64,000 bases of DNA from Sinohyriopsis cumingii (taxonomy: Eukaryota > Mollusca > Bivalvia > Unionida > Unionidae): contig CM068835.1 of NCBI GenBank assembly GCA_028554795.2, forward strand, positions 26,910,311-26,974,310, written 5' to 3'. Every line of letters starts with the position of its first letter. The first letter of the stretch is position 1. Made by a program: the position numbers and the translations under genes. The notes beneath the pieces are model-generated. The model had not been told where the DNA came from and made no database searches. It saw only the letters and a list, made by a program, of their open reading frames with translations. This document shows, one piece after another, positions 1 through 64,000 of the stretch.

Positions 1-1560
1 CGAACCATGGAAGACTTGTACCAGGCCACTTGTCAGCGACGCCTAAAGTTAGAACAGGAAGGATACCAAGTGGTGGAAATGTGGGAACACGAGTACGATC
101 ACCGTTTGAAACCGATCCCGAGTTTAAACGCCTCATGGAAAGTTACCAGTTCATGGACCAGCTGAACCCAAGGGATAGTTTGTACGGAGGAAGAACCAAT
201 GCCACCTGTTTGCTGTACCACGCCGACGAAGAGAAAGAAGAAGAAATGAAATACTTGGACGTGTGTTCGCTGTATCCCTACGTGTGCAAATATTGTCGCT
301 TTCCTGTAGGGCACCCACAATTGTTGACGGAACACATCGACCTGAAAAACATTCGACAATACGAAGGTCTGCTCAAGTGTAAAGTTTTGCCTCCCAAGGA
401 CTTGTACCATCCCGTGTTACCTCACCATTGCCAAGGCAAACTGATGTTTCCTTTGTGCCGTACTTGTGCCGAAACGTGCAACCAAGACCAACCTTGTCAT
501 CACACCCAGGAAGAACGGGCCTTGACCGGAACCTGGGTCAGCGTAGAATTGTTCAAAGCTCTGGACATGGGATACCAACTGTTAGAAGTGTACGAAATTT
601 GTCACTTTCCCAAGACACAACAATATCACAAGGGTGACCCAACGCAGAAAGGCATTTTCGCCGACTACGTGGATGCCTTTTTGAAACTGAAGCAAGAAGC
701 GAGCGGCTATACTTCCTGGTGTCACACTCCCGAAGACGAAAAGACATTCAAAGAGAAATACTACGAACAAGAAGGCATCACTTTAAATCACATCGAGAAA
801 AACGAAAGCAGGCGATCGTTTGCCAAAGTGATGTTAAATTGCTTGTGGGGTAAAATGGCACAACGACCGTGTTTACCCAAAACGGAATATTTGACAGAAC
901 CTTCTCGCTACTTCCAGATGATTCACGACAAAACCAAATACATGAAACACGTGGACGTCGTTCGTGAGGATTTGATCTTGGTCAATTACGAAGAAGATCT
1001 GGACTTTGTACAAGACGACCCCTTTGGAAATGTCATCATTGCGGCTTACGTGACAGCCCATGCTCGCTTAAAATTGTACGAAGCTTTAGAACTGTTAGGG
1101 GAACGTGTCCTGTACTTTGACACGGACAGTTGCATTTACATCCATCACCCGAGTCAACATCACCCTGACATCGAAGGAGATCGTTTAGGAGCCTGGACAG
1201 ACGAGCACCCCGATGACAAGATTCTAAGTTTCGCCAGTGGCGGTCCAAAAAATTACGGTTACGAATACCGGGACAAACAAGGAGAAGTGCACACGACGTG
1301 TAAAGTGAAAGGATTGACTCTGAATTATCGTACCAGTCGAGTGGTCAACTTTGGGGTACTGAAAGAAGCCTTGCAGTCTGGAAAGGTCAACACTTTAAAG
1401 TGACCACCTATCAACCCAACAAGATCGTACGTTTACCCACTCACCACATCGTCAGTCGACCCTTGGAAAAAGTCTATCAAATCGTGTACCAGAAGCGAGT
1501 GCGACTTCCCAATCATTTCACCTTACCGTATGGACACGTCGGTATAAAACATTGGTTGTA
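1..1560 (+). pseudogene. Protein-primed family B DNA polymerase (pPolB), C-terminal part, Polinton A
   Basis: This replicative polymerase would copy the element from a terminal protein. The window opens inside it. Visible landmarks, in order, are a GGRTNA stretch, the palm motif DVCSLYP (about position 258), the KVMLNCLWG fingers motif (about 825), the catalytic DTDS (about 1120) and a KVKGL motif near 1305. The spacing and order fit pPolB of Polintons and adintoviruses. Similarity to the Polinton B polymerase continues to about 1560, just before the BIR genes. The gene looks broken and its N-terminal exonuclease part is outside the window. Confidence 0.93.
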
Positions 1561-1605
1561 AGAGGATAGTCACCCACCAGAAGCATGACTTCCAAACAGC
1601 AATAA

Positions 1606-2043
1606 TTGAGTGAGAAACCCGATGAGAACTCCAAGTTCAAACCCTACCCTTTTCCAGTCTTCTTACCTGACTATTGTGATTGTGCCCGTCGATTGGACAC
1701 GTTTCAGAAATGGCCTACGGATAGGGAAGGATTACCTTCTTCCCATGTTTTAGCTAGAACAGGATTTGTCTACTTGGGACCTGAGTCAGGATTGGGATAC
1801 GAAGCACAGTGTTTCGCTTGCGGACTGAAGTTACGAATGGATCTATGTATCTACAAAGATTCAGCTATTCTGGAACATACTCGATGGTCTCCGCACTGTC
1901 CTTACCTTTCTCTGGCCTTTCCACCCATGACATTACGGTACAATGATGACGGCACCTTAGAGACGGTACCTTCCAAAACTAGACATAAAAAACATAAAAA
2001 AGGAACGATGTACAAGCTTGAGACTGCATTGCGACTAGTATAA
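1606..2043 (+). CDS. BIR-domain protein 1 (IAP-like), Polinton A
   Basis: About 145 residues with one baculoviral IAP repeat. The Zn ligands CFACG, then EHTRWSPHCPYL, give the C-x2-C...H-x6-C arrangement, preceded by the usual RLDTFQKWP and LARTGFVYLG segments. BIR domains bind caspases or IAP antagonists, so a role in blocking host cell death is the family-based inference. No RING domain is present. It sits directly after the polymerase and before a second BIR gene. Polinton B has only one BIR gene here, so this copy may be a tandem duplicate or a separate acquisition. The start codon is uncertain: no ATG lies at the N-terminal end of the open frame. Confidence 0.85.
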   Translation: MSEKPDENSKFKPYPFPVFLPDYCDCARRLDTFQKWPTDREGLPSSHVLARTGFVYLGPESGLGYEAQCFACGLKLRMDLCIYKDSAILEHTRWSPHCPYLSLAFPPMTLRYNDDGTLETVPSKTRHKKHKKGTMYKLETALRLV

Positions 2044-2045
2044 AA
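2039..2045 (+). promoter_or_regulatory. TATA box upstream of BIR gene 2
   Basis: TATAAAAAGG lies about 60 bp before the ATG of the second BIR gene. The same type of box (TATAAAA plus GG or GA) recurs shortly before several other core genes of both elements, which suggests that they are transcribed individually. Confidence 0.5.
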
Positions 2046-2105
2046 AGGGACTATGGTCAAGATCGATAGTTCATTGTGACTACCTACCAAGACCGAGCGA
2101 ACAAG

Positions 2106-2741
2106 ATGAATACTTTCAGAGAAACACACAACAAGTTCAGACAGGCACAATTCAAGTGTGGGACTTCGGAAGTGGAATGCGATTGTGAGCCTTGCGATGG
2201 GAACAATGCTGTACGCTGTGACCTTAGCGATGCCGTAAAGCATCCAGGGAACTTTGTTCTCACTACCCCTATCATGGAAAGGGATGCTGTGCGTGTCAAA
2301 CCTGAGGGATGCGAAAGCGATGCCGCTCGTCCTCTTGGACACTTTACTGGGTTTCGTTTTAAAGGGGAATGTTCATCTTCACGTCTACCCCCCTACGGAT
2401 GTCATCCAGCCCTGAGCAAACTCCTGTTTATGTCACCCAACCCTCATCGAAACGAACCTGTGAAAGACGAATATTCGTTTCCTGTGCGTTTGTCGGAATA
2501 CTGCGACTTTGAAAATCGTCTTCAATCGTTCAAAGGAAAATGGCCTAAGTATCTGGGAGGACCGACCCCCGAAGAATTAGCCAGAGCCGGATTTTTATAC
2601 TTGGGCGAAGGAGATAAAGTCAAGTGCTTCAGTTGCGGTGTGTCACTTCACCACTGGGAACCGCAAGATTCGGCCTACGTAGAACATGCTCGATGGTCAC
2701 CGAATTGTCATTACTTACCCTTAGTGGGACCGAGACATTGA
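2106..2741 (+). CDS. BIR-domain protein 2 with Cys-rich N-terminus, Polinton A
   Basis: An open frame of about 212 residues from the first ATG. The N-terminal half is unusual: Cys/Asp-rich, with repeated pieces such as CDGNNAVRCDLSDAV, RVKPEGCESDA and PPYGCHP. The C-terminal half is a textbook BIR: RLQSFKGKWP, LARAGFLYLGEGDKVKCFSCG, then WEPQDSAYVEHARWSPNC. The family role is binding caspases or IAP-binding-motif proteins; anti-apoptotic action in the host is inferred. The Polinton B counterpart at 22585-23162 keeps the same two-part design. The repeated N-terminal part matches nothing I recognise. Confidence 0.88.
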   Translation: MNTFRETHNKFRQAQFKCGTSEVECDCEPCDGNNAVRCDLSDAVKHPGNFVLTTPIMERDAVRVKPEGCESDAARPLGHFTGFRFKGECSSSRLPPYGCHPALSKLLFMSPNPHRNEPVKDEYSFPVRLSEYCDFENRLQSFKGKWPKYLGGPTPEELARAGFLYLGEGDKVKCFSCGVSLHHWEPQDSAYVEHARWSPNCHYLPLVGPRH

Positions 2742-2763
2742 AGTAACTTACCATAATCTGTTT

Positions 2764-3253
2764 ATGGATACTTTACACGAGGACATTCGTGCTTTGCCTG
2801 TGGAGTTGAGAGAACGCATTTACCGAGCTGGTCAAAATACAAGTCAAACGTAAAGAACAGTTGCATCCGTTACGTCACCAGATCTTTAACCACTGGTACC
2901 TGAATGGTATAAAAGAACTGATTCGTCAGAAATTGTTTCGGTGGTCAGACATTGTTCAAAATTTTGAGGTCGCCAATGATCGACATGTTCATAATTTTGG
3001 TTACTTCGAGATTCACCTAGTGCAACGCATTGAGGAAGACAAGTTAAAGGATTACCAACATATTTTACGTGGAATCTACTTAGCGGAAGAGGAAACTTCT
3101 AAACAAACTCTGACGTTTCGGTTACAGTATGCAACATTTAGATTCCCCACTGGAGAACGAAGATCTCTGGCTAGAAAGTACGTGTATTGCATCCGAAAAA
3201 AAGAGAATATAAAAACAGGCTGTCATGCCATGACTTATGTCACATGCAATTGA
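2764..3253 (+). pseudogene. Conserved Polinton protein of unknown function (LPVELRERIYR type)
   Basis: The region opens with a short ATG-led stretch containing LPVELRERIYR, which resembles the first helix of F-box-like motifs. It continues with a helical, charged segment (NHWYLNGIKELI, KLKDYQHILRGIYL). Polinton B has the same gene at 23602-24010, which shows it is a genuine conserved gene. An F-box-like reading would mean recruitment of a ubiquitin ligase, next to IAP-like genes, but that is speculative. The region looks broken. Confidence 0.5.
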
Positions 3254-3447
3254 ACAGATTCCGTGGAAGGAATTCAATGACCATATTCAAACCGTGGATC
3301 ATTACCATCAATTATTACAATAACTGTATCCATTCAATTTGGGTCGACAAGTGGTGTGTGTCTTAGTGACTTGTTTTCTAGGATTTCGTTTACCAGCCGA
3401 TTCTTTGTGGACTCTTCACGAACAGTATTTACCACCCCATTCAACAT
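3243..3447 (+). pseudogene. Small conserved protein with one hydrophobic segment
   Basis: It is recognised mainly by comparison with the open 80-residue frame at 24045-24287 in Polinton B. Both share an IPWKxxND start and a hydrophobic VVCVLVT stretch that could span a membrane. Function is unknown. It is packed tightly between its neighbours, with almost no spacer. Confidence 0.45.
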
Positions 3448-3691
3448 GAAAGTGGTGCCTTTAAATGTTCACGAGAGACTCCTTTTGCTCAAAGCCTTAC
3501 GTTTTCATCTGGATACCTCTCGACCTCTACGGGAAAAAAAGATTCGTCAACTTTTAGCTACCCAAAACGTGTATGACGATGTGTGTGTAGCTTGTGACTT
3601 GCACCCCCATTGGACAGATGTCCGTGCCTGGAAAAAATGGGATTTTGAGGCTTGGACCCAAGAAGTGGCCCAGTATGCTCGAGAGTTGTGA
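3446..3691 (+). CDS. Small conserved Polinton protein, unknown (81 aa)
   Basis: An open frame from ATG with MKVVPLNVHERLLLLKALRF at the start and aromatic-rich DLHPHWTDVRAWKKWDFEAW near the end. Polinton B keeps a close copy at 24288-24521, including the VYDDVCVAC segment, so the protein was under selection. No motif identifies it. The next gene starts inside its 3' end, a compact viral-style overlap of 17 nt. Confidence 0.6.
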   Translation: MKVVPLNVHERLLLLKALRFHLDTSRPLREKKIRQLLATQNVYDDVCVACDLHPHWTDVRAWKKWDFEAWTQEVAQYAREL

Positions 3692-3977
3692 TCCTTCCTT
3701 TCAACGTCCAAAGAAAAAAGTCACTTTTCAACCTGTGTTAGTGACAGTACCAGAAGAACCCGTCACCCAGGACAGGACTGTCGTGGACAGGTCTGAAAGA
3801 CCCTTTCGGGAGGACACTTGTGTGACCTTACCCCCTATAGAACTGGTCAGAACATTACCCAAAACATGTTGTACAGACACTTGTTTCTATTCCACGTTAA
3901 TGATTTTGATGTGCCTTTTATCCTTGTACTTAAGCCTTTGGCTTTTATGTATTTTTGTCTTTCGTATTCATGTTTAA
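3675..3977 (+). CDS. Small single-pass membrane protein, Polinton A
   Basis: About 100 residues from an ATG that overlaps the preceding gene. The N-terminal half is polar (PKKKVTFQPVLVTVPEEPVT), and the last 30 residues are strongly hydrophobic (MILMCLLSLYLSLWLLCIFV), so a C-terminal tail anchor is likely. Polinton B has a counterpart at 24505-24723. Function is unknown; small tail-anchored proteins in viruses often act in egress or apoptosis control, but nothing here decides that. Confidence 0.55.
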   Translation: MLESCDPSFQRPKKKVTFQPVLVTVPEEPVTQDRTVVDRSERPFREDTCVTLPPIELVRTLPKTCCTDTCFYSTLMILMCLLSLYLSLWLLCIFVFRIHV

Positions 3978-3984
3978 AACATTC

Positions 3985-3990
3985 AATAAA
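3985..3990 (+). terminator. Poly(A) signal AATAAA after the membrane-protein gene
   Basis: AATAAA lies 8 nt after the stop of the tail-anchor gene, in the intergenic gap before the ATPase. It suggests conventional polyadenylation for the core genes, in contrast to the histone-like 3' ends of the accessory cassettes. Confidence 0.5.
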
Positions 3991-4060
3991 CGTGTTCTGA
4001 AAAAAGTATATACACTCTCGTCTTGTTTGTTTTCGTGTCACAAGTGACATTCCTGACACT

Positions 4061-4788
4061 ATGGCTACTTCTGCTGTCTCTGCTCCCTCTTTCTCCACTG
4101 TCAAAGTCATCGACGAACACTTAGATCGTGCCAGTTGGGAGGCTTTGTATCTTCGCCATCCCTTTAACATGCTCATTGCTGGACCCAGCGGTTCAGGCAA
4201 AACCGAATTCGTCAAAAGTTTGATCGAATATAAACATCATTTAATCGATCGTCCACCTCAACGCATCGTGTGGTGTTACAAAGAGTGGCAATCGGCGTAC
4301 AGCCTCTTGCGAGAAAGTCAAGGCGATTCATCGTATTTGTGGAAGGCATTCCTAAAGAAGACGACGGCATCGTCTCTGACTCCCGTCAAACCCATTTGGT
4401 CATTTTTGACGACATGTTAGGAGAAGACGAAGAAGAAATTAAACTGTGGTTCACGCGCAAAGGGCATCATCGTAATGCCAGTGTCGTTTACATTACTCAA
4501 AATTTGTTTCAACAAAGTAAAGCCCATCGCACCATCAGTCTCAATGCGCATTACGTGGTCTTGTTTAAAAGCCCTCGAGATAAATCGCAAGTGCAAGTCT
4601 TAGCCAAACAGTTAGGAACGCCTTGGCTGACTCAGGCGTACGACGATGCCACTCAAACGCCACACGCCTATTTACTCGTCGATTTGAAACCTACGACTCC
4701 CGAGGATTTGCGATTTCGTACCCACTTGTTTCACCACTGGTGCCAAGACGGAGGGCCTGTCCTGTACATGTCTCCGTCCTCGACTTAA
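4061..4788 (+). pseudogene. FtsK/HerA (A32-like) genome-packaging ATPase, Polinton A
   Basis: This family pumps the DNA genome into the capsid. A Walker A loop GPSGSGKT stands about 45 residues in, after LYLRHPFNMLIAG, and a Walker B VIFDDM with the sensor-like VYITQNLFQQ follows. The order and size of about 240 residues match Polinton and adintovirus ATPases. The Polinton B copy lies at 24814-25534. The gene looks broken. Confidence 0.9.
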
Positions 4789-4812
4789 TTTCACTCCACA
4801 AAAAAAAAATCT

Positions 4813-4819
4813 ATAAAAA
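4813..4819 (+). promoter_or_regulatory. TATA box upstream of the 4857 gene
   Basis: TATAAAAACC lies 44 bp before the ATG, in the short gap after the ATPase. The same box is at the same position in Polinton B (about 25543), so it is conserved between the two elements. Confidence 0.5.
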
Positions 4820-4856
4820 CCTCGGACACTTTTCGTCTGTCTCACACAGTTTGAAC

Positions 4857-5123
4857 ATGACGTCCCTTCACTCGCATCTTCCCGTCAAATTGATTCGTGC
4901 CTTGTATGGCATCAGTCGAGAAAAAAATCCACAAACACGAGCTCGTGTCTTAGAAGCTAGTCTCAAAGAAATCTTACGATGGTTCACGGTGACAGCACGT
5001 CAATTGCTATAAGGGATCATTCAGATTCCTCATCAAACCAAACGCATTTTGATCGAAACAAAGTCGCTTTGACCCAACTGGCCGATCCCCGCATCGACAC
5101 TCAAACCAAACAACAAATCATTA
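4857..5123 (+). pseudogene. Helical protein, possible first member of a two-gene virion-protein family
   Basis: It begins MTSLHSHLPVKLIRALYGIS and is predicted to be helical and basic. The layout (N-terminal helix, an I-x-IPHQTK-like segment, a basic stretch, then GG followed by hydrophobic LL) parallels the protein at 5974-6246, although direct similarity is weak. I infer a paralogous, core- or membrane-active virion protein. Polinton B has it at 25591-25855. It looks broken. Confidence 0.4.
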
Positions 5124-5853
5124 TGAAACCTGGAGGGAGCGGTACTCTAGGAGGGGTCATCATTCGCTCTCTCTTAAGATGGGATCCTAATGCTCCCAAA
5201 CTTCTCCCCAAGAAAAAAGAAGCCAAACCAACCTCCAAGAAGAAGAAAAAGAGCCACGGTGTCAAGACCAAGTCCCCAAGGAGACCGTGTCTGCAAGAAC
5301 TTCTCCAGTGGCGGGACCCTCCTCTTACCAGACACCACCCCGGAAAAAGAAAAGAAGCCCCCAGAAAAAGAAACAGAGAAAAAGTCCGCAGAAAAAGAAA
5401 AGCCCACAGAAGAAAACTAGTCGCAAGAGAGGCACTTCGGCTAGGACGCAACCTTACACTCGCAAAGCACGACCTGCAAAGGCGTTGACCGCGTCTCCGG
5501 TAGCCTCAGGTTCATTCACTTCCCCGTTGATGTCACCAAGACCTGAAGAGTACTTGGAGATGTTCATCACACCAAGAACTTCTCCGTTGATTACCCCAAG
5601 AACTTCCCCAGTGGCAGGCCCCTCCAATTTAGCGGCAGTGGCCGTTGCTGACAAAGTACCTTCTCCCAAAATCAAAGTTCAAGAGAGATCGGGCATGTTA
5701 CAAAGTTTACTGGATTTGTCTAAGCAAGAACTGGCTCGATTTAGTCCGTTACGTACCCCTGCACGATGTGTCATGCCTGTCCTGAAGTTGATACGCCGTA
5801 AAGACAACCATTGGCGACGCGTTCCAGTACAAAAAAGGCCTGTGACTAAGTAG
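5124..5853 (+). pseudogene. Lys/Arg-rich and Ser-Pro-rich protein region (possible DNA-condensing core protein)
   Basis: It starts with MKPGGSGTLGGVIIRSLL, followed by long Lys-rich runs (PKKKEAKPTSKKKKKS) and then by repeated PRTSPxAGPS-type segments up to a basic C-terminus (LKLIRRKDNHWRR). The composition resembles DNA-condensing core proteins of adenoviruses, an analogy from composition only. Low-complexity reading in several frames makes exact limits unsure. Polinton B has the same region, split by a SINE. Confidence 0.4.
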
Positions 5854-5973
5854 GGGTATCAGTGTTTTTGGTGCTGAAGACTCAAAGATGTCACCCTCCA
5901 GAAAACATCCCTCTTCTAAACAGCCCCAAGGAAAGAAAAAGGACTGCCTCCTCGTTTAGTCAAACATGGGGAC

Positions 5974-6246
5974 ATGTTATCTGTCCTGTCCAAAGCTTCT
6001 CCACTCCTACGAAAAAAACTCATTCAATCAGCCTCCAAAGAGGTCATTGATACCGTGTGCGAATGTTGTTTGAACGTCTTAAAAGGCACGATCCCATTGT
6101 CCAAACACCAGAAACAATGCTTAGGCAAACATCGTCACGTTCTTCGCCAAATGGTTCAAAAGAAAATTCCCATTCGTCAAAAGAAGAAGATGTTGGTCCA
6201 ACGTGGAGGCATTTTTCCCCTCTTGTTAGGTCCTTTGCTGAATTAG
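5974..6246 (+). CDS. Conserved Polinton/adintovirus basic protein ('NVLKGxIPLS' family)
   Basis: A 90-residue frame with ECCLNVLKGTIPLSKHQK, a basic middle (RQMVQKKIPIRQKKKM) and a QRGG followed by a hydrophobic tail FPLLLGPLL. I recognise this pattern from Polinton and adintovirus genomes, where such proteins are compared with adenovirus core or membrane-active proteins; the exact role is not settled. It lies between the basic protein and the next conserved gene, the usual position. The Polinton B copy is at 26949-27263. Confidence 0.65.
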   Translation: MLSVLSKASPLLRKKLIQSASKEVIDTVCECCLNVLKGTIPLSKHQKQCLGKHRHVLRQMVQKKIPIRQKKKMLVQRGGIFPLLLGPLLN

Positions 6247-6336
6247 TCTTGGGAACCATGTTGGGAGGACTGGTGGGTGCAAGATAAAAAGGCCCTCTGA
6301 AGTCCCAAGATCTCAGAATCGACCCCTGACAACCCC

Positions 6337-6951
6337 ATGGAAGGACGAAAACTAGCTTTAGTGCCTTACAAACGATGGATGGAATACCATCGTTGGCAAG
6401 AACAACACACCCCGCATTTACCTCCCAATCCCCATTTGAGCGAGATGTCCCAGTTACAACACAAACTGCATTCCTTGATGGATCGCCAAGATTTGTCCGA
6501 AACAGAAAAATCGCAAAAGTACGGTCAACTCTTGCAACGACTGCAACTCTTTCACCAGAAAGCTTTAGACGAAACAGCTCTACCCACTCTGAAAGATTTT
6601 ACGACCTTGATGAAAAGTCCAGCACCATCATCACTACCACCATCACTACTACCATCCCCAGGGGTCACCAGAGATGCTACCCCACGAAGACCTGAGGAAG
6701 AAGAGATGCAAGAAGTGTTTCAAACACCGTCAGCAGCTCCCATTTCAAGTAAGATTGCAGCATCCTTGTTGACCCCGTCCCCCACACCCCAACGAGAAGA
6801 AATGAAAGCTTGGGTTAAAAAGATGATGTCCACTCCTCCTTCGACAGAAGTGAAGAAGAAAGAAGGGAAACCAGAAGACCAAAGCCATTCCATTGCCACC
6901 TCCACCACCACTACCTTCGACTTCTACTCCCGTAGATCATCGGACACGTAA
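6337..6951 (+). CDS. Conserved Polinton protein with 'LVPYKRW' N-terminus (204 aa)
   Basis: The N-terminal third carries LALVPYKRWMEYHRW, then LSEMSQLQHKLHSLMDRQDL and SQKYGQLLQRLQLFHQKAL, a helical pattern I associate with a recurring Polinton protein of unknown role. The rest is Ser/Pro/Thr-rich and probably disordered. A GATAAAAAGG box lies about 50 bp upstream. Polinton B retains it at 27326-27939. It directly precedes the integrase. Confidence 0.6.
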   Translation: MEGRKLALVPYKRWMEYHRWQEQHTPHLPPNPHLSEMSQLQHKLHSLMDRQDLSETEKSQKYGQLLQRLQLFHQKALDETALPTLKDFTTLMKSPAPSSLPPSLLPSPGVTRDATPRRPEEEEMQEVFQTPSAAPISSKIAASLLTPSPTPQREEMKAWVKKMMSTPPSTEVKKKEGKPEDQSHSIATSTTTTFDFYSRRSSDT

Positions 6952-7028
6952 ATCCGTTTCTAAACCACCCTTTCGACCCACCCAAAGTAGCATCACCGAA
7001 GAGTGGGTGACTTACTAACACACAAAAA

Positions 7029-8116
7029 ATGGAGAAGGTGTTAGCCAGCATTTACTACCATCCCTCCCATCCTGCAGGTTACGCAGGAGTTCAAAAATTG
7101 TATCGTGCTCCCAAAATTCGACTGAAAAGTCTCCGTTTACCTCAAGTGCAACGATGGTTACAAGAACAAGCTACCTACACTTTACACAAACCCATTCGAC
7201 GCAAGTTTGCCAGAAGTCGCACCCGAGTGGAAGGCATCGATCATCAATGGCAAGCCGACTTAGCCGATGTCTCTCATTTGGCCAGCTACAATCGCGGCTA
7301 CAAATATTTGTTTTGTGTCATCGACGTCTTTTCCAAATTTGCCTGGGTTGTACCCTTGACTTCCAAATCGAGCGGCGAGTGTTGAAACAAAGCGGTCGTC
7401 ACCCTCTTCGATGGCAAACGGACAAAGGCACCGAATTTCTGAACCAAGCTTTCCAAAAAGAATTAAAGAAACGTGACATTCATTTTTTTACCACCGAGAA
7501 TCCCGAAACCAAAGCCAGCATCGTGGAACGTTTTCAACGCACTTTGAAAGAATGCATGTGGAAATATTTTACGCATCACCACACTCTGAAATACATCGAC
7601 ATCTTACCGCACCTGGTGCAAGCGTACAACCAATCTTACCATCGAATCATCGGACGTGCCCCGCAAGAGGTGACTCCCGAGAACGAAGTGTTGGTGTTTG
7701 AGCTCCTGTTTGGTACGTCCCCGACGAGGGCTGTTCCCAAGAAAGGTGGAGTGTTGGACGTAGGAGATTGGGTGCGCATTGGCAAAACCAAACGCACTTT
7801 TGACAAAGGTTACTTACCTAACTGGACGACCGAATTGTTTCGTGTCACTGGACGAGTGCATGGCCGTCATCCTGCCGTCTATAAATTGGAAGACATGAAC
7901 GGAGAAGTGCTCAAAGGAACGTTTTATTTGCCCGAGTTACAATGTGTCACCAAAAAAGAAGACGACGTGTACGACATCGAAAGCATTCTCGAACGCAGAA
8001 CCCGTAATGTGGGCAAACGACGTGTCAAAGAAGTCAAAGTACGTTGGAAAGGATATCCACCCAGTTTTGATTCTTGGATCGACGCTTCGCAAGTCATCGA
8101 CTATAAAAAGAAGTGA
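7029..8116 (+). pseudogene. Retroviral-type (rve) integrase with C-terminal chromodomain, Polinton A
   Basis: It integrates the element and makes the 6-bp target duplication. The N-terminal region (YYHPSHPAGYAGVQKLYRA) is followed by the DDE core: the first Asp in WQADLADVSHLASYNRGYKY, the second in QTDKGTEF, and Glu in ASIVERFQRTLKE. The C-terminus is a chromodomain (YDIESILERR, KVRWKGYPPSFDSWI), which binds methylated histone tails in relatives and could direct insertion to heterochromatin. No reverse transcriptase or LTR is nearby, which separates it from Gypsy elements. It looks broken. Confidence 0.93.
8102..8108 (+). promoter_or_regulatory. TATA box at the integrase 3' end
   Basis: TATAAAAAG lies inside the last codons of the integrase gene, 14 bp before the ATG of the next gene. 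Polinton B has the identical arrangement near 29073. It may drive the membrane-protein gene, although the distance is short. Confidence 0.35.
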
Positions 8117-8121
8117 CCATC

Positions 8122-8493
8122 ATGCCTTTTCACACAGACGCAGCTACGTCGACCACTCCTTCACCCAGCTCTTCCCTGCAAGATTTACAAAAACAACCTT
8201 TGTGGGTGTGGTGTGGAGAACGTGTGCCTATAACGCAAATCGTCTTTTTCTGCCAAATCTTCGTGGTGTATTGTGTCATCGGTGCAGCCATTGCCAATTT
8301 GAGTTTGCAACAAGGAGACAAACAATTGTGGACTATTTTATTAAGCAGTTGCATCAGTTACCTGCTTCCCAGTCCCTCCCTGAAATTCTCCTCGAACGAG
8401 AACCACGGGAACCTTGTGTCCAGTGCCAGTACCAGTCACCACTCCAATAACAACCACAATCAGAACCCCATTTGGGCGGAGACACCCCTCTGA
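8122..8493 (+). CDS. Conserved two-helix membrane protein, Polinton A
   Basis: A 124-residue frame with the core GERVPITQIVFFCQIFVVYC, VIGAAIANLSL and LWTILLSSCISYLLPSP, giving two probable membrane helices. I recognise this type from other Polinton and adintovirus genomes, always near the integrase or capsid genes; its role is unknown. The C-terminus is Ser/Asn-rich. Polinton B keeps a close copy at 29096-29368, evidence of earlier selection. Confidence 0.65.
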   Translation: MPFHTDAATSTTPSPSSSLQDLQKQPLWVWCGERVPITQIVFFCQIFVVYCVIGAAIANLSLQQGDKQLWTILLSSCISYLLPSPSLKFSSNENHGNLVSSASTSHHSNNNHNQNPIWAETPL

Positions 8494-8533
8494 CGTCCAG
8501 TAACCCCTCGAACAGCCACAGAACTCTGGAATT

Positions 8534-9469
8534 ATGAACAATAACAACCAATTTTACTTAACCTTACCCAGTGACAGTTCTATGGAGGTGTTTCCCAAGA
8601 ACACGTTGTGCTGTTACACGGCCAAATTACCTCAGGCCATCCAATTAGATCACGAAGCCCATTGGGAAGTGGCTTTAGTGGAAATCATTCACCCGACCCA
8701 AGTCCTCAATGTCCTTCCCAATCAAAATTTTTTTACGGTGGAAGTTCATGACGAGCAAATGCAAAAGTACTTAAATACCCATGTCACATATGATCACAGA
8801 ACCTATAATGACAAAACTCAAACGTGGTCCTACCAATTCGTCGTTCCCCCAGGCTATTATTTTAGTGGTCAACATTTGGTGAGCACCATAGCCTCCAGGT
8901 TTAATGTCGTGTTTTTGAAAGCTTTGGAGAGTGCCAGAAAAAGTGTCACCCTGGAGTACCACAAAGTAGCTCGTCGCTTCCTCATGAAATTTCTTGAGGG
9001 GGGTAAAATCCTCTCTTTCTTATTTTGTCCTGAATTGTTTGCCATGTTGGGCGGGGACATGGAGCTGAGGAAGAAAGTAGAAAAACAAAAAGTCGAATTA
9101 CCAGTCATTTCCGACAACGATACTTTTGCGAAGTTTTTTCGTTCCCCGGTAGAACTGAACCAGGGATTGAATTTGATCTTTGTGTACTCCGATGTGGTGG
9201 AGTATAACATGGTGGGACACACCTCTGTACCGTTACTGCGTGTCATTCCTTTCAAAGTGGATTCTGCCACGGTCACTGACGAGGAAGGTGGAAACACTTA
9301 TCACGTTCACCGCGCATTTGTACATCCTCATTATTTGCCTGTCAGTAAGTCGTATTTGGACACGGTCAACATTGCTATAAAAGGAGATTTGGGACAAAAT
9401 AATTCATTCACCAAAGGAAGAGTCACGGTGAAACTCCATTTTCGAAAACGGTTCTCTCACGACTCGTAA
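8534..9469 (+). CDS. Minor capsid (penton-like single jelly-roll) protein, Polinton A
   Basis: An open frame of 311 residues beginning MNNNNQFYLTLPSDSSMEVF and continuing with YTAKLPQAIQLDHEAHWEVA and LVEIIHPTQV. This opening (FYLTLPS, then KLPQ-I-L, WEVALVEI) is the hallmark of the Polinton minor capsid protein that forms the vertex pentons. The length fits the family. It is followed after 3 nt by the pVI-like gene, and then by the major capsid. It looks whole. Confidence 0.82.
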   Translation: MNNNNQFYLTLPSDSSMEVFPKNTLCCYTAKLPQAIQLDHEAHWEVALVEIIHPTQVLNVLPNQNFFTVEVHDEQMQKYLNTHVTYDHRTYNDKTQTWSYQFVVPPGYYFSGQHLVSTIASRFNVVFLKALESARKSVTLEYHKVARRFLMKFLEGGKILSFLFCPELFAMLGGDMELRKKVEKQKVELPVISDNDTFAKFFRSPVELNQGLNLIFVYSDVVEYNMVGHTSVPLLRVIPFKVDSATVTDEEGGNTYHVHRAFVHPHYLPVSKSYLDTVNIAIKGDLGQNNSFTKGRVTVKLHFRKRFSHDS

Positions 9470-9472
9470 GTC

Positions 9473-9898
9473 ATGTATCCAGTGTACCGAGGGGTTGCTC
9501 GACAGCGAGGACACGGTTTAGGAGATATGTTAAAATCGGCTTTTCGTTCGGTGGCTCCGATGTTGAAACCGATGGTGACACGCGGATTGCACGCCTTGAA
9601 AGATGCCGCACTGATGCAAGGCAAAGAATTTCTCCAAAATGTCATCATCGACAAACAAAACCCCAAAGAAGCTTTCATGAGGGCAGGCAAAAATGTCTTG
9701 CTGCAAACGGGTAAAGACCTTTTAGGCCGACGAGAAACACCTATAAATGCCCTGCACACTACCGAGTCAGGCATTCAGCAAGGACAAGGCAGAAAGAGAC
9801 GACGAAGAAAACACCCTTTCACTAGACTTCACACGTCTAAAGCTGGAAAGACAAAGAAAAGAAGAACCGTTCGAGACTTAGTCGTATTCGATTATTGA
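9473..9898 (+). CDS. pVI/pX-like amphipathic and basic virion protein
   Basis: A 141-residue frame starting MYPVYRGVARQRGHGLGDML, an RGHGLG opening typical of the Polinton protein compared with adenovirus pVI/pX. An amphipathic helical region (KSAFRSVAPMLKPMV) could disrupt membranes, and a KRRRRKH cluster followed by KKRR could bind DNA or act as a nuclear signal. It sits between the penton and major capsid genes. It looks whole. Confidence 0.7.
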   Translation: MYPVYRGVARQRGHGLGDMLKSAFRSVAPMLKPMVTRGLHALKDAALMQGKEFLQNVIIDKQNPKEAFMRAGKNVLLQTGKDLLGRRETPINALHTTESGIQQGQGRKRRRRKHPFTRLHTSKAGKTKKRRTVRDLVVFDY

Positions 9899-9911
9899 GA
9901 CACAGAAAAAA

Positions 9912-11216
9912 ATGATGCACCGAGAGTCTTGCGCTTGTTCCAAGTCGGAACTGGATCTGTTTGCCATGCCCCCCACCATGATGACCATGGAAGAATCCCA
10001 GTGGGTGGAATTTCATCCTGTCTCCTCTTTGACAGCCTCAGCTCCCATCGAGTTTGAAATCAAAGGACAGACCGACGATTACATCGATCTGAACAGTAGT
10101 TACTTGTACCTGAAAGTCAAAGTGGAAGACACATCAACGGATGGTCCCAATCTAAGGGACGGTGAGGTAATAGCTCCCGTTAACAATTTCATGCATTCCT
10201 TGTTCATCGAAGTGGACTTGTACTTGAATAACAAACTGGTCAGCAGCAGCATGGATACGTACCCTTATCGGGCGTACCTGGAAAATCTCTTGACGTACGG
10301 AAAAGAAGCCAAAAACACTCATCTGGATGCTTGCGTGGTATGGAAACCTGACACGGCAGGCAAATTCAACGAAACAGACGATGACAATAAGGGATTCATT
10401 GAATGTCAAAAGAAAATTACTAATAGTCGGACTTTAGAACTAATGGATCGTTTGCATTTGGACATGTGGTTGCAATAGAAGTATTTGCTGAACGGAGTGG
10501 ATATCCGCTTGAGACTGAATCGCAACAGTGCCGCTTTCCATTTGATGTCTGCAACTGCCGATTACAGAACCATTATCCAAGAAGCTAGACTCTACGTGCG
10601 ACGCGTGGAAGTGTTACCTAAAGTGGGAAACGACGTCAGTCAGACGTTGAGCAGAACGACCGCCAAGTATCGAATACGACGCGTAGAAGTGAAAACTTTC
10701 ACTATTCCTGCTGGACATCGATCTATGATCGAAGATCATCTGTTCCAAGGACAATTACCCAAACGTTTAATTGTTGGTATCGTCAAGAATTCAGCCTTCA
10801 ATGGCACCCACAATGAAAATCCTTTCAACTTTGATCCCTACAATGTGACCAAAATCGAAGTCAGTCGCGATGGCAAGACCCTGTGTACCCGACCCTTTGA
10901 GCCTAACTTTACCCAGAAGAATTACTTGAGATCGTACTTGTCTCTGTACGAAGCCACCGGACAGTTAGGAACCAACACCAGTCACGGTATTTCGTAAGAC
11001 GATTATGCAGGAGGCTATGCTTTGTGGGCTTTCGATTTCACTCCTGACCAAGGCAGCGAGGAGGGACATTTCCACCCTATAAAATCTGGTCAGATTCGTG
11101 TGGAACTTCAGTTTGCAAATCCACCTTCAGATCACACAGTGAACGTCATCCTGTATGCAGAATTTGATAATATGATAGAAATCAACAGTTTGAGAGAAGT
11201 CATTCTAGATTATTAG
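9912..11216 (+). pseudogene. Major capsid protein (double jelly-roll), Polinton A
   Basis: It forms the hexon-like capsomers. The N-terminus carries CSKSELDLFAMPPTMMTME, QWVEFHPVSSL and YIDLNSSYLYLKVKV, the recognisable opening of Polinton and adintovirus major capsid proteins. Further on, NNFMHSLFIEVDLYLNNKLV and MDTYPYRAYLENLLTYGK match the first jelly-roll. The reading continues to a tail around INSLREVILDY. The size is normal for the family. The gene looks broken. Confidence 0.9.
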
Positions 11217-11221
11217 AAGCC

Positions 11222-11722
11222 ATGGAAAACTGTTATCCCTCTTTACAAAGTGGAGAAACTTTGGACATGGAATGTGAGGAGACCGTGGAAAAAGAATCTC
11301 AAGACAAAGACGACGAAGTTATGATGAAGTCGAGATGGCCAGAACAAGAAGCCCATTTAGTCACCTGTTTTGCCAAACACTTGGTCGAAAAAATGACGGA
11401 ATTGATCAAGAAAGATTGCTATGGATGTCAAAACGATCATCCCAGTCAAATTCAACACGATAAATGCTTGATGTTGAGTCAAGAAGAAAAATTGGACGAG
11501 TATCTGGACGAAGCTTGGAGTCTCATCTCGGACGAAGTCGTGTTGCATCAGTGGTATAAAGACTTGCGTGAACATTCTTGTCCACCATTAACCACTCAAG
11601 AGATCCATCGTATCGAAGCTCTCCTGAATCAGAGTGAGGAGACGAAACGAAGAAACGGTTATTTGTCAGACATTTTCAAGCAAAAAGTCAGGATCGAATT
11701 GATCACTTATTATTACCTGTGA
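11222..11722 (+). CDS. Conserved acidic protein with CxxC...HPSQ...C motif
   Basis: A 166-residue frame. An acidic N-terminus is followed by a helical segment and the cluster CYGCQNDHPSQIQHDKCLM, a probable zinc site seen in other Polinton proteins of unknown role. It lies between the major capsid and the protease. Polinton B has it at 29548-30000 with the same spacing. It looks whole; the function cannot be assigned. Confidence 0.55.
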   Translation: MENCYPSLQSGETLDMECEETVEKESQDKDDEVMMKSRWPEQEAHLVTCFAKHLVEKMTELIKKDCYGCQNDHPSQIQHDKCLMLSQEEKLDEYLDEAWSLISDEVVLHQWYKDLREHSCPPLTTQEIHRIEALLNQSEETKRRNGYLSDIFKQKVRIELITYYYL

Positions 11723-11743
11723 AGAAGAAAAAAACACACAAAA

Positions 11744-12283
11744 ATGGATACCTGGGAACTTTATTACCTTTTGAACCACAGTTCGTACACGGCTTCTTGG
11801 AATCCTGTCGTCTGTGCTAAAGATGAACTCCCTCATCGCAAACCTCAAAACCATCAAGCTTATGTGATCAACACGGACGAAAGTCATCTCCCAGGAACCC
11901 ACTGGGTAGCCGTCTACTTTCCTCAAGAAGGATGTGTGGAATATTTCGATTCGTACAATATCATTGACTTTATGAGAAGAAATGCTCAGACCACCCGATT
12001 CAATAATGTGAAATTACAAGGCACAGATTCCTTGGTATGTGGACAATATTGTGTGTATTTTCTGCATCATCGCAGCCTGGGCTATTCCTTAGAACATTTA
12101 GTGACTCATTTTGATCCTCGTTCTTCTTCAAGAAACGATGTGAAAGTAGATCAATGGTTTTGTGACCATTATGCTTATCTTTTGTCTCAAGCTAGGAAAC
12201 GTAGTGTCCATCAATGGCCTAATGACTTCCAACAGTGGAAATCACAATTTGATTCACAACGTTGTCAGCCCTGTTTAAATTAG
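11744..12283 (+). CDS. Adenain/Ulp1-like cysteine protease (C5 type), Polinton A
   Basis: The virion maturation protease, 179 residues from ATG. The catalytic His is in GTHWVAVYF, the acidic residue in VEYFDSY, the oxyanion Gln and nucleophile Cys in CGQYCVYFL. These are the four landmarks of the adenain/Ulp1 clan in the right order. It would trim the pVI- and core-like proteins. The frame looks whole. An AATAAA follows about 110 bp after the stop. The Polinton B copy is at 30067-30590. Confidence 0.92.
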   Translation: MDTWELYYLLNHSSYTASWNPVVCAKDELPHRKPQNHQAYVINTDESHLPGTHWVAVYFPQEGCVEYFDSYNIIDFMRRNAQTTRFNNVKLQGTDSLVCGQYCVYFLHHRSLGYSLEHLVTHFDPRSSSRNDVKVDQWFCDHYAYLLSQARKRSVHQWPNDFQQWKSQFDSQRCQPCLN

Positions 12284-12525
12284 AGTGTAAATTGAAAAAA
12301 ATGTTTGTGATTTGAAAAAAAATGTTTGATGTTATATTGTTGGATTATTGTTAAAAATGTTAGAGTTGTTGGTTAATGTTAAGTGATTTTGAATAAAAAA
12401 ATGTTGTGTTTTGAAAAAAATGCCTTTGTCTTTTGTTTGGCTATAAGAATGTTGATTCATGCTCTTTGACTTCTCTCTATCTCTCTCATGACACTCATTG
12501 ATCGTTCCGGCTCGAAAACCGTAGA
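12284..12525 (+). other. AT-rich 3' region of the protease gene, with AATAAA
   Basis: Repeated GAAAAAAATGTTTG-like pieces, with AATAAA at 12392-12397. No gene is visible. It probably holds the cleavage site for the last core transcript, before the first accessory cassette. Confidence 0.5.
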
Positions 12526-12562
12526 GGGATGTTTTCCTTCACGTCCGCGCTTTGACTTTAAG
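12526..12562 (+). promoter_or_regulatory. Cassette promoter block, accessory unit A1
   Basis: GGGATGTTTTCC, then TTCACGTCCGCGCTTTGAC, then a TATA-like TTTAAG. This block recurs before the other accessory ORFs in both Polintons at a similar distance from the start codon, which marks it as their common promoter. Confidence 0.65.
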
Positions 12563-12615
12563 AACCGGGGAGTTTCCAGTCTAACCATCCATTGTCGACT
12601 CATCCTCCTACGAAG

Positions 12616-12958
12616 ATGTGCTCCAAACTAGCTAAGCTAAACGAAGCCTACGTGAATTTGCATAGGGTCAGACACAGTCTGATACCGAAGCCAGAAGAGA
12701 TAGAGAATGTGAGAATGTTAAAAGTCACTGAAGACCTGATAGAAGAGCTCTTCAGAGAAGAAATGAACAGGGAAAAAGAAGAATGGACAGAGAAGTACAG
12801 ACTTCAGAGACAGCAGTAACAGCAACAACAGCAGCAGGAACCTGAACCTGACAGAGGCTTTGTCGATTGTCGTATCGACACCAAAGAGTTCTTCTTCTCT
12901 TTCCGAAGAAGCAGACCTATCGTCAGAGAGTCTATCCTCAGAGGAACGTCGCATTCTT
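12616..12958 (+). pseudogene. Accessory coiled-coil gene, unit A1 (CSKLAKL type)
   Basis: It starts with ATG and MCSKLAKLNEAYVNL, then a strongly helical Glu/Arg/Lys segment (VTEDLIEELFREEMNR), a Gln-rich stretch and a C-terminal piece with DRGFVDCR. The Polinton B partner at 32746-33069 is clearly the same gene. It resembles no protein I can name. The cassette has its own promoter and a histone-like 3' end. Part of the region looks broken. Confidence 0.55.
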
Positions 12959-12996
12959 AGAAACTAAAAGATTGCCATAGCAAACAAAAAAAACCC

Positions 12997-13036
12997 AGCC
13001 CTTTTCAGGGCTACCCCATACTCTAGAAAAGAAAAA
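12997..13036 (+). terminator. Histone-type 3' end, unit A1 (stem-loop plus purine-rich element)
   Basis: Stem-loop AGCCCTTTTCAGGGCT at 12997-13012 has a 6-bp stem and a TTTC loop, followed by ACCCCA and then CTCTAGAAAAGAAAA at about +10. This matches the metazoan histone mRNA stem-loop and U7-binding downstream element, with an A-T pair replacing the outer G-C. Confidence 0.75.
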
Positions 13037-13324
13037 ACAATCCATTTGCCAATGTGTGTATGTAGAGTAGTGTGAATATAAACACTAACTCTTTTTTATA
13101 GTGTGAGTGTATGTGTTTGTGTATATGATTGTGTGTTTGTAAGTGCTCACGTAAGTTTGTGTGGATAGTAGATTATGATAATGTTTCTTTGCTGTCTGAC
13201 GTGTGGGGAGAGTAGATTTGGGGTTTGATTGCTTTGAGTATGTGGATAGTATATTGAAGTGATTAATGAAAATTTTTAAATTAGTAATGGGTAGTATAAA
13301 AAAGTGAGTGAGTGTTTCTTTTAG
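13037..13324 (+). other. Spacer between units A1 and A2
   Basis: No gene. It contains a conserved TTTGCCAATG motif, then TATAAACACTAACTC facing GTGTGAGTGTAT as an imperfect inverted repeat, and GTGTGGATAGTA-type repeats. The same pieces follow unit A2 and recur in Polinton B. Confidence 0.5.
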
Positions 13325-13374
13325 GTCCGCGCGTTGTTTGGTCATGATCTAGTCCGCGCTTTCAGTATAAATTA
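13325..13374 (+). promoter_or_regulatory. Cassette promoter block, accessory unit A2
   Basis: GTCCGCGCGTTGTTTGGTCA and TGATCTAG are followed by AGTCCGCGCTTTCAG and TATAAA. The TTTGGTCATGATC element recurs before unit A3 and, slightly changed, inside Polinton B's right terminal repeat. The ATG follows about 55 bp later. Confidence 0.6.
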
Positions 13375-13424
13375 AAAATCGTTCGGCAGTCTAGCTACCT
13401 TGTTGATTGATCAACACCACCAGA

Positions 13425-13800
13425 ATGAACACCACACTAGCTAAACTACTTGAACTTCATGTACACCTGGAATATGCCAGGCGTATAGTGAATGAGCTGG
13501 CTGCAGAGGCCATCGTATAAGAGGGAAGGATGAAAGAGGAGGAGAGAAGAAACAAAGAAGAGGAGGAGAGAAGAAACAAAGAAGAGGAGGAGAGAAGAAA
13601 CAAAGAAGAGGAGGAGAGAAGAAACAAAGAAGAGGAGAGAGGAAATTTCAGAATCCCAGAGACAGAAAATTGGGATTATGAAGCCACTTATCCCACCTCT
13701 GCTCTCAACCAAAAAAGAGTGAAAAGAGACTGGGGAAGAAGATGTGTGTGTGGTGCCAGGCCTGGAAGGTGCCATCATCAACCAGGTGTCACTGGAGTTC
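13425..13800 (+). pseudogene. Accessory coiled-coil gene, unit A2 (HLEYA type)
   Basis: It opens with MNTTLAKLLELHVHLEYA, the same opening as unit B2 at 33453 (MNSRLTKLMNLKMHLEYA). It continues into a charged repeat coding for RRNKEEEE units and ends with a RRCVCGA-containing piece also found in B2. The product would be a long charged helix. No known family is recognised. It looks broken. Confidence 0.5.
13536..13640 (+). repeat. 24-bp tandem repeat inside unit A2
   Basis: About four and a half copies of a 24-bp purine-rich unit (AGGAGGAGAGAAGAAACAAA plus GAAG), nearly identical to each other. They encode an eight-residue charged helix repeat. The near identity suggests recent expansion. Confidence 0.8.
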
Positions 13801-13812
13801 AAAAAAACAAAC

Positions 13813-13851
13813 AGCCCTTTTCAGGGCTACCCCAATCTCTAGAAAAGAAAT
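13813..13851 (+). terminator. Histone-type 3' end, unit A2
   Basis: AGCCCTTTTCAGGGCT at 13813-13828, ACCCCA, then CTCTAGAAAAGAAA. It is almost the same as unit A1 over about 50 bp, including the TTTGCCAATG motif further down. Confidence 0.75.
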
Positions 13852-14125
13852 AGTAATCCATTTGCCAATGTGTGTAGGTAGAGTAGTGTGAATATAAACA
13901 CCGACTCTTTTTTCTAATTGCGAGTGTATGTATTAGTGTTTGTAAGTGATCAAGTAGGTTTGTGTGAATGGTAGATTATGGGGTTTTGTAAGCGCTCACG
14001 TACGTTTGTGTGGATAGTAGATTATGGATTTAGTTTTAATGATTTGTGTGTAAATAGTAGATTTGGGGTTTGTTTATTGCTGGTTCACGTATGTGGATAA
14101 TAGATAATATGAAATGAGAAAAGTT
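13852..14125 (+). other. Spacer between units A2 and A3
   Basis: No gene. It repeats the TATAAACACCGACTC hairpin-like piece and several GTGTGGATAGTAGATTATGG-type units seen after A1. Confidence 0.5.
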
Positions 14126-14231
14126 GGGGATGTTTTCCTATACGTCCGCGCGTTGTTTGGTCATGATCTAGGTAATATCAATTTTGTTTTAGGGGGATGT
14201 TTTCCATCATGTCCGCGCTTTCACTATAAGA
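14126..14231 (+). promoter_or_regulatory. Doubled cassette promoter block, accessory unit A3
   Basis: GGGGATGTTTTCC, CGTCCGCGCGTTGTTTGG and TCATGATC come first. A second GGGGATGTTTTCC, GTCCGCGCTTTCAC and TATAAG follow within 65 bp. The second copy has the TATA box and lies about 55 bp before the ATG. Confidence 0.6.
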
Positions 14232-14282
14232 ACCCACAAAGTTCGTCGTTCGCACCATTCTAAGGAATAAAAAAAAAAGAAG

Positions 14283-14863
14283 ATGGAAGTGTCCCACCTG
14301 TTTAATGATTTAAGGCATGTTTATTTTTGGATGGTGGATGGTGAATATGGAGTTGAAAGGATTGAAAGAGATTGGAGGTTAAGAACCAGTGTGCACTACG
14401 TGAACGAACTAAAATTAGCCAGGGAGATGATAAAATGATTAATTGAAGAAGAAGTGAAGAGATTGAGAGGGCTAATAAATCCCCCTTATGTCAGAGTGGG
14501 GACATTAAAAGAGGCCCTGGAGAAGGTAGAAGAAGTAAGAAGGTTTTTGGAAGAGATAGAAAAAGGTCAGAGTGGCCCTTTGTCAAAAGGAGTGTTGAAA
14601 GATTGAAAAAAGGGGAGGAAAAGATGAGAAAGGTGATAGATGAAGAAGTGGAGAAAATAAAGGACAGGTGGGCAAAAGATAGAAAAGAAGAAGAAAATAG
14701 AAAGAAAAAGGAAGAACTAGAGAAACTGAACGCTAACTGGATAAAAATCCAACAGAAGTTCGGAGCCATGGGTCACCCGGACTGGATACCGGAAAATGAA
14801 AAGAAGAAGAAGAAAGGAATGATGGAAAAAATAAGGGGATGGATAAAGAAGTGGACGAGTTAG
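14283..14863 (+). pseudogene. Accessory coiled-coil gene, unit A3 (outermost right gene)
   Basis: It starts MEVSHLFNDLRHVYFWM and continues with YVRVGTLKEALEKVEEVRR, a long Lys/Glu helix (ERRRK-type) and HPDWIPENEKKKK near the end. The Polinton B counterpart is at 44767-45360. The overall charge and helix content suggest a rod-like, possibly nuclear, protein; no family is recognised. It is transcribed toward the element's right end, and its 3' stem-loop opens the terminal repeat. It looks broken. Confidence 0.5.
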
Positions 14864-14884
14864 AAGAAGAAGAAGAAACCAAAA

Positions 14885-14922
14885 GGCCCTTTTCAGGGCC
14901 ACTCCAATTTCTCGAAAAGAGA
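14885..14922 (+). terminator. Histone-type 3' end, unit A3 (canonical sequence)
   Basis: GGCCCTTTTCAGGGCC at 14885-14900 is a perfect match to the metazoan histone stem-loop consensus, with AAAA before it and ACTCCA after it. CTCGAAAAGAGA follows at +10 to +22, in the position of the U7-binding element, and CAATTGCC comes later. Confidence 0.85.
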
Positions 14923-14957
14923 TCTACTTTCAATTGCCTACCCCCAAATTTTTATTT

Positions 14958-14966
<9 letters not shown>

Positions 14967-15007
<41 letters not shown>
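14967..15007 (+). repeat. (GT)n microsatellite
   Basis: About 20 uninterrupted GT units, preceded by a short TA run, at the inner part of Polinton A's terminal repeat. Confidence 0.95.
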
Positions 15008-15297
15008 GTCCCTAGACATTCCCACGATTTATTGCCCATGTTCAATTCCCCTTGACGCTAAACAGGCCCACGATTTATTCCCCATGTTCCATTTTCCCTT
15101 GACGCTCAACAGACCCACCCTGTTCAATTTCCCTTGACGCTCAACAGGCCCAAGATTATTTTTCCCATGTTAATTTCCCTTGACGCTATACAGGCCCACG
15201 ATTTTTCTCCATGTTAAATTTACATAGACGCTAAACAGGCCCAGGGTAGTTTTTAATGCTAATTCCCATTGACGCTGAATCGCCCCACTTAACTACT

Positions 15298-16402
15298 GGT
15301 GTAGACACAAATTAATGTTGCACGAACACCTGCAACCGTTCCTGTTCCTCCGTTCAGAGGTTACCCCTCTGGGATTTTAAGGGAGCAGAAAGAATTCCCT
15401 CAAACGCCTAAGGTTTTCACCTTGGTTTGAAACCCCCATTTTTATAACAACTCTCTTGAGATTCAAGTATGATCCATTCGATCACCGTTCGAAACGATTA
15501 CTAGACTAATACCTATTTGAGACCACAAACAATCAATGGGTCACATAGACCTGACTTCGGTTCGTTGTTATTTCTGAAATAATTATATATACTGTGTACA
15601 TCAAATTCTAAAACAGTGCATAATATGAAAATTTACAACTGGTTAGCGTGATCCTAATTACAATATGTGGCTTGCATACAACTGATGGGTGGGAATAACC
15701 CGACATTAGAAGACTATCCAGAATTTGGAGGTTAGTACATCTATGGCGTTTCAGAGAGGTTCTGCCAAAGTTTGGGAACCCTGGCTGGACATCTCATCCT
15801 TTTCCTAACCCAGACATGTAAACTAAGGAGCATGCGGTGCATGTTTTATGGCCCTTCCCATTCGACGAACAACTAGTTAGAATAGCAGGAGTATAAACTG
15901 GTGGAGTGGTGCCCGCTGCCCTTGAGTATAATAGTATGTTTGTTTGTAAGTAAGTATAGCATGATGTATAAACACTCCGACTCTTTTCGTTATAGAGGTC
16001 GGGTGTATTTGAATAGGAATTAACAAGCAGTTGCTGAATAGTGGGGGGGGGGGGGGTCGGATGGTAGGGATCTATGTTTGGATTGGAATCAAAAGTTGTA
16101 CTGGATGGTAGGAGTGTGTGCTGAATTCGAATGAAAAAAAGGCTGCTGGATATAGAAAAGAAATTTTAACATTGTCATTCTCGTTTGTCCCCAGATCGCA
16201 TCATCTGACCCTAAAATTCTAGGACATTATGGGGACAATAAAAATCTTATGTTAGATTCCTGTTTTTCCCCAGACTGTCTCTTCCTTTGTTAAATTGTCG
16301 TTTATCCCCAGACCGTCTTCCGCATGTAAACCTATAGGCTAAAGTTAATTCCAGTACGCCCTCAGATTCTCTCATGTAACTGTTGAAAGTATATTAAAAA
16401 GT
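15298..16402. other. Interval between the two Polintons
   Basis: No convincing gene. The part at 15955-16130 resembles the spacer of a Polinton accessory unit (TATAAACACTCCGACTC opposite GGTCGGGTGTAT, then GGATGGTAGG repeats). The part at 16170-16330 has three loose repeats around TTTATCCCCAGACCGTC. Both may be debris of an older, third Polinton. A G-run lies at about 16044-16056. Confidence 0.4.
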
Positions 16403-16408
16403 ATATAT

Positions 16409-16412
<4 letters not shown>
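16403..16412. repeat. Left target-site duplication of the split SINE
   Basis: ATATATTGGA here is repeated exactly at 46037-46046, on the other side of the SINE and the Polinton inside it. It marks the original SINE insertion. Confidence 0.75.
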
Positions 16413-16459
<47 letters not shown>

Positions 16460-16534
16460 TGTGTGTGTGTAATTTGGATTTTTAACGTAGCTTTAACAAT
16501 TTTTCAGTCACATCGCTATCATGTCTGTAGTATG
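16413..16534 (-). mobile_element. tRNA-derived SINE, 3' part, split by Polinton B
   Basis: On the minus strand this is the tail half of the SINE family found whole at 26434-26753, 58686-59008 and 62802-63159 (GTGACTGAAAAATTGTTAAA, then a (GT)n/(GA)n tail). The rest continues at 45788-46036 after Polinton B. The (GA)n run at 16411-16456 is part of the tail. Confidence 0.85.
16529..16534. repeat. Left 6-bp target duplication of Polinton B
   Basis: AGTATG here and ATTGTG at 45782-45787 both correspond to AGTGTG in the intact SINE at this position. Six bp is the length made by Polinton integrases. Confidence 0.75.
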
Positions 16535-16917
16535 AGTAGTGAAGGGGGACGATATAGCGACAATGGAAATTACATTACAGACACTCCTTGGGCCTGTATA
16601 GCGACAAGATTGATAGTGACAATGGGAATCATCATTACATACCCCCTTGGGCCTGTATAGCGACAATGGGAAAATACATTACAGGTAAGGTGACGTCACA
16701 GTACTGAATATTGGTAACAATGTAGCAAGGGGCTTACCTCAATCGGGACCAAAGAGAAGAAGAAAAAAAACTCGTTTTGGCGGGACATAGACATAGATAA
16801 CACACACAACAGACAACATACAAACACAAACAACTTTACAACCGACTAAAACAAATTTTAGGCAAAAAGGCAAATCGTTTTGAGGCATATCAGTGTCCCT
16901 GAAAATGGCCTTTGGGT
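16535..16917 (+). repeat. Left terminal inverted repeat of Polinton B
   Basis: Pairs as reverse complement with 45373-45781. Landmarks are AGTAGTGAAGGGGG at the tip, three tandem units with GGGCCTGTATAGCGACAA, then GGTGACGTCACAGTACTG and GTTTTGGCGGGACATAGACA. At the inner edge it holds the stem-loop of the outward-facing left gene. Confidence 0.88.
16876..16910 (-). terminator. Decayed histone-type 3' end of the left terminal gene
   Basis: Read on the minus strand: AACCCAAAGG, GGCCATTTTCAGGGAC as the former stem-loop (TTTTCAGGG loop side kept), then GCCTCAAAACGATTTGCC. It aligns base by base with the equivalent sequence at 45373-45415 in the other terminal repeat. Confidence 0.6.
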
Positions 16918-16922
16918 TTATG

Positions 16923-17168
16923 TTAACATCCTTTCGTTAACATAGAGGGCATCGCATAGGACTTCTTCTCTTCCTCAAACTTCTTCTGAATTCTGGTCCG
17001 TAGAGGAGAACTCTCTTTAAACAGCCTTGTCTCTCCACATAAACTTTTCTTTTCCAAACGCTCGTATCGGTGATCCGGATAATTGTACATGATGATCTGA
17101 CATACATGGGTAAGTCCGTACGGAACAGCATTGACGATACGAGAGTGGATGATTGTACGTTTGTCCAC
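16923..17168 (-). pseudogene. Left-terminal accessory gene of Polinton B
   Basis: A minus-strand frame of about 80 residues containing VNAVPYGLTHVCQIIMYNY, RYERLEKKSLCGETRLF and a charged C-terminus QKKFEEEKK. No family is recognised. A TATA box stands about 45 bp upstream, and a histone-like 3' element follows inside the terminal repeat. It is transcribed toward the left end of the element, mirroring the right-terminal gene. It may be slightly broken. Confidence 0.5.
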
Positions 17169-17212
17169 ATCTTGTGACGAGAACAGGTGAAGGGAATGAA
17201 CTGAACGGGGTT

Positions 17213-17348
17213 ATTTATAGTGGAAGAGCAGATCGAAACGGATTGAGCTTATTCACCAGTCCTAACACGTGTTACAAACTTCAGTCATAGTGTGGAGTCT
17301 GTCTTCCAATCCGAAGAGAGCTGACTGTGACGTCACATTCCCTATATA
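17213..17348. promoter_or_regulatory. Divergent promoter of the two left accessory genes
   Basis: A minus-strand TATAAAT at 17213-17219 and a plus-strand TATATA at 17343-17348 face outward, about 125 bp apart, each shortly upstream of an accessory ORF. The layout recalls divergent histone gene pairs. Confidence 0.5.
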
Positions 17349-17419
17349 GGTGCGCTAGCGTCTGTGCGCACTCAATCCATGCGACAGAGTTTTCAAACAT
17401 AACGAAAACTAAGACAACG

Positions 17420-17887
17420 ATGAATTGGGGTGCACCAGCCGTGGAGACGAGAGGCGATGGCATAGCAGATGCTACCAATGTCAACACAGGCCTACTTCCA
17501 GAAGAGGTCGATTTTATTTGGCATTTAGTCGATTTTCATTCTTCTTCACAAGAATTTGTTTCGGTACCATTCCCTTCGCCACATTCTCTTTCTTTACCAC
17601 ACGTCGAGGATTTTAAATAAAGACAGAAAGAAGAATTGGAGAATTTTTTGCAACAGCAGAAAGAAGCAGAACAAGCCTTCCTCCTTCAACAGCAACAGCA
17701 AAAAGAAGAGACAAGAAGAAGGAAACGACAAAAAGAAGAAGAAGCAGAGAAGAAACAAGGCCTAGGAGAGAAGGAGGACAGTGAAAGTCAAACGGTGACG
17801 GTACTCTTATACATTTTGGCAGAGTTAAGGACTCGGAAGCAAATGTATCACACTTCTTTAATGCGACCCAAGAGAAAAAGAGCTTAA
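17420..17887 (+). pseudogene. Accessory gene of Polinton B, left side (NWGAPAVETRG type)
   Basis: It begins MNWGAPAVETRGDGIADATN and GLLPEEVDFIWHLVDF, and continues with a Gln/Glu/Lys coiled-coil (LENFLQQQKEAEQAFLLQQQ) and a basic end MRPKRKRA that could be a nuclear signal. No family is recognised. It has its own TATA box and the best-flanked histone-type 3' end in Polinton B. It looks broken. Confidence 0.5.
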
Positions 17888-17955
17888 GGCAGTTAAAACT
17901 GAGTACGTCACGTTCCTGAGTTTTTTTTTTATAAAAAAACAAACAAATACCCAAC

Positions 17956-17994
17956 GGTCGTTTTCAAGACCACCCACTTCTCTCGAAAAAAGAT
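17956..17994 (+). terminator. Histone-type 3' end of the left accessory gene
   Basis: CCAAC, then GGTCGTTTTCAAGACC at 17956-17971, then ACCCACTTC and CTCTCGAAAAAAGAT. The flanks CCAAC and ACCCAC are exactly those of real histone mRNAs. One stem pair is mismatched. CAGTTGCCAAA follows as in the other units. Confidence 0.78.
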
Positions 17995-18149
17995 ATTATT
18001 TCAGTTGCCAAAATCAATTAAAACTCAAACTCTAAATCCCTTTTTACCCATGATGTACGTTTGTGCGTGAGTGTAGATTCTTATTCTGTGGGTTCTTATT
18101 CTGGTCCAAATTTTACAATTCAATATCACAACACACCACTTTAAAAAGT
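17995..18149. other. Gap between convergent left-end genes
   Basis: No gene is visible. The sequence is AT-rich with GTACGTTTGTGCGTGAGTGT-like spacer pieces. No stem-loop for the minus-strand zinc-knuckle gene was found here. Confidence 0.4.
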
Positions 18150-18670
18150 TCACAGACTTCTTCTGTGTCTCTTGTTCACTGTCTCTGTTTTTAATTTCTT
18201 CACTTTCACAGCTTTTTCCTCCTCTTCTGCCTCATTTTCTTCTCTTCTTCTTTTCTTCTCTTTTTTCTCTTTCTGAACGTGTCTGTGTTCTTCCTTTGGG
18301 GAGAGTACCTCTTCTTTCTGTTCGTAACCCCTCTCTTCCTCTTTCTCCTGTTGTTTCGTAAGCATTCTGAAGACCAATGTCCTTGCTCTTGACAATGGTA
18401 ACATGTATATTGATTTTTGTCTCTTCTGACACCTGTTTTACTTTTTGACGGTCTGGACACTCTAAAGACCAATGTCCTTTCTTCTTACAGATATAGCAAG
18501 TATCTTGACTTTTATCTCGAAATGAGGGGGAGTAGTCCGCCGGCTTATCTAAAGAAAACTTTCGTATGCAACCTCGCAAAGCTCTGATCAGAACTTCGAT
18601 CTGTGTAGGCTCTTCTATCGGTCTGGTCAGTTTGAGGGTGAAATGAATACTGGAAGGGAAGACACTAACT
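18150..18670 (-). pseudogene. CCHC zinc-knuckle gene, divergent from the polymerase, Polinton B
   Basis: On the minus strand the region encodes HFTLKLTRPIEEPTQIEVLI, then two zinc knuckles CYICKKKGHWSLEC and CYHCQEQGHWSSEC (C-x2-C-x4-H-x4-C), then a long Lys/Arg/Glu tail. Zinc knuckles bind single-stranded nucleic acid, so a role in replication or RNA binding is plausible. TATATAAAG lies just upstream. I do not know this as a standard Polinton gene. It looks broken. Confidence 0.6.
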
Positions 18671-18705
18671 CTTTATATATACACTGGTCTGACATGATAT
18701 AAAGG
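18671..18705. promoter_or_regulatory. Back-to-back TATA boxes between zinc-knuckle gene and polymerase
   Basis: A minus-strand TATATAAAG at 18671-18680 and a plus-strand ATATAAAGGG at about 18697-18706 are only about 20 bp apart. They probably serve the two divergent genes. Confidence 0.5.
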
Positions 18706-18799
18706 GACCCATTGCGTTTAAAATGTAGTCATTTGACCTTTTCAGTCAAGATAAAACGATCGCATCATGTCGTAGAGAAAGGAGAAGAAAGTAAGAGGC

Positions 18800-21700
18800 A
18801 GATCGTGATTTGTCGCCTCGTACAGTAGCTGAAGTTTTGGCACAAATTCATGCCAGTGATTTTGATGATGACATGAGTGAGCCAGAATTCAGACCCAGAG
18901 ATTCTACACCCAAACAAAGTTCACCACCATTAGTAAACCCTGAAAAAAAACTACCACATTCGAGAGACGTAAAAGCGCTCCTCTAGAACATTTAGAACCA
19001 CGGCTTACACGTACACAATGAAGTTTAAAGATTTCAAGTCCAAAGAACCGCTAGAGAAAGCAAAAGGGTTCATCACCGAGGTGTTGGATTTTTTTGTTAA
19101 CAACACTGAAACGGCAATGTCAAGCCAAAGAAGACGACCACTTGAGACTCTCCATTCATCAAGACATTTGAATTCCCCCGTTTAGATCGAGTTTAGCAGT
19201 CCGTCAGAAACTGTTACCTTTCAAAGTGATCGACAGGATTCAACACATGCAACAATAATCCAACGACAAGTGTCACATCACCTTTGGAAAAGCCACACCA
19301 TTCATGACCCAAGTTTCTCTTCCCCAAGGGACCGGACAAAGCAGAAAGGTGTTGCTGGTGGTCAACCTTCGTAGCATCAAGCGTAGCTTTGTTCAAATTA
19401 ACAATCCTCAAGACCAGATGTGTTTAGCTCGTGCCATTGTGGTGGGACGAACGTATGACGACAAGAACGACACGTTATAATGGAAAGAAGCCTGAAAAAC
19501 AATTCAAAAATCGAACCAAGCCTAACAACGAAGAGAATCAGAACTCTGTTACAGCAAGCTGGCCTGTCCAAAGACACACCCTGTGGCATTCCTGAAATGC
19601 AAATATTACAAGACGTACTGGCTCCACGCTACACCTTGAAAGTACACACTCAAGAAGTGCGCGGATCTCTATTGTTTCGAGGCAAAGACTTCAAAGACGG
19701 AAAATACATCCACGTCTATCATCACGATGAACATTTCGATGCCATCACCAGTATCACCGCATTCTTGGGATACAGTTATTACTGTGAGAAATGTGACTAT
19801 GGCTATAACAGTCGAGAGAAAAACAAGCTTTGTGGATCGAAATGCTCAGGATTTTTGGCCTCTCAACCCTGACTGGACAAAGGACAAGAACAAGTGCATT
19901 GCCCTGCTTGTCAGCGCACTTTTGTTAGCCCTACCTGTTACCAACAACATCAAAAGACGCAAGGTTCACAGCAGAAACGTGCTCGTCAACTCCTGAGATT
20001 GTGTTCTACTTGTGGATAAGTCATACGTACCAACAATGCCAAAGGCACACGTAGGTTCAGTGAATAAACGATATCACATTTGTCACCAAATCGTGGACTT
20101 GGGACACGAATGCTATATTCAAAAATACCATTCCAAACAAGAGGAGGAAGATAACAAAAAGAAAGGCAATTTCATCTTTTTAAATTTCGAATGCATGCAA
20201 GAGATCGACATTCACATTCCTAATTTCTGCTTCGACCACCGAGCGTGAGAGAAGTGCATAGAAGATCTTATCTTTAGTCATTGCCCTCACTTAAGCAAGA
20301 TTCATGGAGGACTCTTTCGGCGACCGAACACGCTGGCCGATTTCGCCCAATGTATCTTAGACCCCATCGACGAGACGTGGAGCCAAGAGAACTTCGAGTG
20401 TTACGGAGATTGTCATCGCCATGCCACGGTAATGGCTCACAATTTCTCGGGATACGGTGTACTATTTCTTTTGAGATATAATACGGAACAAAGTACCTAA
20501 CATCCGAAAGTAACTTTGAACGAAGCCAAAATCATTTCCATGCAAGTGGGTCAAGTACAGTTTAAAGATTCGATGAGTTACTTGGCAATGTCATTGAGTC
20601 GAATGCCTAAAACATTTAGAATGACAGAAATGGTCAAAGGCTATTTTCCGCACCTTTTTAATAACGAAGCTAATCAACACGCCATTCTACCTCATTTGCC
20701 TGAGGCTCACTACTACGACCCCGGCAACATGCGTACCGAACAAAGGGAAGCTTTCTACGCTTGGTACCAGGCTCACGCTTCGGACCCCCTCGACTTTCAG
20801 CAAGAAACGTTAAAGTATTGTCGTTCTGACGTGGACATTTTACAGCGTTGTTGTGGAAAAGATCGAGAACTGTTCATGGAACACGGAGGGAACGATCCTT
20901 TGAAAGAAGACTGCACCTTTGCCAAAGCGTATTCCTTAGTATACCGTCAAAGATTCATGCCCGAAAACACCCTGTCTGTCATCTGACCTCAAACGACCAA
21001 CTTTGTCAAACGTTAATACTCGGTCAAAGCCCAACTCTGGCTACATTACTTGTGCGACAAGGAAGACAAATGGATTTAACATGCCCGAAATGGAGGAGGC
21101 AAAAATACCATCGGACCGAATTCGGTGGATGGCTAAGACTTAGAAAACCTCAAGATCGTGTACGATTTTAACGGATGCTTATTTCACGGATCTCCCCTCT
21201 GCTACTCTCATCGTGGCACTCAAAATCAGTTTTTACAACGGACCATGGAAGACTTGTACAAGATTACTTGTCAGCGGAGTTTGAAATTGTTGCTTTCCTG
21301 CAGGGCATCCGCAATTGCTGAAGGCACAGATCGACCTGGACTACATTCGACAATACGAAGGATTGATCAAGTACAAAGTCTTGCCTCCCACGAACTTGTA
21401 CCATGCCACTTTACCTCACAATTGCAAAGGAAAACTGATGTTTCCCTTGTGCCATACTTGTGCCGAAACGTGCAACCAAGACCAGCCTTGCCAGCACACT
21501 CAGGAAGAACGCGCCTTGACGAGAATGTGGGTCAGCATGGAATTGTTTAAAGCTCTGGACCAGGGATACCAAATGTTAGATGTGTACGACATTTGCCACT
21601 TTCCCAAGACAGAACAATATCACAGGGGCGACGAGACTCTGAAAGGTATTTTCGCAGACTACGTGGATGCTTCTTTGAAACTGAAACAAGAAGCCAGCGA

Positions 21701-22540
21701 CTATCCTTCATGGTGCCACACTCCCGAAGACCAAATGAAATTCAAAGAGAAATACTGGGAGCAGGTAGGCATCACTTTAGACCACATCGAGAAAAACGAA
21801 GGAAGGCGATCGTTTGCCAAAGTGATGCTAAATTGCTTGTGGGGTAAAATAGCACAACGACCGTGTTTACCCAAGACAGAGTATTTGACAGAACCTTCCC
21901 GCTACTTCCAGACCATTCACGACAAAACCAAATACATGAAACGCGTGGACGTCGTTTCTGAGGATTTCGTCTTAGTCAATTACGAAAAATAACTGGACTT
22001 TGTAAAAGCCGACGAATTTGGAAATGTCATCATTGCGGCCTAGGTGAAAGCCCATGCTCGCGTAAAATTGTACGAAGCTTTAGAACTGTTAGGCGATCGC
22101 GTCCTGTACATTGACACGGACAGTTTCATCTACATCAATCGCCTGGGTCAACGTCACCCTGACATCGAAGGAGACGGTTTAGGAGCCTGGACAGACGAAC
22201 ACCCCAACGGCAAGATTCTAAGTTTTTACGAATACGGGGACCCACAAGGAGACGTGCACACGGAGTGTGAAGTGAAAGGATTGACTCTCAATTATCGTAC
22301 CAGTCAGTGGTGAACTTTAGTGTGCTGCAAGAAGCTTTGCAGTCTTGACAGGATGGAAACTTTAAAGTGACCACCTACGAACCGCACGAGATTGTACGTT
22401 TACCCACTCACCAAATTGTCAGTCGGCCTTTGGAAAAGAGTGTATCAAATCGTGTACTAGAAGCGAGTGTGGTTACCAACCACTTCACCTTTTCGTACGG
22501 ACACATCAGTATTGGCCAGCATATAAAAAAGGACAACGTC
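18800..22540 (+). pseudogene. Protein-primed family B DNA polymerase, Polinton B
   Basis: The full gene region. An N-terminal part carries VNLRSIKRSFVQINNPQDQ, then a Cys cluster (YYCEKCDYGYNSREKNK, LCGSKC), an exonuclease-like middle with YCRSDVDILQRCC, and a palm with KVMLNCLWG, DTDS and EVKGLTLNY. It corresponds to the gene truncated by the window edge in Polinton A. It is heavily broken. Confidence 0.88.
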
Positions 22541-22584
22541 CAAGACCGACAGATCATTGCCACTACCAAGACCAAGCGAGAAAG

Positions 22585-23162
22585 ATGAATCCTTTTAAAC
22601 ATACCTCATCCAAATTTGGGTATTCTCAAGTGGAGTGCGATGCTTTGCCTTGCGATGAGAGATGCTGTACGTTGTGACCTCTGCGATTCAGTACCACATC
22701 ATGGGAACTTTGCTATGACTACTACTACCATACCTACCATGGAAAGTGATGCTATACGTGTCAATCCTGACGGATGCAAAAGCGATGTCAATCGTTATCG
22801 TAAACTCTTTACTGTTTTTCATCGTGGATGTCATTCTCCACGTGACACCATGCAGCTACCACCCTACGGATGTCATCCAAAACTGAGTAATCTCCTGTGA
22901 CTATCACCCTAACCTCATCGAAATGAACATGCGAAAGACGAATATTCGTTCCCCGTGCGTTTGCCTGAATACTGTGACTTTGAAAGTCGATTCCAAACCT
23001 TCCTTGGATAATGGCCTAAATATTTGGGAGGACACCGAAGAATTAGCCAGAGTCGGATTTTTCTACTTGGGCGAAGGGGACAAAGTCGAGTGCTTCAGTT
23101 GCGATGTGTTTCTTCACGAGTGGGAGCAGAAAGATTCGGCTTACCTGGAACATGCTAGATGA
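22585..23162 (+). pseudogene. BIR-domain protein with Cys-rich N-terminus, Polinton B
   Basis: Counterpart of BIR gene 2 in Polinton A: a Cys/Asp-rich beginning (DAVRCDLCDSVPHHGNFAMT; PPYGCHPKLSNLL) and a BIR with ELARVGFFYLGEGDKVECFS and EHAR. There is only one BIR gene here, against two in A. It looks broken. Confidence 0.75.
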
Positions 23163-23220
23163 TCTGCGAATTGTCACTACCTACTTTTAGTGGGACCTAG
23201 TCATTCAAGTGGCATACCAT

Positions 23221-23600
23221 GTCGTTTAAGAAACCAGCTTGGCTAGGAGTCAAACGCTGGACAACACCTAGATAAGTATTTGAACCCCATTTAAAAAATA
23301 GTATTCAAGGACTACTAAACGAATTGCAAGAGAATATCTACAAGGAAGTTTGGCATGGACCTGTAGAGCATATCTCAATTGGTGACTTTAGAACAAGAGG
23401 AAAGTAAAAAGTCAACAAACACGTCAGATTTCTCTGGATCAAGTCTGCGTTCTTCCAATTATTTTGCTTTAGACCGTTCACATCAGAAGATTTTATTGGC
23501 ATTCTTGACAGTTACCCTGAACGGCAGTGGTCAGAAATTACTCGCTATGTCTATTACTTTCGCCCTAGGAGAAGATTTTAAATTAAATAATACTGACTGA
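23221..23600 (+). pseudogene. Gene present in Polinton B only
   Basis: It opens MSFKKPAWLGVKRWTTPR and contains LNELQENIYKEVWHGPVEHI and SYPERQWSEITRYVYYF. Polinton A goes almost directly from BIR gene 2 to the next gene and has nothing similar. No family is recognised. The dense aromatic and charged pattern supports a real protein. It looks broken. Confidence 0.4.
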
Positions 23601-23601
23601 A

Positions 23602-24010
23602 ATGATCATGGACACTTTACAAGAGAACATTCGTGGTGTGCCTGTGGAGTTGGGAGAACGCATTTACCGAGAGCTGGTCAAAAGTCCAACGCAAAGAACA
23701 ATTGCATCCGTTACGTCACCGATGTTTAAACCACTTGTACCTGAATGCTATAAGAGGACTGCTTCATTTGAAAACGTTCCAACTGAACGAGGGCCAGAAG
23801 ACTTTGGTGTCTACTCATCCTACTTGTTACATGTTGGCCATAATGCAACGAGTGCCAGAGGGAGAGTTAATGGCTTACCAAAACCTTTTACGCTATAAAA
23901 TTTTGTCTTTAGATGAAAATTCTGTGCGATGTGTCGTGTGTGAACTAGTGTCTAAACAATTTGGTTTCGCTACTGGAGTACGATCCGTTTTGTGCAAAAA
24001 GTACACTTAG
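23602..24010 (+). pseudogene. Conserved unknown (VPVELGERIYREL type), Polinton B
   Basis: Counterpart of 2764-3253: MDTLQENIRGVPVELGERIY at the start and QRVPEGELMAYQNLLRYKIL later. It looks broken. Confidence 0.5.
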
Positions 24011-24044
24011 TACTTCCGACAAAAGAGGGTTTAAACGGGTTAAC

Positions 24045-24287
24045 ATGCAACAACCTGTATCACTCGTGATACAACAAATTCCGTGGAAGAAAATCAATGA
24101 CACTATTCAGACAGTGGAGGATCACCGACACTTATTACATGAACTGTGTCTATTGAATTGGGGTCGACGTGTCGTCTGTGTATTAGTGACTTACTTTCTG
24201 GTATTTGTTTACAAGCCGATTCCTTGTGGATTCTTTACGAATAGTACTTACTTGCCACCAAATAAAACACGAAAGTGGTCCTTTTAA
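24045..24287 (+). CDS. Small membrane protein, Polinton B (80 aa)
   Basis: An open frame, MQQPVSLVIQQIPWKKINDT, then VVCVLVTYFLVFVYKPIPCG, giving one hydrophobic helix. The counterpart of 3243-3447 in Polinton A. Function is unknown. Confidence 0.5.
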   Translation: MQQPVSLVIQQIPWKKINDTIQTVEDHRHLLHELCLLNWGRRVVCVLVTYFLVFVYKPIPCGFFTNSTYLPPNKTRKWSF

Positions 24288-24521
24288 ATGTCCACGAGAA
24301 ACTCATTTTTTTTCTCTCAAAGACTTGCGTTTTCATCTGGATACTTCTCGACCTCTACGGGAAAAAATAAGATTCTTCAACTTTTAGGTACCGAAGATGT
24401 GTATGACGATGTGTGTGTAGCTTGTTACTTACACCCTCATTGGGCAGATGTACGTGACTGGAAAAATTGGGGTTTTGAGGCTTTGACCAATGAAGTGGCC
24501 AATTATACCCAAAAGCTGTGA
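24288..24521 (+). pseudogene. Small conserved unknown, Polinton B
   Basis: Counterpart of 3446-3691, keeping VYDDVCVACYLHPHWADVRD. The shared block supports a real, once-selected protein. It may be slightly broken. Confidence 0.5.
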
Positions 24522-24723
24522 TCCTCAATTCAAACATCCAGAGAAAAAAGTAACTTTTAAACCCTTGTTAGTGACAGTGCCAGAAGAACCCGTCACCTAC
24601 GACAACTTGGTTACCAAAAATATGTTATGCAGTGACTTGTTTATATTCCACTATGAACGTTTTAATGTGTCTCTTATTGCTATACTTAACCATTTGGGTT
24701 TTATGTACTTTTATCTTTCGTGA
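24505..24723 (+). pseudogene. Tail-anchored small protein, Polinton B
   Basis: Counterpart of 3675-3977: KKVTFKPLLVTVPEEPVTYD, then a hydrophobic end with LIAILNHLGFMYFYL. It overlaps the preceding gene as in A. Confidence 0.5.
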
Positions 24724-24813
24724 TTGTCCATTTTTTTAAAAAAAACATGTCCTGAAAAAGTATAAAACTCCTGTCTTGTCTGTCTTAGTGTTAAAAGTGA
24801 CATTCCCTACCCT

Positions 24814-25534
24814 ATAGCTACCTCTACTATCCCTGCTCCCTCTTCCTCCACTTTCAAAGTGATCGACGAAGACTTAGATCGTGCCAGTTGGGAGGTCTGT
24901 ATCTTTGCCATCCCTTTAAGATGTTAATTTCTGAACCTAGTGGTTCAGGCAAAAACGAATTTGTCAAACGTTTGATACAACATAAACATCATTTGATCGA
25001 TCGTCCACCTGAGCGGATAGTGTGGTGTTACAAAGAGTGGCAATCGGCGTACAGCCTCCTGCGAGAAAGTCAAGGCGATCCCATCGTGTTTGTGGAGGGC
25101 ATTCCTAGCGAAGACGATGGAATCGTGTCTGACCCAGTCAAACCCATCTGGTCATTTTCGACGACATGTTAGGAGAAGACAAAGAAGATTTTAAACTGTG
25201 GTTTACGCGCAAAGGGCATCATCGTAATGCCAGTGTCATTTATATTACCCAAAATTTGTGTCAACAAAGTAAAGCCCATCGTACCATCAGTCTCAATTGC
25301 TCATTAAGTTTTTAAAAGTCCTAGAGATAAATCGCAAGTGCAAATCTTAGCCAAATTGTTAGGAAAGCTTTGGTTGACTCAAGCGTAAGACGATGATACT
25401 AAAGCCCCACACGCCTATTTACTCGTGGATTTATAACCCACCACCCCGATTATTTGCGATTTCGTACCGATCTCTTTCACCACTGGTGCCAAGACGGAGG
25501 GCCTGTCGTGTACAAGTCCTCGTCGTCGACATAA
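24814..25534 (+). pseudogene. Packaging ATPase, Polinton B
   Basis: Counterpart of 4061-4788. It shows EPSGSGKNEF in the Walker A position, the IVWCYKEWQSAYSLLRES block and FDDM further on. Heavily broken. Confidence 0.8.
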
Positions 25535-25590
25535 CAAAAAAAATCTATAAAATCCTCGAAGACTTTGGATCTGTCTCGCAAAGTCTCAAC

Positions 25591-25855
25591 ATGACGTCTC
25601 TTCTGTCTCATCTTCCCGTCAAATTGATTCAAGCCTTGTACGGCATCATTCGCGAAAACAATCCATAAATATGGGCTCGTGTCTTAGAAGCCAGTCTCAG
25701 ATAAATCTTACGATGGCTTACGGTGACAGCACGTCAATTACTGCAATGTATCATTCACATTCCTCATCAAACCAGACGCTTTTTTGAGAGAAACACATTA
25801 AACTTGACGAATCTGACCGATTATCGCTAATCATCAAACCAAAAAGCAAATCATT
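25591..25855 (+). pseudogene. Helical protein (MTSLLSHLPVKLI type), Polinton B
   Basis: Counterpart of 4857-5123, with a TATAAAA box upstream (about 25543) as in A. It looks broken. Confidence 0.45.
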
Positions 25856-26842
25856 TTGAAACCTAGAGGTAGCAGTTCCCTAGGAGGTGTCATCATTCGC
25901 TCCCTCTTAAAATGCGATCCTAATGACCCAAAGGTTCTCCCCAAGAAAAAAGTGACTCCCAGAAAAGCCCAACGAACAAGACCAGGTGGCAACCACAGAA
26001 AAAGAAAACCCCACAGAAAGAAAAAGAAAAGTCCCCAAGAAAGAAAACCCCCATCAAACAGCTTGTATCCGCAAGAGAGACACTTCGGTCAGGACGCAAT
26101 CGTATATTCGCAAACCACGACCTGCAGCGGCGGCAACCGCGTCTCCTGCAGCCTCAGGTTCTTCCACTTTTCCGTTGTTGGTGATGCCTGCCAAACTCAA
26201 TTTGACACCCGTTCTTCCTCATTTGATGAAACAATAGAAATATGCGTCTCCAAAACTTCTCCTCCAGCGGTGACACCCTCCTCCTCTTTAGCTGGAGTGG
26301 CAGTTGCTCACAAAGTACCTGGTCTCAAAATCAAAGTCTAAGAGTGATCGGGCATGTTACAGAATTTACTGAATTTGTCCAAGTAAGAACGGTCCCGATA
26401 TAGCCCGTTGCGAACCCCTCGACGACGCGTGATACGCGTGTGTGCTTTGGGTTTTTAACGTAGCTTTAACAAGTTTTCAGTCATATCGCTAGGATGACTG
26501 CAGTGTGACAGTTTATAGTGATGTCTAGCACTGGGGCATCATTCCGCAGACATGTATCACGATGTCCCACCCAGCCACATTATCCTGACACCAAGCCAAG
26601 CAGTCCTAACAACTAACATCTTAATGCTGAGCGCCAAGCGAGGCAGCTGTTAGTACCATTTCTGTAAGTCTTTGGTATGACTTGGCCGGAAATTGAACCC
26701 ACGACCTCCCGCATCCGAGGCAGAAGCTCTAACCACTAGGCCACCGGAGCGGTACGATGCGTGATGCCTGTCATCAAGTTGATACGACGTAAAACAATCA
26801 GTGGCGACGCTTTCCAGTATAAAAAGGGTCTGAGGCAAAGAA
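25856..26842 (+). pseudogene. Basic Lys-rich / Ser-Pro-rich region, Polinton B, split by a SINE
   Basis: Counterpart of 5124-5853: MKPRGSSSLGGVIIRSLL-like opening, basic runs and Ser-Pro segments. A minus-strand SINE at 26434-26753 is inserted near its end. It looks broken. Confidence 0.4.
26434..26753 (-). mobile_element. tRNA-derived SINE inserted in Polinton B
   Basis: 320 bp on the minus strand. The head has a tRNA-like A box (GGCCTAGTGGTTAGAGC) and B box (GTTCAATTCC); the tail reads CTGAAAACTTGTTAAAGC. It is flanked by a 12-bp duplication, ACGACGCGTGAT at 26422-26433 and ACGATGCGTGAT at 26754-26765, with one mismatch. It inserted after Polinton B. Confidence 0.88.
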
Positions 26843-26948
26843 TGGGAATCGGTGTTTTTGTGCTCCTGAACTCCCAAAGATGTCACCCACCAGAAGTCAT
26901 CCCTCTTCTAACCCCAAAGGAAAGGACTGCATACTCGTTTAGTGAAAC

Positions 26949-27263
26949 ATGGGGACATGTTGTCCATCCTGTCCAAGCCTTCTCAACCCATGCGAAAAAC
27001 AACTCACTCAAACCGCCTCCAAAGACGTCATCGATAACGTAAGCGAATGTTGTTTGAACGTCTTGAAAGGCACGATACCTTTGTCTAAACACCAGAAAAA
27101 ATATGTAACCAAACATCGTTACGTTCTTCGCCAAATGGTTCAAAAGAAAATACACATTAGTCAAAAGAAGATGTTGGTACAACGCGGAGCAATTTCGCCT
27201 CTGTTGATAGGACCCTTGCTGAAAGGAACATTGCGAACAATGCAGGGAAGACTCCTGGGATAA
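26949..27263 (+). pseudogene. NVLKGTIPLS-family basic protein, Polinton B
   Basis: Counterpart of 5974-6246: SECCLNVLKGTIPLSKHQKK, then RQMVQKKIHISQKKM and a hydrophobic tail. Much of it is still readable; it may be slightly broken. Confidence 0.6.
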
Positions 27264-27325
27264 AAAGGACAAAGAAGATAAAAGGGACCTCTGGAGTCCA
27301 AAAATCTCAGACATGACCATTGAAA

Positions 27326-27939
27326 TGGAACGGAAGGACGAAAACTGGCTTTAGTGCCTTACAAAGGATGGATGGAATACCATCGTTGGCAAAACCAACG
27401 GACCAGGCATTTGTCTTCCAATCCGAATTTGACCGTGATGTCTGAGTTACAACACAAATTGCTATCGTTGATGGATCGCAACGATTTGTCCGAAAGAGAA
27501 AAATCGCAAAAGTACGGTCACCTCTTTCAACGACTGCAACTCTTTCATCAGAAATCTTTAGACGAAACAGCTCTTCCCACTCTGCACGATTTTAAGGCCT
27601 TGATGACCATCACCACCACCACCACCCGCAATGGTCAAGACAGACGCAGTCCCACGAATGCCTGAGAAACAAGAGGTACGAGAAGTCTTTCAAACACCGT
27701 CAGCAGCTCCCATTCCTAGTAAGAATACAGCGTCTTTCTTGACACCTTCCACCACCCCCCAACAGGAACTGAAAGCTTGGATTAAAAGGATGATGTCCAC
27801 TCCTCCTTCGACAGAAGTGAAAAAAAGAAGGGAAACCAGAAGTGAAAAAAGAAAAGAAGTCTTGAGCGATTACATTACCACCTCCACCACCACTACCACT
27901 GCCTTTGACTTCTACTCCCGTGGCACATCGGACACGTAA
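27326..27939 (+). pseudogene. LVPYK-W protein, Polinton B
   Basis: Counterpart of 6337-6951: ALVPYKGWMEYHRW, then SQKYGHLFQRLQLFHQKSLD and a Ser/Thr/Pro-rich tail. A GATAAAAGGG box lies just upstream. Confidence 0.55.
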
Positions 27940-28018
27940 AGCCATTTTCAAACCACCATCTCTCCCCATCCAAAGCAGCATCAGCGAAGAGTGGGTGACT
28001 TATTAAAAAACGGAGAAG

Positions 28019-29090
28019 ATGTTAGCCAGCATTTACTACGATCCATCCCATGCTGCAGATTACGGAGGAGTTCAGAAATTGTATCATGCTGCCAAACTCC
28101 TCTGAAGTGCAACAGTGGTTACAAGAACAAGCCACGTACACTTTACACAAGCCCATTCGACGAAAATTTTCCAGAAGGCGCACCCGAGTGGAGGGCATCG
28201 ATTATTAATGGCAAGCCGATTTAGCCGATGTCGCTCATTTGGCCACCTACAATCGTGGCTACAAATATTTGTTTCATGTCATCGACGTCTTTTCCAAATT
28301 TACCTGGGTCGTTCTATTGACATCCTAATCGAGCAGTGAATTAGTACGAGCGCTCCAACTGGTGTTGATGAAAGTGTTGATGAAAGTGGTCATTACCCTC
28401 TTCGATGGCAAACCGACAAAGGCACATAATTTCTGAACCAAGCTTTCAAAAAAGAGTTAAAGAAAGTGACAGTCATTTTTTCACCATCGAGAATCCCGAA
28501 ACCAAAGCCAACATCGTGGAACGTTTTCAATGCATCTTGAAAGAACGCATGTGGAAATATTATACGCATCAACACACTCTCAAGTACATCAACGTCTTAC
28601 CGCACTTGGTCCAAACGTACAATCTTACCATCGACGCATTGGACCTACCCCCCCCCCCCAAGAAGTGACTCCCGACAACGAAGTGTTCGTTTCGAGCGCA
28701 GTGGCTGTCCCCAAGAAAAATGGAGTGTTGGCAGTATAAGATTGGGTGCGCATTGGCAAAACCAAACGCACTTTCTACGAAGGTTAGTTACCCAACCGGA
28801 CCACCGAATGGTTTCGTGTCACTGGACCAGTGCGTGGCCGTCATCCTACCGTCTATAAATTGGAAGACATGAGCGGGGAAGTGTTAAAAGGGACGTTTTA
28901 CTTGCCCGAGTTACAACGTGTGAACAAAAAAGAAGACGAAGTGTACGATATTAAAAACATTATCGAATGAAGAATCCATAAAGTGGGAAAACGATGTGTC
29001 AAAGAAGTCAAAGTACGTCGGAAAGGATAACCTCCCAGTTTTGATTTTTGGATCGACGCTTCGCAAGTCATCGACTATAAAAAGAAGTGA
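28019..29090 (+). pseudogene. rve integrase with chromodomain, Polinton B
   Basis: Counterpart of 7029-8116: YYDPSHAADYGGVQKLYHA-like start, DRQRH region, ANIVERFQCILKERMWKYY and a chromodomain relic. Heavily broken. Confidence 0.82.
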
Positions 29091-29095
29091 CCATC

Positions 29096-29368
29096 ATGCC
29101 CTTCCACACATTCTCAGCTATCGCTAAAATAATAGTAACCACTCCTTCACCGAGTTCTTCTTTGCAATATCTACAAAAGCAACCCTTGTGTGTGCGATGT
29201 GGAGAACGTGTGCCTAAAACACAAATCGTCTTTTTCTGCCAAATTTTTGTTGTGTATTGTGTTATCGGTGCAGCCATTGCTAATTTGAGTTTTGAACAAG
29301 CAGACAAACAATGGTGGACTATTTTACTGAGCAGTTTCATCGGTTACCTTCTTCTCAATCCTTTGTAG
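29096..29368 (+). CDS. Two-helix membrane protein, Polinton B
   Basis: Counterpart of 8122-8493: GERVPKTQIVFFCQIFVVYC, then VIGAAIANLSF and a second hydrophobic segment ending YLLLNPL. It is one of the best kept frames in B. Confidence 0.6.
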   Translation: MPFHTFSAIAKIIVTTPSPSSSLQYLQKQPLCVRCGERVPKTQIVFFCQIFVVYCVIGAAIANLSFEQADKQWWTILLSSFIGYLLLNPL

Positions 29369-29547
29369 AAATACTCCTCGAACGGGAACAACGGGAGCCT
29401 TGTGCCCAACGTCAGTCTCCACCCCAACAACAACAATATTTTGGGCGGAGACACTCCTCTCACAGTGAACGTCATCTTGTATGCCAAATTTGATAATATC
29501 ATAGAAATCAACAGTTTGAGAGAAGTCATTCTAGTTTATTAGAAGCT

Positions 29548-30000
29548 ATGGAAGACTGTAATCCCTTTTTGAATGGTGGAGAATCTATGGAAATAGAATG
29601 GGAGGATACCGTGGAAGCAAAACCCCAAAACAAAGACGAAGAGGTTATAGGGATGAAGTCCAGATGGCCAAAACAAGAACAACATTTAGTCTCCTGTTTT
29701 GCCAAACACCTTGCAGAAAAAATTACAGAATGGATCAAGAATGATTGATATGGATGTCAAAACGATCAACGAATTCAAATTCAACACGATAAATGTCTGA
29801 TGCTGAGTCAAGAAGAAAAATTGGACGAGTATCTGGCTGAATCTTGGAGTCTTATCTCGGAAGAAGCCGTGTTGCATCAGTGGTATAAAGACTTGCGTGA
29901 AAATTTCTCTCCTCCACTGATGACTCTAGAGATCCATCACACAGATGCTCTCTTGGCTCAGAGTGCGGACAGACATTTTCAAGCAAAATGTCAGGATTAA
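29548..30000 (+). pseudogene. Acidic CxxC/HPSQ-type protein, Polinton B
   Basis: Counterpart of 11222-11722: MEDCNPFLNGGESMEIEWED at the start and MLSQEEKLDEYLAESWSLIS later. It looks broken. Confidence 0.5.
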
Positions 30001-30066
30001 ATTGACAATTATCATTACCTGTGAAGAAAAACCACAAGAAAAAAAAAAACAAAACGACGCAAAAAA

Positions 30067-30590
30067 ATGGATACCTGGGAACTTTATTACCTTTCGAACC
30101 ACAGTTAGTACACCGCTTCTTGGAATCATGTCGTGTGTGCTAAAGCTGAACTGCCTCATCGCAAACCTCAAGACCATCAAGCTTGTGTCGTCAACACGGA
30201 CGACAGTCATCTCCCAGGAACCCACTGGGTAGCCGTCCACTTTCCTAAAGAAAGTTGTGGTGAGTACTTTGATTCATATGGATGGCCACCATTGGAAGAC
30301 AATATCATCGACTTCATGAGAAGAAATGCCCAGACAACACTATTCAATAATGTGAAATTACAAGGCACAGATTCCATGGGGTATGGACAATATTGTGTGC
30401 ATTTTCTTCATCAACGTAGTCTTGGATATTCTTTAGAACATTTAGTGACTTATTTTGATCTTCACTCTTCTAGAAACGATGCAACGTAGATCGATGGTTT
30501 TGTGACCATAATGGGTTATCTTTTGTCTTTAGCTAGGAAACGTAGTGTAAACCAATGGCCCAATTACTTCCATTTCTGGAAGTCTAGCTA
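30067..30590 (+). pseudogene. Adenain-like protease, Polinton B
   Basis: Counterpart of 11744-12283: GTHWVAVHF, YFDSYG and YGQYCVHFL keep the catalytic landmarks. It looks broken. Confidence 0.8.
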
Positions 30591-30796
30591 GTTTGTTATT
30601 TGAAAAATGTTTGTTTGTTTTATTGGTTATTGTTAATTGTTGGTCGTTAGTTGTTTGATTAAAAATGTTGCGTTTTGAAGAAGAAAAATGTGTCTGTCGT
30701 TTGTTTGCAATTTTTATGATGAACCATGCTTTTTGACTTCTCTCTATCCCTCACCCTCAAATCAAACTATCCTAGCTTTCCGACTCTAAACATTGT
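30591..30796 (+). other. AT-rich spacer after the protease, Polinton B
   Basis: TTTGAAAAATGTTTG-type pieces as at 12284-12525. No gene; no clear AATAAA. Confidence 0.4.
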
Positions 30797-30830
30797 AGGG
30801 ATGTTTTCTATCGCGCTTGAACTATATAAA
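30797..30830 (+). promoter_or_regulatory. Cassette promoter block, accessory unit B1
   Basis: GGGATGTTTTCTATCGCGCT, then TGAAC and TATATAAA at 30823-30830. It is equivalent to 12526-12562. The ORF it would serve is now 1.9 kb away because a LINE tail is inserted just downstream of the TATA box. Confidence 0.6.
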
Positions 30831-30842
30831 GCCAGTCAGTCT

Positions 30843-32710
30843 CGAATAAGATTGGAACCCATGTAAGATATCCAGAGTTTCTAATGAATAACAATCCCAT
30901 CCTTAACCTCATATATATAAATATAATTAATGTTATGTACGAATCTTGGTTTCAAAATAAGATACAAAGCCAAAGTACCATCAATACACCATCCGTAATA
31001 CAGTTGGTGATCTCACCAACGGACGCCCCTCATGGTGTAACTGGGTGTGGAATTAGGTATTGGGATAGCATTCGATTTACCACCCAAGTAGGGAGTGTAC
31101 CGCCGAACTCGGGCTGATGCTGAACCTGCAGCTATCACCCACTGCAGCACCCTGGGGTATTCGGGGTATCCGGATGTATGACCCACTAAACAATAAATAA
31201 ATTCCTTTAAATTAATTTTAACTAGGAGACAGGCTAACAAATTAAATGTAAGGGAGATTAAGAGCAGACGTCTTTGACAAGTCTTAGCGACCCCAGTATT
31301 CGGCAAAGATATATTTCTTATCAAAATAGATTTAGCCTGAAAATAACATCACATAAAAAGACCCTATCGAAAAGCAAGGAAAATAATCAAAACAAAATAT
31401 ATCCAAACTTACTATAACTAGTAGTCAGGCTAATAAACTTAAAATTATGGAATAAATCAGATATCTTTGACAAATCTTAGAGACCCGAGAATTCGGCAAA
31501 GCATCTGTCTTAACCAAACAGACTTAGCCTGAAAATAAAATAACACCAAACTAATTTAACCTGACATAAAAATAACACCTGATAAATAATGCAACTTGAA
31601 ACATAAATTGGGGGATGGGGAAAAAAATATTTTTTGTTTTTCTTTTTTCTGTTTACAAAAAAGGGAGAGAAAGAGAAAAAGTTTTTTAAAGTTTTTTTTA
31701 TATTTTTATTATACTTCTTTAGCCTATCTATTCATTTCTTTACTTCGATTGAAAAACAACCAACAGCAGCATGTGCACTAATAACTCAATACCTCTGATG
31801 ACTCGGTAACACTCTAACCAAAGGTGACAGCTATAATACTATTAAGGGTATTCGAACACCTAGAAACATCGAATTAGACCCTAAAACTAGATCATATAAG
31901 AAGGTCCAACACCCAAGACCATGAGGCCCCGCCACACAAAGTGGCACTCCAATTACCACCACTAGGAAAGTAAGACCCTATATTGTCACTTATAAAAGTG
32001 GTGTAAACACCAAAGACCATCAGGACCGGCAGCACAATGCTGCAATCAAAATAGATAACACCAGATAATATGACCCCAAATTTAATCCAACAGTTAACGT
32101 GGTCTAAAAATCCAAAGACCATCAGGACCAGATGCACAAGGCGGTAATCATTCTCAATAAAGCTGTCATGTTAGGTGCCTCTCTTCATCTTAACTCTCAA
32201 ACAAAAACAGCACAGTTTTTTCCAAATTGTGCAAGACGGCACATTTAGAATAAAATATCATGGAGTCTAGAAGTACCGACCTGTGACCTTTGACCTGACC
32301 TTCCCGCCCTCTCGCCCCTTGCCACGGCCAGACATTAAAATCTATAATCGTGCAGAGCACGCCCTTTGCGCTTCCTTTATAAGTATGATTGCGTGAGGGG
32401 TCCATTCCCACTCATACACTCCTTAGGCATTTCAATAGATGCGGACTGAAAAGTTGTGTGTGTGTGTTGGGTCTATTCCCATTCTCTTCAAAGCCCTACA
32501 TTCAGACAGTTGGGGACTTTTCTTTGTCCCACTGCCTGACGGCTTCAATTAAACGGCGCTCCTTGAGCACATAAAAGCCTGAGAGAAGTGGCTAGAATTC
32601 CTTTCCCCAGAAGTAATTAAACAGCCTGATGTGCAGGCATAAAACAGTGGTACATGGACAGTTGTGCGAAAACCACTTTAATCCAACGTATATAAGTAAG
32701 TAAGTAAGTA
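30843..32710 (+). mobile_element. LINE 3'-end insertion (5'-truncated)
   Basis: 1868 bp flanked by AGTCT at 30838-30842 and 32711-32715, and ending in a (TAAG)n tail, as expected for a non-LTR retrotransposon. The segment at 31040-31190 is similar to 43900-44050 in the large LINE's 3' region (shared CTATCACCCACT, CCGGATGTAT). Internally it has a two-copy repeat (31222-31340 and 31430-31535, each with TTTGACAAATCTTAG) and three copies of a CCATCAGGACC-containing unit at 31910-32145. It has no coding capacity. Confidence 0.72.
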
Positions 32711-32745
32711 AGTCTAACCATCCACTGTTGACTCATACTCCTATG

Positions 32746-33069
32746 AAGATGTGCTCAAGACTAACCAAGCTGAACCTGATACCTAAGCCTGAAGAGATAG
32801 ATAATGTCAAAATGTTGAAAGTGACTGAAGGCCTGATAGAAGAGCTATTCAGAGAGGAAATCAAGAAAGAAAAGGAAGAATGGACGAAGAAGTACAGACT
32901 TCAGAAGCAGAGAGAGCACAGAGAACAGCAGCAACAGCAGCAGGAACCGGATAGAGGTTTTGTCGACTGTCGTTTAGACACCAAAGAGTTCTCCTTCTCT
33001 TTCCGAAGAAGCAGACCCTATCCTGTGGGAAAGCCTGTCACCAGAGTGGGACGAAATCTTAGACAATAA
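32746..33069 (+). CDS. Accessory coiled-coil gene, unit B1
   Basis: An open frame of 107 residues: MCSRLTKLNLIPKPEEIDNV, then VTEGLIEELFREEIKKEKEE, a Gln-rich run, and DRGFVDCRLDTKEFSFSFRR. It is the counterpart of unit A1. It is strongly helical and charged, with a basic C-terminus. No family is recognised. An AATAAA overlaps the stop codon, possibly by chance, and a histone-like stem-loop follows 32 nt later. Confidence 0.6.
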   Translation, partial: KMCSRLTKLNLIPKPEEIDNVKMLKVTEGLIEELFREEIKKEKEEWTKKYRLQKQREHREQQQQQQEPDRGFVDCRLDTKEFSFSFRRSRPYPVGKPVTRVGRNLRQ

Positions 33070-33100
33070 AAGATTGCCATAACTCATCGTCCATAAAAAC

Positions 33101-33137
33101 AGCCCTTTTCAGGGCTACACAATACTTACGAAAAGAC
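33101..33137 (+). terminator. Histone-type 3' end, unit B1
   Basis: AGCCCTTTTCAGGGCT at 33101-33116 with AAAAAC before it, ACACAATA after it, then TTACGAAAAGACA and CAATTGCCAATGG. Same block as A1 and A2. Confidence 0.75.
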
Positions 33138-33304
33138 ATACTAACTCAATTGCCAATGGTATGTTAGTAAGTTAAAAAATTAATGTGTGGCTATAAGCAC
33201 TTCGTTTGTTTGACTTTGTTAGAAGTGTGTCCATAAGCACTTCGTTTCCGGAGCTTGTCAAAACTTAATCTGTATGCAATTGTGTTTGAATGAGTGTTTT
33301 TTTT
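33138..33304 (+). other. Spacer between units B1 and B2
   Basis: No gene. It has two copies of a 24-bp piece around ATAAGCACTTCGTTT (at about 33193 and 33233). Confidence 0.5.
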
Positions 33305-33394
33305 AGTCCGCGCCTTTTGGGGGTGATGATATGGGTCTTGTACGTTTTGGTGTCATGGGTGTTTTCCTTCACGTCCGTGCTTGAAAAATATAAA
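33305..33394 (+). promoter_or_regulatory. Cassette promoter block, accessory unit B2
   Basis: AGTCCGCGCCTTTTGG, then GGGTGTTTTCC, TTCACGTCCGTGCTTGAAA and ATATAAAG. It is equivalent to the doubled blocks of A2 and A3. Confidence 0.6.
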
Positions 33395-33452
33395 GGAGCG
33401 CTCGTCAGTCTGGCTGTCTGGCTACTCATTTCTGATTCATCAACTGTGAAGA

Positions 33453-33990
33453 ATGAACAGCAGACTGACAAAACTGATGAATCTCAAGATGCACCTGGAA
33501 TATGCCATGAGACTCTTAGATGAGATGGTCATGGAGGCAGTCCAGGAAAGGGCTAGGATAGAAGAAGACGAGGAAAAGAAGAAGAAAGAAGAGGGGAAGG
33601 AAAAGAAAGAAATTATCCTGCAGAACTTGATGATAAGACAGAGCTGTGAAATTAAGCCCATGGTGATGACACCTCCACAGGCAGCACCAGCACCACAGCC
33701 ACGTCAACCACAGCTTCAACATCTCCCACCAGTGCAAAGGACCATGATCCCACAGACGGAAAACTGGGAGGAGGAGTTGCGAGAGCAACCACGAGAACCA
33801 TAGCATCCACGGGTCTGGCACAGCAGAAGACGGAGGGAAGTCCTTCAACTTCCCGTAGACTGAAACTTGGGATGATGAAGCCACACAAGATGCCTCCGCA
33901 CTCCCAGCAGCTACAGTCAATTGGGACAATGACTGGAGCCGCCGCTGTGTCTGTGGTGCCGACCTGGAAGGTGTCACCATTAACCAGGTG
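33453..33990 (+). pseudogene. Accessory coiled-coil gene, unit B2 (HLEYA type)
   Basis: It opens MNSRLTKLMNLKMHLEYAMR and continues with a Glu/Lys helix (EEDEEKKKKEEGKEKKE), a Pro/Gln-rich stretch and, near the end, RRCVCGA as in unit A2. A2 and B2 differ mainly in the charged repeat. Function is unknown. The later part looks broken. Confidence 0.55.
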
Positions 33991-34014
33991 CATCTGGAGT
34001 TTTTTTTTTAAAAC

Positions 34015-34053
34015 AGCCCTTCTCAGGGCTACCAATATCTCTTAAAAAAAGAC
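34015..34053 (+). terminator. Histone-type 3' end, unit B2
   Basis: AGCCCTTCTCAGGGCT at 34015-34030 (TTCTC-type loop, allowed in the histone consensus), ACCAATA, then CTCTTAAAAAAAGACT and CAAGTTACCAAT. Confidence 0.72.
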
Positions 34054-34129
34054 TATTCAAGTTACCAATTTCAGTGAGTGTGGAGCAGTGTCATTATGAA
34101 CACTCACTCCTTTACTGATGTGATTGTGT

Positions 34130-34151
34130 GTGTGTGTATGTGTGTGTGTAT

Positions 34152-34182
<31 letters not shown>

Positions 34183-34600
34183 CGTACGTTTGTGTGGATA
34201 GTAGAATGTTTTTTCCCTTCCTTCTGTGTCGATAGCAGAGTGTGTGGTTTTATGCGTTCGTGCACGTTTGTGTGAATAGTAGATATTGTGGTTTGGTTTT
34301 TCTCCCCTTCCCGTGTGTGGATAGTATATTTGTGGTTTTTTTTCTCCTTCTTGTGTGTGTATAGTATATGTGTGATTTGTTTTTTGCTCCTCACCTCTGT
34401 CTTGACAGTGTATTTGTGGTTTGTTTTATTCCTTCCCATGTTTGGATAGTATATTTGGGGTTTGCTTTTGCTCCTCACCTCTGTGTTGATAGTATATTTG
34501 AGGTTTGTTTTTTCTCGTTCCCGTGTGTAGATAGTAGATTTTGGGGTTTTTTTTGATAATATATAATAGTTTTTACCTTTCCTTATATATCGATAGTAGA
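34130..34600 (+). repeat. Spacer minisatellite between units B2 and B3
   Basis: A (GT)n/(GA)n stretch at 34122-34181 is followed by about seven loose copies of a 55-65 bp unit built on GTGTGGATAGTATATTTG and GGTTTGTTTTT. Shorter runs of the same unit lie in the Polinton A spacers. Confidence 0.7.
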
Positions 34601-34621
34601 TAATATATGAAGTGAATGTAA

Positions 34622-34660
34622 GGGATGTTTTCCTTCACGTCCGTTCTTGACAAATATAAA
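34622..34660 (+). promoter_or_regulatory. Cassette promoter block, accessory unit B3
   Basis: GGGATGTTTTCC, TTCACGTCCGTTCTTGAC, TATAAA at 34655-34660. Its ORF begins at about 44767, because a 10-kb LINE is inserted 20 bp downstream of the TATA box. Confidence 0.6.
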
Positions 34661-34680
34661 GTCAAAGCGTTTGTCATTAA

Positions 34681-36897
34681 ACCTTCATTCGAGTCAGCAA
34701 GAAGACGTCGACCAGGCAACATCGTGGAGCAAAATAACCGGAGCGCTGACCGCCATACGAATTAGAGGAAGAGATTGGAGCTATAAAGCGTGCTGCACGT
34801 GGGCCATGAGGAGCCATCAAAATAGCAATGAAAGGAAGCGTGGCAAATATACATGTGCATGCACCTCGTCGGATATAGATAGACTTAAGAGCTGGGACTT
34901 ATGTGGTGGACAGCGTTATTAGCGCAGTATTAACGCTGCGACTGGAAAATATCATGACTGAGAAAAGATGGCAGACTTTGTTTAAAGAGGACACTTGGGT
35001 GGTGTAACCCACAGACGAAGGACATGCATGCCTAGTACCAGTGCAGACCATATCCGGACAATGCTGGGACCTCCCTGAACTCGAGATGAATTGTCGAGTT
35101 ACTTCAAATTGCCTGATCTAATAATCCTGGTTCTCATTTTGGCTAGAGAACTTATTTGATAATATCTATCTTAACAACAAGCCTAATTTGACCTGTTTCG
35201 ATACCACCATCAAAATGTATTCTCTTATTTTACTTATGCGTGACACTAACTATACTTCTGAGTCATTTCGACTCTTCTGATTGGTATTTAATTAGTACAT
35301 CTAATGTACACTACGTACACTAAATACCAACTTGGGAATGAATCATTTTTCAAAATTTATTTGACTCAGTTGATTTGAATAATTACACAGGTGGCTTACA
35401 CATTATTGGTATTTCTTTGTCCATTACACAACTGGACTCGATATAAAATAAGTACGGGCTGGAGTTTTTGGGAGTACACAACATCCATAGCTGGCTTGCC
35501 GAGCACCTTTTTCTCCTGAACTAGCTCGGACATCGTACCATTGACGGAATGTGGGACCATTTCCACACGCCAAAAGAACCAACAAAACAACAGGTGTCCT
35601 AATGTGACGTCATCGCTGCCGACCAATCGTAGCGAACGTTACATACTGCTTGGGTTGACACCTGGTGCGTTCAATCGCAGCGGAATCCAACTTTGAAAAC
35701 ATGAGTGTGCATGGTACTATTCCCCGTCATGATATACCCTTACATTCAGGTTGTTAGGGACTCTAATAGTCATACAATCTGACGGCTAAAATGTACAAGT
35801 GTTCTCTGAACACATAAAAGCCTGGGGGATGTGGCTCTCTTTCTGTCCCCCAGGAGCAATTAATAATCCTACTGTGTAGGAATAGAGCAGAGATACATGC
35901 CCAACTGGGCGCACATCTCTATAATTCAAAAAGTTAGCTAATTAGATTAAACCTTCTACCCCGATGAACGTGCCATCATGGTACTGGGGTAGCGCTATAA
36001 GTCGGGTGTAATTCCCCAATAAGCGAAGCAACTGATACAAACTAAAAACGATGAGCTTGGGTTCTCCTATTCCCGCTTGTCGTTTGTCCCGTTTGATTAT
36101 ATTGTCCCGACATCGGACATAACTAATTAGCACACTCTGTGTGTATTAAAGCTCTTTTTCCGTCCCACTCGAACAAATAATTAGTCCGCTATTGCGGAAT
36201 TTAAATCGCCGCGCATGCACTATGTAAGCAAGCGATGCGAATCAAATCTCATCATCATCATCGTTCGCGCCCATTCATTCGATAGCCAGACACCGAACAG
36301 TACACACCTGGATATTTCCGCTCTTAAGAAGTGGCAAATCCAAAAGACACAAGTGTGGTTTTTGCTATGATGCTGCATGACCACAACCACCAAATCTTAC
36401 CGCAACCTTCAACCACAGCAACAACAATAATATCCAGAGGATTTTCAGACGGCCCAGCATTTTCGACCTGCAGACGAGGCCTAGCTGCCCGCCAAGCTGT
36501 GTCGACCTGCAGAACTGGACCAGCAGCCCGCTATCCTGACCGCCCAGCTGTTTCGACCAGTAGAAGATGCCCAGCAGCCCGCTCCGCCGTTTCGACCAGC
36601 AGATGAGGTCTAGCTGCCCGCCTAGCAGAATCCAATAATACGCTCACGCCATCTATTAACTTCAAATTATGTCAGGAATTCTAAAGGTAATTAATTATTG
36701 GTATTAAACCTTCGGGTATATATCTATTTGTGCTGTTTAAAATGTCCGACTCTCTCTATTTTCTCATTTCTCATTCTACCTAACAATTCACATTATTTAC
36801 AATATTTACATTTTTTCAATTAAGTAGTAATAGTAGTGTACACGTAGATGATTCTGACCCCCATATAACTCAGTACCATAAATTCAACTCCCTCAGA
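34681..36897 (+). other. 5' region of the LINE insertion
   Basis: No convincing gene. At 35690-35940 the sequence resembles 32480-32700 of the LINE-tail insertion (CACATAAAAGCCTG, TACATTCAG), so part of this may be an older LINE 3' end. At 36460-36610 there is a small tandem repeat of about 40 bp around TTTCGACCTGCAGA. A minus-strand frame at 35396-35626 has no recognisable motif. Confidence 0.4.
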
Positions 36898-39640
36898 ATG
36901 TCTAGAGTTACTAGATCTCAAGCTAGAATGAATACCAATAGATATGCAATTAGGAAAACCAACAATTTGTTAAACAAAATTAGCAAACTGAACAGCTCAA
37001 TTGGGAACAACTCAGCAAGTCGAGACACATCTGGAAAGATTGGAGAAAATATGGAAAGCAATGGCACCAGTAACAGGTCCATTTCAAATGTTAGAGCGGA
37101 CAGCCCCCTCAATTTCCATACCATTCTTGGGCATTTTACATCTAGCCCCACTTCGTGTTCAGTTATTCAGCGCCGGTTGGATGTTATTTAACACATACTG
37201 GACGACATCCTCTTAACATCCAAAATAGGAACGCATTAGGGCAAAACAGACCAATGGAATTGGGCGGAAAGACCGAAGTCCTAAATGCCCTCGCCCATTT
37301 CATGTAGCCCGATTTTGACCTATCGGGCAGCACTAACAAAAGCAACATCACCGACAACTCTGCCTGCCCCGACCGGCCTGGAAGTGCTAAACCATTCATC
37401 AAACAAGAACAATCCAATTAAGATTTGATTTGATTACAATATCACGACAACCTTGACAGGATCGCCAAAGAAAATAGGAGAGGGCGCGGCGCTCCCGGAT
37501 TTGTCGGGGCTGCCGGACTTGTAGGATTTGTTGTTGGACTTAACTATAATACACCTGACCCAAGAACGCTCCTCTCACGCAGTTGAACCTCCCACACTTA
37601 TCTCCTACTCAACAACTAACCCACAACTGCCAGAATTACCACAGCTATCATCACCTACCATCCCATCTCCAATCAATTATCCACCTAAGTGTTTGTCTCC
37701 ATTACCACCTTCACCAACCCAACGCCATTCCCCTAACCACAAATGTCAACAGGATAACCTAATGACAGACTCACTACCACCAGCAACAAGAGTAAGAACA
37801 CCAAACCGGGTAAATTAGCTCAAACCCCACCATTGCCACAAGGCAAAAATAAAATGGGACTGACCAATCCAAATAAATCAAAGAACCCAAACCACCAAAA
37901 GGCAAAAGAGGTCTTACACTCCAGCCAAACCCCAGGCCCTTCCATGGAAACAAACACATCAGACCTAGCAGACCCAAACATTTACGACTTATTATCATCA
38001 TCATCAGAATTTATACACATGTTATCACCGGAGAAGAGAAAAGCAAGGTCACCAGAAGAGATATTGAATTCAGAAAAGGGTGAAACTCCGATGAACGGAA
38101 TGTCCAAGGCCAAAAATATAACTACGGCAATTATTAAGACAACAGCAACCAAAACAATTAAGACCCCGACCAAAACAACAAAGGAAATTACGGCAACCTC
38201 ACAATCAACAACAGGTAACACCAAGGAACGGACTAAACAACAAGCAAGAATAAATAACCAAACATCAATGGGAAATAAAGAGGCAAAAATCAATACCATA
38301 GTATCGATCTTACCCTATTCATTGCTAGTAACAGCTCCAAACAATTCAATATAAGCACTACTAGTTTAGCATCCATTTTAACTAAAACTTATGCTGGAGC
38401 CTTCGAAATCATCTGACCAAGATCAAATTATAACATAGTCAGATGCAGCACCTCAAGGCAAGTGGCCAAATATATGGAGATTCAGCAAATAGGCCCAACC
38501 AAAGTGAACGTGACAAGGCATAAAGTGCTCTCCAAAAACACCCCAAGCATAATACAGCAGGACCAGACAAGGAATAAGAAAAAGGAGGAAAAACCAGATG
38601 CTGTCAAAAAAAAACAATACTCAACAAACCCTGACAACTGAACCCAAATCAACTACAACATACAAAAAGGTCATTAAACTACATCAAAAATTCAATCACC
38701 TAAGTAACAACGACATAGCCTTAGAACTAATAAACCAGGGAGCTGATATATCAAGAGCTTCCAGGTTTAAGTCAAGCCAAGGTCAACCGACCAACATAAT
38801 CTTACTCGACTTCTATTCAATTCCACCACTTCTCATCTACTTTGATGGTCACTCATACCCACTTCTAGAATTCAATATAAAACGTCCCTTCTGCAGTCAT
38901 TGCAAGTCATGGGGACACCAAGCCAGCAGCTGCAAAAATAAAAATAGATGTGACACCTGCGGTGGATACCACGGCAGCAAATGCACATACTTAGGACAAA
39001 AATGTGCCAACTACAACGGCCCCCATCATCCTATCTCCATAGACTGTCATTACACCAGAAGAGAAGAGAAAATCATAAAAGTTATGAAAGAACAAAATAT
39101 GTCATATGCAGTTGCCAAACCAACTCTCCTATCAAAACGCCCCGTGCAGGAAAAGGAACTAAAACCACAAATACCTGATATAACTGTGCCAAACCCCAAA
39201 CAAAACCCCAAAACCGCCCCTACCCAAGCCCGCTCTAATCCAAAAAATCAGCTGACAACAGGGACCACCCTCTTGCCCTCTAGCACTAATAAAAAAAACA
39301 GGTGGATCCTGAACCAAAACAAGTAATTAAAGTTAATAATACCACCACTAAACCAACCAAAATCAGACATATCGACCTTCGTTCGGAGGTTCGAAACCAA
39401 GCAAAAACTGAAATTGCAGACCCACCACTATCACGCAATGCAAGTAACAATGGTGAAAGCAATGCAGGTAACACAAGTGCGCCCCCACATGAGGAATTCT
39501 TACATTGCACAATTATCCACTACTTAAGGGACCTCATGGTGGGGATCACTAACATCTCTGAAAATTATCACATACCTTGTATCCCATTATTCAGGTTATT
39601 ATCTGATTTATTGGAAAAACACCGCCAAACCAAACACTAA
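36898..39640 (+). pseudogene. LINE ORF1 (gag-like, CCHC zinc knuckles)
   Basis: It starts MSRVTRSQARMNTNRYAIRK. The frame at 38598-39326 has three zinc-binding clusters: CSHCKSWGHQASSC, CDTCGGYHGSKC and CANYNGPHHPISIDC, followed by KVMKEQNMSYAVAK, the usual end of the knuckle region in I- and Jockey-like gag proteins. The segments at 36898-37191, 37833-38354 and 38598-39326 are in different frames with gaps between, so the gene is broken several times. Confidence 0.7.
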
Positions 39641-39699
39641 TTTGGCCCTATAATTTACTACCTTAATTAATTATAACAACAGAAATGGATATAACTAGG

Positions 39700-42600
39700 A
39701 AAAGGAATATAGTAATCTGGCAATGGAATGGCGGGGGCTTACATATTAATAAGCCAGAATTAATGATCTAACTTCAACAATCTAAAATTAAACCTGATTT
39801 GATTATCTTTTTAAGAAATACTTATCCATCATAAAACTAAAAATATTCCAAAAATCCCAGGTTATTCAGCCAGCAACTTCACTATGAGAAATAATGAGCA
39901 AAGAGGGGGTGGTCTAGCCATCTTTGTCAGTGACTCACTCCCAAATATATCATTTCAACAACACCCTTTAGCCGTGTAGCCACAAACGATCCCAGTAATC
40001 CCACACCCCTTGAGTATCAGTAGTAGGCAGATTTATTTTAAAAAATTTATTTATGACTCGGGCAAACCTAATGCCATCTCCCCCCACCCCCTCAGCTATG
40101 CCCAACTGATCAGCACAACAAATGAATACATGATATGCGGTGACTTCAACGCACATAGCAAAAGATGGGGAGGAAAGCATCAAAACAAGAGAGGCAACCT
40201 AATCGAAAAATATATCACCAACAATACTCTAGTCATATTTAATGATGCTAATAAAACCAGAATTTCACCAGAGGATGGATCACTATCTGCAATTGACCTA
40301 ACAATTTGCACACCCAGAATAGCATCTATATCTAACTGGGGAGTAGATAGAGATTCCACGTCGGGCAGTGACCATTTCCCCATAAATATTGCCATTAATT
40401 TTACCAATCCTGTTGCCACTTCCTCCAAAGTCTCCAAGTGGAGACTGGACAAAGCCAACTGGCATTCATTCAATCCCTTGCTCGCCGGAATGACTATAGC
40501 CAGCCTGCGGAACGACGACATTAACAAATACAACAACAAAAAACCTTGAAGCGATCAATGCAGCCGCAATCCCATGGTGGAACGATGACTGCAAACATAT
40601 AATCAAGGGGAAAAAACCCTCAATAAATTTCGCCATACCATACAGGTCTTTCAACTGATTATACAAACTATAAAATAAAAGTAAAACAAGCAAAGAATAT
40701 CATTAAAAAAGCAAAGGAAAAATCTTGGAAAAATATTGCTCCACCCTGGAAGTTAACCAATGCAACTCAAAACATGTTTGGAATATACTAAAAGCAATGC
40801 GAGGATCAAATAGTATAAGTATTCCAAACATCAAGGGTGCAATAACTGATAAAGATAAAGCAGAACATCTAGCAATACACTTCGCTGGAATGAGCAAAAA
40901 TGACAATCATCCAGCCAAATTCCAAGCACACAGAAAAACAATAGAGTACACATAGCCATACCTATTTACTGGCCTAGATCAAAGGATTTCTCCCTTAAAC
41001 GAACTATTTAGCCTGGACGAATGGAAATCAGTACTTTGAAACAAGAAATCAATCTCCCCAGAAGAAGATAACCTAGGATACGAAATATATAAGAAAATAC
41101 CACCCAGTATGGAAGAAATCATACAGATTTGGTTAATCAGTCATGGAAGACAGGACAAATTCCCCACAAATGGAAATAGGCTATAGTTATCCCGATCCCT
41201 AAAGATGGTAAGGACCCCACAGAAATATCCTCATACAGATCGATCTCCCTTACTGATACCATATGGAAGGTGATGGAGATGATGATAAGCAACAGACTCA
41301 GATATCACCTTGAAAGTAACAATCTTCTCACAAAACCAAAGTGGCTTCCGCAATAAAAGATCCACCCTAGATCAACTACTTTGGCTCGAGTCTTGCATCA
41401 AACAAGCTTTTAATGCTAAAAGAAAGCGCGATAGACACCTCATAGATATTTTCTTAGACCTTGAGAAACCCTTCGATTTAGTGTGGATTGATGGTCTCAT
41501 AGCCAAAGTGAACCATTATGGAATCAATGGCAACATGCATAAATGGATTGAAACCTTTTTCAAAGATAGACACATCACAACCAGAATAGGAGCGCATTAT
41601 TCAGAAGAATATGTGCTAGAGAATGGCACCACACAAGGAAGCGTCCATAGTCTGACCCTATTTAACATCATGAGAATTGATCTAGAATGCTGTCGACCTC
41701 AGCAAAATAGACCTATCGCAATTTGCTGAGGACAGCACGTATGGAAAGCGGGCAACCCACGCATACAACAGCTATCAACAGAACTACAAGTCAGCCTAAC
41801 TAACATCGGCAAATGGGCCGACAAATGGGGGTTCAAACTATCAAAAAGAAAAACAACGGGAATACTATTCACCCACCCCATAAAAGATACAATAGAGAGC
41901 CGCCAACCCTATATATTCAAGGCGAACCAATCAAATTTGAAGAGTGGCAAAAATTGTAGGCATGTACGACGACCAACATCTCACATGGAACTATCACATC
42001 ACCGAATTAATACGGAAATGTAGCGGAGACCTTAATCTTCTGAAAAACATAAAAGGTTTACAATGGGGTGCAGACCAAGATTCATTGGTAACACTTCACA
42101 GGGCCTTAATTAGATTCAAACTGGATTATGGATGCCAGATCTATGCATCTGCCAAACCATCAATACTCAAACGTCTTGACATAATCCAAGCAAGAGCTTT
42201 ACGTATATGCACAGACACACTCCGAAATACCACTAAAGAAGAACTACAAATCATAACAGGCGAAACATCTTTAACACTAAGGAGAGAAGAATTGACATTA
42301 AGATATGCAGCCAGAATGTCCATACAAAATCTGAACCACCCAACAAAGAACATCATTAACAAATGCAACATCCCATTTAGCCAGAGAGTCGTCCCCTTAC
42401 CACCATCTGGGAAAATGGTCCATACATTATGTAAAGAACTACAACTCGTCTGCCTTCGTACAGAAATAATACGATATCCAGACCCTGCTCCATGGTCATG
42501 GAAAAAACCAATTATCAACACCCTAACAACAACCTTCGGATCCAAAGTAAAACAGCATTTGGAAATAAGATCAAAGATCCTCACTATATTAGACAACTCT

Positions 42601-43644
42601 TACAAAGACTTTGTCAAAATATACACAGACGGGTCCAAATCAAATAACCCAGACAAAACTGCTGAAGCACTCACTATCCCGGAACTGAACAACGAAATAG
42701 GAAGCCGACTCCCGAATAAATGCTCAATATACACAGCAGAATTATGGGTTATATTCGAAGCAGTAAAGATAGCATATCAACAGAAAATTCAGAAGATACT
42801 AATAGTAAGCGACTCACTTAGTGTACTTAAAAAACTAGAAATAGTCAACTCAAAGGGGCGTGAAAACCTCCTTAAAGAAACCTACTTGCTAATTAACAGC
42901 ATGGAAAAACAATGCCAAATTGTAGAATTCATGTGGGTTCCATCACATATAAACATCCCAGGCAACGAGAAGGCCGATCAAGCAGCAAAGAACGCACTGA
43001 GCGAACTTGAATCAGCCCACATCGATTACAGCGTCCCAGAATTGTACAGCATGATAACCAAAAAAAATTGTCTCTAAATGGCAAGCACAATGGGATACAT
43101 GCCTCAAAGGACGTACGCTGTATTCGATTAAAAAAAAAACAGTGAGTCGCAATACCAAAGCACCGAAAACCAATATCAAGCATCATCAACGGATCATTAA
43201 CCGAATCAGTACAGGTAAAACCAGTGGCATCACTAGGGTTGGTGTCACCCAGTGCGGTAACTCATGATGTCACCCCCATGGACCTCCTTCCTGCACAAAA
43301 ATTCTAAATTTTTATAGACAGTCATGTACAGTAACTCATGGTGTCACCCCCATGGAATACTTCCTGCACAAAAGTCGAAAATTTTATAGACAGTCATTTG
43401 GGTGTCACCCCCTCTGATGGTGTCACCCGGTGCGGTCCGCACCCCCCGCACCCACCCCCCAGTGACGCCACTGGGTAAAACCTTGCTTGCAAGCAGTATG
43501 GGGAAATATGTCCTGGCTAACTGGGGATTTGGAGCAAATTGCCCCAACTGCGTTGATGATGAAGACCTCTGGCATGTTTTCAATATATGTCCGAAATATG
43601 ACGAACAAAGGAAAAATATTGGTCAATACACAAAAGAAAATTAA
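39700..43644 (+). pseudogene. LINE ORF2: APE endonuclease, reverse transcriptase, RNase H
   Basis: The endonuclease end is clear at 40130-40400 (CGDFNAHSKRWG, SAIDLTI, SGSDHFPI). The reverse transcriptase shows SGFRNKRSTLDQLLWLE, FLDLEKPFDLVW and NGTTQGSVHSLT at 41330-41680; the catalytic pair reads FAEDS near 41721 where FADDS is expected. The frame 41944-43077 carries the thumb and RNase H with YTDGSK, TAELWV, SDSLSVL and WVPSHINIPGNEKADQA. A Cys/His end (CPNC...HVFNICPKY) follows the MITE. Stops and frameshifts are spread along the gene. Confidence 0.88.
43222..43473. mobile_element. hAT-type MITE inside the LINE
   Basis: 252 bp, starting CAGTGGCATCACT and ending AGTGACGCCACTG, with an exact 8-bp duplication GGTAAAAC at 43214-43221 and 43474-43481. 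CAGTGGC termini plus 8-bp duplication fit hAT. Inside, a unit with GGTGTCACCCCCATGG is repeated. It has no coding capacity. Confidence 0.85.
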
Positions 43645-44760
43645 TTCGTCATATACCTACCCTGAACTTCTTTATCAAACCAATCCAAGCCCCAATCAAA
43701 CAATTGATGCCATGTTAATCTTCCTTAAGGAAATTGACAAAATCGCTAAAAATATTAGCCAACCAAATCCATATACTCAGACCGACCGGACACCTAGGGC
43801 GATTACATAAGTAATATAGCTTAAGGCACAGTTTTAGAAATAGGACAAATTAATAAATATCCATAAAACATTAGATTGAACATTAACTGACATCCCTTTT
43901 AGTGCGGCTGGGCGGGAAATTGGGTGCGGGAGTAGCACACGGTTTACAGCCCGAATACGGGCGAGTACCGCCAGTGCGCGGGATGATGCAACACTCGCAC
44001 CTATCACCCACTTCGGCGCCCTGAGCTGTCCAAATGTATAATCTATTAAGCAATTCAACAAGTGGTCGGTAATTAGGAAACCATCATTCATACTAACATA
44101 TAACTTCTATCATTACTTACGAAATGATGAATCCACATAAAATATACTAATTATAACTAGCCAACAAAATTAAAAATTATAAGGTGGCCATCAGGGCCCG
44201 CTGCACAATGCGGCAACAAATTGACTCAAACTAACTAGAAAACTAGAGTAACAACCCAAAATTAGATCTATAAGGTGGCTAAAATCCAAAGCCATGAGGA
44301 CCAGCCACATAAGTTGGCACCAAATTATATAATTAGAAAATATGTCCTTAAAATATTGATCTATAAGGTGACTAAAAACACAGTCATCAGGCACCCCGCA
44401 CAAGGCGGAAACAGTTATTTTTAGAAAAGAAACACCAAATATTATTCGATTAAATAATTGTTTCCCTTAAATAGATTAGGAGATTCATCCTGCCATCTAT
44501 GTCTATATATTTTCTACAAACAGCACAAATGATTTTCCAAATTATAAATACGGCAAACGATGCCATTTACTATTCGGAAATTGGGGACAAAAATCGATAC
44601 CGGATGTAAGGCGCACCCCTTCCACTGAGCCCGATCTTCCTTTGCCGCCTCCAGACATGTACCATCTAGGTGAGTGCGTGTGGACCATTCCCACTCACCA
44701 CTAGTCCCGTGAGACATAACTGTCTCGAAACCGGACCAATCAAATACCACTTCTTAAGTG
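43645..44760 (+). other. 3' region of the LINE
   Basis: Non-coding. It shares the CACCTATCACCCACTTCGG area and the repeated GGTGGC/CCATCAGG-CC units (three copies at 44180-44415) with the truncated insertion at 30843-32710. Confidence 0.6.
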
Positions 44761-44766
44761 CATTAA

Positions 44767-45360
44767 TACGTTGGGGAGTGGCACCATCAATAGAGTTGTT
44801 GAACCAACTGAATGACAGTTGGTACTGGATCAGAGATGCAGCCTATGTGGTGGAAAGGCTTGAGAAGGAATGGAAGTATCCAGGTAAACTACACTTTGTG
44901 ACTAGCCTGCAAGTAGCCAGGGATCCGGTACAATGTATGATAGAGGAGGAAGTAGAAAAGTTAAGAGGTTTCATTCAACCTCTATATGTGAGAGTGGGAA
45001 CCTTGAAGGAGGCACTTGATGGTGTCATCAAAGTCAGGTGTTTTCTAGAAGTCACATTGCATTGGACAGAGTGGTCATTTGTGAAGCTGGGGGCTAGACC
45101 AACTAAAGAAAGGAGAAGAAATGATGAGAAAAGTGCTAGAAAAAGAGGTGAAGAAGATGAAAGATAAGTGGGATAAAGAAAGAAAGACAAATGAAACAGA
45201 AAGAAAAAGGAGGAGTTTGAAAGACTGGATGAAAGTTGGATCAAGATACAGGAAAAATTTAGATTGATGAGACATCCTGACTGGATTCCAGAGACGGAAA
45301 AGTAGAAGAAAGATATTGCTGAGAAAGTTAGAAGTTGGTTGAAGAACTGGAGAAAATAGA
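44767..45360 (+). pseudogene. Accessory coiled-coil gene, unit B3 (outermost right gene)
   Basis: Counterpart of unit A3: ELLNQLNDSWYWIRDAAYVV, EEEVEKLRGFIQPLYVRVGT and a Lys/Glu-rich end with HPDWIPETEK. It is transcribed toward the right end of Polinton B. It looks broken, and is separated from its promoter by the LINE. Confidence 0.5.
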
Positions 45361-45372
45361 AGAAGAAGAAGA

Positions 45373-45781
45373 ACCCAAAGACCCTTGTCAGGGCTACTCA
45401 TATGCCTCAAAAAGATTTGCTTTTATGCCTATTTTGTTTTAGTCGGTTGTATAGTTGTTTGTGTTTTATGCTGTCTGTTGTATGTGTTATCTATGCCTCT
45501 GTCCCGCCAAAACGTTCTAGGGTTTTTTCCCGCTCTTTGGTCATGATTGAGGACAGCTCCTTGCTACAGTGTTACCAAAACACAGTACTGTGACGTCACC
45601 TTACCTGTAATGTAATTTCCCATCATCGCTATAAATCTTGCCGCTATATAGGCCCAAGGGGGGTCTGTAATGATATTTCCCATTGTCGCTATAAATCTTG
45701 TCGCTATACAGGTCCAAGGGGGGGGGGGGGTCTGTAATGTGTTTTCCATTGTAGATGTATCGCCCCCCCCCCTTCACTACT
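45373..45781 (+). repeat. Right terminal inverted repeat of Polinton B
   Basis: Reverse complement of 16535-16917: CTATGCCTCTGTCCCGCCAA, CAGTACTGTGACGTCACC, three TTGTCGCTATACAGG-type units, and the tip CCCCCTTCACTACT. A CGCTCTTTGGTCATGATTG piece resembles the accessory promoters. Confidence 0.88.
45380..45415 (+). terminator. Decayed histone-type 3' end, unit B3
   Basis: GACCCTTGTCAGGGCT at 45380-45395, ACTCATA, then GCCTCAAAAAGATTTGC. It sits at the inner edge of the terminal repeat, at the same place as the canonical stem-loop of unit A3. Confidence 0.6.
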
Positions 45782-45787
45782 ATTGTG
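45782..45787. repeat. Right 6-bp target duplication of Polinton B
   Basis: ATTGTG, pairing with AGTATG at 16529-16534; both correspond to AGTGTG in intact copies of the SINE. Confidence 0.75.
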
Positions 45788-46036
45788 TCAGTTTAATATT
45801 GATGTCAAGTACTGGGGCATGATGGCGCATACATGTAGCATCATGTCCCATCCAGTCACATTCTCCTGACACTGTGATGACCAGTCCTAACACTAACCTC
45901 TTAATACTGAGTACCAAGCGAGGCAGCTGCTTAGTACCATTATTATAAGTCTTTGGCATGACTCGGTCAGGGTTAAAACTCGCGACGTCCAGCATCCAAA
46001 GCGGACGCTCTAACCACTTAGGCCACTGGAGTGGTC
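45788..46036 (-). mobile_element. tRNA-derived SINE, 5' part, split by Polinton B
   Basis: Minus-strand continuation of the SINE at 16413-16534, ending with the tRNA-like head (GTGGCCTAAGTGGTTAGAGC). The B box is slightly decayed. Confidence 0.85.
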
Positions 46037-46200
46037 ATATATTGGATAGCAACTTGAACATTGTGTGTTGGATAGTATATCAAAAGGTGTTTGCTTGAAA
46101 CATTAAAAATTGGTGTGTTTGATAGCATATAAAAAAGTGTTGTTTTGAATAGTATATTGGAAGGTATATGTTGCATAGTAAATTAAAGAGTTTGTGTTGG
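46037..46200. repeat. SINE target duplication and GGATAGTATAT minisatellite
   Basis: It starts with ATATATTGGA (46037-46046), then about five loose copies of a 35-bp unit TTGGATAGTATATxAAAAxGTGTTT. The sequence just left of the SINE (16387-16412) belongs to the same array. The unit resembles the Polinton accessory spacers. Confidence 0.6.
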
Positions 46201-47496
46201 AATTTGATCAAATTGTATGCATGTTAGTGGTAAAATGTAGTTGTTGCGTAATATCTATATAAAATTTTTAAAATATTTCCAGTTTTGCTGTATAAAGTTT
46301 TCAAACATTGAAACTGTTGAAAATTGTATATAATAAACCATTGTAACATTGCCATTTCCATTGTGCCATATACATTTTTCAAATATGGAAACTAACTATA
46401 AAAGAGTCATACATGGGTCAGTATGCATATTTACTCATTTTAAATTAAATATAAATTGCTCTTTTAAAATTTAACACTAATTTTCTTTAACCAAAATCTA
46501 TTCAGTCCTATTAGTGAATGCTCTGCACCTTAACTGTCACCAAGAAACTTCCAGATGAAAATTATCTATCACTATGGCACAATGGTGGCCATGTATTAAA
46601 CTTGGGTCAAAATAAGAGCGCATCAAGTGAAATTGTCACAATCGAAGGTAGTACAAATTTGTTTATGAATATGCGTAGCATTCATTGTGGCATCACAGCG
46701 CACGACATTCACTCCTGATTGTACTGGATCACATATTTAGGTATTGTTCCATCCAAACATGTCTGGGTTCTTTAACACTGATTTTGCAGTATGCATCTCT
46801 CGAGGCGTATAAATAACGACTCTCCAAAGGAATATGGATGTACATGAATCTAAATGAAGTGAATACTTGCCACTTAAAGTTATGTAGAATCAAATTCTAA
46901 AACGTGACACCCACTACTGAAATAGTCTGTGTTGAATGCCTACATGACCCATGTGACTTATGTTTTATAACCAAAACTTTTAAGATTGTCATTTCCGTTT
47001 TGCCTCCAAGTGCCGAGGATTGAACTGTACTCAGACAATAAAACAAAGACCTTCATTTATAACAATGTAAAAATGTATCCTCAGTGTTATATTTTCTTTC
47101 TGCCCCAAGCGTCGCTACTGTAATTTCATGTTAAATTTCCCTTGTGCTCTGTTAATCATGTTTAATATGACCATTCCCATGTGCCCCCAAGTGCTACATA
47201 TTACTACTTGCATGTTGCTGCTCATAAAATCAACCCATTCATCTTTGATCATATAAGATTGAAAGGCTGTCAGTAAATAAACATGGTAATAATTTGTATT
47301 TCAAATATAATCTGCGGTTACGAATGCATCGTTCAATTTAAACATGATTTCTTATAACAGGAAATTTAGAAGTTTGGATCATCGGAGTTTTCCCCCTTTA
47401 CAACTCACCGCGTTAAAGGGTAAGCATTCTTCCATGTTGAGAACGTAACGTGCTGTTGATAAGTTTTGACATAATCGACTTTCCTGCCATAATGAG
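46201..47496. other. Upstream region of RWDD1
   Basis: AT-rich, with no gene recognised. At 46980-47220 loose repeats with TTGTGCCCCCAAGTGCTACAT-like text occur. The RWDD1 promoter should lie here or close to 47400; no TATA box is obvious. Confidence 0.4.
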
Positions 47497-47569
47497 ATGA
47501 CGGATCACAGAGAAGATCAAAAACATGAAATTGAAGCCCTTGAGTCAATCTACCCGAATGAATTGGAGG
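47497..47569 (+). CDS. RWDD1: RWDD1 (DFRP2), coding exon 1
   Basis: Begins MTDHREDQKHEIEALESIYP, close to vertebrate RWDD1 (MTDYGEEQRNELEALESIYP), the start of the RWD domain. It ends at a GTTTGT donor after 73 nt. RWDD1/DFRP2 binds and stabilises the GTPase DRG2 and is related to yeast Gir2, a partner of translating ribosomes. A two-codon upstream frame ATGAGATGA overlaps the start codon (47492-47500). Confidence 0.9.
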
Positions 47570-48059
47570 GTTTGTGAAATCTTGAACTCGTGTTGTTGGT
47601 GTCGTCTTGAGAACATACGATACGTTGGTTGTAAAGAATCTCAAATACATATGTCACCCCCATCCCGTTTTTATTTTGTGTATAAGCTACTTTTAGAGAG
47701 TGGTGGTCCGAAATATAAGGACTCAAAGCATACAGTCAAACCCTTTTTAATGAATCGAAATAATAGTTATGACCGTAGCATCATTACGGTGCCCTGATTA
47801 AAATAATGCTTCTTAGAAAGACTTGATTAATTCAAAACCACTGGCCATTAATAATAATAAGAAGAAAAAGAAGAACTATCTTCAATGACAAGTTTCTCAC
47901 TAACATTTTAGAGTCCACACCTCCAAACCTTATAAAAGTTTGAGTTCTGGTTGAAAATATATGGTGTTCATTTCTAAAAGTAGCAACGGGATGATTTTTT
48001 CAGAATATTATAATATATAAAAATAGAATGTTTTGTGCAGATATAAAAAAGAATAAATT

Positions 48060-48700
48060 TTTATATCTTTTCACAGCAAGCATTCAAGTGCATGCACCAT
48101 TAAACATTTCCAGTATTGGTCTTTAGTAAATTTTTGTAAATTTTGTTTGCAAAATCTTGACCTCATGTTTTTTCAAGCTGAAATTAGCATATTTCTTACA
48201 TATGGTTATACAGAAATGTTGTGTGAAAATTGAGAAATAGGAATAAATAGACTATTTCCCATGTACTTCTGAAGCCTATCTGTGCCTTTTCATCATGATC
48301 CTACCACTAACATTTTTTGCATGAAATACTATCTTCTACAGTCATACTTGTGTATGACTGTAGAAGATAGTATTTCATGCAAAAAGTTGAAATTATATGT
48401 TGCTCTTACAATCGAATGTTTTTTGCATAATTTGAGTGTTCAGAATTAAAAACTGAACCAATCTTTATGATATCTTTTCAAACAAATTTACAGGATGCAT
48501 TCAAACACAAGGCACCATCCACCATTTTAAATGTTGGTTTTTGTTAACCTTTTTGCAAAATCTTGATCTCCTGCATATTTCAAGCAGCAAATTGCATATT
48601 TCTTACATATGGTTAATTAGCAATGTTTTATGAATGTTCATCTTTAACAATAAATTGACTGTTTCATTGTTTCAGGTATTTCTGAAGCCTTTTAGTGCCT

Positions 48701-48705
<5 letters not shown>
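48060..48705. repeat. Diverged direct repeat flanking the hairpin
   Basis: About 48060-48300 and 48465-48705 are alike (TATCTTTTCA, GCAAAATCTTGA, CATATTTCTTACATATGGTT, TTCTGAAGCCT in the same order). The hairpin at 48314-48385 lies between. It may be the internal structure of an unclassified transposon. Confidence 0.65.
48314..48385. repeat. Perfect inverted repeat, 34-bp arms, 4-nt loop
   Basis: Arms 48314-48347 and 48352-48385 are exact reverse complements (TTTTTGCATGAAATACTATC at the outer end), with TTGT between. It would form a strong hairpin in RNA or a cruciform in DNA. It is probably a young palindrome or a tiny hairpin element. Confidence 0.95.

Positions 48706-48765
<60 letters not shown>
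48705..48765. repeat. (TA)n microsatellite
   Basis: About 30 uninterrupted TA units in RWDD1 intron 1, at the end of the second direct-repeat copy. Confidence 0.95.
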
Positions 48766-48770
<5 letters not shown>

Positions 48771-50241
48771 AAATCACAGTTTAGTATGCAACAATTGCCA
48801 TTTTAGGATTTCATTATGATAGATAGTTTTGGTCATTTTCATATCTTTAAAATAAAATAATTGACAAAAAAATATAAAAAAATAACTTACTTTATTATAC
48901 AGTTCAAGAAGCATTTTTAAATTGTGAAATCAGAGAGAGCGAGAGAGAAGATACTGGCACTAAATTGTTAATAAATATATATATGAATGATTTTGCTTTT
49001 TTTTAAATAATGAGATATGTTACAGATCAATTGTCAAATGTTAATTTTAAGATTAAATTGATAGAACAAATTAATTTTTTTTCTTTTCTTTAAAATACTT
49101 AATTTTTACCTCCATTTCACATATACTTAACATGAACATTTTGAATTAAATACCAGTGTCTCTAGATATCACCCATCTTTTGTAAATGTAATATCCAAGT
49201 CTATCTAACCTGAAAGTACATTACACATTAAAACCTGTAACAAAATTGTTTAATTCAGTTAGTATAATGAATGACAGCATGTTGGCATAATCTAATTCCT
49301 TGGATTAAATGTCCACTTTTTCATAAAATGAAGTTTCTGTGGTTTTCTTAACCTCAATTTATGTCATGTTGCCATTGTTTTATATTTTTTACGTACTCAC
49401 ATGACATGAAGAGTTAATGTTCTTGCTGACATGGGACACCCTTATTAAAGACATAAGTTGTTTTTTTTGCTCAAATATTCTCATACATTGTAGCATTATT
49501 TTCATAAAATAACCTCCATTGTATTTAAAAAGTAGTTGTAGGTCAGCTTATATATTTGTTTATTTAATTTTACTGAGTTTTGAAAAATGTCATTTTTTTC
49601 CCACTTGAATATGTTGTAATAAAGACCCAATGTCATATATACTAAATATAAACATTTGACCTTTCAACCATGAATACTTTCAGATGTAATAATGTTAGCT
49701 TTTTACATATAAACATGGAGAAAGTACCAGGGGTAATGAGGGTTGCCATTTTGAGATAATCTAAATATTGATCATCTCAGCCCTTTGCTATTAATAGGTA
49801 ACTGATATGCACATGCATTAATGAAAGCAATACACAGAATTGAGACTACTCCTTGGCCACAGCACCAGACATAAATGTCATTAAAAACGGATGGAGAAAG
49901 AATAATATAAATATTACAACAGAGTTGATCAGACTTAAAACTTAAGGTAATCTCATCAATGTTGTAATGGATATTTGACATTTAGTGGATCAGAAGCATG
50001 TAAGACAGCTATGTGGGTCTTTACCAGGGCAAATAAAGTCTGTAATAAAAGGTTTGGGATCATTTATGAAATACTAAAACTTTTAATTATCATTTCTTCT
50101 AACTTGCTTAAGTACCAAGATTTTAAATTACAACTAAATATTATGTCAGCAACATCATTTTAAGTGGCTGCTCACTTATAACATGCTACAATCTTTAACT
50201 ATATGGGAACAAAACAAATTAAACATCACATCAGCAATTGC

Positions 50242-51350
50242 ATACCTGTCAACTCTCACACCAGGAGAAAAAACTCCAGACTTTTGGGGTTGTTCCTTGC
50301 TTACCTCCCAATTTTCGTAATATCTCCCGATTTTTGCAGAGAACTTGTGATTATTACATTATATCTGTTGATTTTCTTTTCTCCTAAAAATATCCTACAT
50401 CAATAGATATATTCTATGCAATCCACGAAGCCATTTTCTTTGTTATCACCCATGAATATTGTTGTGAGGAAATAATTGTTATAAAACTACAAATTATTTT
50501 TTCTTCAGTAATTAGGATGTTTAAGTTTAAGTATTATTCAAATCAATTAATGAATTTTTATTAACCTACTAAAATCAGAAAATAAACCACAACAAAAAAT
50601 AAACCCCAGCAAAAACACTTTTTCAGCAGTTAGTTTCAATCCCAAGATTGATCACTGTGATGCTGCAGCATGTCCATTTCCACCAAAGAAACTTGCATGA
50701 GTGAGCACCTAGCATTACTGTACCATATATACAAATATTAATTACCATCCTTAAATTAAATGGGATGAAGAAAAATACTACACAGCTTATGTGCCCTCAA
50801 AATATTAATTCAGAATAAATATGTTATTTACTAAACAATGTTAAATGCCTTTCGAGTTGAGAATAAGGAAATAAGGTGGGAGATAAGACAGTTGTCACAT
50901 GTATGGTAGCTTCAGACTGTGTATTTAGGCACTGCTGGTTAAAACAAAATAAAGCTTATTTTATTTGCCAATCATTTGCTCTTGCTTACATAATACACAT
51001 GGTTTCTTCGAATGATGTTGGATGGCCATTCCTTTTCCCAACATAATTGCATTGATAAGGCTTAAGTGTTATTTAGTCACACTGGCTTTCTTTCTTCTAT
51101 ACTTTAGCTATTGTGTAGTTTGGTCTCAGCTGAGCAGAATTAGCAAAGAGGACAGGTCCTGGAGCAAAATAAAATGCATCACAGGGAGAAATCTGTTGAG
51201 AATTTCACAGATATTGGACCCAGAAGATAGTTAATATTGAGTAAAAAGGAGGCTTGAAACATTCTGCAAAAAAATCCCGATTTTAGGTCCCAATCTCCTT
51301 ATTTTTTTTATTTAATCTCTCTGCTTGGCTTTTGAAAAGTTGACAGGTAT
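50242..51350. mobile_element. Non-autonomous DNA transposon with 8-bp duplication
   Basis: Starts ATACCTGTCAAC, ends GTTGACAGGTAT, with an exact 8-bp duplication GCAATTGC at 50234-50241 and 51351-51358. Subterminal pieces near both ends contain ATCTCCCGATTTTTG-like text. The 1109 bp have no coding capacity. An 8-bp duplication suggests hAT or a related superfamily. Confidence 0.8.
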
Positions 51351-51696
51351 GCAATTGCATTAGTTTGATCACACTGCCAAAAAGTGAGAGTAATCTATGG
51401 CAAGTCTTTTACTCCTTAAAACTTAAACACAAACTTGCTCTCATAGTCAGAAGTAAGTATACCACTGAACTTAACGCTTGTCACATCTGGCTTGGGCCCC
51501 AGTAGAGAAATAAATTTGGATCCCACAAAAATCCACATTGAACCATTCTATCATTGTATATTGATATACATTATAGTTGGATAGAAATGCTATTACACAC
51601 ATGTTAGCACCAATTTCATTTAAAACTTTTGTTATCTTGCAGTGGGTTGGAAGCTTTGAAACAAAACTATATGTAAATATCCTTTCTCTTTTGCAG

Positions 51697-51771
51697 TTTT
51701 GAGCACACAGCCTTTTCATGAATTCCAGATAAATTTGACATCTCAGAGTGAGGATACGGAGGATGAGTCAG
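51697..51771 (+). CDS. RWDD1: RWDD1, coding exon 2
   Basis: Follows TTTGCAG. With the last base of exon 1 it reads VLSTQPFHEFQINLTS and QSEDTEDES, matching the TVLSENPPSFTITVTSEAGE region of vertebrate RWDD1 (RWD-domain strands). 75 nt, donor GTATAT. Confidence 0.85.
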
Positions 51772-53142
51772 GTATATTGATAATGGATAAGGCATACCAT
51801 ATTACAATACAGAGGATTTATATATTTGATTTAATGCTCTTCACATAACCACTTCCAGTAGTTCCTGCTAGAATGGGTGAAAATTGCTGTGTTCTCTAAC
51901 AGAATGCCATTTGGATTGGTCATGGCTGTGCTTTATATCCAGTTACTCTGGTTTCACTTTTATCTTGGGTTTTCACATCTTCACTAGCGAAGGTTCCTAT
52001 GTGATAAAACTATCTACAACTTCATGTACTGAGCAGATAATTCAGTGCTTTGGGTCTGTGAATTTCTTTGGATGTGGCAGCAATCCACTGCATCCAATCA
52101 AAATTAAGTTGTTTGAATTTGAACACTGTTCCTGCATGATTGAGACAAGGGGAGCACACAACTTGAATAAGCAGTTTTCCAGTGCTGGCCTATGTTTTCA
52201 CAAACACCTTGCCCCCACCATTTTTGGCTGATGTACAATGCACCATGCTGTTAGTTAGTTGGCATTACATGCTAAGCGAGGCAACTCATGAAATCCAAAA
52301 GCTGTCACGTGGACAAGGCACCAGTATCTCTGTTCGATCCACTAAAGGTGTAGGTAGGGTTATCATATCAGAACCTTGGCTATGGGTTGATGGGTTTTTA
52401 TGGATTTAATGGTTGGTCCAAAGCCATGAATTTCCTTTCTGCCAGGAATGAATTCTCCATTACTCGGAACAATATAATTGATAATAATATACCTTTTTCA
52501 AACTAGTGTTTGCTTGAAAATTTAAATACCCTTCAACCTTTATATATTTGACTTCATCGTGAAAATATAAAAATATAAAAAATCTTTGGAATAAATTTTT
52601 TGAGTATATGTTTTAAGAAATAAAAATATCCTTCCAAAAAATACATTACCGAAATCAAGGTTCTTTTTTCTGTATAACTGATTTCAGACTTCTTACATAA
52701 CTTCATTGAAATATTAGTTTACTCCATTTTTTATTGTTTATAAGTATTCTGATGACTGCAGATATTTTAAGAAAAATTATGAAATTTTGTAAGTATTCGT
52801 TTGTGAATATCAGTCATCAGGTATTAAGCTGAGATAGCTGTTTTCATTGTATCATGAGGTGTATAGGTTTTCATAATACGATTGTGTCTCTTAAAGTATT
52901 TCTTTTTGTTTTGTAAGCATAGCCACTTTTTATAATGCTTTTTCTATATTTGCTAAGATTCGGTTTTCTAAATCTGCCAGAATATTTCATCATTTTTCTT
53001 GACAGAAGAGTAAGATATTGTTTTTGATCTAATCTTCATTGATAAAAACTTCAAAAAATAATTGATCACTTATCTTAAATTGTATTGCATTATTTGGAAT
53101 ATTACTGACATAATTTTAGACATGAATATCGAATATTGTAAA

Positions 53143-55796
53143 TTAACACATTAACCCTGGAGGTTTTTATCGTTTTTGCCTTAAATTCGAGTAGGAAACA
53201 CATTTTGAAAGCTGTTTCTGAATAAATCCTAATAAATCAACTTCCACTTGATTTTCCAATAACATAATGCCCAGTTCAGGGTTCTCACGCTACTGTGAAA
53301 TCAGGAAAAAGTCAGGAGAAATGGTAAAAAAAATTTCCGACCGTGAAAAGTCCTTGAATTTTGCAAATATTGAAAACCTGGGAATTTTTCTCTACAGCTT
53401 GACACCCAAAACAATTATGTAATTGAGTCATAACTAAACTACTGATCGTGAGTTAAACTTATCGAGTTCTAACCAGAATATTAGGAGGTTGCAGTATGGA
53501 TCATTTGGGTGCTGCTATAAATATATTTGTTGAGACAATCCAAATGCTCAGTAAATTAGATTCATCTAGTAGACTTTTTGTTTCACAGCTCGATATCCTT
53601 ACTTTTTTTTATTTTATGGAAGGTATGAAAACCAGTTTTGCATTACAAGAGGCTAACATGGTGGCTTTAAAGCATAGCTGCTTAGCAGATGGCCAGCAAA
53701 CTTAAAAGTTGTTAAATTGATTTATACCTGCATGAAATCGCTATGAAAATTATTTATTTTCTCCAAAATTGCGATTATAAAAATCGTTAAGTCTTTATTC
53801 TGCTGAACGATGATAAAACTAATGCGTTGATGAAATTTGAGCCGGTGTTAGCGATTTCAATTGCTAGTCGCATGAGAACACAATCTCACAACCACCATTT
53901 TCAAATATTGTAGAAAAAAATTAAATGAAAGTCATTGAAATAAAAATACAAAAACAAAAGACCAACTTCCGGAGTTTTGTTGTATTATGTGACGTGCTCT
54001 CACATGCAGGGAGCATACGATGCAGGGAACCAGACTGCTCTGCTTGTTGAATCAGGCTGACCAAGTTTCTTGTAGTTGTTCTTGAAATAAAAATGTTGAG
54101 AATTATATGTTCTTTCTGGTTTTTACAAAAGGTATCAAACTTTCATTTAATATAATTGAAATTTTGTACAACAACATTGAAAAGGAATTTGTTGTTGATA
54201 TCACATGACTATTGGACTTCCGATGTCATTGTCTGACATTTGTGAAGTCATGTGACTATTAATGCAAATGGCAAGTACCGGGTCAGGTTTCATCAATGCT
54301 GAGTTTTGTCTAGTCTTGCTGTATTCCTGTCAATTTCATGCAGGTGTAAGTCAATATAACCTAGTTTAAATTTGCTAGGCCTGCTGGTAAACTACCTTAC
54401 AGTGGTGGCAGATTCCAATTTTTTTTATATGTAATTGCTCTGAACCCACACTCCATCCTAAATGTCCATATGTGAAAATGGGGTTGGATTATTCAGAGGA
54501 AACCTGGATTAGAAAAATGTTGAATCTCGGAGCTGATCTTTGGTGCGAAATTATTACACAGTGATTTGTAGCTTGAAGCATTGGTTTCAGATCTTAAATG
54601 GACTGGAATAGAAATGGGAAATTGTTGTCCCTTTCTAAGTTTTATTATATATTAAGAAACGATAAGAGACCATGTATCAATACAGGTTTGGAGACTGGTT
54701 TGTTTGATTTTACAGAAAATTCAGCCCTTGTTTATACAACTATATATAATTATAAAGGTCTTTTGTCAAACTTTACATCAGCCCTTTTGTAAGTGTCTTT
54801 AAAAGATGGAATTTTTAACCAGATCATCTTAAGGAGTTTAAGTTAGTTGAAAAATCTTGCTTGAGATTTTATTGGCGCGCACAATTTCAGGGTTACACTT
54901 TTTTTTTTACAAGATAAGATTCTAATACTTTGCATTTATTGGTGATTTTTCATACTGTAATAGGAAATGTTTACTTTGTATAACATGTACATATATTGCT
55001 ATAGAATTCTTTAGAATTAAATGTTTGAAAGGAAACAAAACAATTTATGCTCATTATCTTGTTTCCATGTAGCAACATAATGCAGGTCATCAAAGTAAAG
55101 TTAGAATTTGTATTCTGTACATTGAAATGACTTTAAATGCCAATTTATAGGAAAATAGCCAGATTTGTTTCGTGTGGCTCATTTTGTGGTTTTGTACATG
55201 ATCAATTCTTTTCTGACATATATGTTTTGGAGTCTTGAAAGAGAAACATCTTCCGATTTGGAAAATGCATGTTTGTAATCCAAAATGTTCTTTAATTCAA
55301 TTCAGTAATAGTCATATGTTAACCTTGAAAAAATTAATTTCATCCTGGAAAAAAAAACTGGAAAAGACCTGGAAATTTATATTTAGAAAAGCATGGGAAC
55401 TATGCTAGTTGTGTTAGAAACATCATTTTTCATTGGCTATTTGGCCACGCATGAGCAGAAGGGTAAAAGTTGGAGTTCTTTTTTTTTCTTTTCTTTCTGC
55501 TTAACGGACCCATTATTTTCGTATCGAGACCATTCTTTATTCCAAATGCCCATCTTATGCTACTTTTTTGCAAAGGTTTATCTGTCTGTTTGCAGTTCAT
55601 ACTGATCTGCTTTAGATATGAAACCAATAAGTCTAAAAATCAGATTCTGACTATAGGCAAATTTTGGGTGGAACAAAATCGGGTCCAAAAAATGAGATTA
55701 TCCCCTCTGTATTTACATGACCATGACGCTACAGAGTTCAGCAGTAGGCTACTTCCTCCTGCTACGAAAACACGTCACCAGGGGTTAATGTGTTAA
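53143..55796. mobile_element. TTAA-flanked inverted-repeat element (piggyBac-like?)
   Basis: TTAACACATTAACCC at 53143-53157 is the exact reverse complement of 55782-55796. TTAA at both edges fits a piggyBac-type target. No transposase frame is visible in the 2.65 kb, so it would be non-autonomous. Confidence 0.55.
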
Positions 55797-57230
55797 TGTC
55801 TTTAATTATTTGTTTTATATTAATAATGTATGTGCTGTCTTAATTAGTGAATTATTGACCTTCCCAAAAGATTTCCCCTTCTTGAAGCCCCCCTATTCTA
55901 GACCCTAATCTGAAAAAAATTGTCATCGATTCATAATTGCAATATTCTCTAATTATTAGATTATCACAATAGTTGTTTAAATCAGCTATCCACTATTCAT
56001 ACACAGGAGAATCTTTATTTGGACTGTACATATTGAATGATGTTATGTTTTTGTTTTCTATTTGCATATCTAAAATATTCTTGTTTCCGTCAGTATCTTT
56101 TTGTATTTGCTTTACTTTAAATTAAAAATGTTATTGCTGAAATGGATTGTTAGCCCTTGAGATGACTTGAAAAATTAATAGAAAAGCTCTCTCTACGTAT
56201 GGAATATTCTTCTTTTCCTTGGAAATGTGTATCTTGTAGAAATTAAATTCACAACTGGTTTTGTTTTAAAAAATTTAAGACATCTCCCCTTTGGATTTGT
56301 AACCTAAACCCTGACAATTCATGAATGCATGACTAATCTGATCAGTCATTTTGTAACAGATCCAAAGTTACTTTATTTTGGCAAACTACTCTGGGCTGAG
56401 ATATCTGGCATTTTAGTACATTAGACCTCAATATAACTGTACACAAAATTTTCAGATGGAAGTACAATATATTGGTATGTTTTGATTTCATGTAGCAAAG
56501 GAAACCATTAAAGAAAGTGAAAAAAGATAGGGAAGAGACAAAAGAAAGAGAAACAGAGAGGCATAAAGTGTTCTGACCTTCCTCAGAGTAAGCTGGCCCA
56601 CATTCAGACATTTCTAAGATATTTACATTTTCCACAGATACTCCCCTATTAAAGTGTACTCAGGCTGGCATTGAAGACAACATAGTTGCATAAATAAATA
56701 AAGAGGCAAATCATAGAGACATAAATATGTTTACAACCAACAACAAAAAAAGCAAAAAGACAAAAAGAGCAGACAGACATTGATTGCCTTCACAGCGAAA
56801 GCAAGCAAAAGATTATTAAAATCCTGTGGCATAAATATATAGACGCATTTGCAGCAAAAGAATTCCTTTAGTATTTAATACATTTTTTAACAAGGAAAGC
56901 GAGCAAAAGATTATGCAAATCAAGTAGCATGAAGGCATAAATGCATTTGCTTTTAGTCACTAATTTGATGTTAAATGGTTTCCATAATCAGTATAAATTT
57001 GGTACATATCAAAAGTTTTTTTATGTTATACAATGCTATATTCCATTTAAGATTTTTTCCATGTGTTTAAAAAATAAAAAAGAGATTGTTTACCTTTGAT
57101 TCTTGTAGTTATTTCAAAAAGATGATAATGATGATTAAAACCTTAGAAAATATTTATCTCACACAAATGCTGACCTTAAAAGCAGAAAGAGAAAAAAAGA
57201 GGCTTACACACAATAAGAGTAAGCAAGAAT

Positions 57231-58200
57231 GTCCTTTATGTCACACAGCATAAGCATGACAATACAAAAAATTCTTTCAAGTCACACGGCACAAGCATGA
57301 CAATACAAAAGAGACCTTCATGTCACACAGCACAAGCATGACAATTCAAAAAAGTCCTTCATGTCACATGGCACAAGCATGACAATACAAAAAAGTCCTT
57401 CAAGTCATATGGCACAAGCATAACAATACAAAAACGTACTTCAAGTCACATGGCACAAGCATGACAATACAAAAAAGACCTTCAAGTCATACAGAACAAG
57501 CATGACAGTACAAAAAAGTCCTTCAAGTCACATGGCACAAGCATGACAATAGAAAAGTTCTTTATGTCACACTTCACAAGCATGCCAGAACAAAAAAGTT
57601 CTTTGTGTCACACTTTACAAGCATGACAATACAAAAAAGACCATGTCACATGGCACAAGCTCGACAATACAAAAAGTCCTTCATGTTACATGGCACAAGC
57701 ATGACAATACAAAAAAGTTCTTTATGTCATACTTCACAAGCGTGACAATACAAAAAAGACCTTCATATCACACAGCACAAGCATGACAATACAAAAAAGT
57801 CATTCAAGTTACATGGCACAAGCATGACAATACAAAAAAGACCTTCAAGTCATACAGCACAAGCATGACAGTACAAAAAAGTCCTTCAAGTCACATGGCA
57901 CAAGCATGACAATAGAAAAGTTCTTTATGTCACACTTCACAAGCATGCCAGTACAAAAAAGACCATGTCACATGGCACAAGCTTGACAATACAAAAAGTC
58001 CTTCATGTTACGTGGCACAAGCATGACAATACAAAAAGTTCTTTGTCATACTTCACAAGCATGACAATACAAAAAAGTTCTTTATGTCATACTTCACAAG
58101 CATGACAATACAAAAAAGACCTTCATATCACACAGCACAAGCATGACAATACAAAAAAGTCATTCATGTTACATGGCACAAGAATGACAATACAAAAAAA
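57231..58200. repeat. Minisatellite, about 41-bp unit, about 23 copies
   Basis: The unit is built on CACAAGCATGACAATACAAA, AAAGTCCTTCAAGTCACATGG. Copies differ by a few bases and small length changes, and blocks of several units are themselves repeated (57440-57640 resembles 57830-57990). Confidence 0.92.
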
Positions 58201-58685
58201 GACAATGAAAAACAAAAATACTTATCTGGGGAACAATAGAAGATGTATAGCTGTAAGACAGAGACCCGAGTTTATTTGTTGAATAGATTTTCATAGTGCA
58301 GATTTAGAAATGTATCATAGTCTATTTAAGATTTTTAATATACTCAAATGAGTATGCTATATTTTAACTGGTCAAGGAATTTTACCCATCATACCCATCA
58401 TAATTTGGGATTTTGTGATTTATCATGTGGTCATACAGGATTATGCTCACCAAGGTCAATCAGTACAACTGTATTGATAAATTGTCACGTGAAACCAAAG
58501 ATGTCAGCAGATATTTCTGTAGCAATGTAATTGCTATTCACATGAAAAAATTCCAACAGTTCATCTGTCCACACAGATTTTGATCAACTTCTGTGCAGTA
58601 ATCCACTTTCACTAAACTCAGTGTTAAGACAACTACTGATTGGAAGAAATTTAATAGGGGTCTTAATGTAATAACCTTCCAATTG

Positions 58686-59008
58686 GACCACTCTGACAGC
58701 CTAAGTGGTTAGAGCGTCCATCTCAGATGCGGGAGGTTGAGGGTTCAAACCCCAGTCAAGTAATTCCAGAGACTTTTAAAAATGGTGCTAACAGTTGCCT
58801 CTCTTGGTGCTCAGCATTAAGAGGTTAGTGTTAGGACTGTTCAGCCTGGTGTCACGATGATGTGACTGGGTGGGACATGATGCTGCATCTCTGCAGCATG
58901 ATGACCAGGTGCTAGATATCACTATAAACTGCCACACTGTAGACATCATAGCAATATGACTGAAAAATTGTTAAAACTATGTTAAAAATCCAAATCACAC
59001 ACATGCAC
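58686..59008 (+). mobile_element. tRNA-derived SINE, full length
   Basis: 323 bp with an A box (CTAAGTGGTTAGAGCG), a B box (GGGTTCAAACCCC) and the family tail ACTGAAAAATTGTTAAAAC. An exact 12-bp duplication ACCTTCCAATTG flanks it (58674-58685 and 59009-59020). Confidence 0.92.
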
Positions 59009-59220
59009 ACCTTCCAATTGTTTGGCCAGTCGTCATCATTCTTTTAGCTCTTTAGAAATGAAGGTGTGCTAAGATGTTAAACATTTTTTTTGTGTGAAAA
59101 GTAATTACATAGCTTTAGAAATATATGGTGACATTTGTTGGCATGAGGTACCTATAAAACTAGGCTGTCAAGGAGATGTTCTTTTTGACTGACAAAATCA
59201 TTCATTCATTACTCTTTCAG

Positions 59221-59348
59221 TCTCATGCACACTGCATGTGTCATATGTAGAGAAGTACCCAGATGAGGCCCCAGTTGTGGAGATTAGGGATCCAGAGAAC
59301 CTGGAGGACATTGATGTACAGACCCTTAATGATCTCATTCAACAACAG
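59221..59348 (+). CDS. RWDD1: RWDD1, coding exon 3
   Basis: Follows CTCTTTCAG and encodes SCTLHVSYVEKYPDEAPVVE, then IRDPENLEDIDVQTLNDLIQ. YPDEAP and NLED are the conserved end of the RWD domain (vertebrate TYSEKYPDEAPLYEI, ENLEDNDV). 128 nt, phase closes to 0, donor GTACAC. Confidence 0.92.
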
Positions 59349-61551
59349 GTACACTGACAACAATGAACAAGAGGAAAGTTGATTGCAGACCATGGCTGAA
59401 TACTCACTTTTTGGAACTGCTGTCTGTTATATTGAATGCTCTAGTGTAACATAATGTATATACTTACTTATAAGTTGAGGCAAACTGCAAACAGAAAAGA
59501 TCTGCATAATGTGCTTGTAGATCAAGGTCTATATTGTTTGTTCTAGTGATTATTCCTAACAAACTACAAAGACCTAAAAAGATCTGCTGGCGCTTTATGT
59601 GATGGCAGATATGGGTCTGTGCAGTTGGACTGGACTTACAAGAGAGTATATACAGTAGATGGCTTAAAGATTATACTTTAGTATGGAATGAATTTAAATC
59701 CTTTTACAGACCAATAAAGCCCAAAGGCTGGGGTCAGACAGTAAAAATGCTAAAATTAAAATCTTTATGAACAGAGATGAATGTGTTATATGTAATTTCA
59801 ACCTTTCATGGTAAAATATACATATGTTGCTCTCACAGTGGTTGCAGAGAAATTTTGAAAGCTTTATGCAAATTTGAACCCAATAGGAAAGTTAGCTGCC
59901 AGTTTTGAAAGCTATTTCTTGATCAATAATTGGTTATTATATTTATAGTAATTAATGGATGAATGGACAATGAGACAAAGCTAATGACCCACTTTTTCAA
60001 CCCCTTTATTTCCCAAGTAAACTTGTATAGTGATTCATTGGAAGAAGAATTAGGTCTGTACTTTGTAGATCATGGTTTGAGTTACAGTCTGTTACCTACT
60101 TGTCCCTCTTTATTCAATGCTTTTCTATTTGTTTCTTCCTTTGGCTATATTTTCTGCTCCTTTTAAACAGGACTTAACCAGTTCTCAGCCCTCATCATTT
60201 TTTTTCCATGTTGATTCCGTCTGAAATGCTGTCATCATCACTTTACACAGTGGCATGATTATCTCATTCTTTGAATTCATTAATCAAATAATTGAAATGT
60301 ACTAAGTCATATTTGATTTATTTCAGACTATTGCCCACATAAAGTTCTTTGGTTAATGTGTTTCAAAAGCACAGTGTAATGAAGTCATAATAATACATTC
60401 TGTCCAAAACGTTTTATGATAACTGAATATTTTAAATGAAGAAAATAACATAGATTTGAATGAAATACCTATATTAGGGATTTACAAATCCATTTGCCTG
60501 ACTCCGGGGACTAGCTCAGATTTTGAAGGTACTTGCCCAAGGGCAAGTCCAAAACATTGAAAGAGAGAGAGAGAGAGAAAGAAAGGGGTTGTATTCCATT
60601 CATAATGGTTTATGTTCAGCATGTTTAAATGCCATGTGATCTTGCTACAGTACATATGTTAGCACTTTTATTTAATGTTTATATGCACAGCATTCTTCTA
60701 GTACATAACTGGCCCCCATTTTTTCAGATATCATGTCATTTCCATCTTATGTCAGCATCTGCCTTGCATTTTCTTGTACATACATGATAATGTGAATATT
60801 TACTATTTAAGGCAGTTTTGACAAATAAAGAACAAATTAATTATATTTTAACATATCCGTTACATTTTAATCGTAATATTTGTAAATGTCTGGGATTTGT
60901 CGATTTTCAGGTCTTAACTAGCTTTAGCAGTTGTGTCAAGTGTAAATGATCGTGCTGTCAAATATTTTTTAAATGTAGATGTAAACCACATTGCCTCAAG
61001 TTATGCTGTTTGCAAGTTGGGAGAATAGATTATCCAACCTTTTTCTTTTTTAGATTATCTTAGGTATGGGATGGATGTTCAGATTTCCTCTGCCTATTAT
61101 ATATTATATTTTCATGTTTCTCTTTGAATATTTGATAATATTTCTTTAATACCCTCCCTTCCTCCCAGCAGTGCCAGCATCCCACTGATGATGTTCTGCT
61201 CAGCTTAAAACTAGTACCACCTGTTGGGCGTTAATGGGCAAGAGTTATTACCCTTTGTCTTTATAATATAGACAGAAAAAAACAAAATTCCTTCTTTTGC
61301 GACAGCTGGATTTGGACGGCATATATATTCCTAACATTAATATGATCGGATAAGTGTTTTAGGAGAAAGATAATTTGCTGAAAAATTTGCCTTTTTTAAA
61401 ACTCTGTGCTAGCTGATAGATAGGTATTACTTCTGTGAAGGCAATAGTGACATTGTTGCTAATGCTAAAATTTTGCCTTATACTTTTTAAAGTCACTTAT
61501 AGTGGATGTTATGTTTATATGCTTTAGGCCAACACTATAGTAACTGTTTAA

Positions 61552-62745
61552 CCCTTTACCTCAGAGCATAGTGACAAAGTGCAGCACGCTATAAATAGAA
61601 CACCTGTTACCTAGCCGACCGCATACGCACAGGCCTGCCTGTGAATTGTTAAGCAATGTAGTGGTGTTACGTTTAACAGCAGTTTTAACCATTTTACGTT
61701 TTTGGTACACATCTATTATATGTGGAAAATTTTTAGACTAAAGTCCGATTGTTATAGCTGTGTAATTATTTTTCATGGAAGAATATTTTATGTGCTTTAA
61801 AATCGAGAGAGAACTCGTTCACCGTCATGTCAGTGGAGCCATGTGACCAACGGTAACTGCCATTTCCCATACTCGAAATTACATGTTTTTCGTCTGCGTC
61901 TACATCACTAAGTCATCTGAATTTGATAATCAATAAAAACTAATTGCTGCTTACATAAATATCAGAGCCTTTACCTAAGTTATTGAATCTTTCGTGGTTG
62001 TGATTCTAATCATGAAAACTTCGTAAGTACTGGATGAAATCCTGCCTGTGAACTGTTAAGCAATGTAGTGTATGTTACATTTAACAGCAATTTTAACCAT
62101 TTTACATTTTTGGTACACATATATTATATGTGGAAAAATTTAAGAGTAAAGTCCGATTGTTATAGCTATGTAATTATTTTTCACGGAAGAATTTTTTTAT
62201 GTGCTTCAAAATCAAGAGAGAACTCATTCACCGTCATGTCAGTGAGGCCGCGTGACCAACTGTAGCTGTCATTTCTGATACTCGAAATTTACAAGGTTTT
62301 CGTGTGCATCTACATCACTAAGTCATCTGAATTTGATAATTTAGAAAAGTTAATTGCTGCCTACATCAATATCAGAGACTTCATCTAATTTATTGAATCT
62401 TTCATGGTTGTTATTCTAATCGTGAAAACTTCGTACATACTGAATGAAATCCACGGCTGCCATTTTGGAGAGTGAGATTACGACCCAGTTACTTTAAATA
62501 GCAGATATCGACCAGTGCATGAATAGCAACCACGTGATCTGACGTAATTGTCATTCGCAGAAATGAATGTAGTATCTAATAGAGGGGTTTTCCCTGAAGG
62601 TGGCGCTACGAAAACTAGCTCAAAATGACTGATGTTTACAGCAGGCGTCAAAAGGTGCTTCCATGCGAATCTTTTAGAGGCATCAAAAGGCGCTTCCATG
62701 CGAATGGAGTAGGGGCGTCCAAAGACGTTTGCATGAGGTAAAGGG
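61552..62745. mobile_element. piggyBac-like MITE
   Basis: Starts CCCTTTACCTCA, ends TGAGGTAAAGGG, flanked by TTAA at 61548-61551 and 62746-62749. The 1194 bp include a 407-bp tandem duplication (61634-62040 and 62041-62447) and, near the right end, three copies of a unit with GGCGCTTCCATGCGAAT. It has no transposase. Confidence 0.85.
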
Positions 62746-62801
62746 TTAACATGATATAGTGTGATGCATTTTATTGTAAGCAGTTTATTACAGGTTGTTT
62801 A

Positions 62802-63159
62802 ATGCTGCTCCAGTGGCCTAGTGGTTAGAGTGTCCACCACGGATGCAGGAGGTCGCAGGTTTGAATCCCGGACAAGTCATACCAAAGACATAAAAGATAC
62901 TACTAACAGCTGCCTCGCTAGGTGCTCAGCATTAAGAGGTTAATGTTAGTATTGGTCAGCCTGGTATCAGGATAATGTGACTGGGTGGGGCATGATGCTA
63001 CATGTCTGCAGCATGATGCTTCAGTGCTAGTCATCACTATAAACTGCCAATCTGCAGACATCATAGCGATATGACTGAAAAATTGTTAATGCTACTATTT
63101 AAAAATCAAATACAGACACATAAACACTCACACATACAAACACACACACACATACACAG
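62802..63159 (+). mobile_element. tRNA-derived SINE, full length
   Basis: A box (GGCCTAGTGGTTAGAGTG), B box (GGTTTGAATCCC), family tail and a (CA)n end. A 10-bp duplication AGGTTGTTTA flanks it (62792-62801 and 63160-63169). Confidence 0.92.
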
Positions 63160-63271
63160 AGGTTGTTTATGGTACCTCTTCAAAAATAAACCTTGTGTCA
63201 AAACAATGACAGTTCACTGACGATATTTTGTTTTCTGCAAAACGTATTGTGTTTTTTTTTTTTATTTCTAG

Positions 63272-63415
63272 ATAGAGGAGAATCTGGGGATGGCAATGGT
63301 GTTTACACTGATATCAGTAGTGCAGGAGAAGCTGAGAGATATGGCAGAGGATATGAGAAGGAAGCAGGAAGAGGAGAAAGAAAAGAAAAAGAAAATGGCA
63401 GAGGAAGTAGAACGG
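63272..63415 (+). CDS. RWDD1: RWDD1, coding exon 4
   Basis: Follows TTATTTCTAG: IEENLGMAMVFTLISVVQEK, LRDMAEDMRRKQEEEKEKKK, the highly conserved NLGM-M-FTL-VQEKL block and coiled-coil of RWDD1. It is taken to end at CGG|GTGAGA (144 nt, phase 0). The frame stays open into the intron to 63550. The remaining exons lie beyond the window. Confidence 0.9.
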
Positions 63416-63639
63416 GTGAGAGACAAATGTGCATCAGTACCGAAGCAGCCCAATCAGCCCATTCATACTGGAATAACAGATTACCATTGCTTTAAGTGCC
63501 AATTCATGACATTAGACCAACAAGTTCTTTTCCAACATTTCAGATTTTAAAAAAAAAATTTCTGGCCATGGCATCTGTATGAAAAAGTCAGTGTAAACAC
63601 TTGAATTTATTAGTAGCAAGCTTTTAACATTACAACATA
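63416..63639 (+). other. Start of RWDD1 intron 4
   Basis: After the donor, the frame continues 44 codons with Cys/His residues (YHCFKCQF) before a stop at 63550. No other feature is seen. Confidence 0.5.
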
Positions 63640-64000
63640 CAGTGTGACCCCGCTATAACGCACCCCACAATAATGCAAATTCAGATATAACATGGTTGTG
63701 GCATGGCTCTCGAAATTTCATATATTCATTTGCACATGAATTTTTTTTCTTCTTCGAAGTACATGAGATCATGTATGAATTCGAATATAATACGATCATG
63801 GTGTGGTTCCTGAAATTTTAAATACATGTACAAGTATTTTTTCTTGTACCTGGATTTTATTTTTTTTAAATACGAGAAATAGTGTGTAAAATGTTTATTA
63901 TCAATTGGAGGAAGAGTTCACGTATGAATTCGAATATAATATGATCATGGTATGGCTTCTGAAATTTAACAATTTCACCAGGTTCTTTAAGTGTGATGCC
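63640..64000. mobile_element. Possible pogo/Tigger-like DNA element, left end
   Basis: TA followed by CAGTGTGACCCCGCTATAAC resembles the inverted-repeat start of pogo/Tigger elements. Inside, ATGAATTCGAATATAATA is repeated at 63775 and 63923. The right end is outside the window. Confidence 0.45.

Follow-up and report, generated by a model that had tools for sequence, protein, structure and literature searches.

In metazoans, mRNAs that lack a poly(A) tail are believed to come almost exclusively from replication-dependent histone genes. The accessory genes of the Polintons described here share with these histone genes, the subject of family RF00032, the stem-loop, the AC-type flank, the GAAAAG element and the short distance from the stop codon. 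Like metazoan histone genes they are also compact TATA genes, and three of the five gene types have a GTCCGCGC box common to host H2B and H4. Unlike histone genes, which encode histones and are arranged in this host as tandem repeats of ~8.3 kb, they encode unrelated proteins and lie in dispersed mobile elements. We know of no Polinton, Maverick or adintovirus that has been described as having a histone-type 3′ end or a histone promoter box, and none was among the papers listed in our literature search. Virus-borne histone genes likewise link virus-like elements to histones: bracoviruses carry a histone H4 gene. For adomaviruses, one report describes a histone-like protein, Histoid (PMC11071296). 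Histone or histone-like proteins are encoded in those cases, whereas here only the regulation is histone-like. Our reading is that a Polinton lineage probably expresses five small non-histone accessory genes (A–E) via the host pathway for replication-dependent histone genes.

The window, the whole 64,000-nucleotide stretch of Sinohyriopsis cumingii DNA that was analysed, contains two elements that resemble Polintons, Mavericks and adintoviruses in having PolB, a candidate chromodomain integrase, a packaging ATPase, terminal inverted repeats and accessory genes beside the core. PolB is a viral/organellar-type B-family DNA polymerase (DNA_pol_B_2, 89.7 bits), and the packaging ATPase is of the A32 type, its Pox_A32 score of 22.8 bits lying exactly at the cut-off. 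The integrase has a chromodomain over the cut-off; its rve match reaches only 16.9 bits, below the cut-off of 32.6. The capsid and protease candidate ORFs have no Pfam match, and their names rest on gene order. The terminal inverted repeats of Polinton 2 span positions 16535–16918 (left, 384 bp) and 45372–45781 (right, 410 bp) and are identical in 334 of 415 aligned columns (80%). Where a 6-bp target-site duplication would be expected, the flanks AGTATG and ATTGTG differ; by eye, each is one change away from the AGTGTG of the 58-kb SINE copy.

Several accessory genes are broken in the window. On the plus strand of Polinton 1, gene A has an in-frame stop and its first open piece covers 12616–12819, gene B (13425–13812, the end being provisional) is broken, and gene C (14283–14863) has open pieces at 14283–14438 and 14624–14863. 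The plus-strand genes of Polinton 2 comprise A (32743–33069), an open ORF of 108 aa with ten database relatives at 62–76% identity; B, with an open piece at 33453–33803 and its stem-loop ~210 nt further on; and C (44745–45359), which is broken and whose likely promoter remnant, recognized by eye at ~34645, is split off by ~10 kb. Gene D (17420–17887, plus strand) is broken here, and other copies include open ORFs of ~182–195 aa. Divergent from it lies gene E (16937–17170, minus strand), an open ORF of 77 aa with two database relatives. Eight queries from A, B, C, D and E gave no Pfam family over its cut-off and no histone family, in keeping with the view of the first-pass annotation that these ORFs are not histones.

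That annotation had claimed eight histone-type 3′ ends, at coordinates that prove correct, and had proposed a covariance search over the window. We ran 4227 families, to which the E-values refer, against both strands. RF00032 was significant at six of the eight sites (26.8–37.8 bits, E from 1.8e-7 to 2.4e-3), and all six matches are accessory-gene 3′ ends in sense orientation. In Polinton 1 they lie at 12992–13037 after gene A (26.8 bits, E 2.4e-3; stem-loop 12997–13012, purine element 13026–13032), at 13808–13854 after gene B (30.8 bits; stem-loop 13813–13828) and at 14880–14925 after gene C (37.8 bits; stem-loop 14885–14900). Those of Polinton 2 follow gene D (17951–17996, 28.1 bits), gene A (33096–33142, 32.0 bits, 31 nt past the stop of the open ORF) and gene B (34010–34054, 31.4 bits). 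Only the gene C site at 14880 exceeds the RF00032 gathering score of 34; the other five well-kept sites fall below it. The remaining two sites had been called decayed, and rightly so. The gene C end at 45375–45419 (plus strand), where the right terminal repeat has its inner edge, scores a weak 17.3 bits (E 8.5). Its counterpart on the inner side of the left repeat, the gene E end at 16851–16916 (minus strand; stem-loop 16910–16895, of which 16895 is the low end), had no RF00032 match in the window at E up to 10; well-kept copies of the gene E end exist elsewhere in the genome.

None of the RF00032 matches listed falls in a Polinton core or in host sequence of the window. The loosest letter pattern has ten window matches, namely the six well-kept sites, 3587 and 24417 on the plus strand, in the cores, and 31441 and 27457 on the minus strand; none of the last four is an RF00032 match. 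A stricter pattern is absent from the core (24.2 kb), host (18.0 kb) and insertion (9.6 kb) sequence of the window.

The sites have a 6-bp stem, a 4-nt loop whose first and third letters are T, and AC 3′ of the stem. Departures are found in the loops at 34015 and 45380 and in three stems: that at 17956, which has one mismatch, and those at 45380 and 16895. The TTTC loop described by the first-pass annotation is present in six of the eight copies, with TCTC at 34015 and TGTC at 45380. Its GAAAAGA element is exact in four; variants are GAAAAAAGA at 17956, AAAAAAAGA at 34015, AAAAAGA at 45380 and AAAACGA at 16895. Four window copies open the stem with an A-U pair, against G-C in the consensus.

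Histone-type 3′ ends on accessory genes are confirmed as real and recurrent across the genome. At least 75 scored RF00032 matches are present in the host genome, and all 75 of those listed are over the cut-off; among 14 prokaryote controls, one matched, below the cut-off. Coding matches place Polinton accessory genes A–E at 47 of 48 fetched loci and core histone genes at none; at the remaining locus (L041) a C-type promoter lies upstream. Among accessory-gene ends that had not been selected for a stem-loop, 42 of 54 carry one (D 19/22, A 6/7, B 12/13, E 5/11, C 0/1). The six of 11 unselected gene E copies that end without it count against the histone-route reading. In copies free of internal stops, the distance from stop to stem-loop, which covers A, C, D and E and leaves out B, is 19–27 nt in 21 of 27 copies of D, 18–24 nt in 23 of 33 of E, 23–36 nt in 5 of 7 of A and 18–24 nt in 7 of 12 of C.

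The host's own histone genes carry the same signals. Their H2A, H2B, H3 and H4 ends have the same stem as the Polinton modules and the GAAAAG that most of these modules carry, which answers the comparison of GAAAAGA with host histone genes suggested at the outset, and their stem-loops follow the stop by 27 (H4), 28 (H3), 34 (H2B) and 35 nt (H2A). A search for host U7 gave nothing over threshold; the best candidate has 29.3 bits and E 0.27, a loose limit that 12 of 14 prokaryote controls also reach. The AATAAA signals reported at 3985 and 12392 are confirmed. An AATAAA occurs within 100 nt downstream of 9 of 95 modules, a frequency like that in random windows (8.4%). Two observations count against the histone route: AATAAA lies within 60 nt before the stem-loop in 7 of 95 modules, and gene A of Polinton 2 has another at 33065.

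Beyond the first-pass annotation, we found that the promoters of B and C, and of A in the window, appear to carry host histone promoter boxes. All lie on the plus strand. In Polinton 1, gene A has a GTCCGCGC box at 12543–12550, 6 nt before a TATA-like TTTAAG. Gene B has a distal box at 13315–13335, 21 nt identical with the host H4 promoter, and a proximal GTCCGCGC box at 13352–13359, 6 nt before TATAAA. Gene C has a distal box at 14144–14151 and a proximal one at 14211–14218, which resembles the host H2B box and stands 6 nt before TATAAG. Gene B of Polinton 2 has a distal box at 33306–33313 and a proximal GTCCGTGC variant at 33373–33380, 8 nt before a TATA-like stretch. An exact string of 24 nt is common to Polinton promoters (10 loci) and host H2B, against 12–13 nt in five shuffled controls, and one of 21 nt is common to Polinton promoters (8 copies) and host H4; the host H3 and H2A promoters have no long string in common with Polintons (15 and 14 nt). 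Host H2B has its box ~29 nt before TATA, compared with 6–8 nt in the Polinton genes. This spacing and the lack of a long H3 or H2A string count against the histone-route reading. Among copies with room upstream, all 10 of gene B and all 7 of gene C are preceded by the box; with the C2 query the figure for C is 7 of 8. The gene A box is known only from the window, none of the fetched A copies having room upstream.

The occurrence of a 3′ stem-loop together with a host box in three of the five gene types suggests that these genes are switched on and off with host DNA replication. Genes D and E carry the histone 3′ end and lack the box upstream (0 of 22 and 0 of 32), which counts against the histone-route reading and makes the 3′ end the common denominator. 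This would fit the alternative that histone machinery processes the 3′ ends of genes expressed independently of S phase. The benefit might then be, for example, that germ cells or early embryos have a tail-less mRNA, or that the mRNA evades control linked to poly(A). We consider this unlikely, since the host H2B and H4 boxes beside TATA in B, in C and, within the window, in A are hard to explain without histone-type transcription.

It is very unlikely that an ancestral element took up histone flanks once and that its descendants have kept the signals although these no longer have a function. The copies are indeed related by descent, several window genes are broken, and the exact 21–24-nt strings in common with host histone promoters suggest capture. 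Yet the module stays in place between unlike genes while most flanks diverge to near background; one exception is the ~100 nt downstream common to A and B of Polinton 1, whose modules are therefore not independent. The narrow spacing after the stop in most open copies also speaks against a mere fossil, as does the stem, in which the two bases of pair 1 change in concert. Across 50 distinct rows, 96.3% of cells are paired and the first pair is A-U in 23 and G-C in 20. The covariation score was reached by 0 of 500 shuffles, the count of pairs with changes on both sides by 5 and the count of pair types by 487; the covariation is mostly this one A-U/G-C difference, which tracks gene families. Finally, protein E is under purifying selection (median dN/dS 0.12; 24 open ORFs, of whose 276 pairs 216 were kept), against the expectation for a relic.

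A DNA-level role of the stem-loop, as a terminal-repeat element for integration, replication or packaging, draws on the architecture of Polinton 2. The genes at its two ends, E and C, face outwards, and their stem-loops open the terminal inverted repeats at the inner edge; the decayed pair at 16895 (minus strand) and 45380 thus opens both repeats of one Polinton, a correction to the first-pass annotation. This is scarcely credible as an explanation, and as the only role it is already unlikely: A, B and D carry the stem-loop internally, in sense orientation and close after the gene, and the purine element and promoter boxes would have no place in such a structure. A last possibility, that we are looking at the host's histone genes, at pseudogenes of histones or at hairpins formed by chance, as the single window site above the Rfam gathering score might hint, is refuted by the absence of core histones from all 48 fetched loci and of Pfam histone matches from the ORFs, by E-values down to 1.8e-7, and by the position of the host histone matches found, which lie elsewhere, mostly in tandem arrays.

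The histone-route interpretation of the first-pass annotation is thus supported by genome-wide recurrence, the host-type stem and purine element, the histone-like stop distance and the host boxes at B, at C and, within the window, at A, and the sequence-level tests answered so far agree with it. On this interpretation, A, B and C would start at TATA promoters whose GTCCGCGC boxes, the same as those of host H2B and H4, bring in the host histone transcription machinery around S phase. Transcripts of all five genes would end in the histone stem-loop and host-type purine element, mostly 18–36 nt past the stop in A, C, D and E. SLBP would bind the stem-loop and the U7 snRNP would pair with GAAAAG, the transcript would be cut a few bases 3′ of the stem-loop, and the resulting mRNA, lacking a poly(A) tail, would be translated and destroyed on the histone schedule. 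The core genes would do without this route. We think it likely, judging from box and 3′ end combined, that the element has placed non-histone genes of its own under complete host histone-gene control, with the S-phase programme making and destroying their tail-less mRNAs.

If this is true, such timing of viral or transposon genes is, as far as we know, undescribed, and five non-histone gene families on the histone route in a mobile element would break the rule for tail-less mRNAs. Poly(A)-selected RNA-seq is predicted to lack the mRNAs of A–E, a possible reason why genes of this kind have escaped notice. The dozens of dispersed copies form a natural set for asking which histone signals suffice, and the arrangement, if borne out, would give a virus-like element a direct way to couple itself to host DNA replication.

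The window holds two Polinton cores, Polinton 1 and Polinton 2, whose matching blocks are 82–89% identical and in which Pfam identifies PolB, two BIR-domain ORFs, a packaging ATPase and a chromodomain integrase. The BIR domains, of the inhibitor-of-apoptosis type, lie in two adjoining core ORFs at 1606–2741 (51.8 and 82.4 bits). The small accessory genes of the Polintons fall into five types, and a histone-type site follows each copy of gene A (12616 and 32743), gene B (13425 and 33453), gene C (14283 and about 44745), gene D (17420) and gene E (from 17170, minus strand), the last two being divergent from each other. Searching the window with RF00032, the Rfam covariance model of the histone 3′ end, returned six significant matches, all on the plus strand and outside the cores (12992, 13808, 14880, 17951, 33096 and 34010); the gathering score was exceeded at 14880 only, and none of the matches listed lies in the cores. 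The first-pass annotation, which had asked for this search, had described eight histone-type 3′ ends: six are significant by the model, the one at 45375 matches weakly, and the minus-strand site does not appear among the matches listed. Its view that the accessory ORFs are not histones holds, as no Pfam family passed its cut-off for any of eight A–E queries, and the AATAAA signals that it placed in core genes at 3985 and 12392 are present, with further plus-strand core copies at 20063 and 24261.

The decayed sites at 16895 (minus strand) and 45380 have a definite place, each opening a terminal inverted repeat of Polinton 2 (16535–16918 and 45372–45781; 334 of 415 aligned columns identical); the repeats are similar from the stem-loop's 5′ flank onward. 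The outermost genes of Polinton 2 both face outward and have their ends in the terminal repeats: gene E at the left, gene C at the right. A stem-loop belonging to the terminal repeats only is nevertheless ruled out: internal genes have it too. Both repeats and the D promoter also carry GTGACGTCAC (about 16691, 45595 and 17326, by eye), which we take to be CRE-like. Polinton 2 is inserted in a SINE; SINE-like copies lie at 16457–16534, 26433–26750, 45793–46036, 58686–59010 and 62807–63129, one of them being the insertion target, and those at about 26.4, 58.7 and 62.8 kb are uninterrupted. As judged by eye, insertions have split gene A (about 30.85–32.7 kb) and gene C (about 34.7–44.7 kb) of Polinton 2 from promoter remnants. 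Inside the latter stretch, at 36.9–43.9 kb, translations reveal ORFs resembling a non-LTR retroelement. Polinton 2 also has a zinc-knuckle (zf-CCHC) ORF at 18232–18579 on the minus strand, flanked by gene D and PolB, and a 41-bp unit forms a tandem array at 57144–58240.

The stem-loop recurs across the host genome. In 2.90 Gb on 1138 contigs (the window being G000:C12:26910311-26974310), RF00032 gave at least 75 scored matches on many contigs, 75 of 589,472 first-look candidates having been scored, with 45.6 bits the best among the matches listed; 1 of 14 prokaryote controls gave a match, below the cut-off. Host histone stem-loops exceed the cut-off yet are missing among the 75, so this list is neither complete nor unbiased. 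We examined the loci of 48 of these matches: A–E coding matches were found in 47, and in the remaining one (L041) the stem-loop is preceded by a C-type promoter. One locus, L001, was classed by query B1 alone, which is one base out of frame and matched conserved DNA; the B counts at unselected ends and promoters come from query B2. Two loci, L039 and L040, are nearly identical, and three others (L013, L016 and L048) hold either two sets of accessory genes or multiple stem-loops inside 4 kb, a hint of nested or neighbouring Polintons. That the stem-loops mark histone genes or pseudogenes is ruled out by the lack of H2A, H2B, H3 or H4 in all 48 loci and of any Pfam family over its cut-off in the A–E queries. 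The host histone genes, which mostly form tandem arrays with a unit of about 8.3 kb (at least 150 scored matches), also speak against it: none of the 150 overlaps the 75 stem-loop matches.

Accessory-gene ends other than the stem-loop that brought a locus in provide a fair test of stem-loop presence. It was found at 42 of these 54 unselected ends (D 19/22, A 6/7, B 12/13, E 5/11 and C 0/1). In total, 94 modules of stem-loop plus purine-rich element were recorded, 47 at the selecting place and 47 elsewhere, one of the latter spurious (L004, minus strand); 11 further stem-loop-like matches have no purine element. Comparison of unlike genes shows the stem-loop and purine element to be alike in surroundings mostly near background identity, the exceptions being A and B of Polinton 1 (about 100 nt common downstream), both copies of B, and the pair in the terminal repeats. 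Among hits free of internal stops, window copies included, the stem-loop starts 23–36 nt after the stop codon in A (5/7), 18–24 nt in C (7/12), 19–27 nt in D (21/27) and 18–24 nt in E (23/33); the distances in host histone genes are 27 (H4), 28 (H3), 34 (H2B) and 35 nt (H2A).

The stem alignment combines 8 rows from the window with 44 of the 46 unselected modules judged sound and 2 rows whose purine element is weak. Over 50 distinct rows, 96.3% of stem cells are paired. At pair 1, 23 rows have A-U, 20 G-C and 3 G-U, and 4 have no pairing; one row shows another double change, at pair 3. Of 500 shuffles, none reached the covariation score or the percentage paired; 5 attained the count of two-sided pair changes, and 487 that of pair types. 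The A-U form of pair 1 is found mostly in A and B and the G-C form in C, D and E; the forms follow gene types and therefore represent few events. Chance is ruled out by the Rfam matches, the covariation shuffles and the stem-loops at unselected gene ends.

Among 5.8 billion database proteins, protein A has ten relatives (62–76% identical) and protein E two (75–77%), so both represent protein families beyond this window. DNA searches with PolB, gene A and the exact stem-loop pattern in viral contigs, and with gene A in genome contigs, obtained no relatives, so conservation outside the host genome is seen in proteins only. Gene E has a median dN/dS of 0.12 at a median dS of 1.02 (24 open ORFs chosen by the analyst; the 216 of 276 pairs with dS over 0.05). 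For gene C a single pair gave 0.23; A and D yielded no value. AlphaFold predicts protein A as one long helix, with a mean pLDDT of 66.8.

At their 3′ ends the host histone genes have GGCCCT-TTTT-AGGGCC (H4 and H3) or GGCCCT-TTTC-AGGGCC (H2B), each with CTAGAAAAGA, or GGCCCT-TTTA-AGGGCC with CCGAAAAGG (H2A). Further downstream, H2A has CAATTTTGCC, which is near to the CAATTGCCAA noted in the first-pass annotation. Scored together with the Polinton copies, these ends reach 35.9–39.4 bits, inside the Polinton range of 31.0–43.8. AATAAA follows 9 of 95 stem-loops within 100 nt, close to the 8.4% of random windows, and precedes 7 of 95 by no more than 60 nt. The best Rfam candidate for the host U7 is weak, with 12 of 14 controls giving matches at that limit, and its 5′ part pairs poorly with GAAAAG by eye.

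A second likeness lies upstream. The window contains six copies of GTCCGCGC (0.15 expected from 40 order-1 Markov sequences), all upstream of accessory genes; in its genes A, B and C this box stands 6–8 nt ahead of a TATA-like box. Elsewhere, B and C frequently carry another copy some 67 nt further upstream. Among copies with room upstream, the box precedes B in 10/10 and C in 7/7 (7/8 by the C2 query), D in 0/22 and E in 0/32; for gene A it was seen in the window copies, no fetched A copy having room upstream. Polinton loci contain 58 GTCCGCG motifs, those in L027, L033, L036, L039, L040 and L042 lying away from accessory promoters. The host H4 promoter, identical in 29/29 copies and with TATAA 8 nt past the box, has 21 nt exactly in common with the distal box (8 copies, including window 13315–13335). 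The host H2B promoter has 24 nt exactly in common with the proximal box at 10 loci (12–13 nt in five shuffled controls); its TATA comes about 29 nt after the box, unlike in the window's A, B and C. In host H2A a related box faces the other way, and no long strings are common to Polintons and host H3 or H2A. At L049–L078 and L082, host histone promoters have a common box, ATGTTTTCCATNACGTCCGC (H2B; in reverse in H2A) or AGGTCCGCGC (H4), which makes this box a candidate histone-gene element by itself. Reading the Polinton box as E2F-like was rejected, since its letters depart from the E2F consensus. HiNF-P is a histone H4 factor whose site, GGTCCG, fits the box, making it a candidate reader. Mammalian HiNF-P, according to the available part of PMC5706932, binds H4-specific elements and recruits NPAT; on its binding site, the matches listed in our literature search held nothing useful.

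Among the matches listed in the open-licence literature on Polintons, adintoviruses, transposons, viruses and the histone stem-loop, none reports histone-type ends in Polintons. Other viruses have histone-like proteins (PMC11071296, in the available part of which the word stem-loop is absent). Judged from sequence, the Polinton signals at both gene ends match those of host histone genes closely in letters, order and spacing, the spacing of the H2B box excepted. D and E, with the histone 3′ end and no box, show the 3′ end to be the more widely held of the two features. On the simplest reading, these Polinton genes would be transcribed (A–C) and matured (A–E) as histone-type mRNAs: the A–E transcripts would be cleaved, would bear no tail, would use SLBP and U7, and may be timed to S phase.
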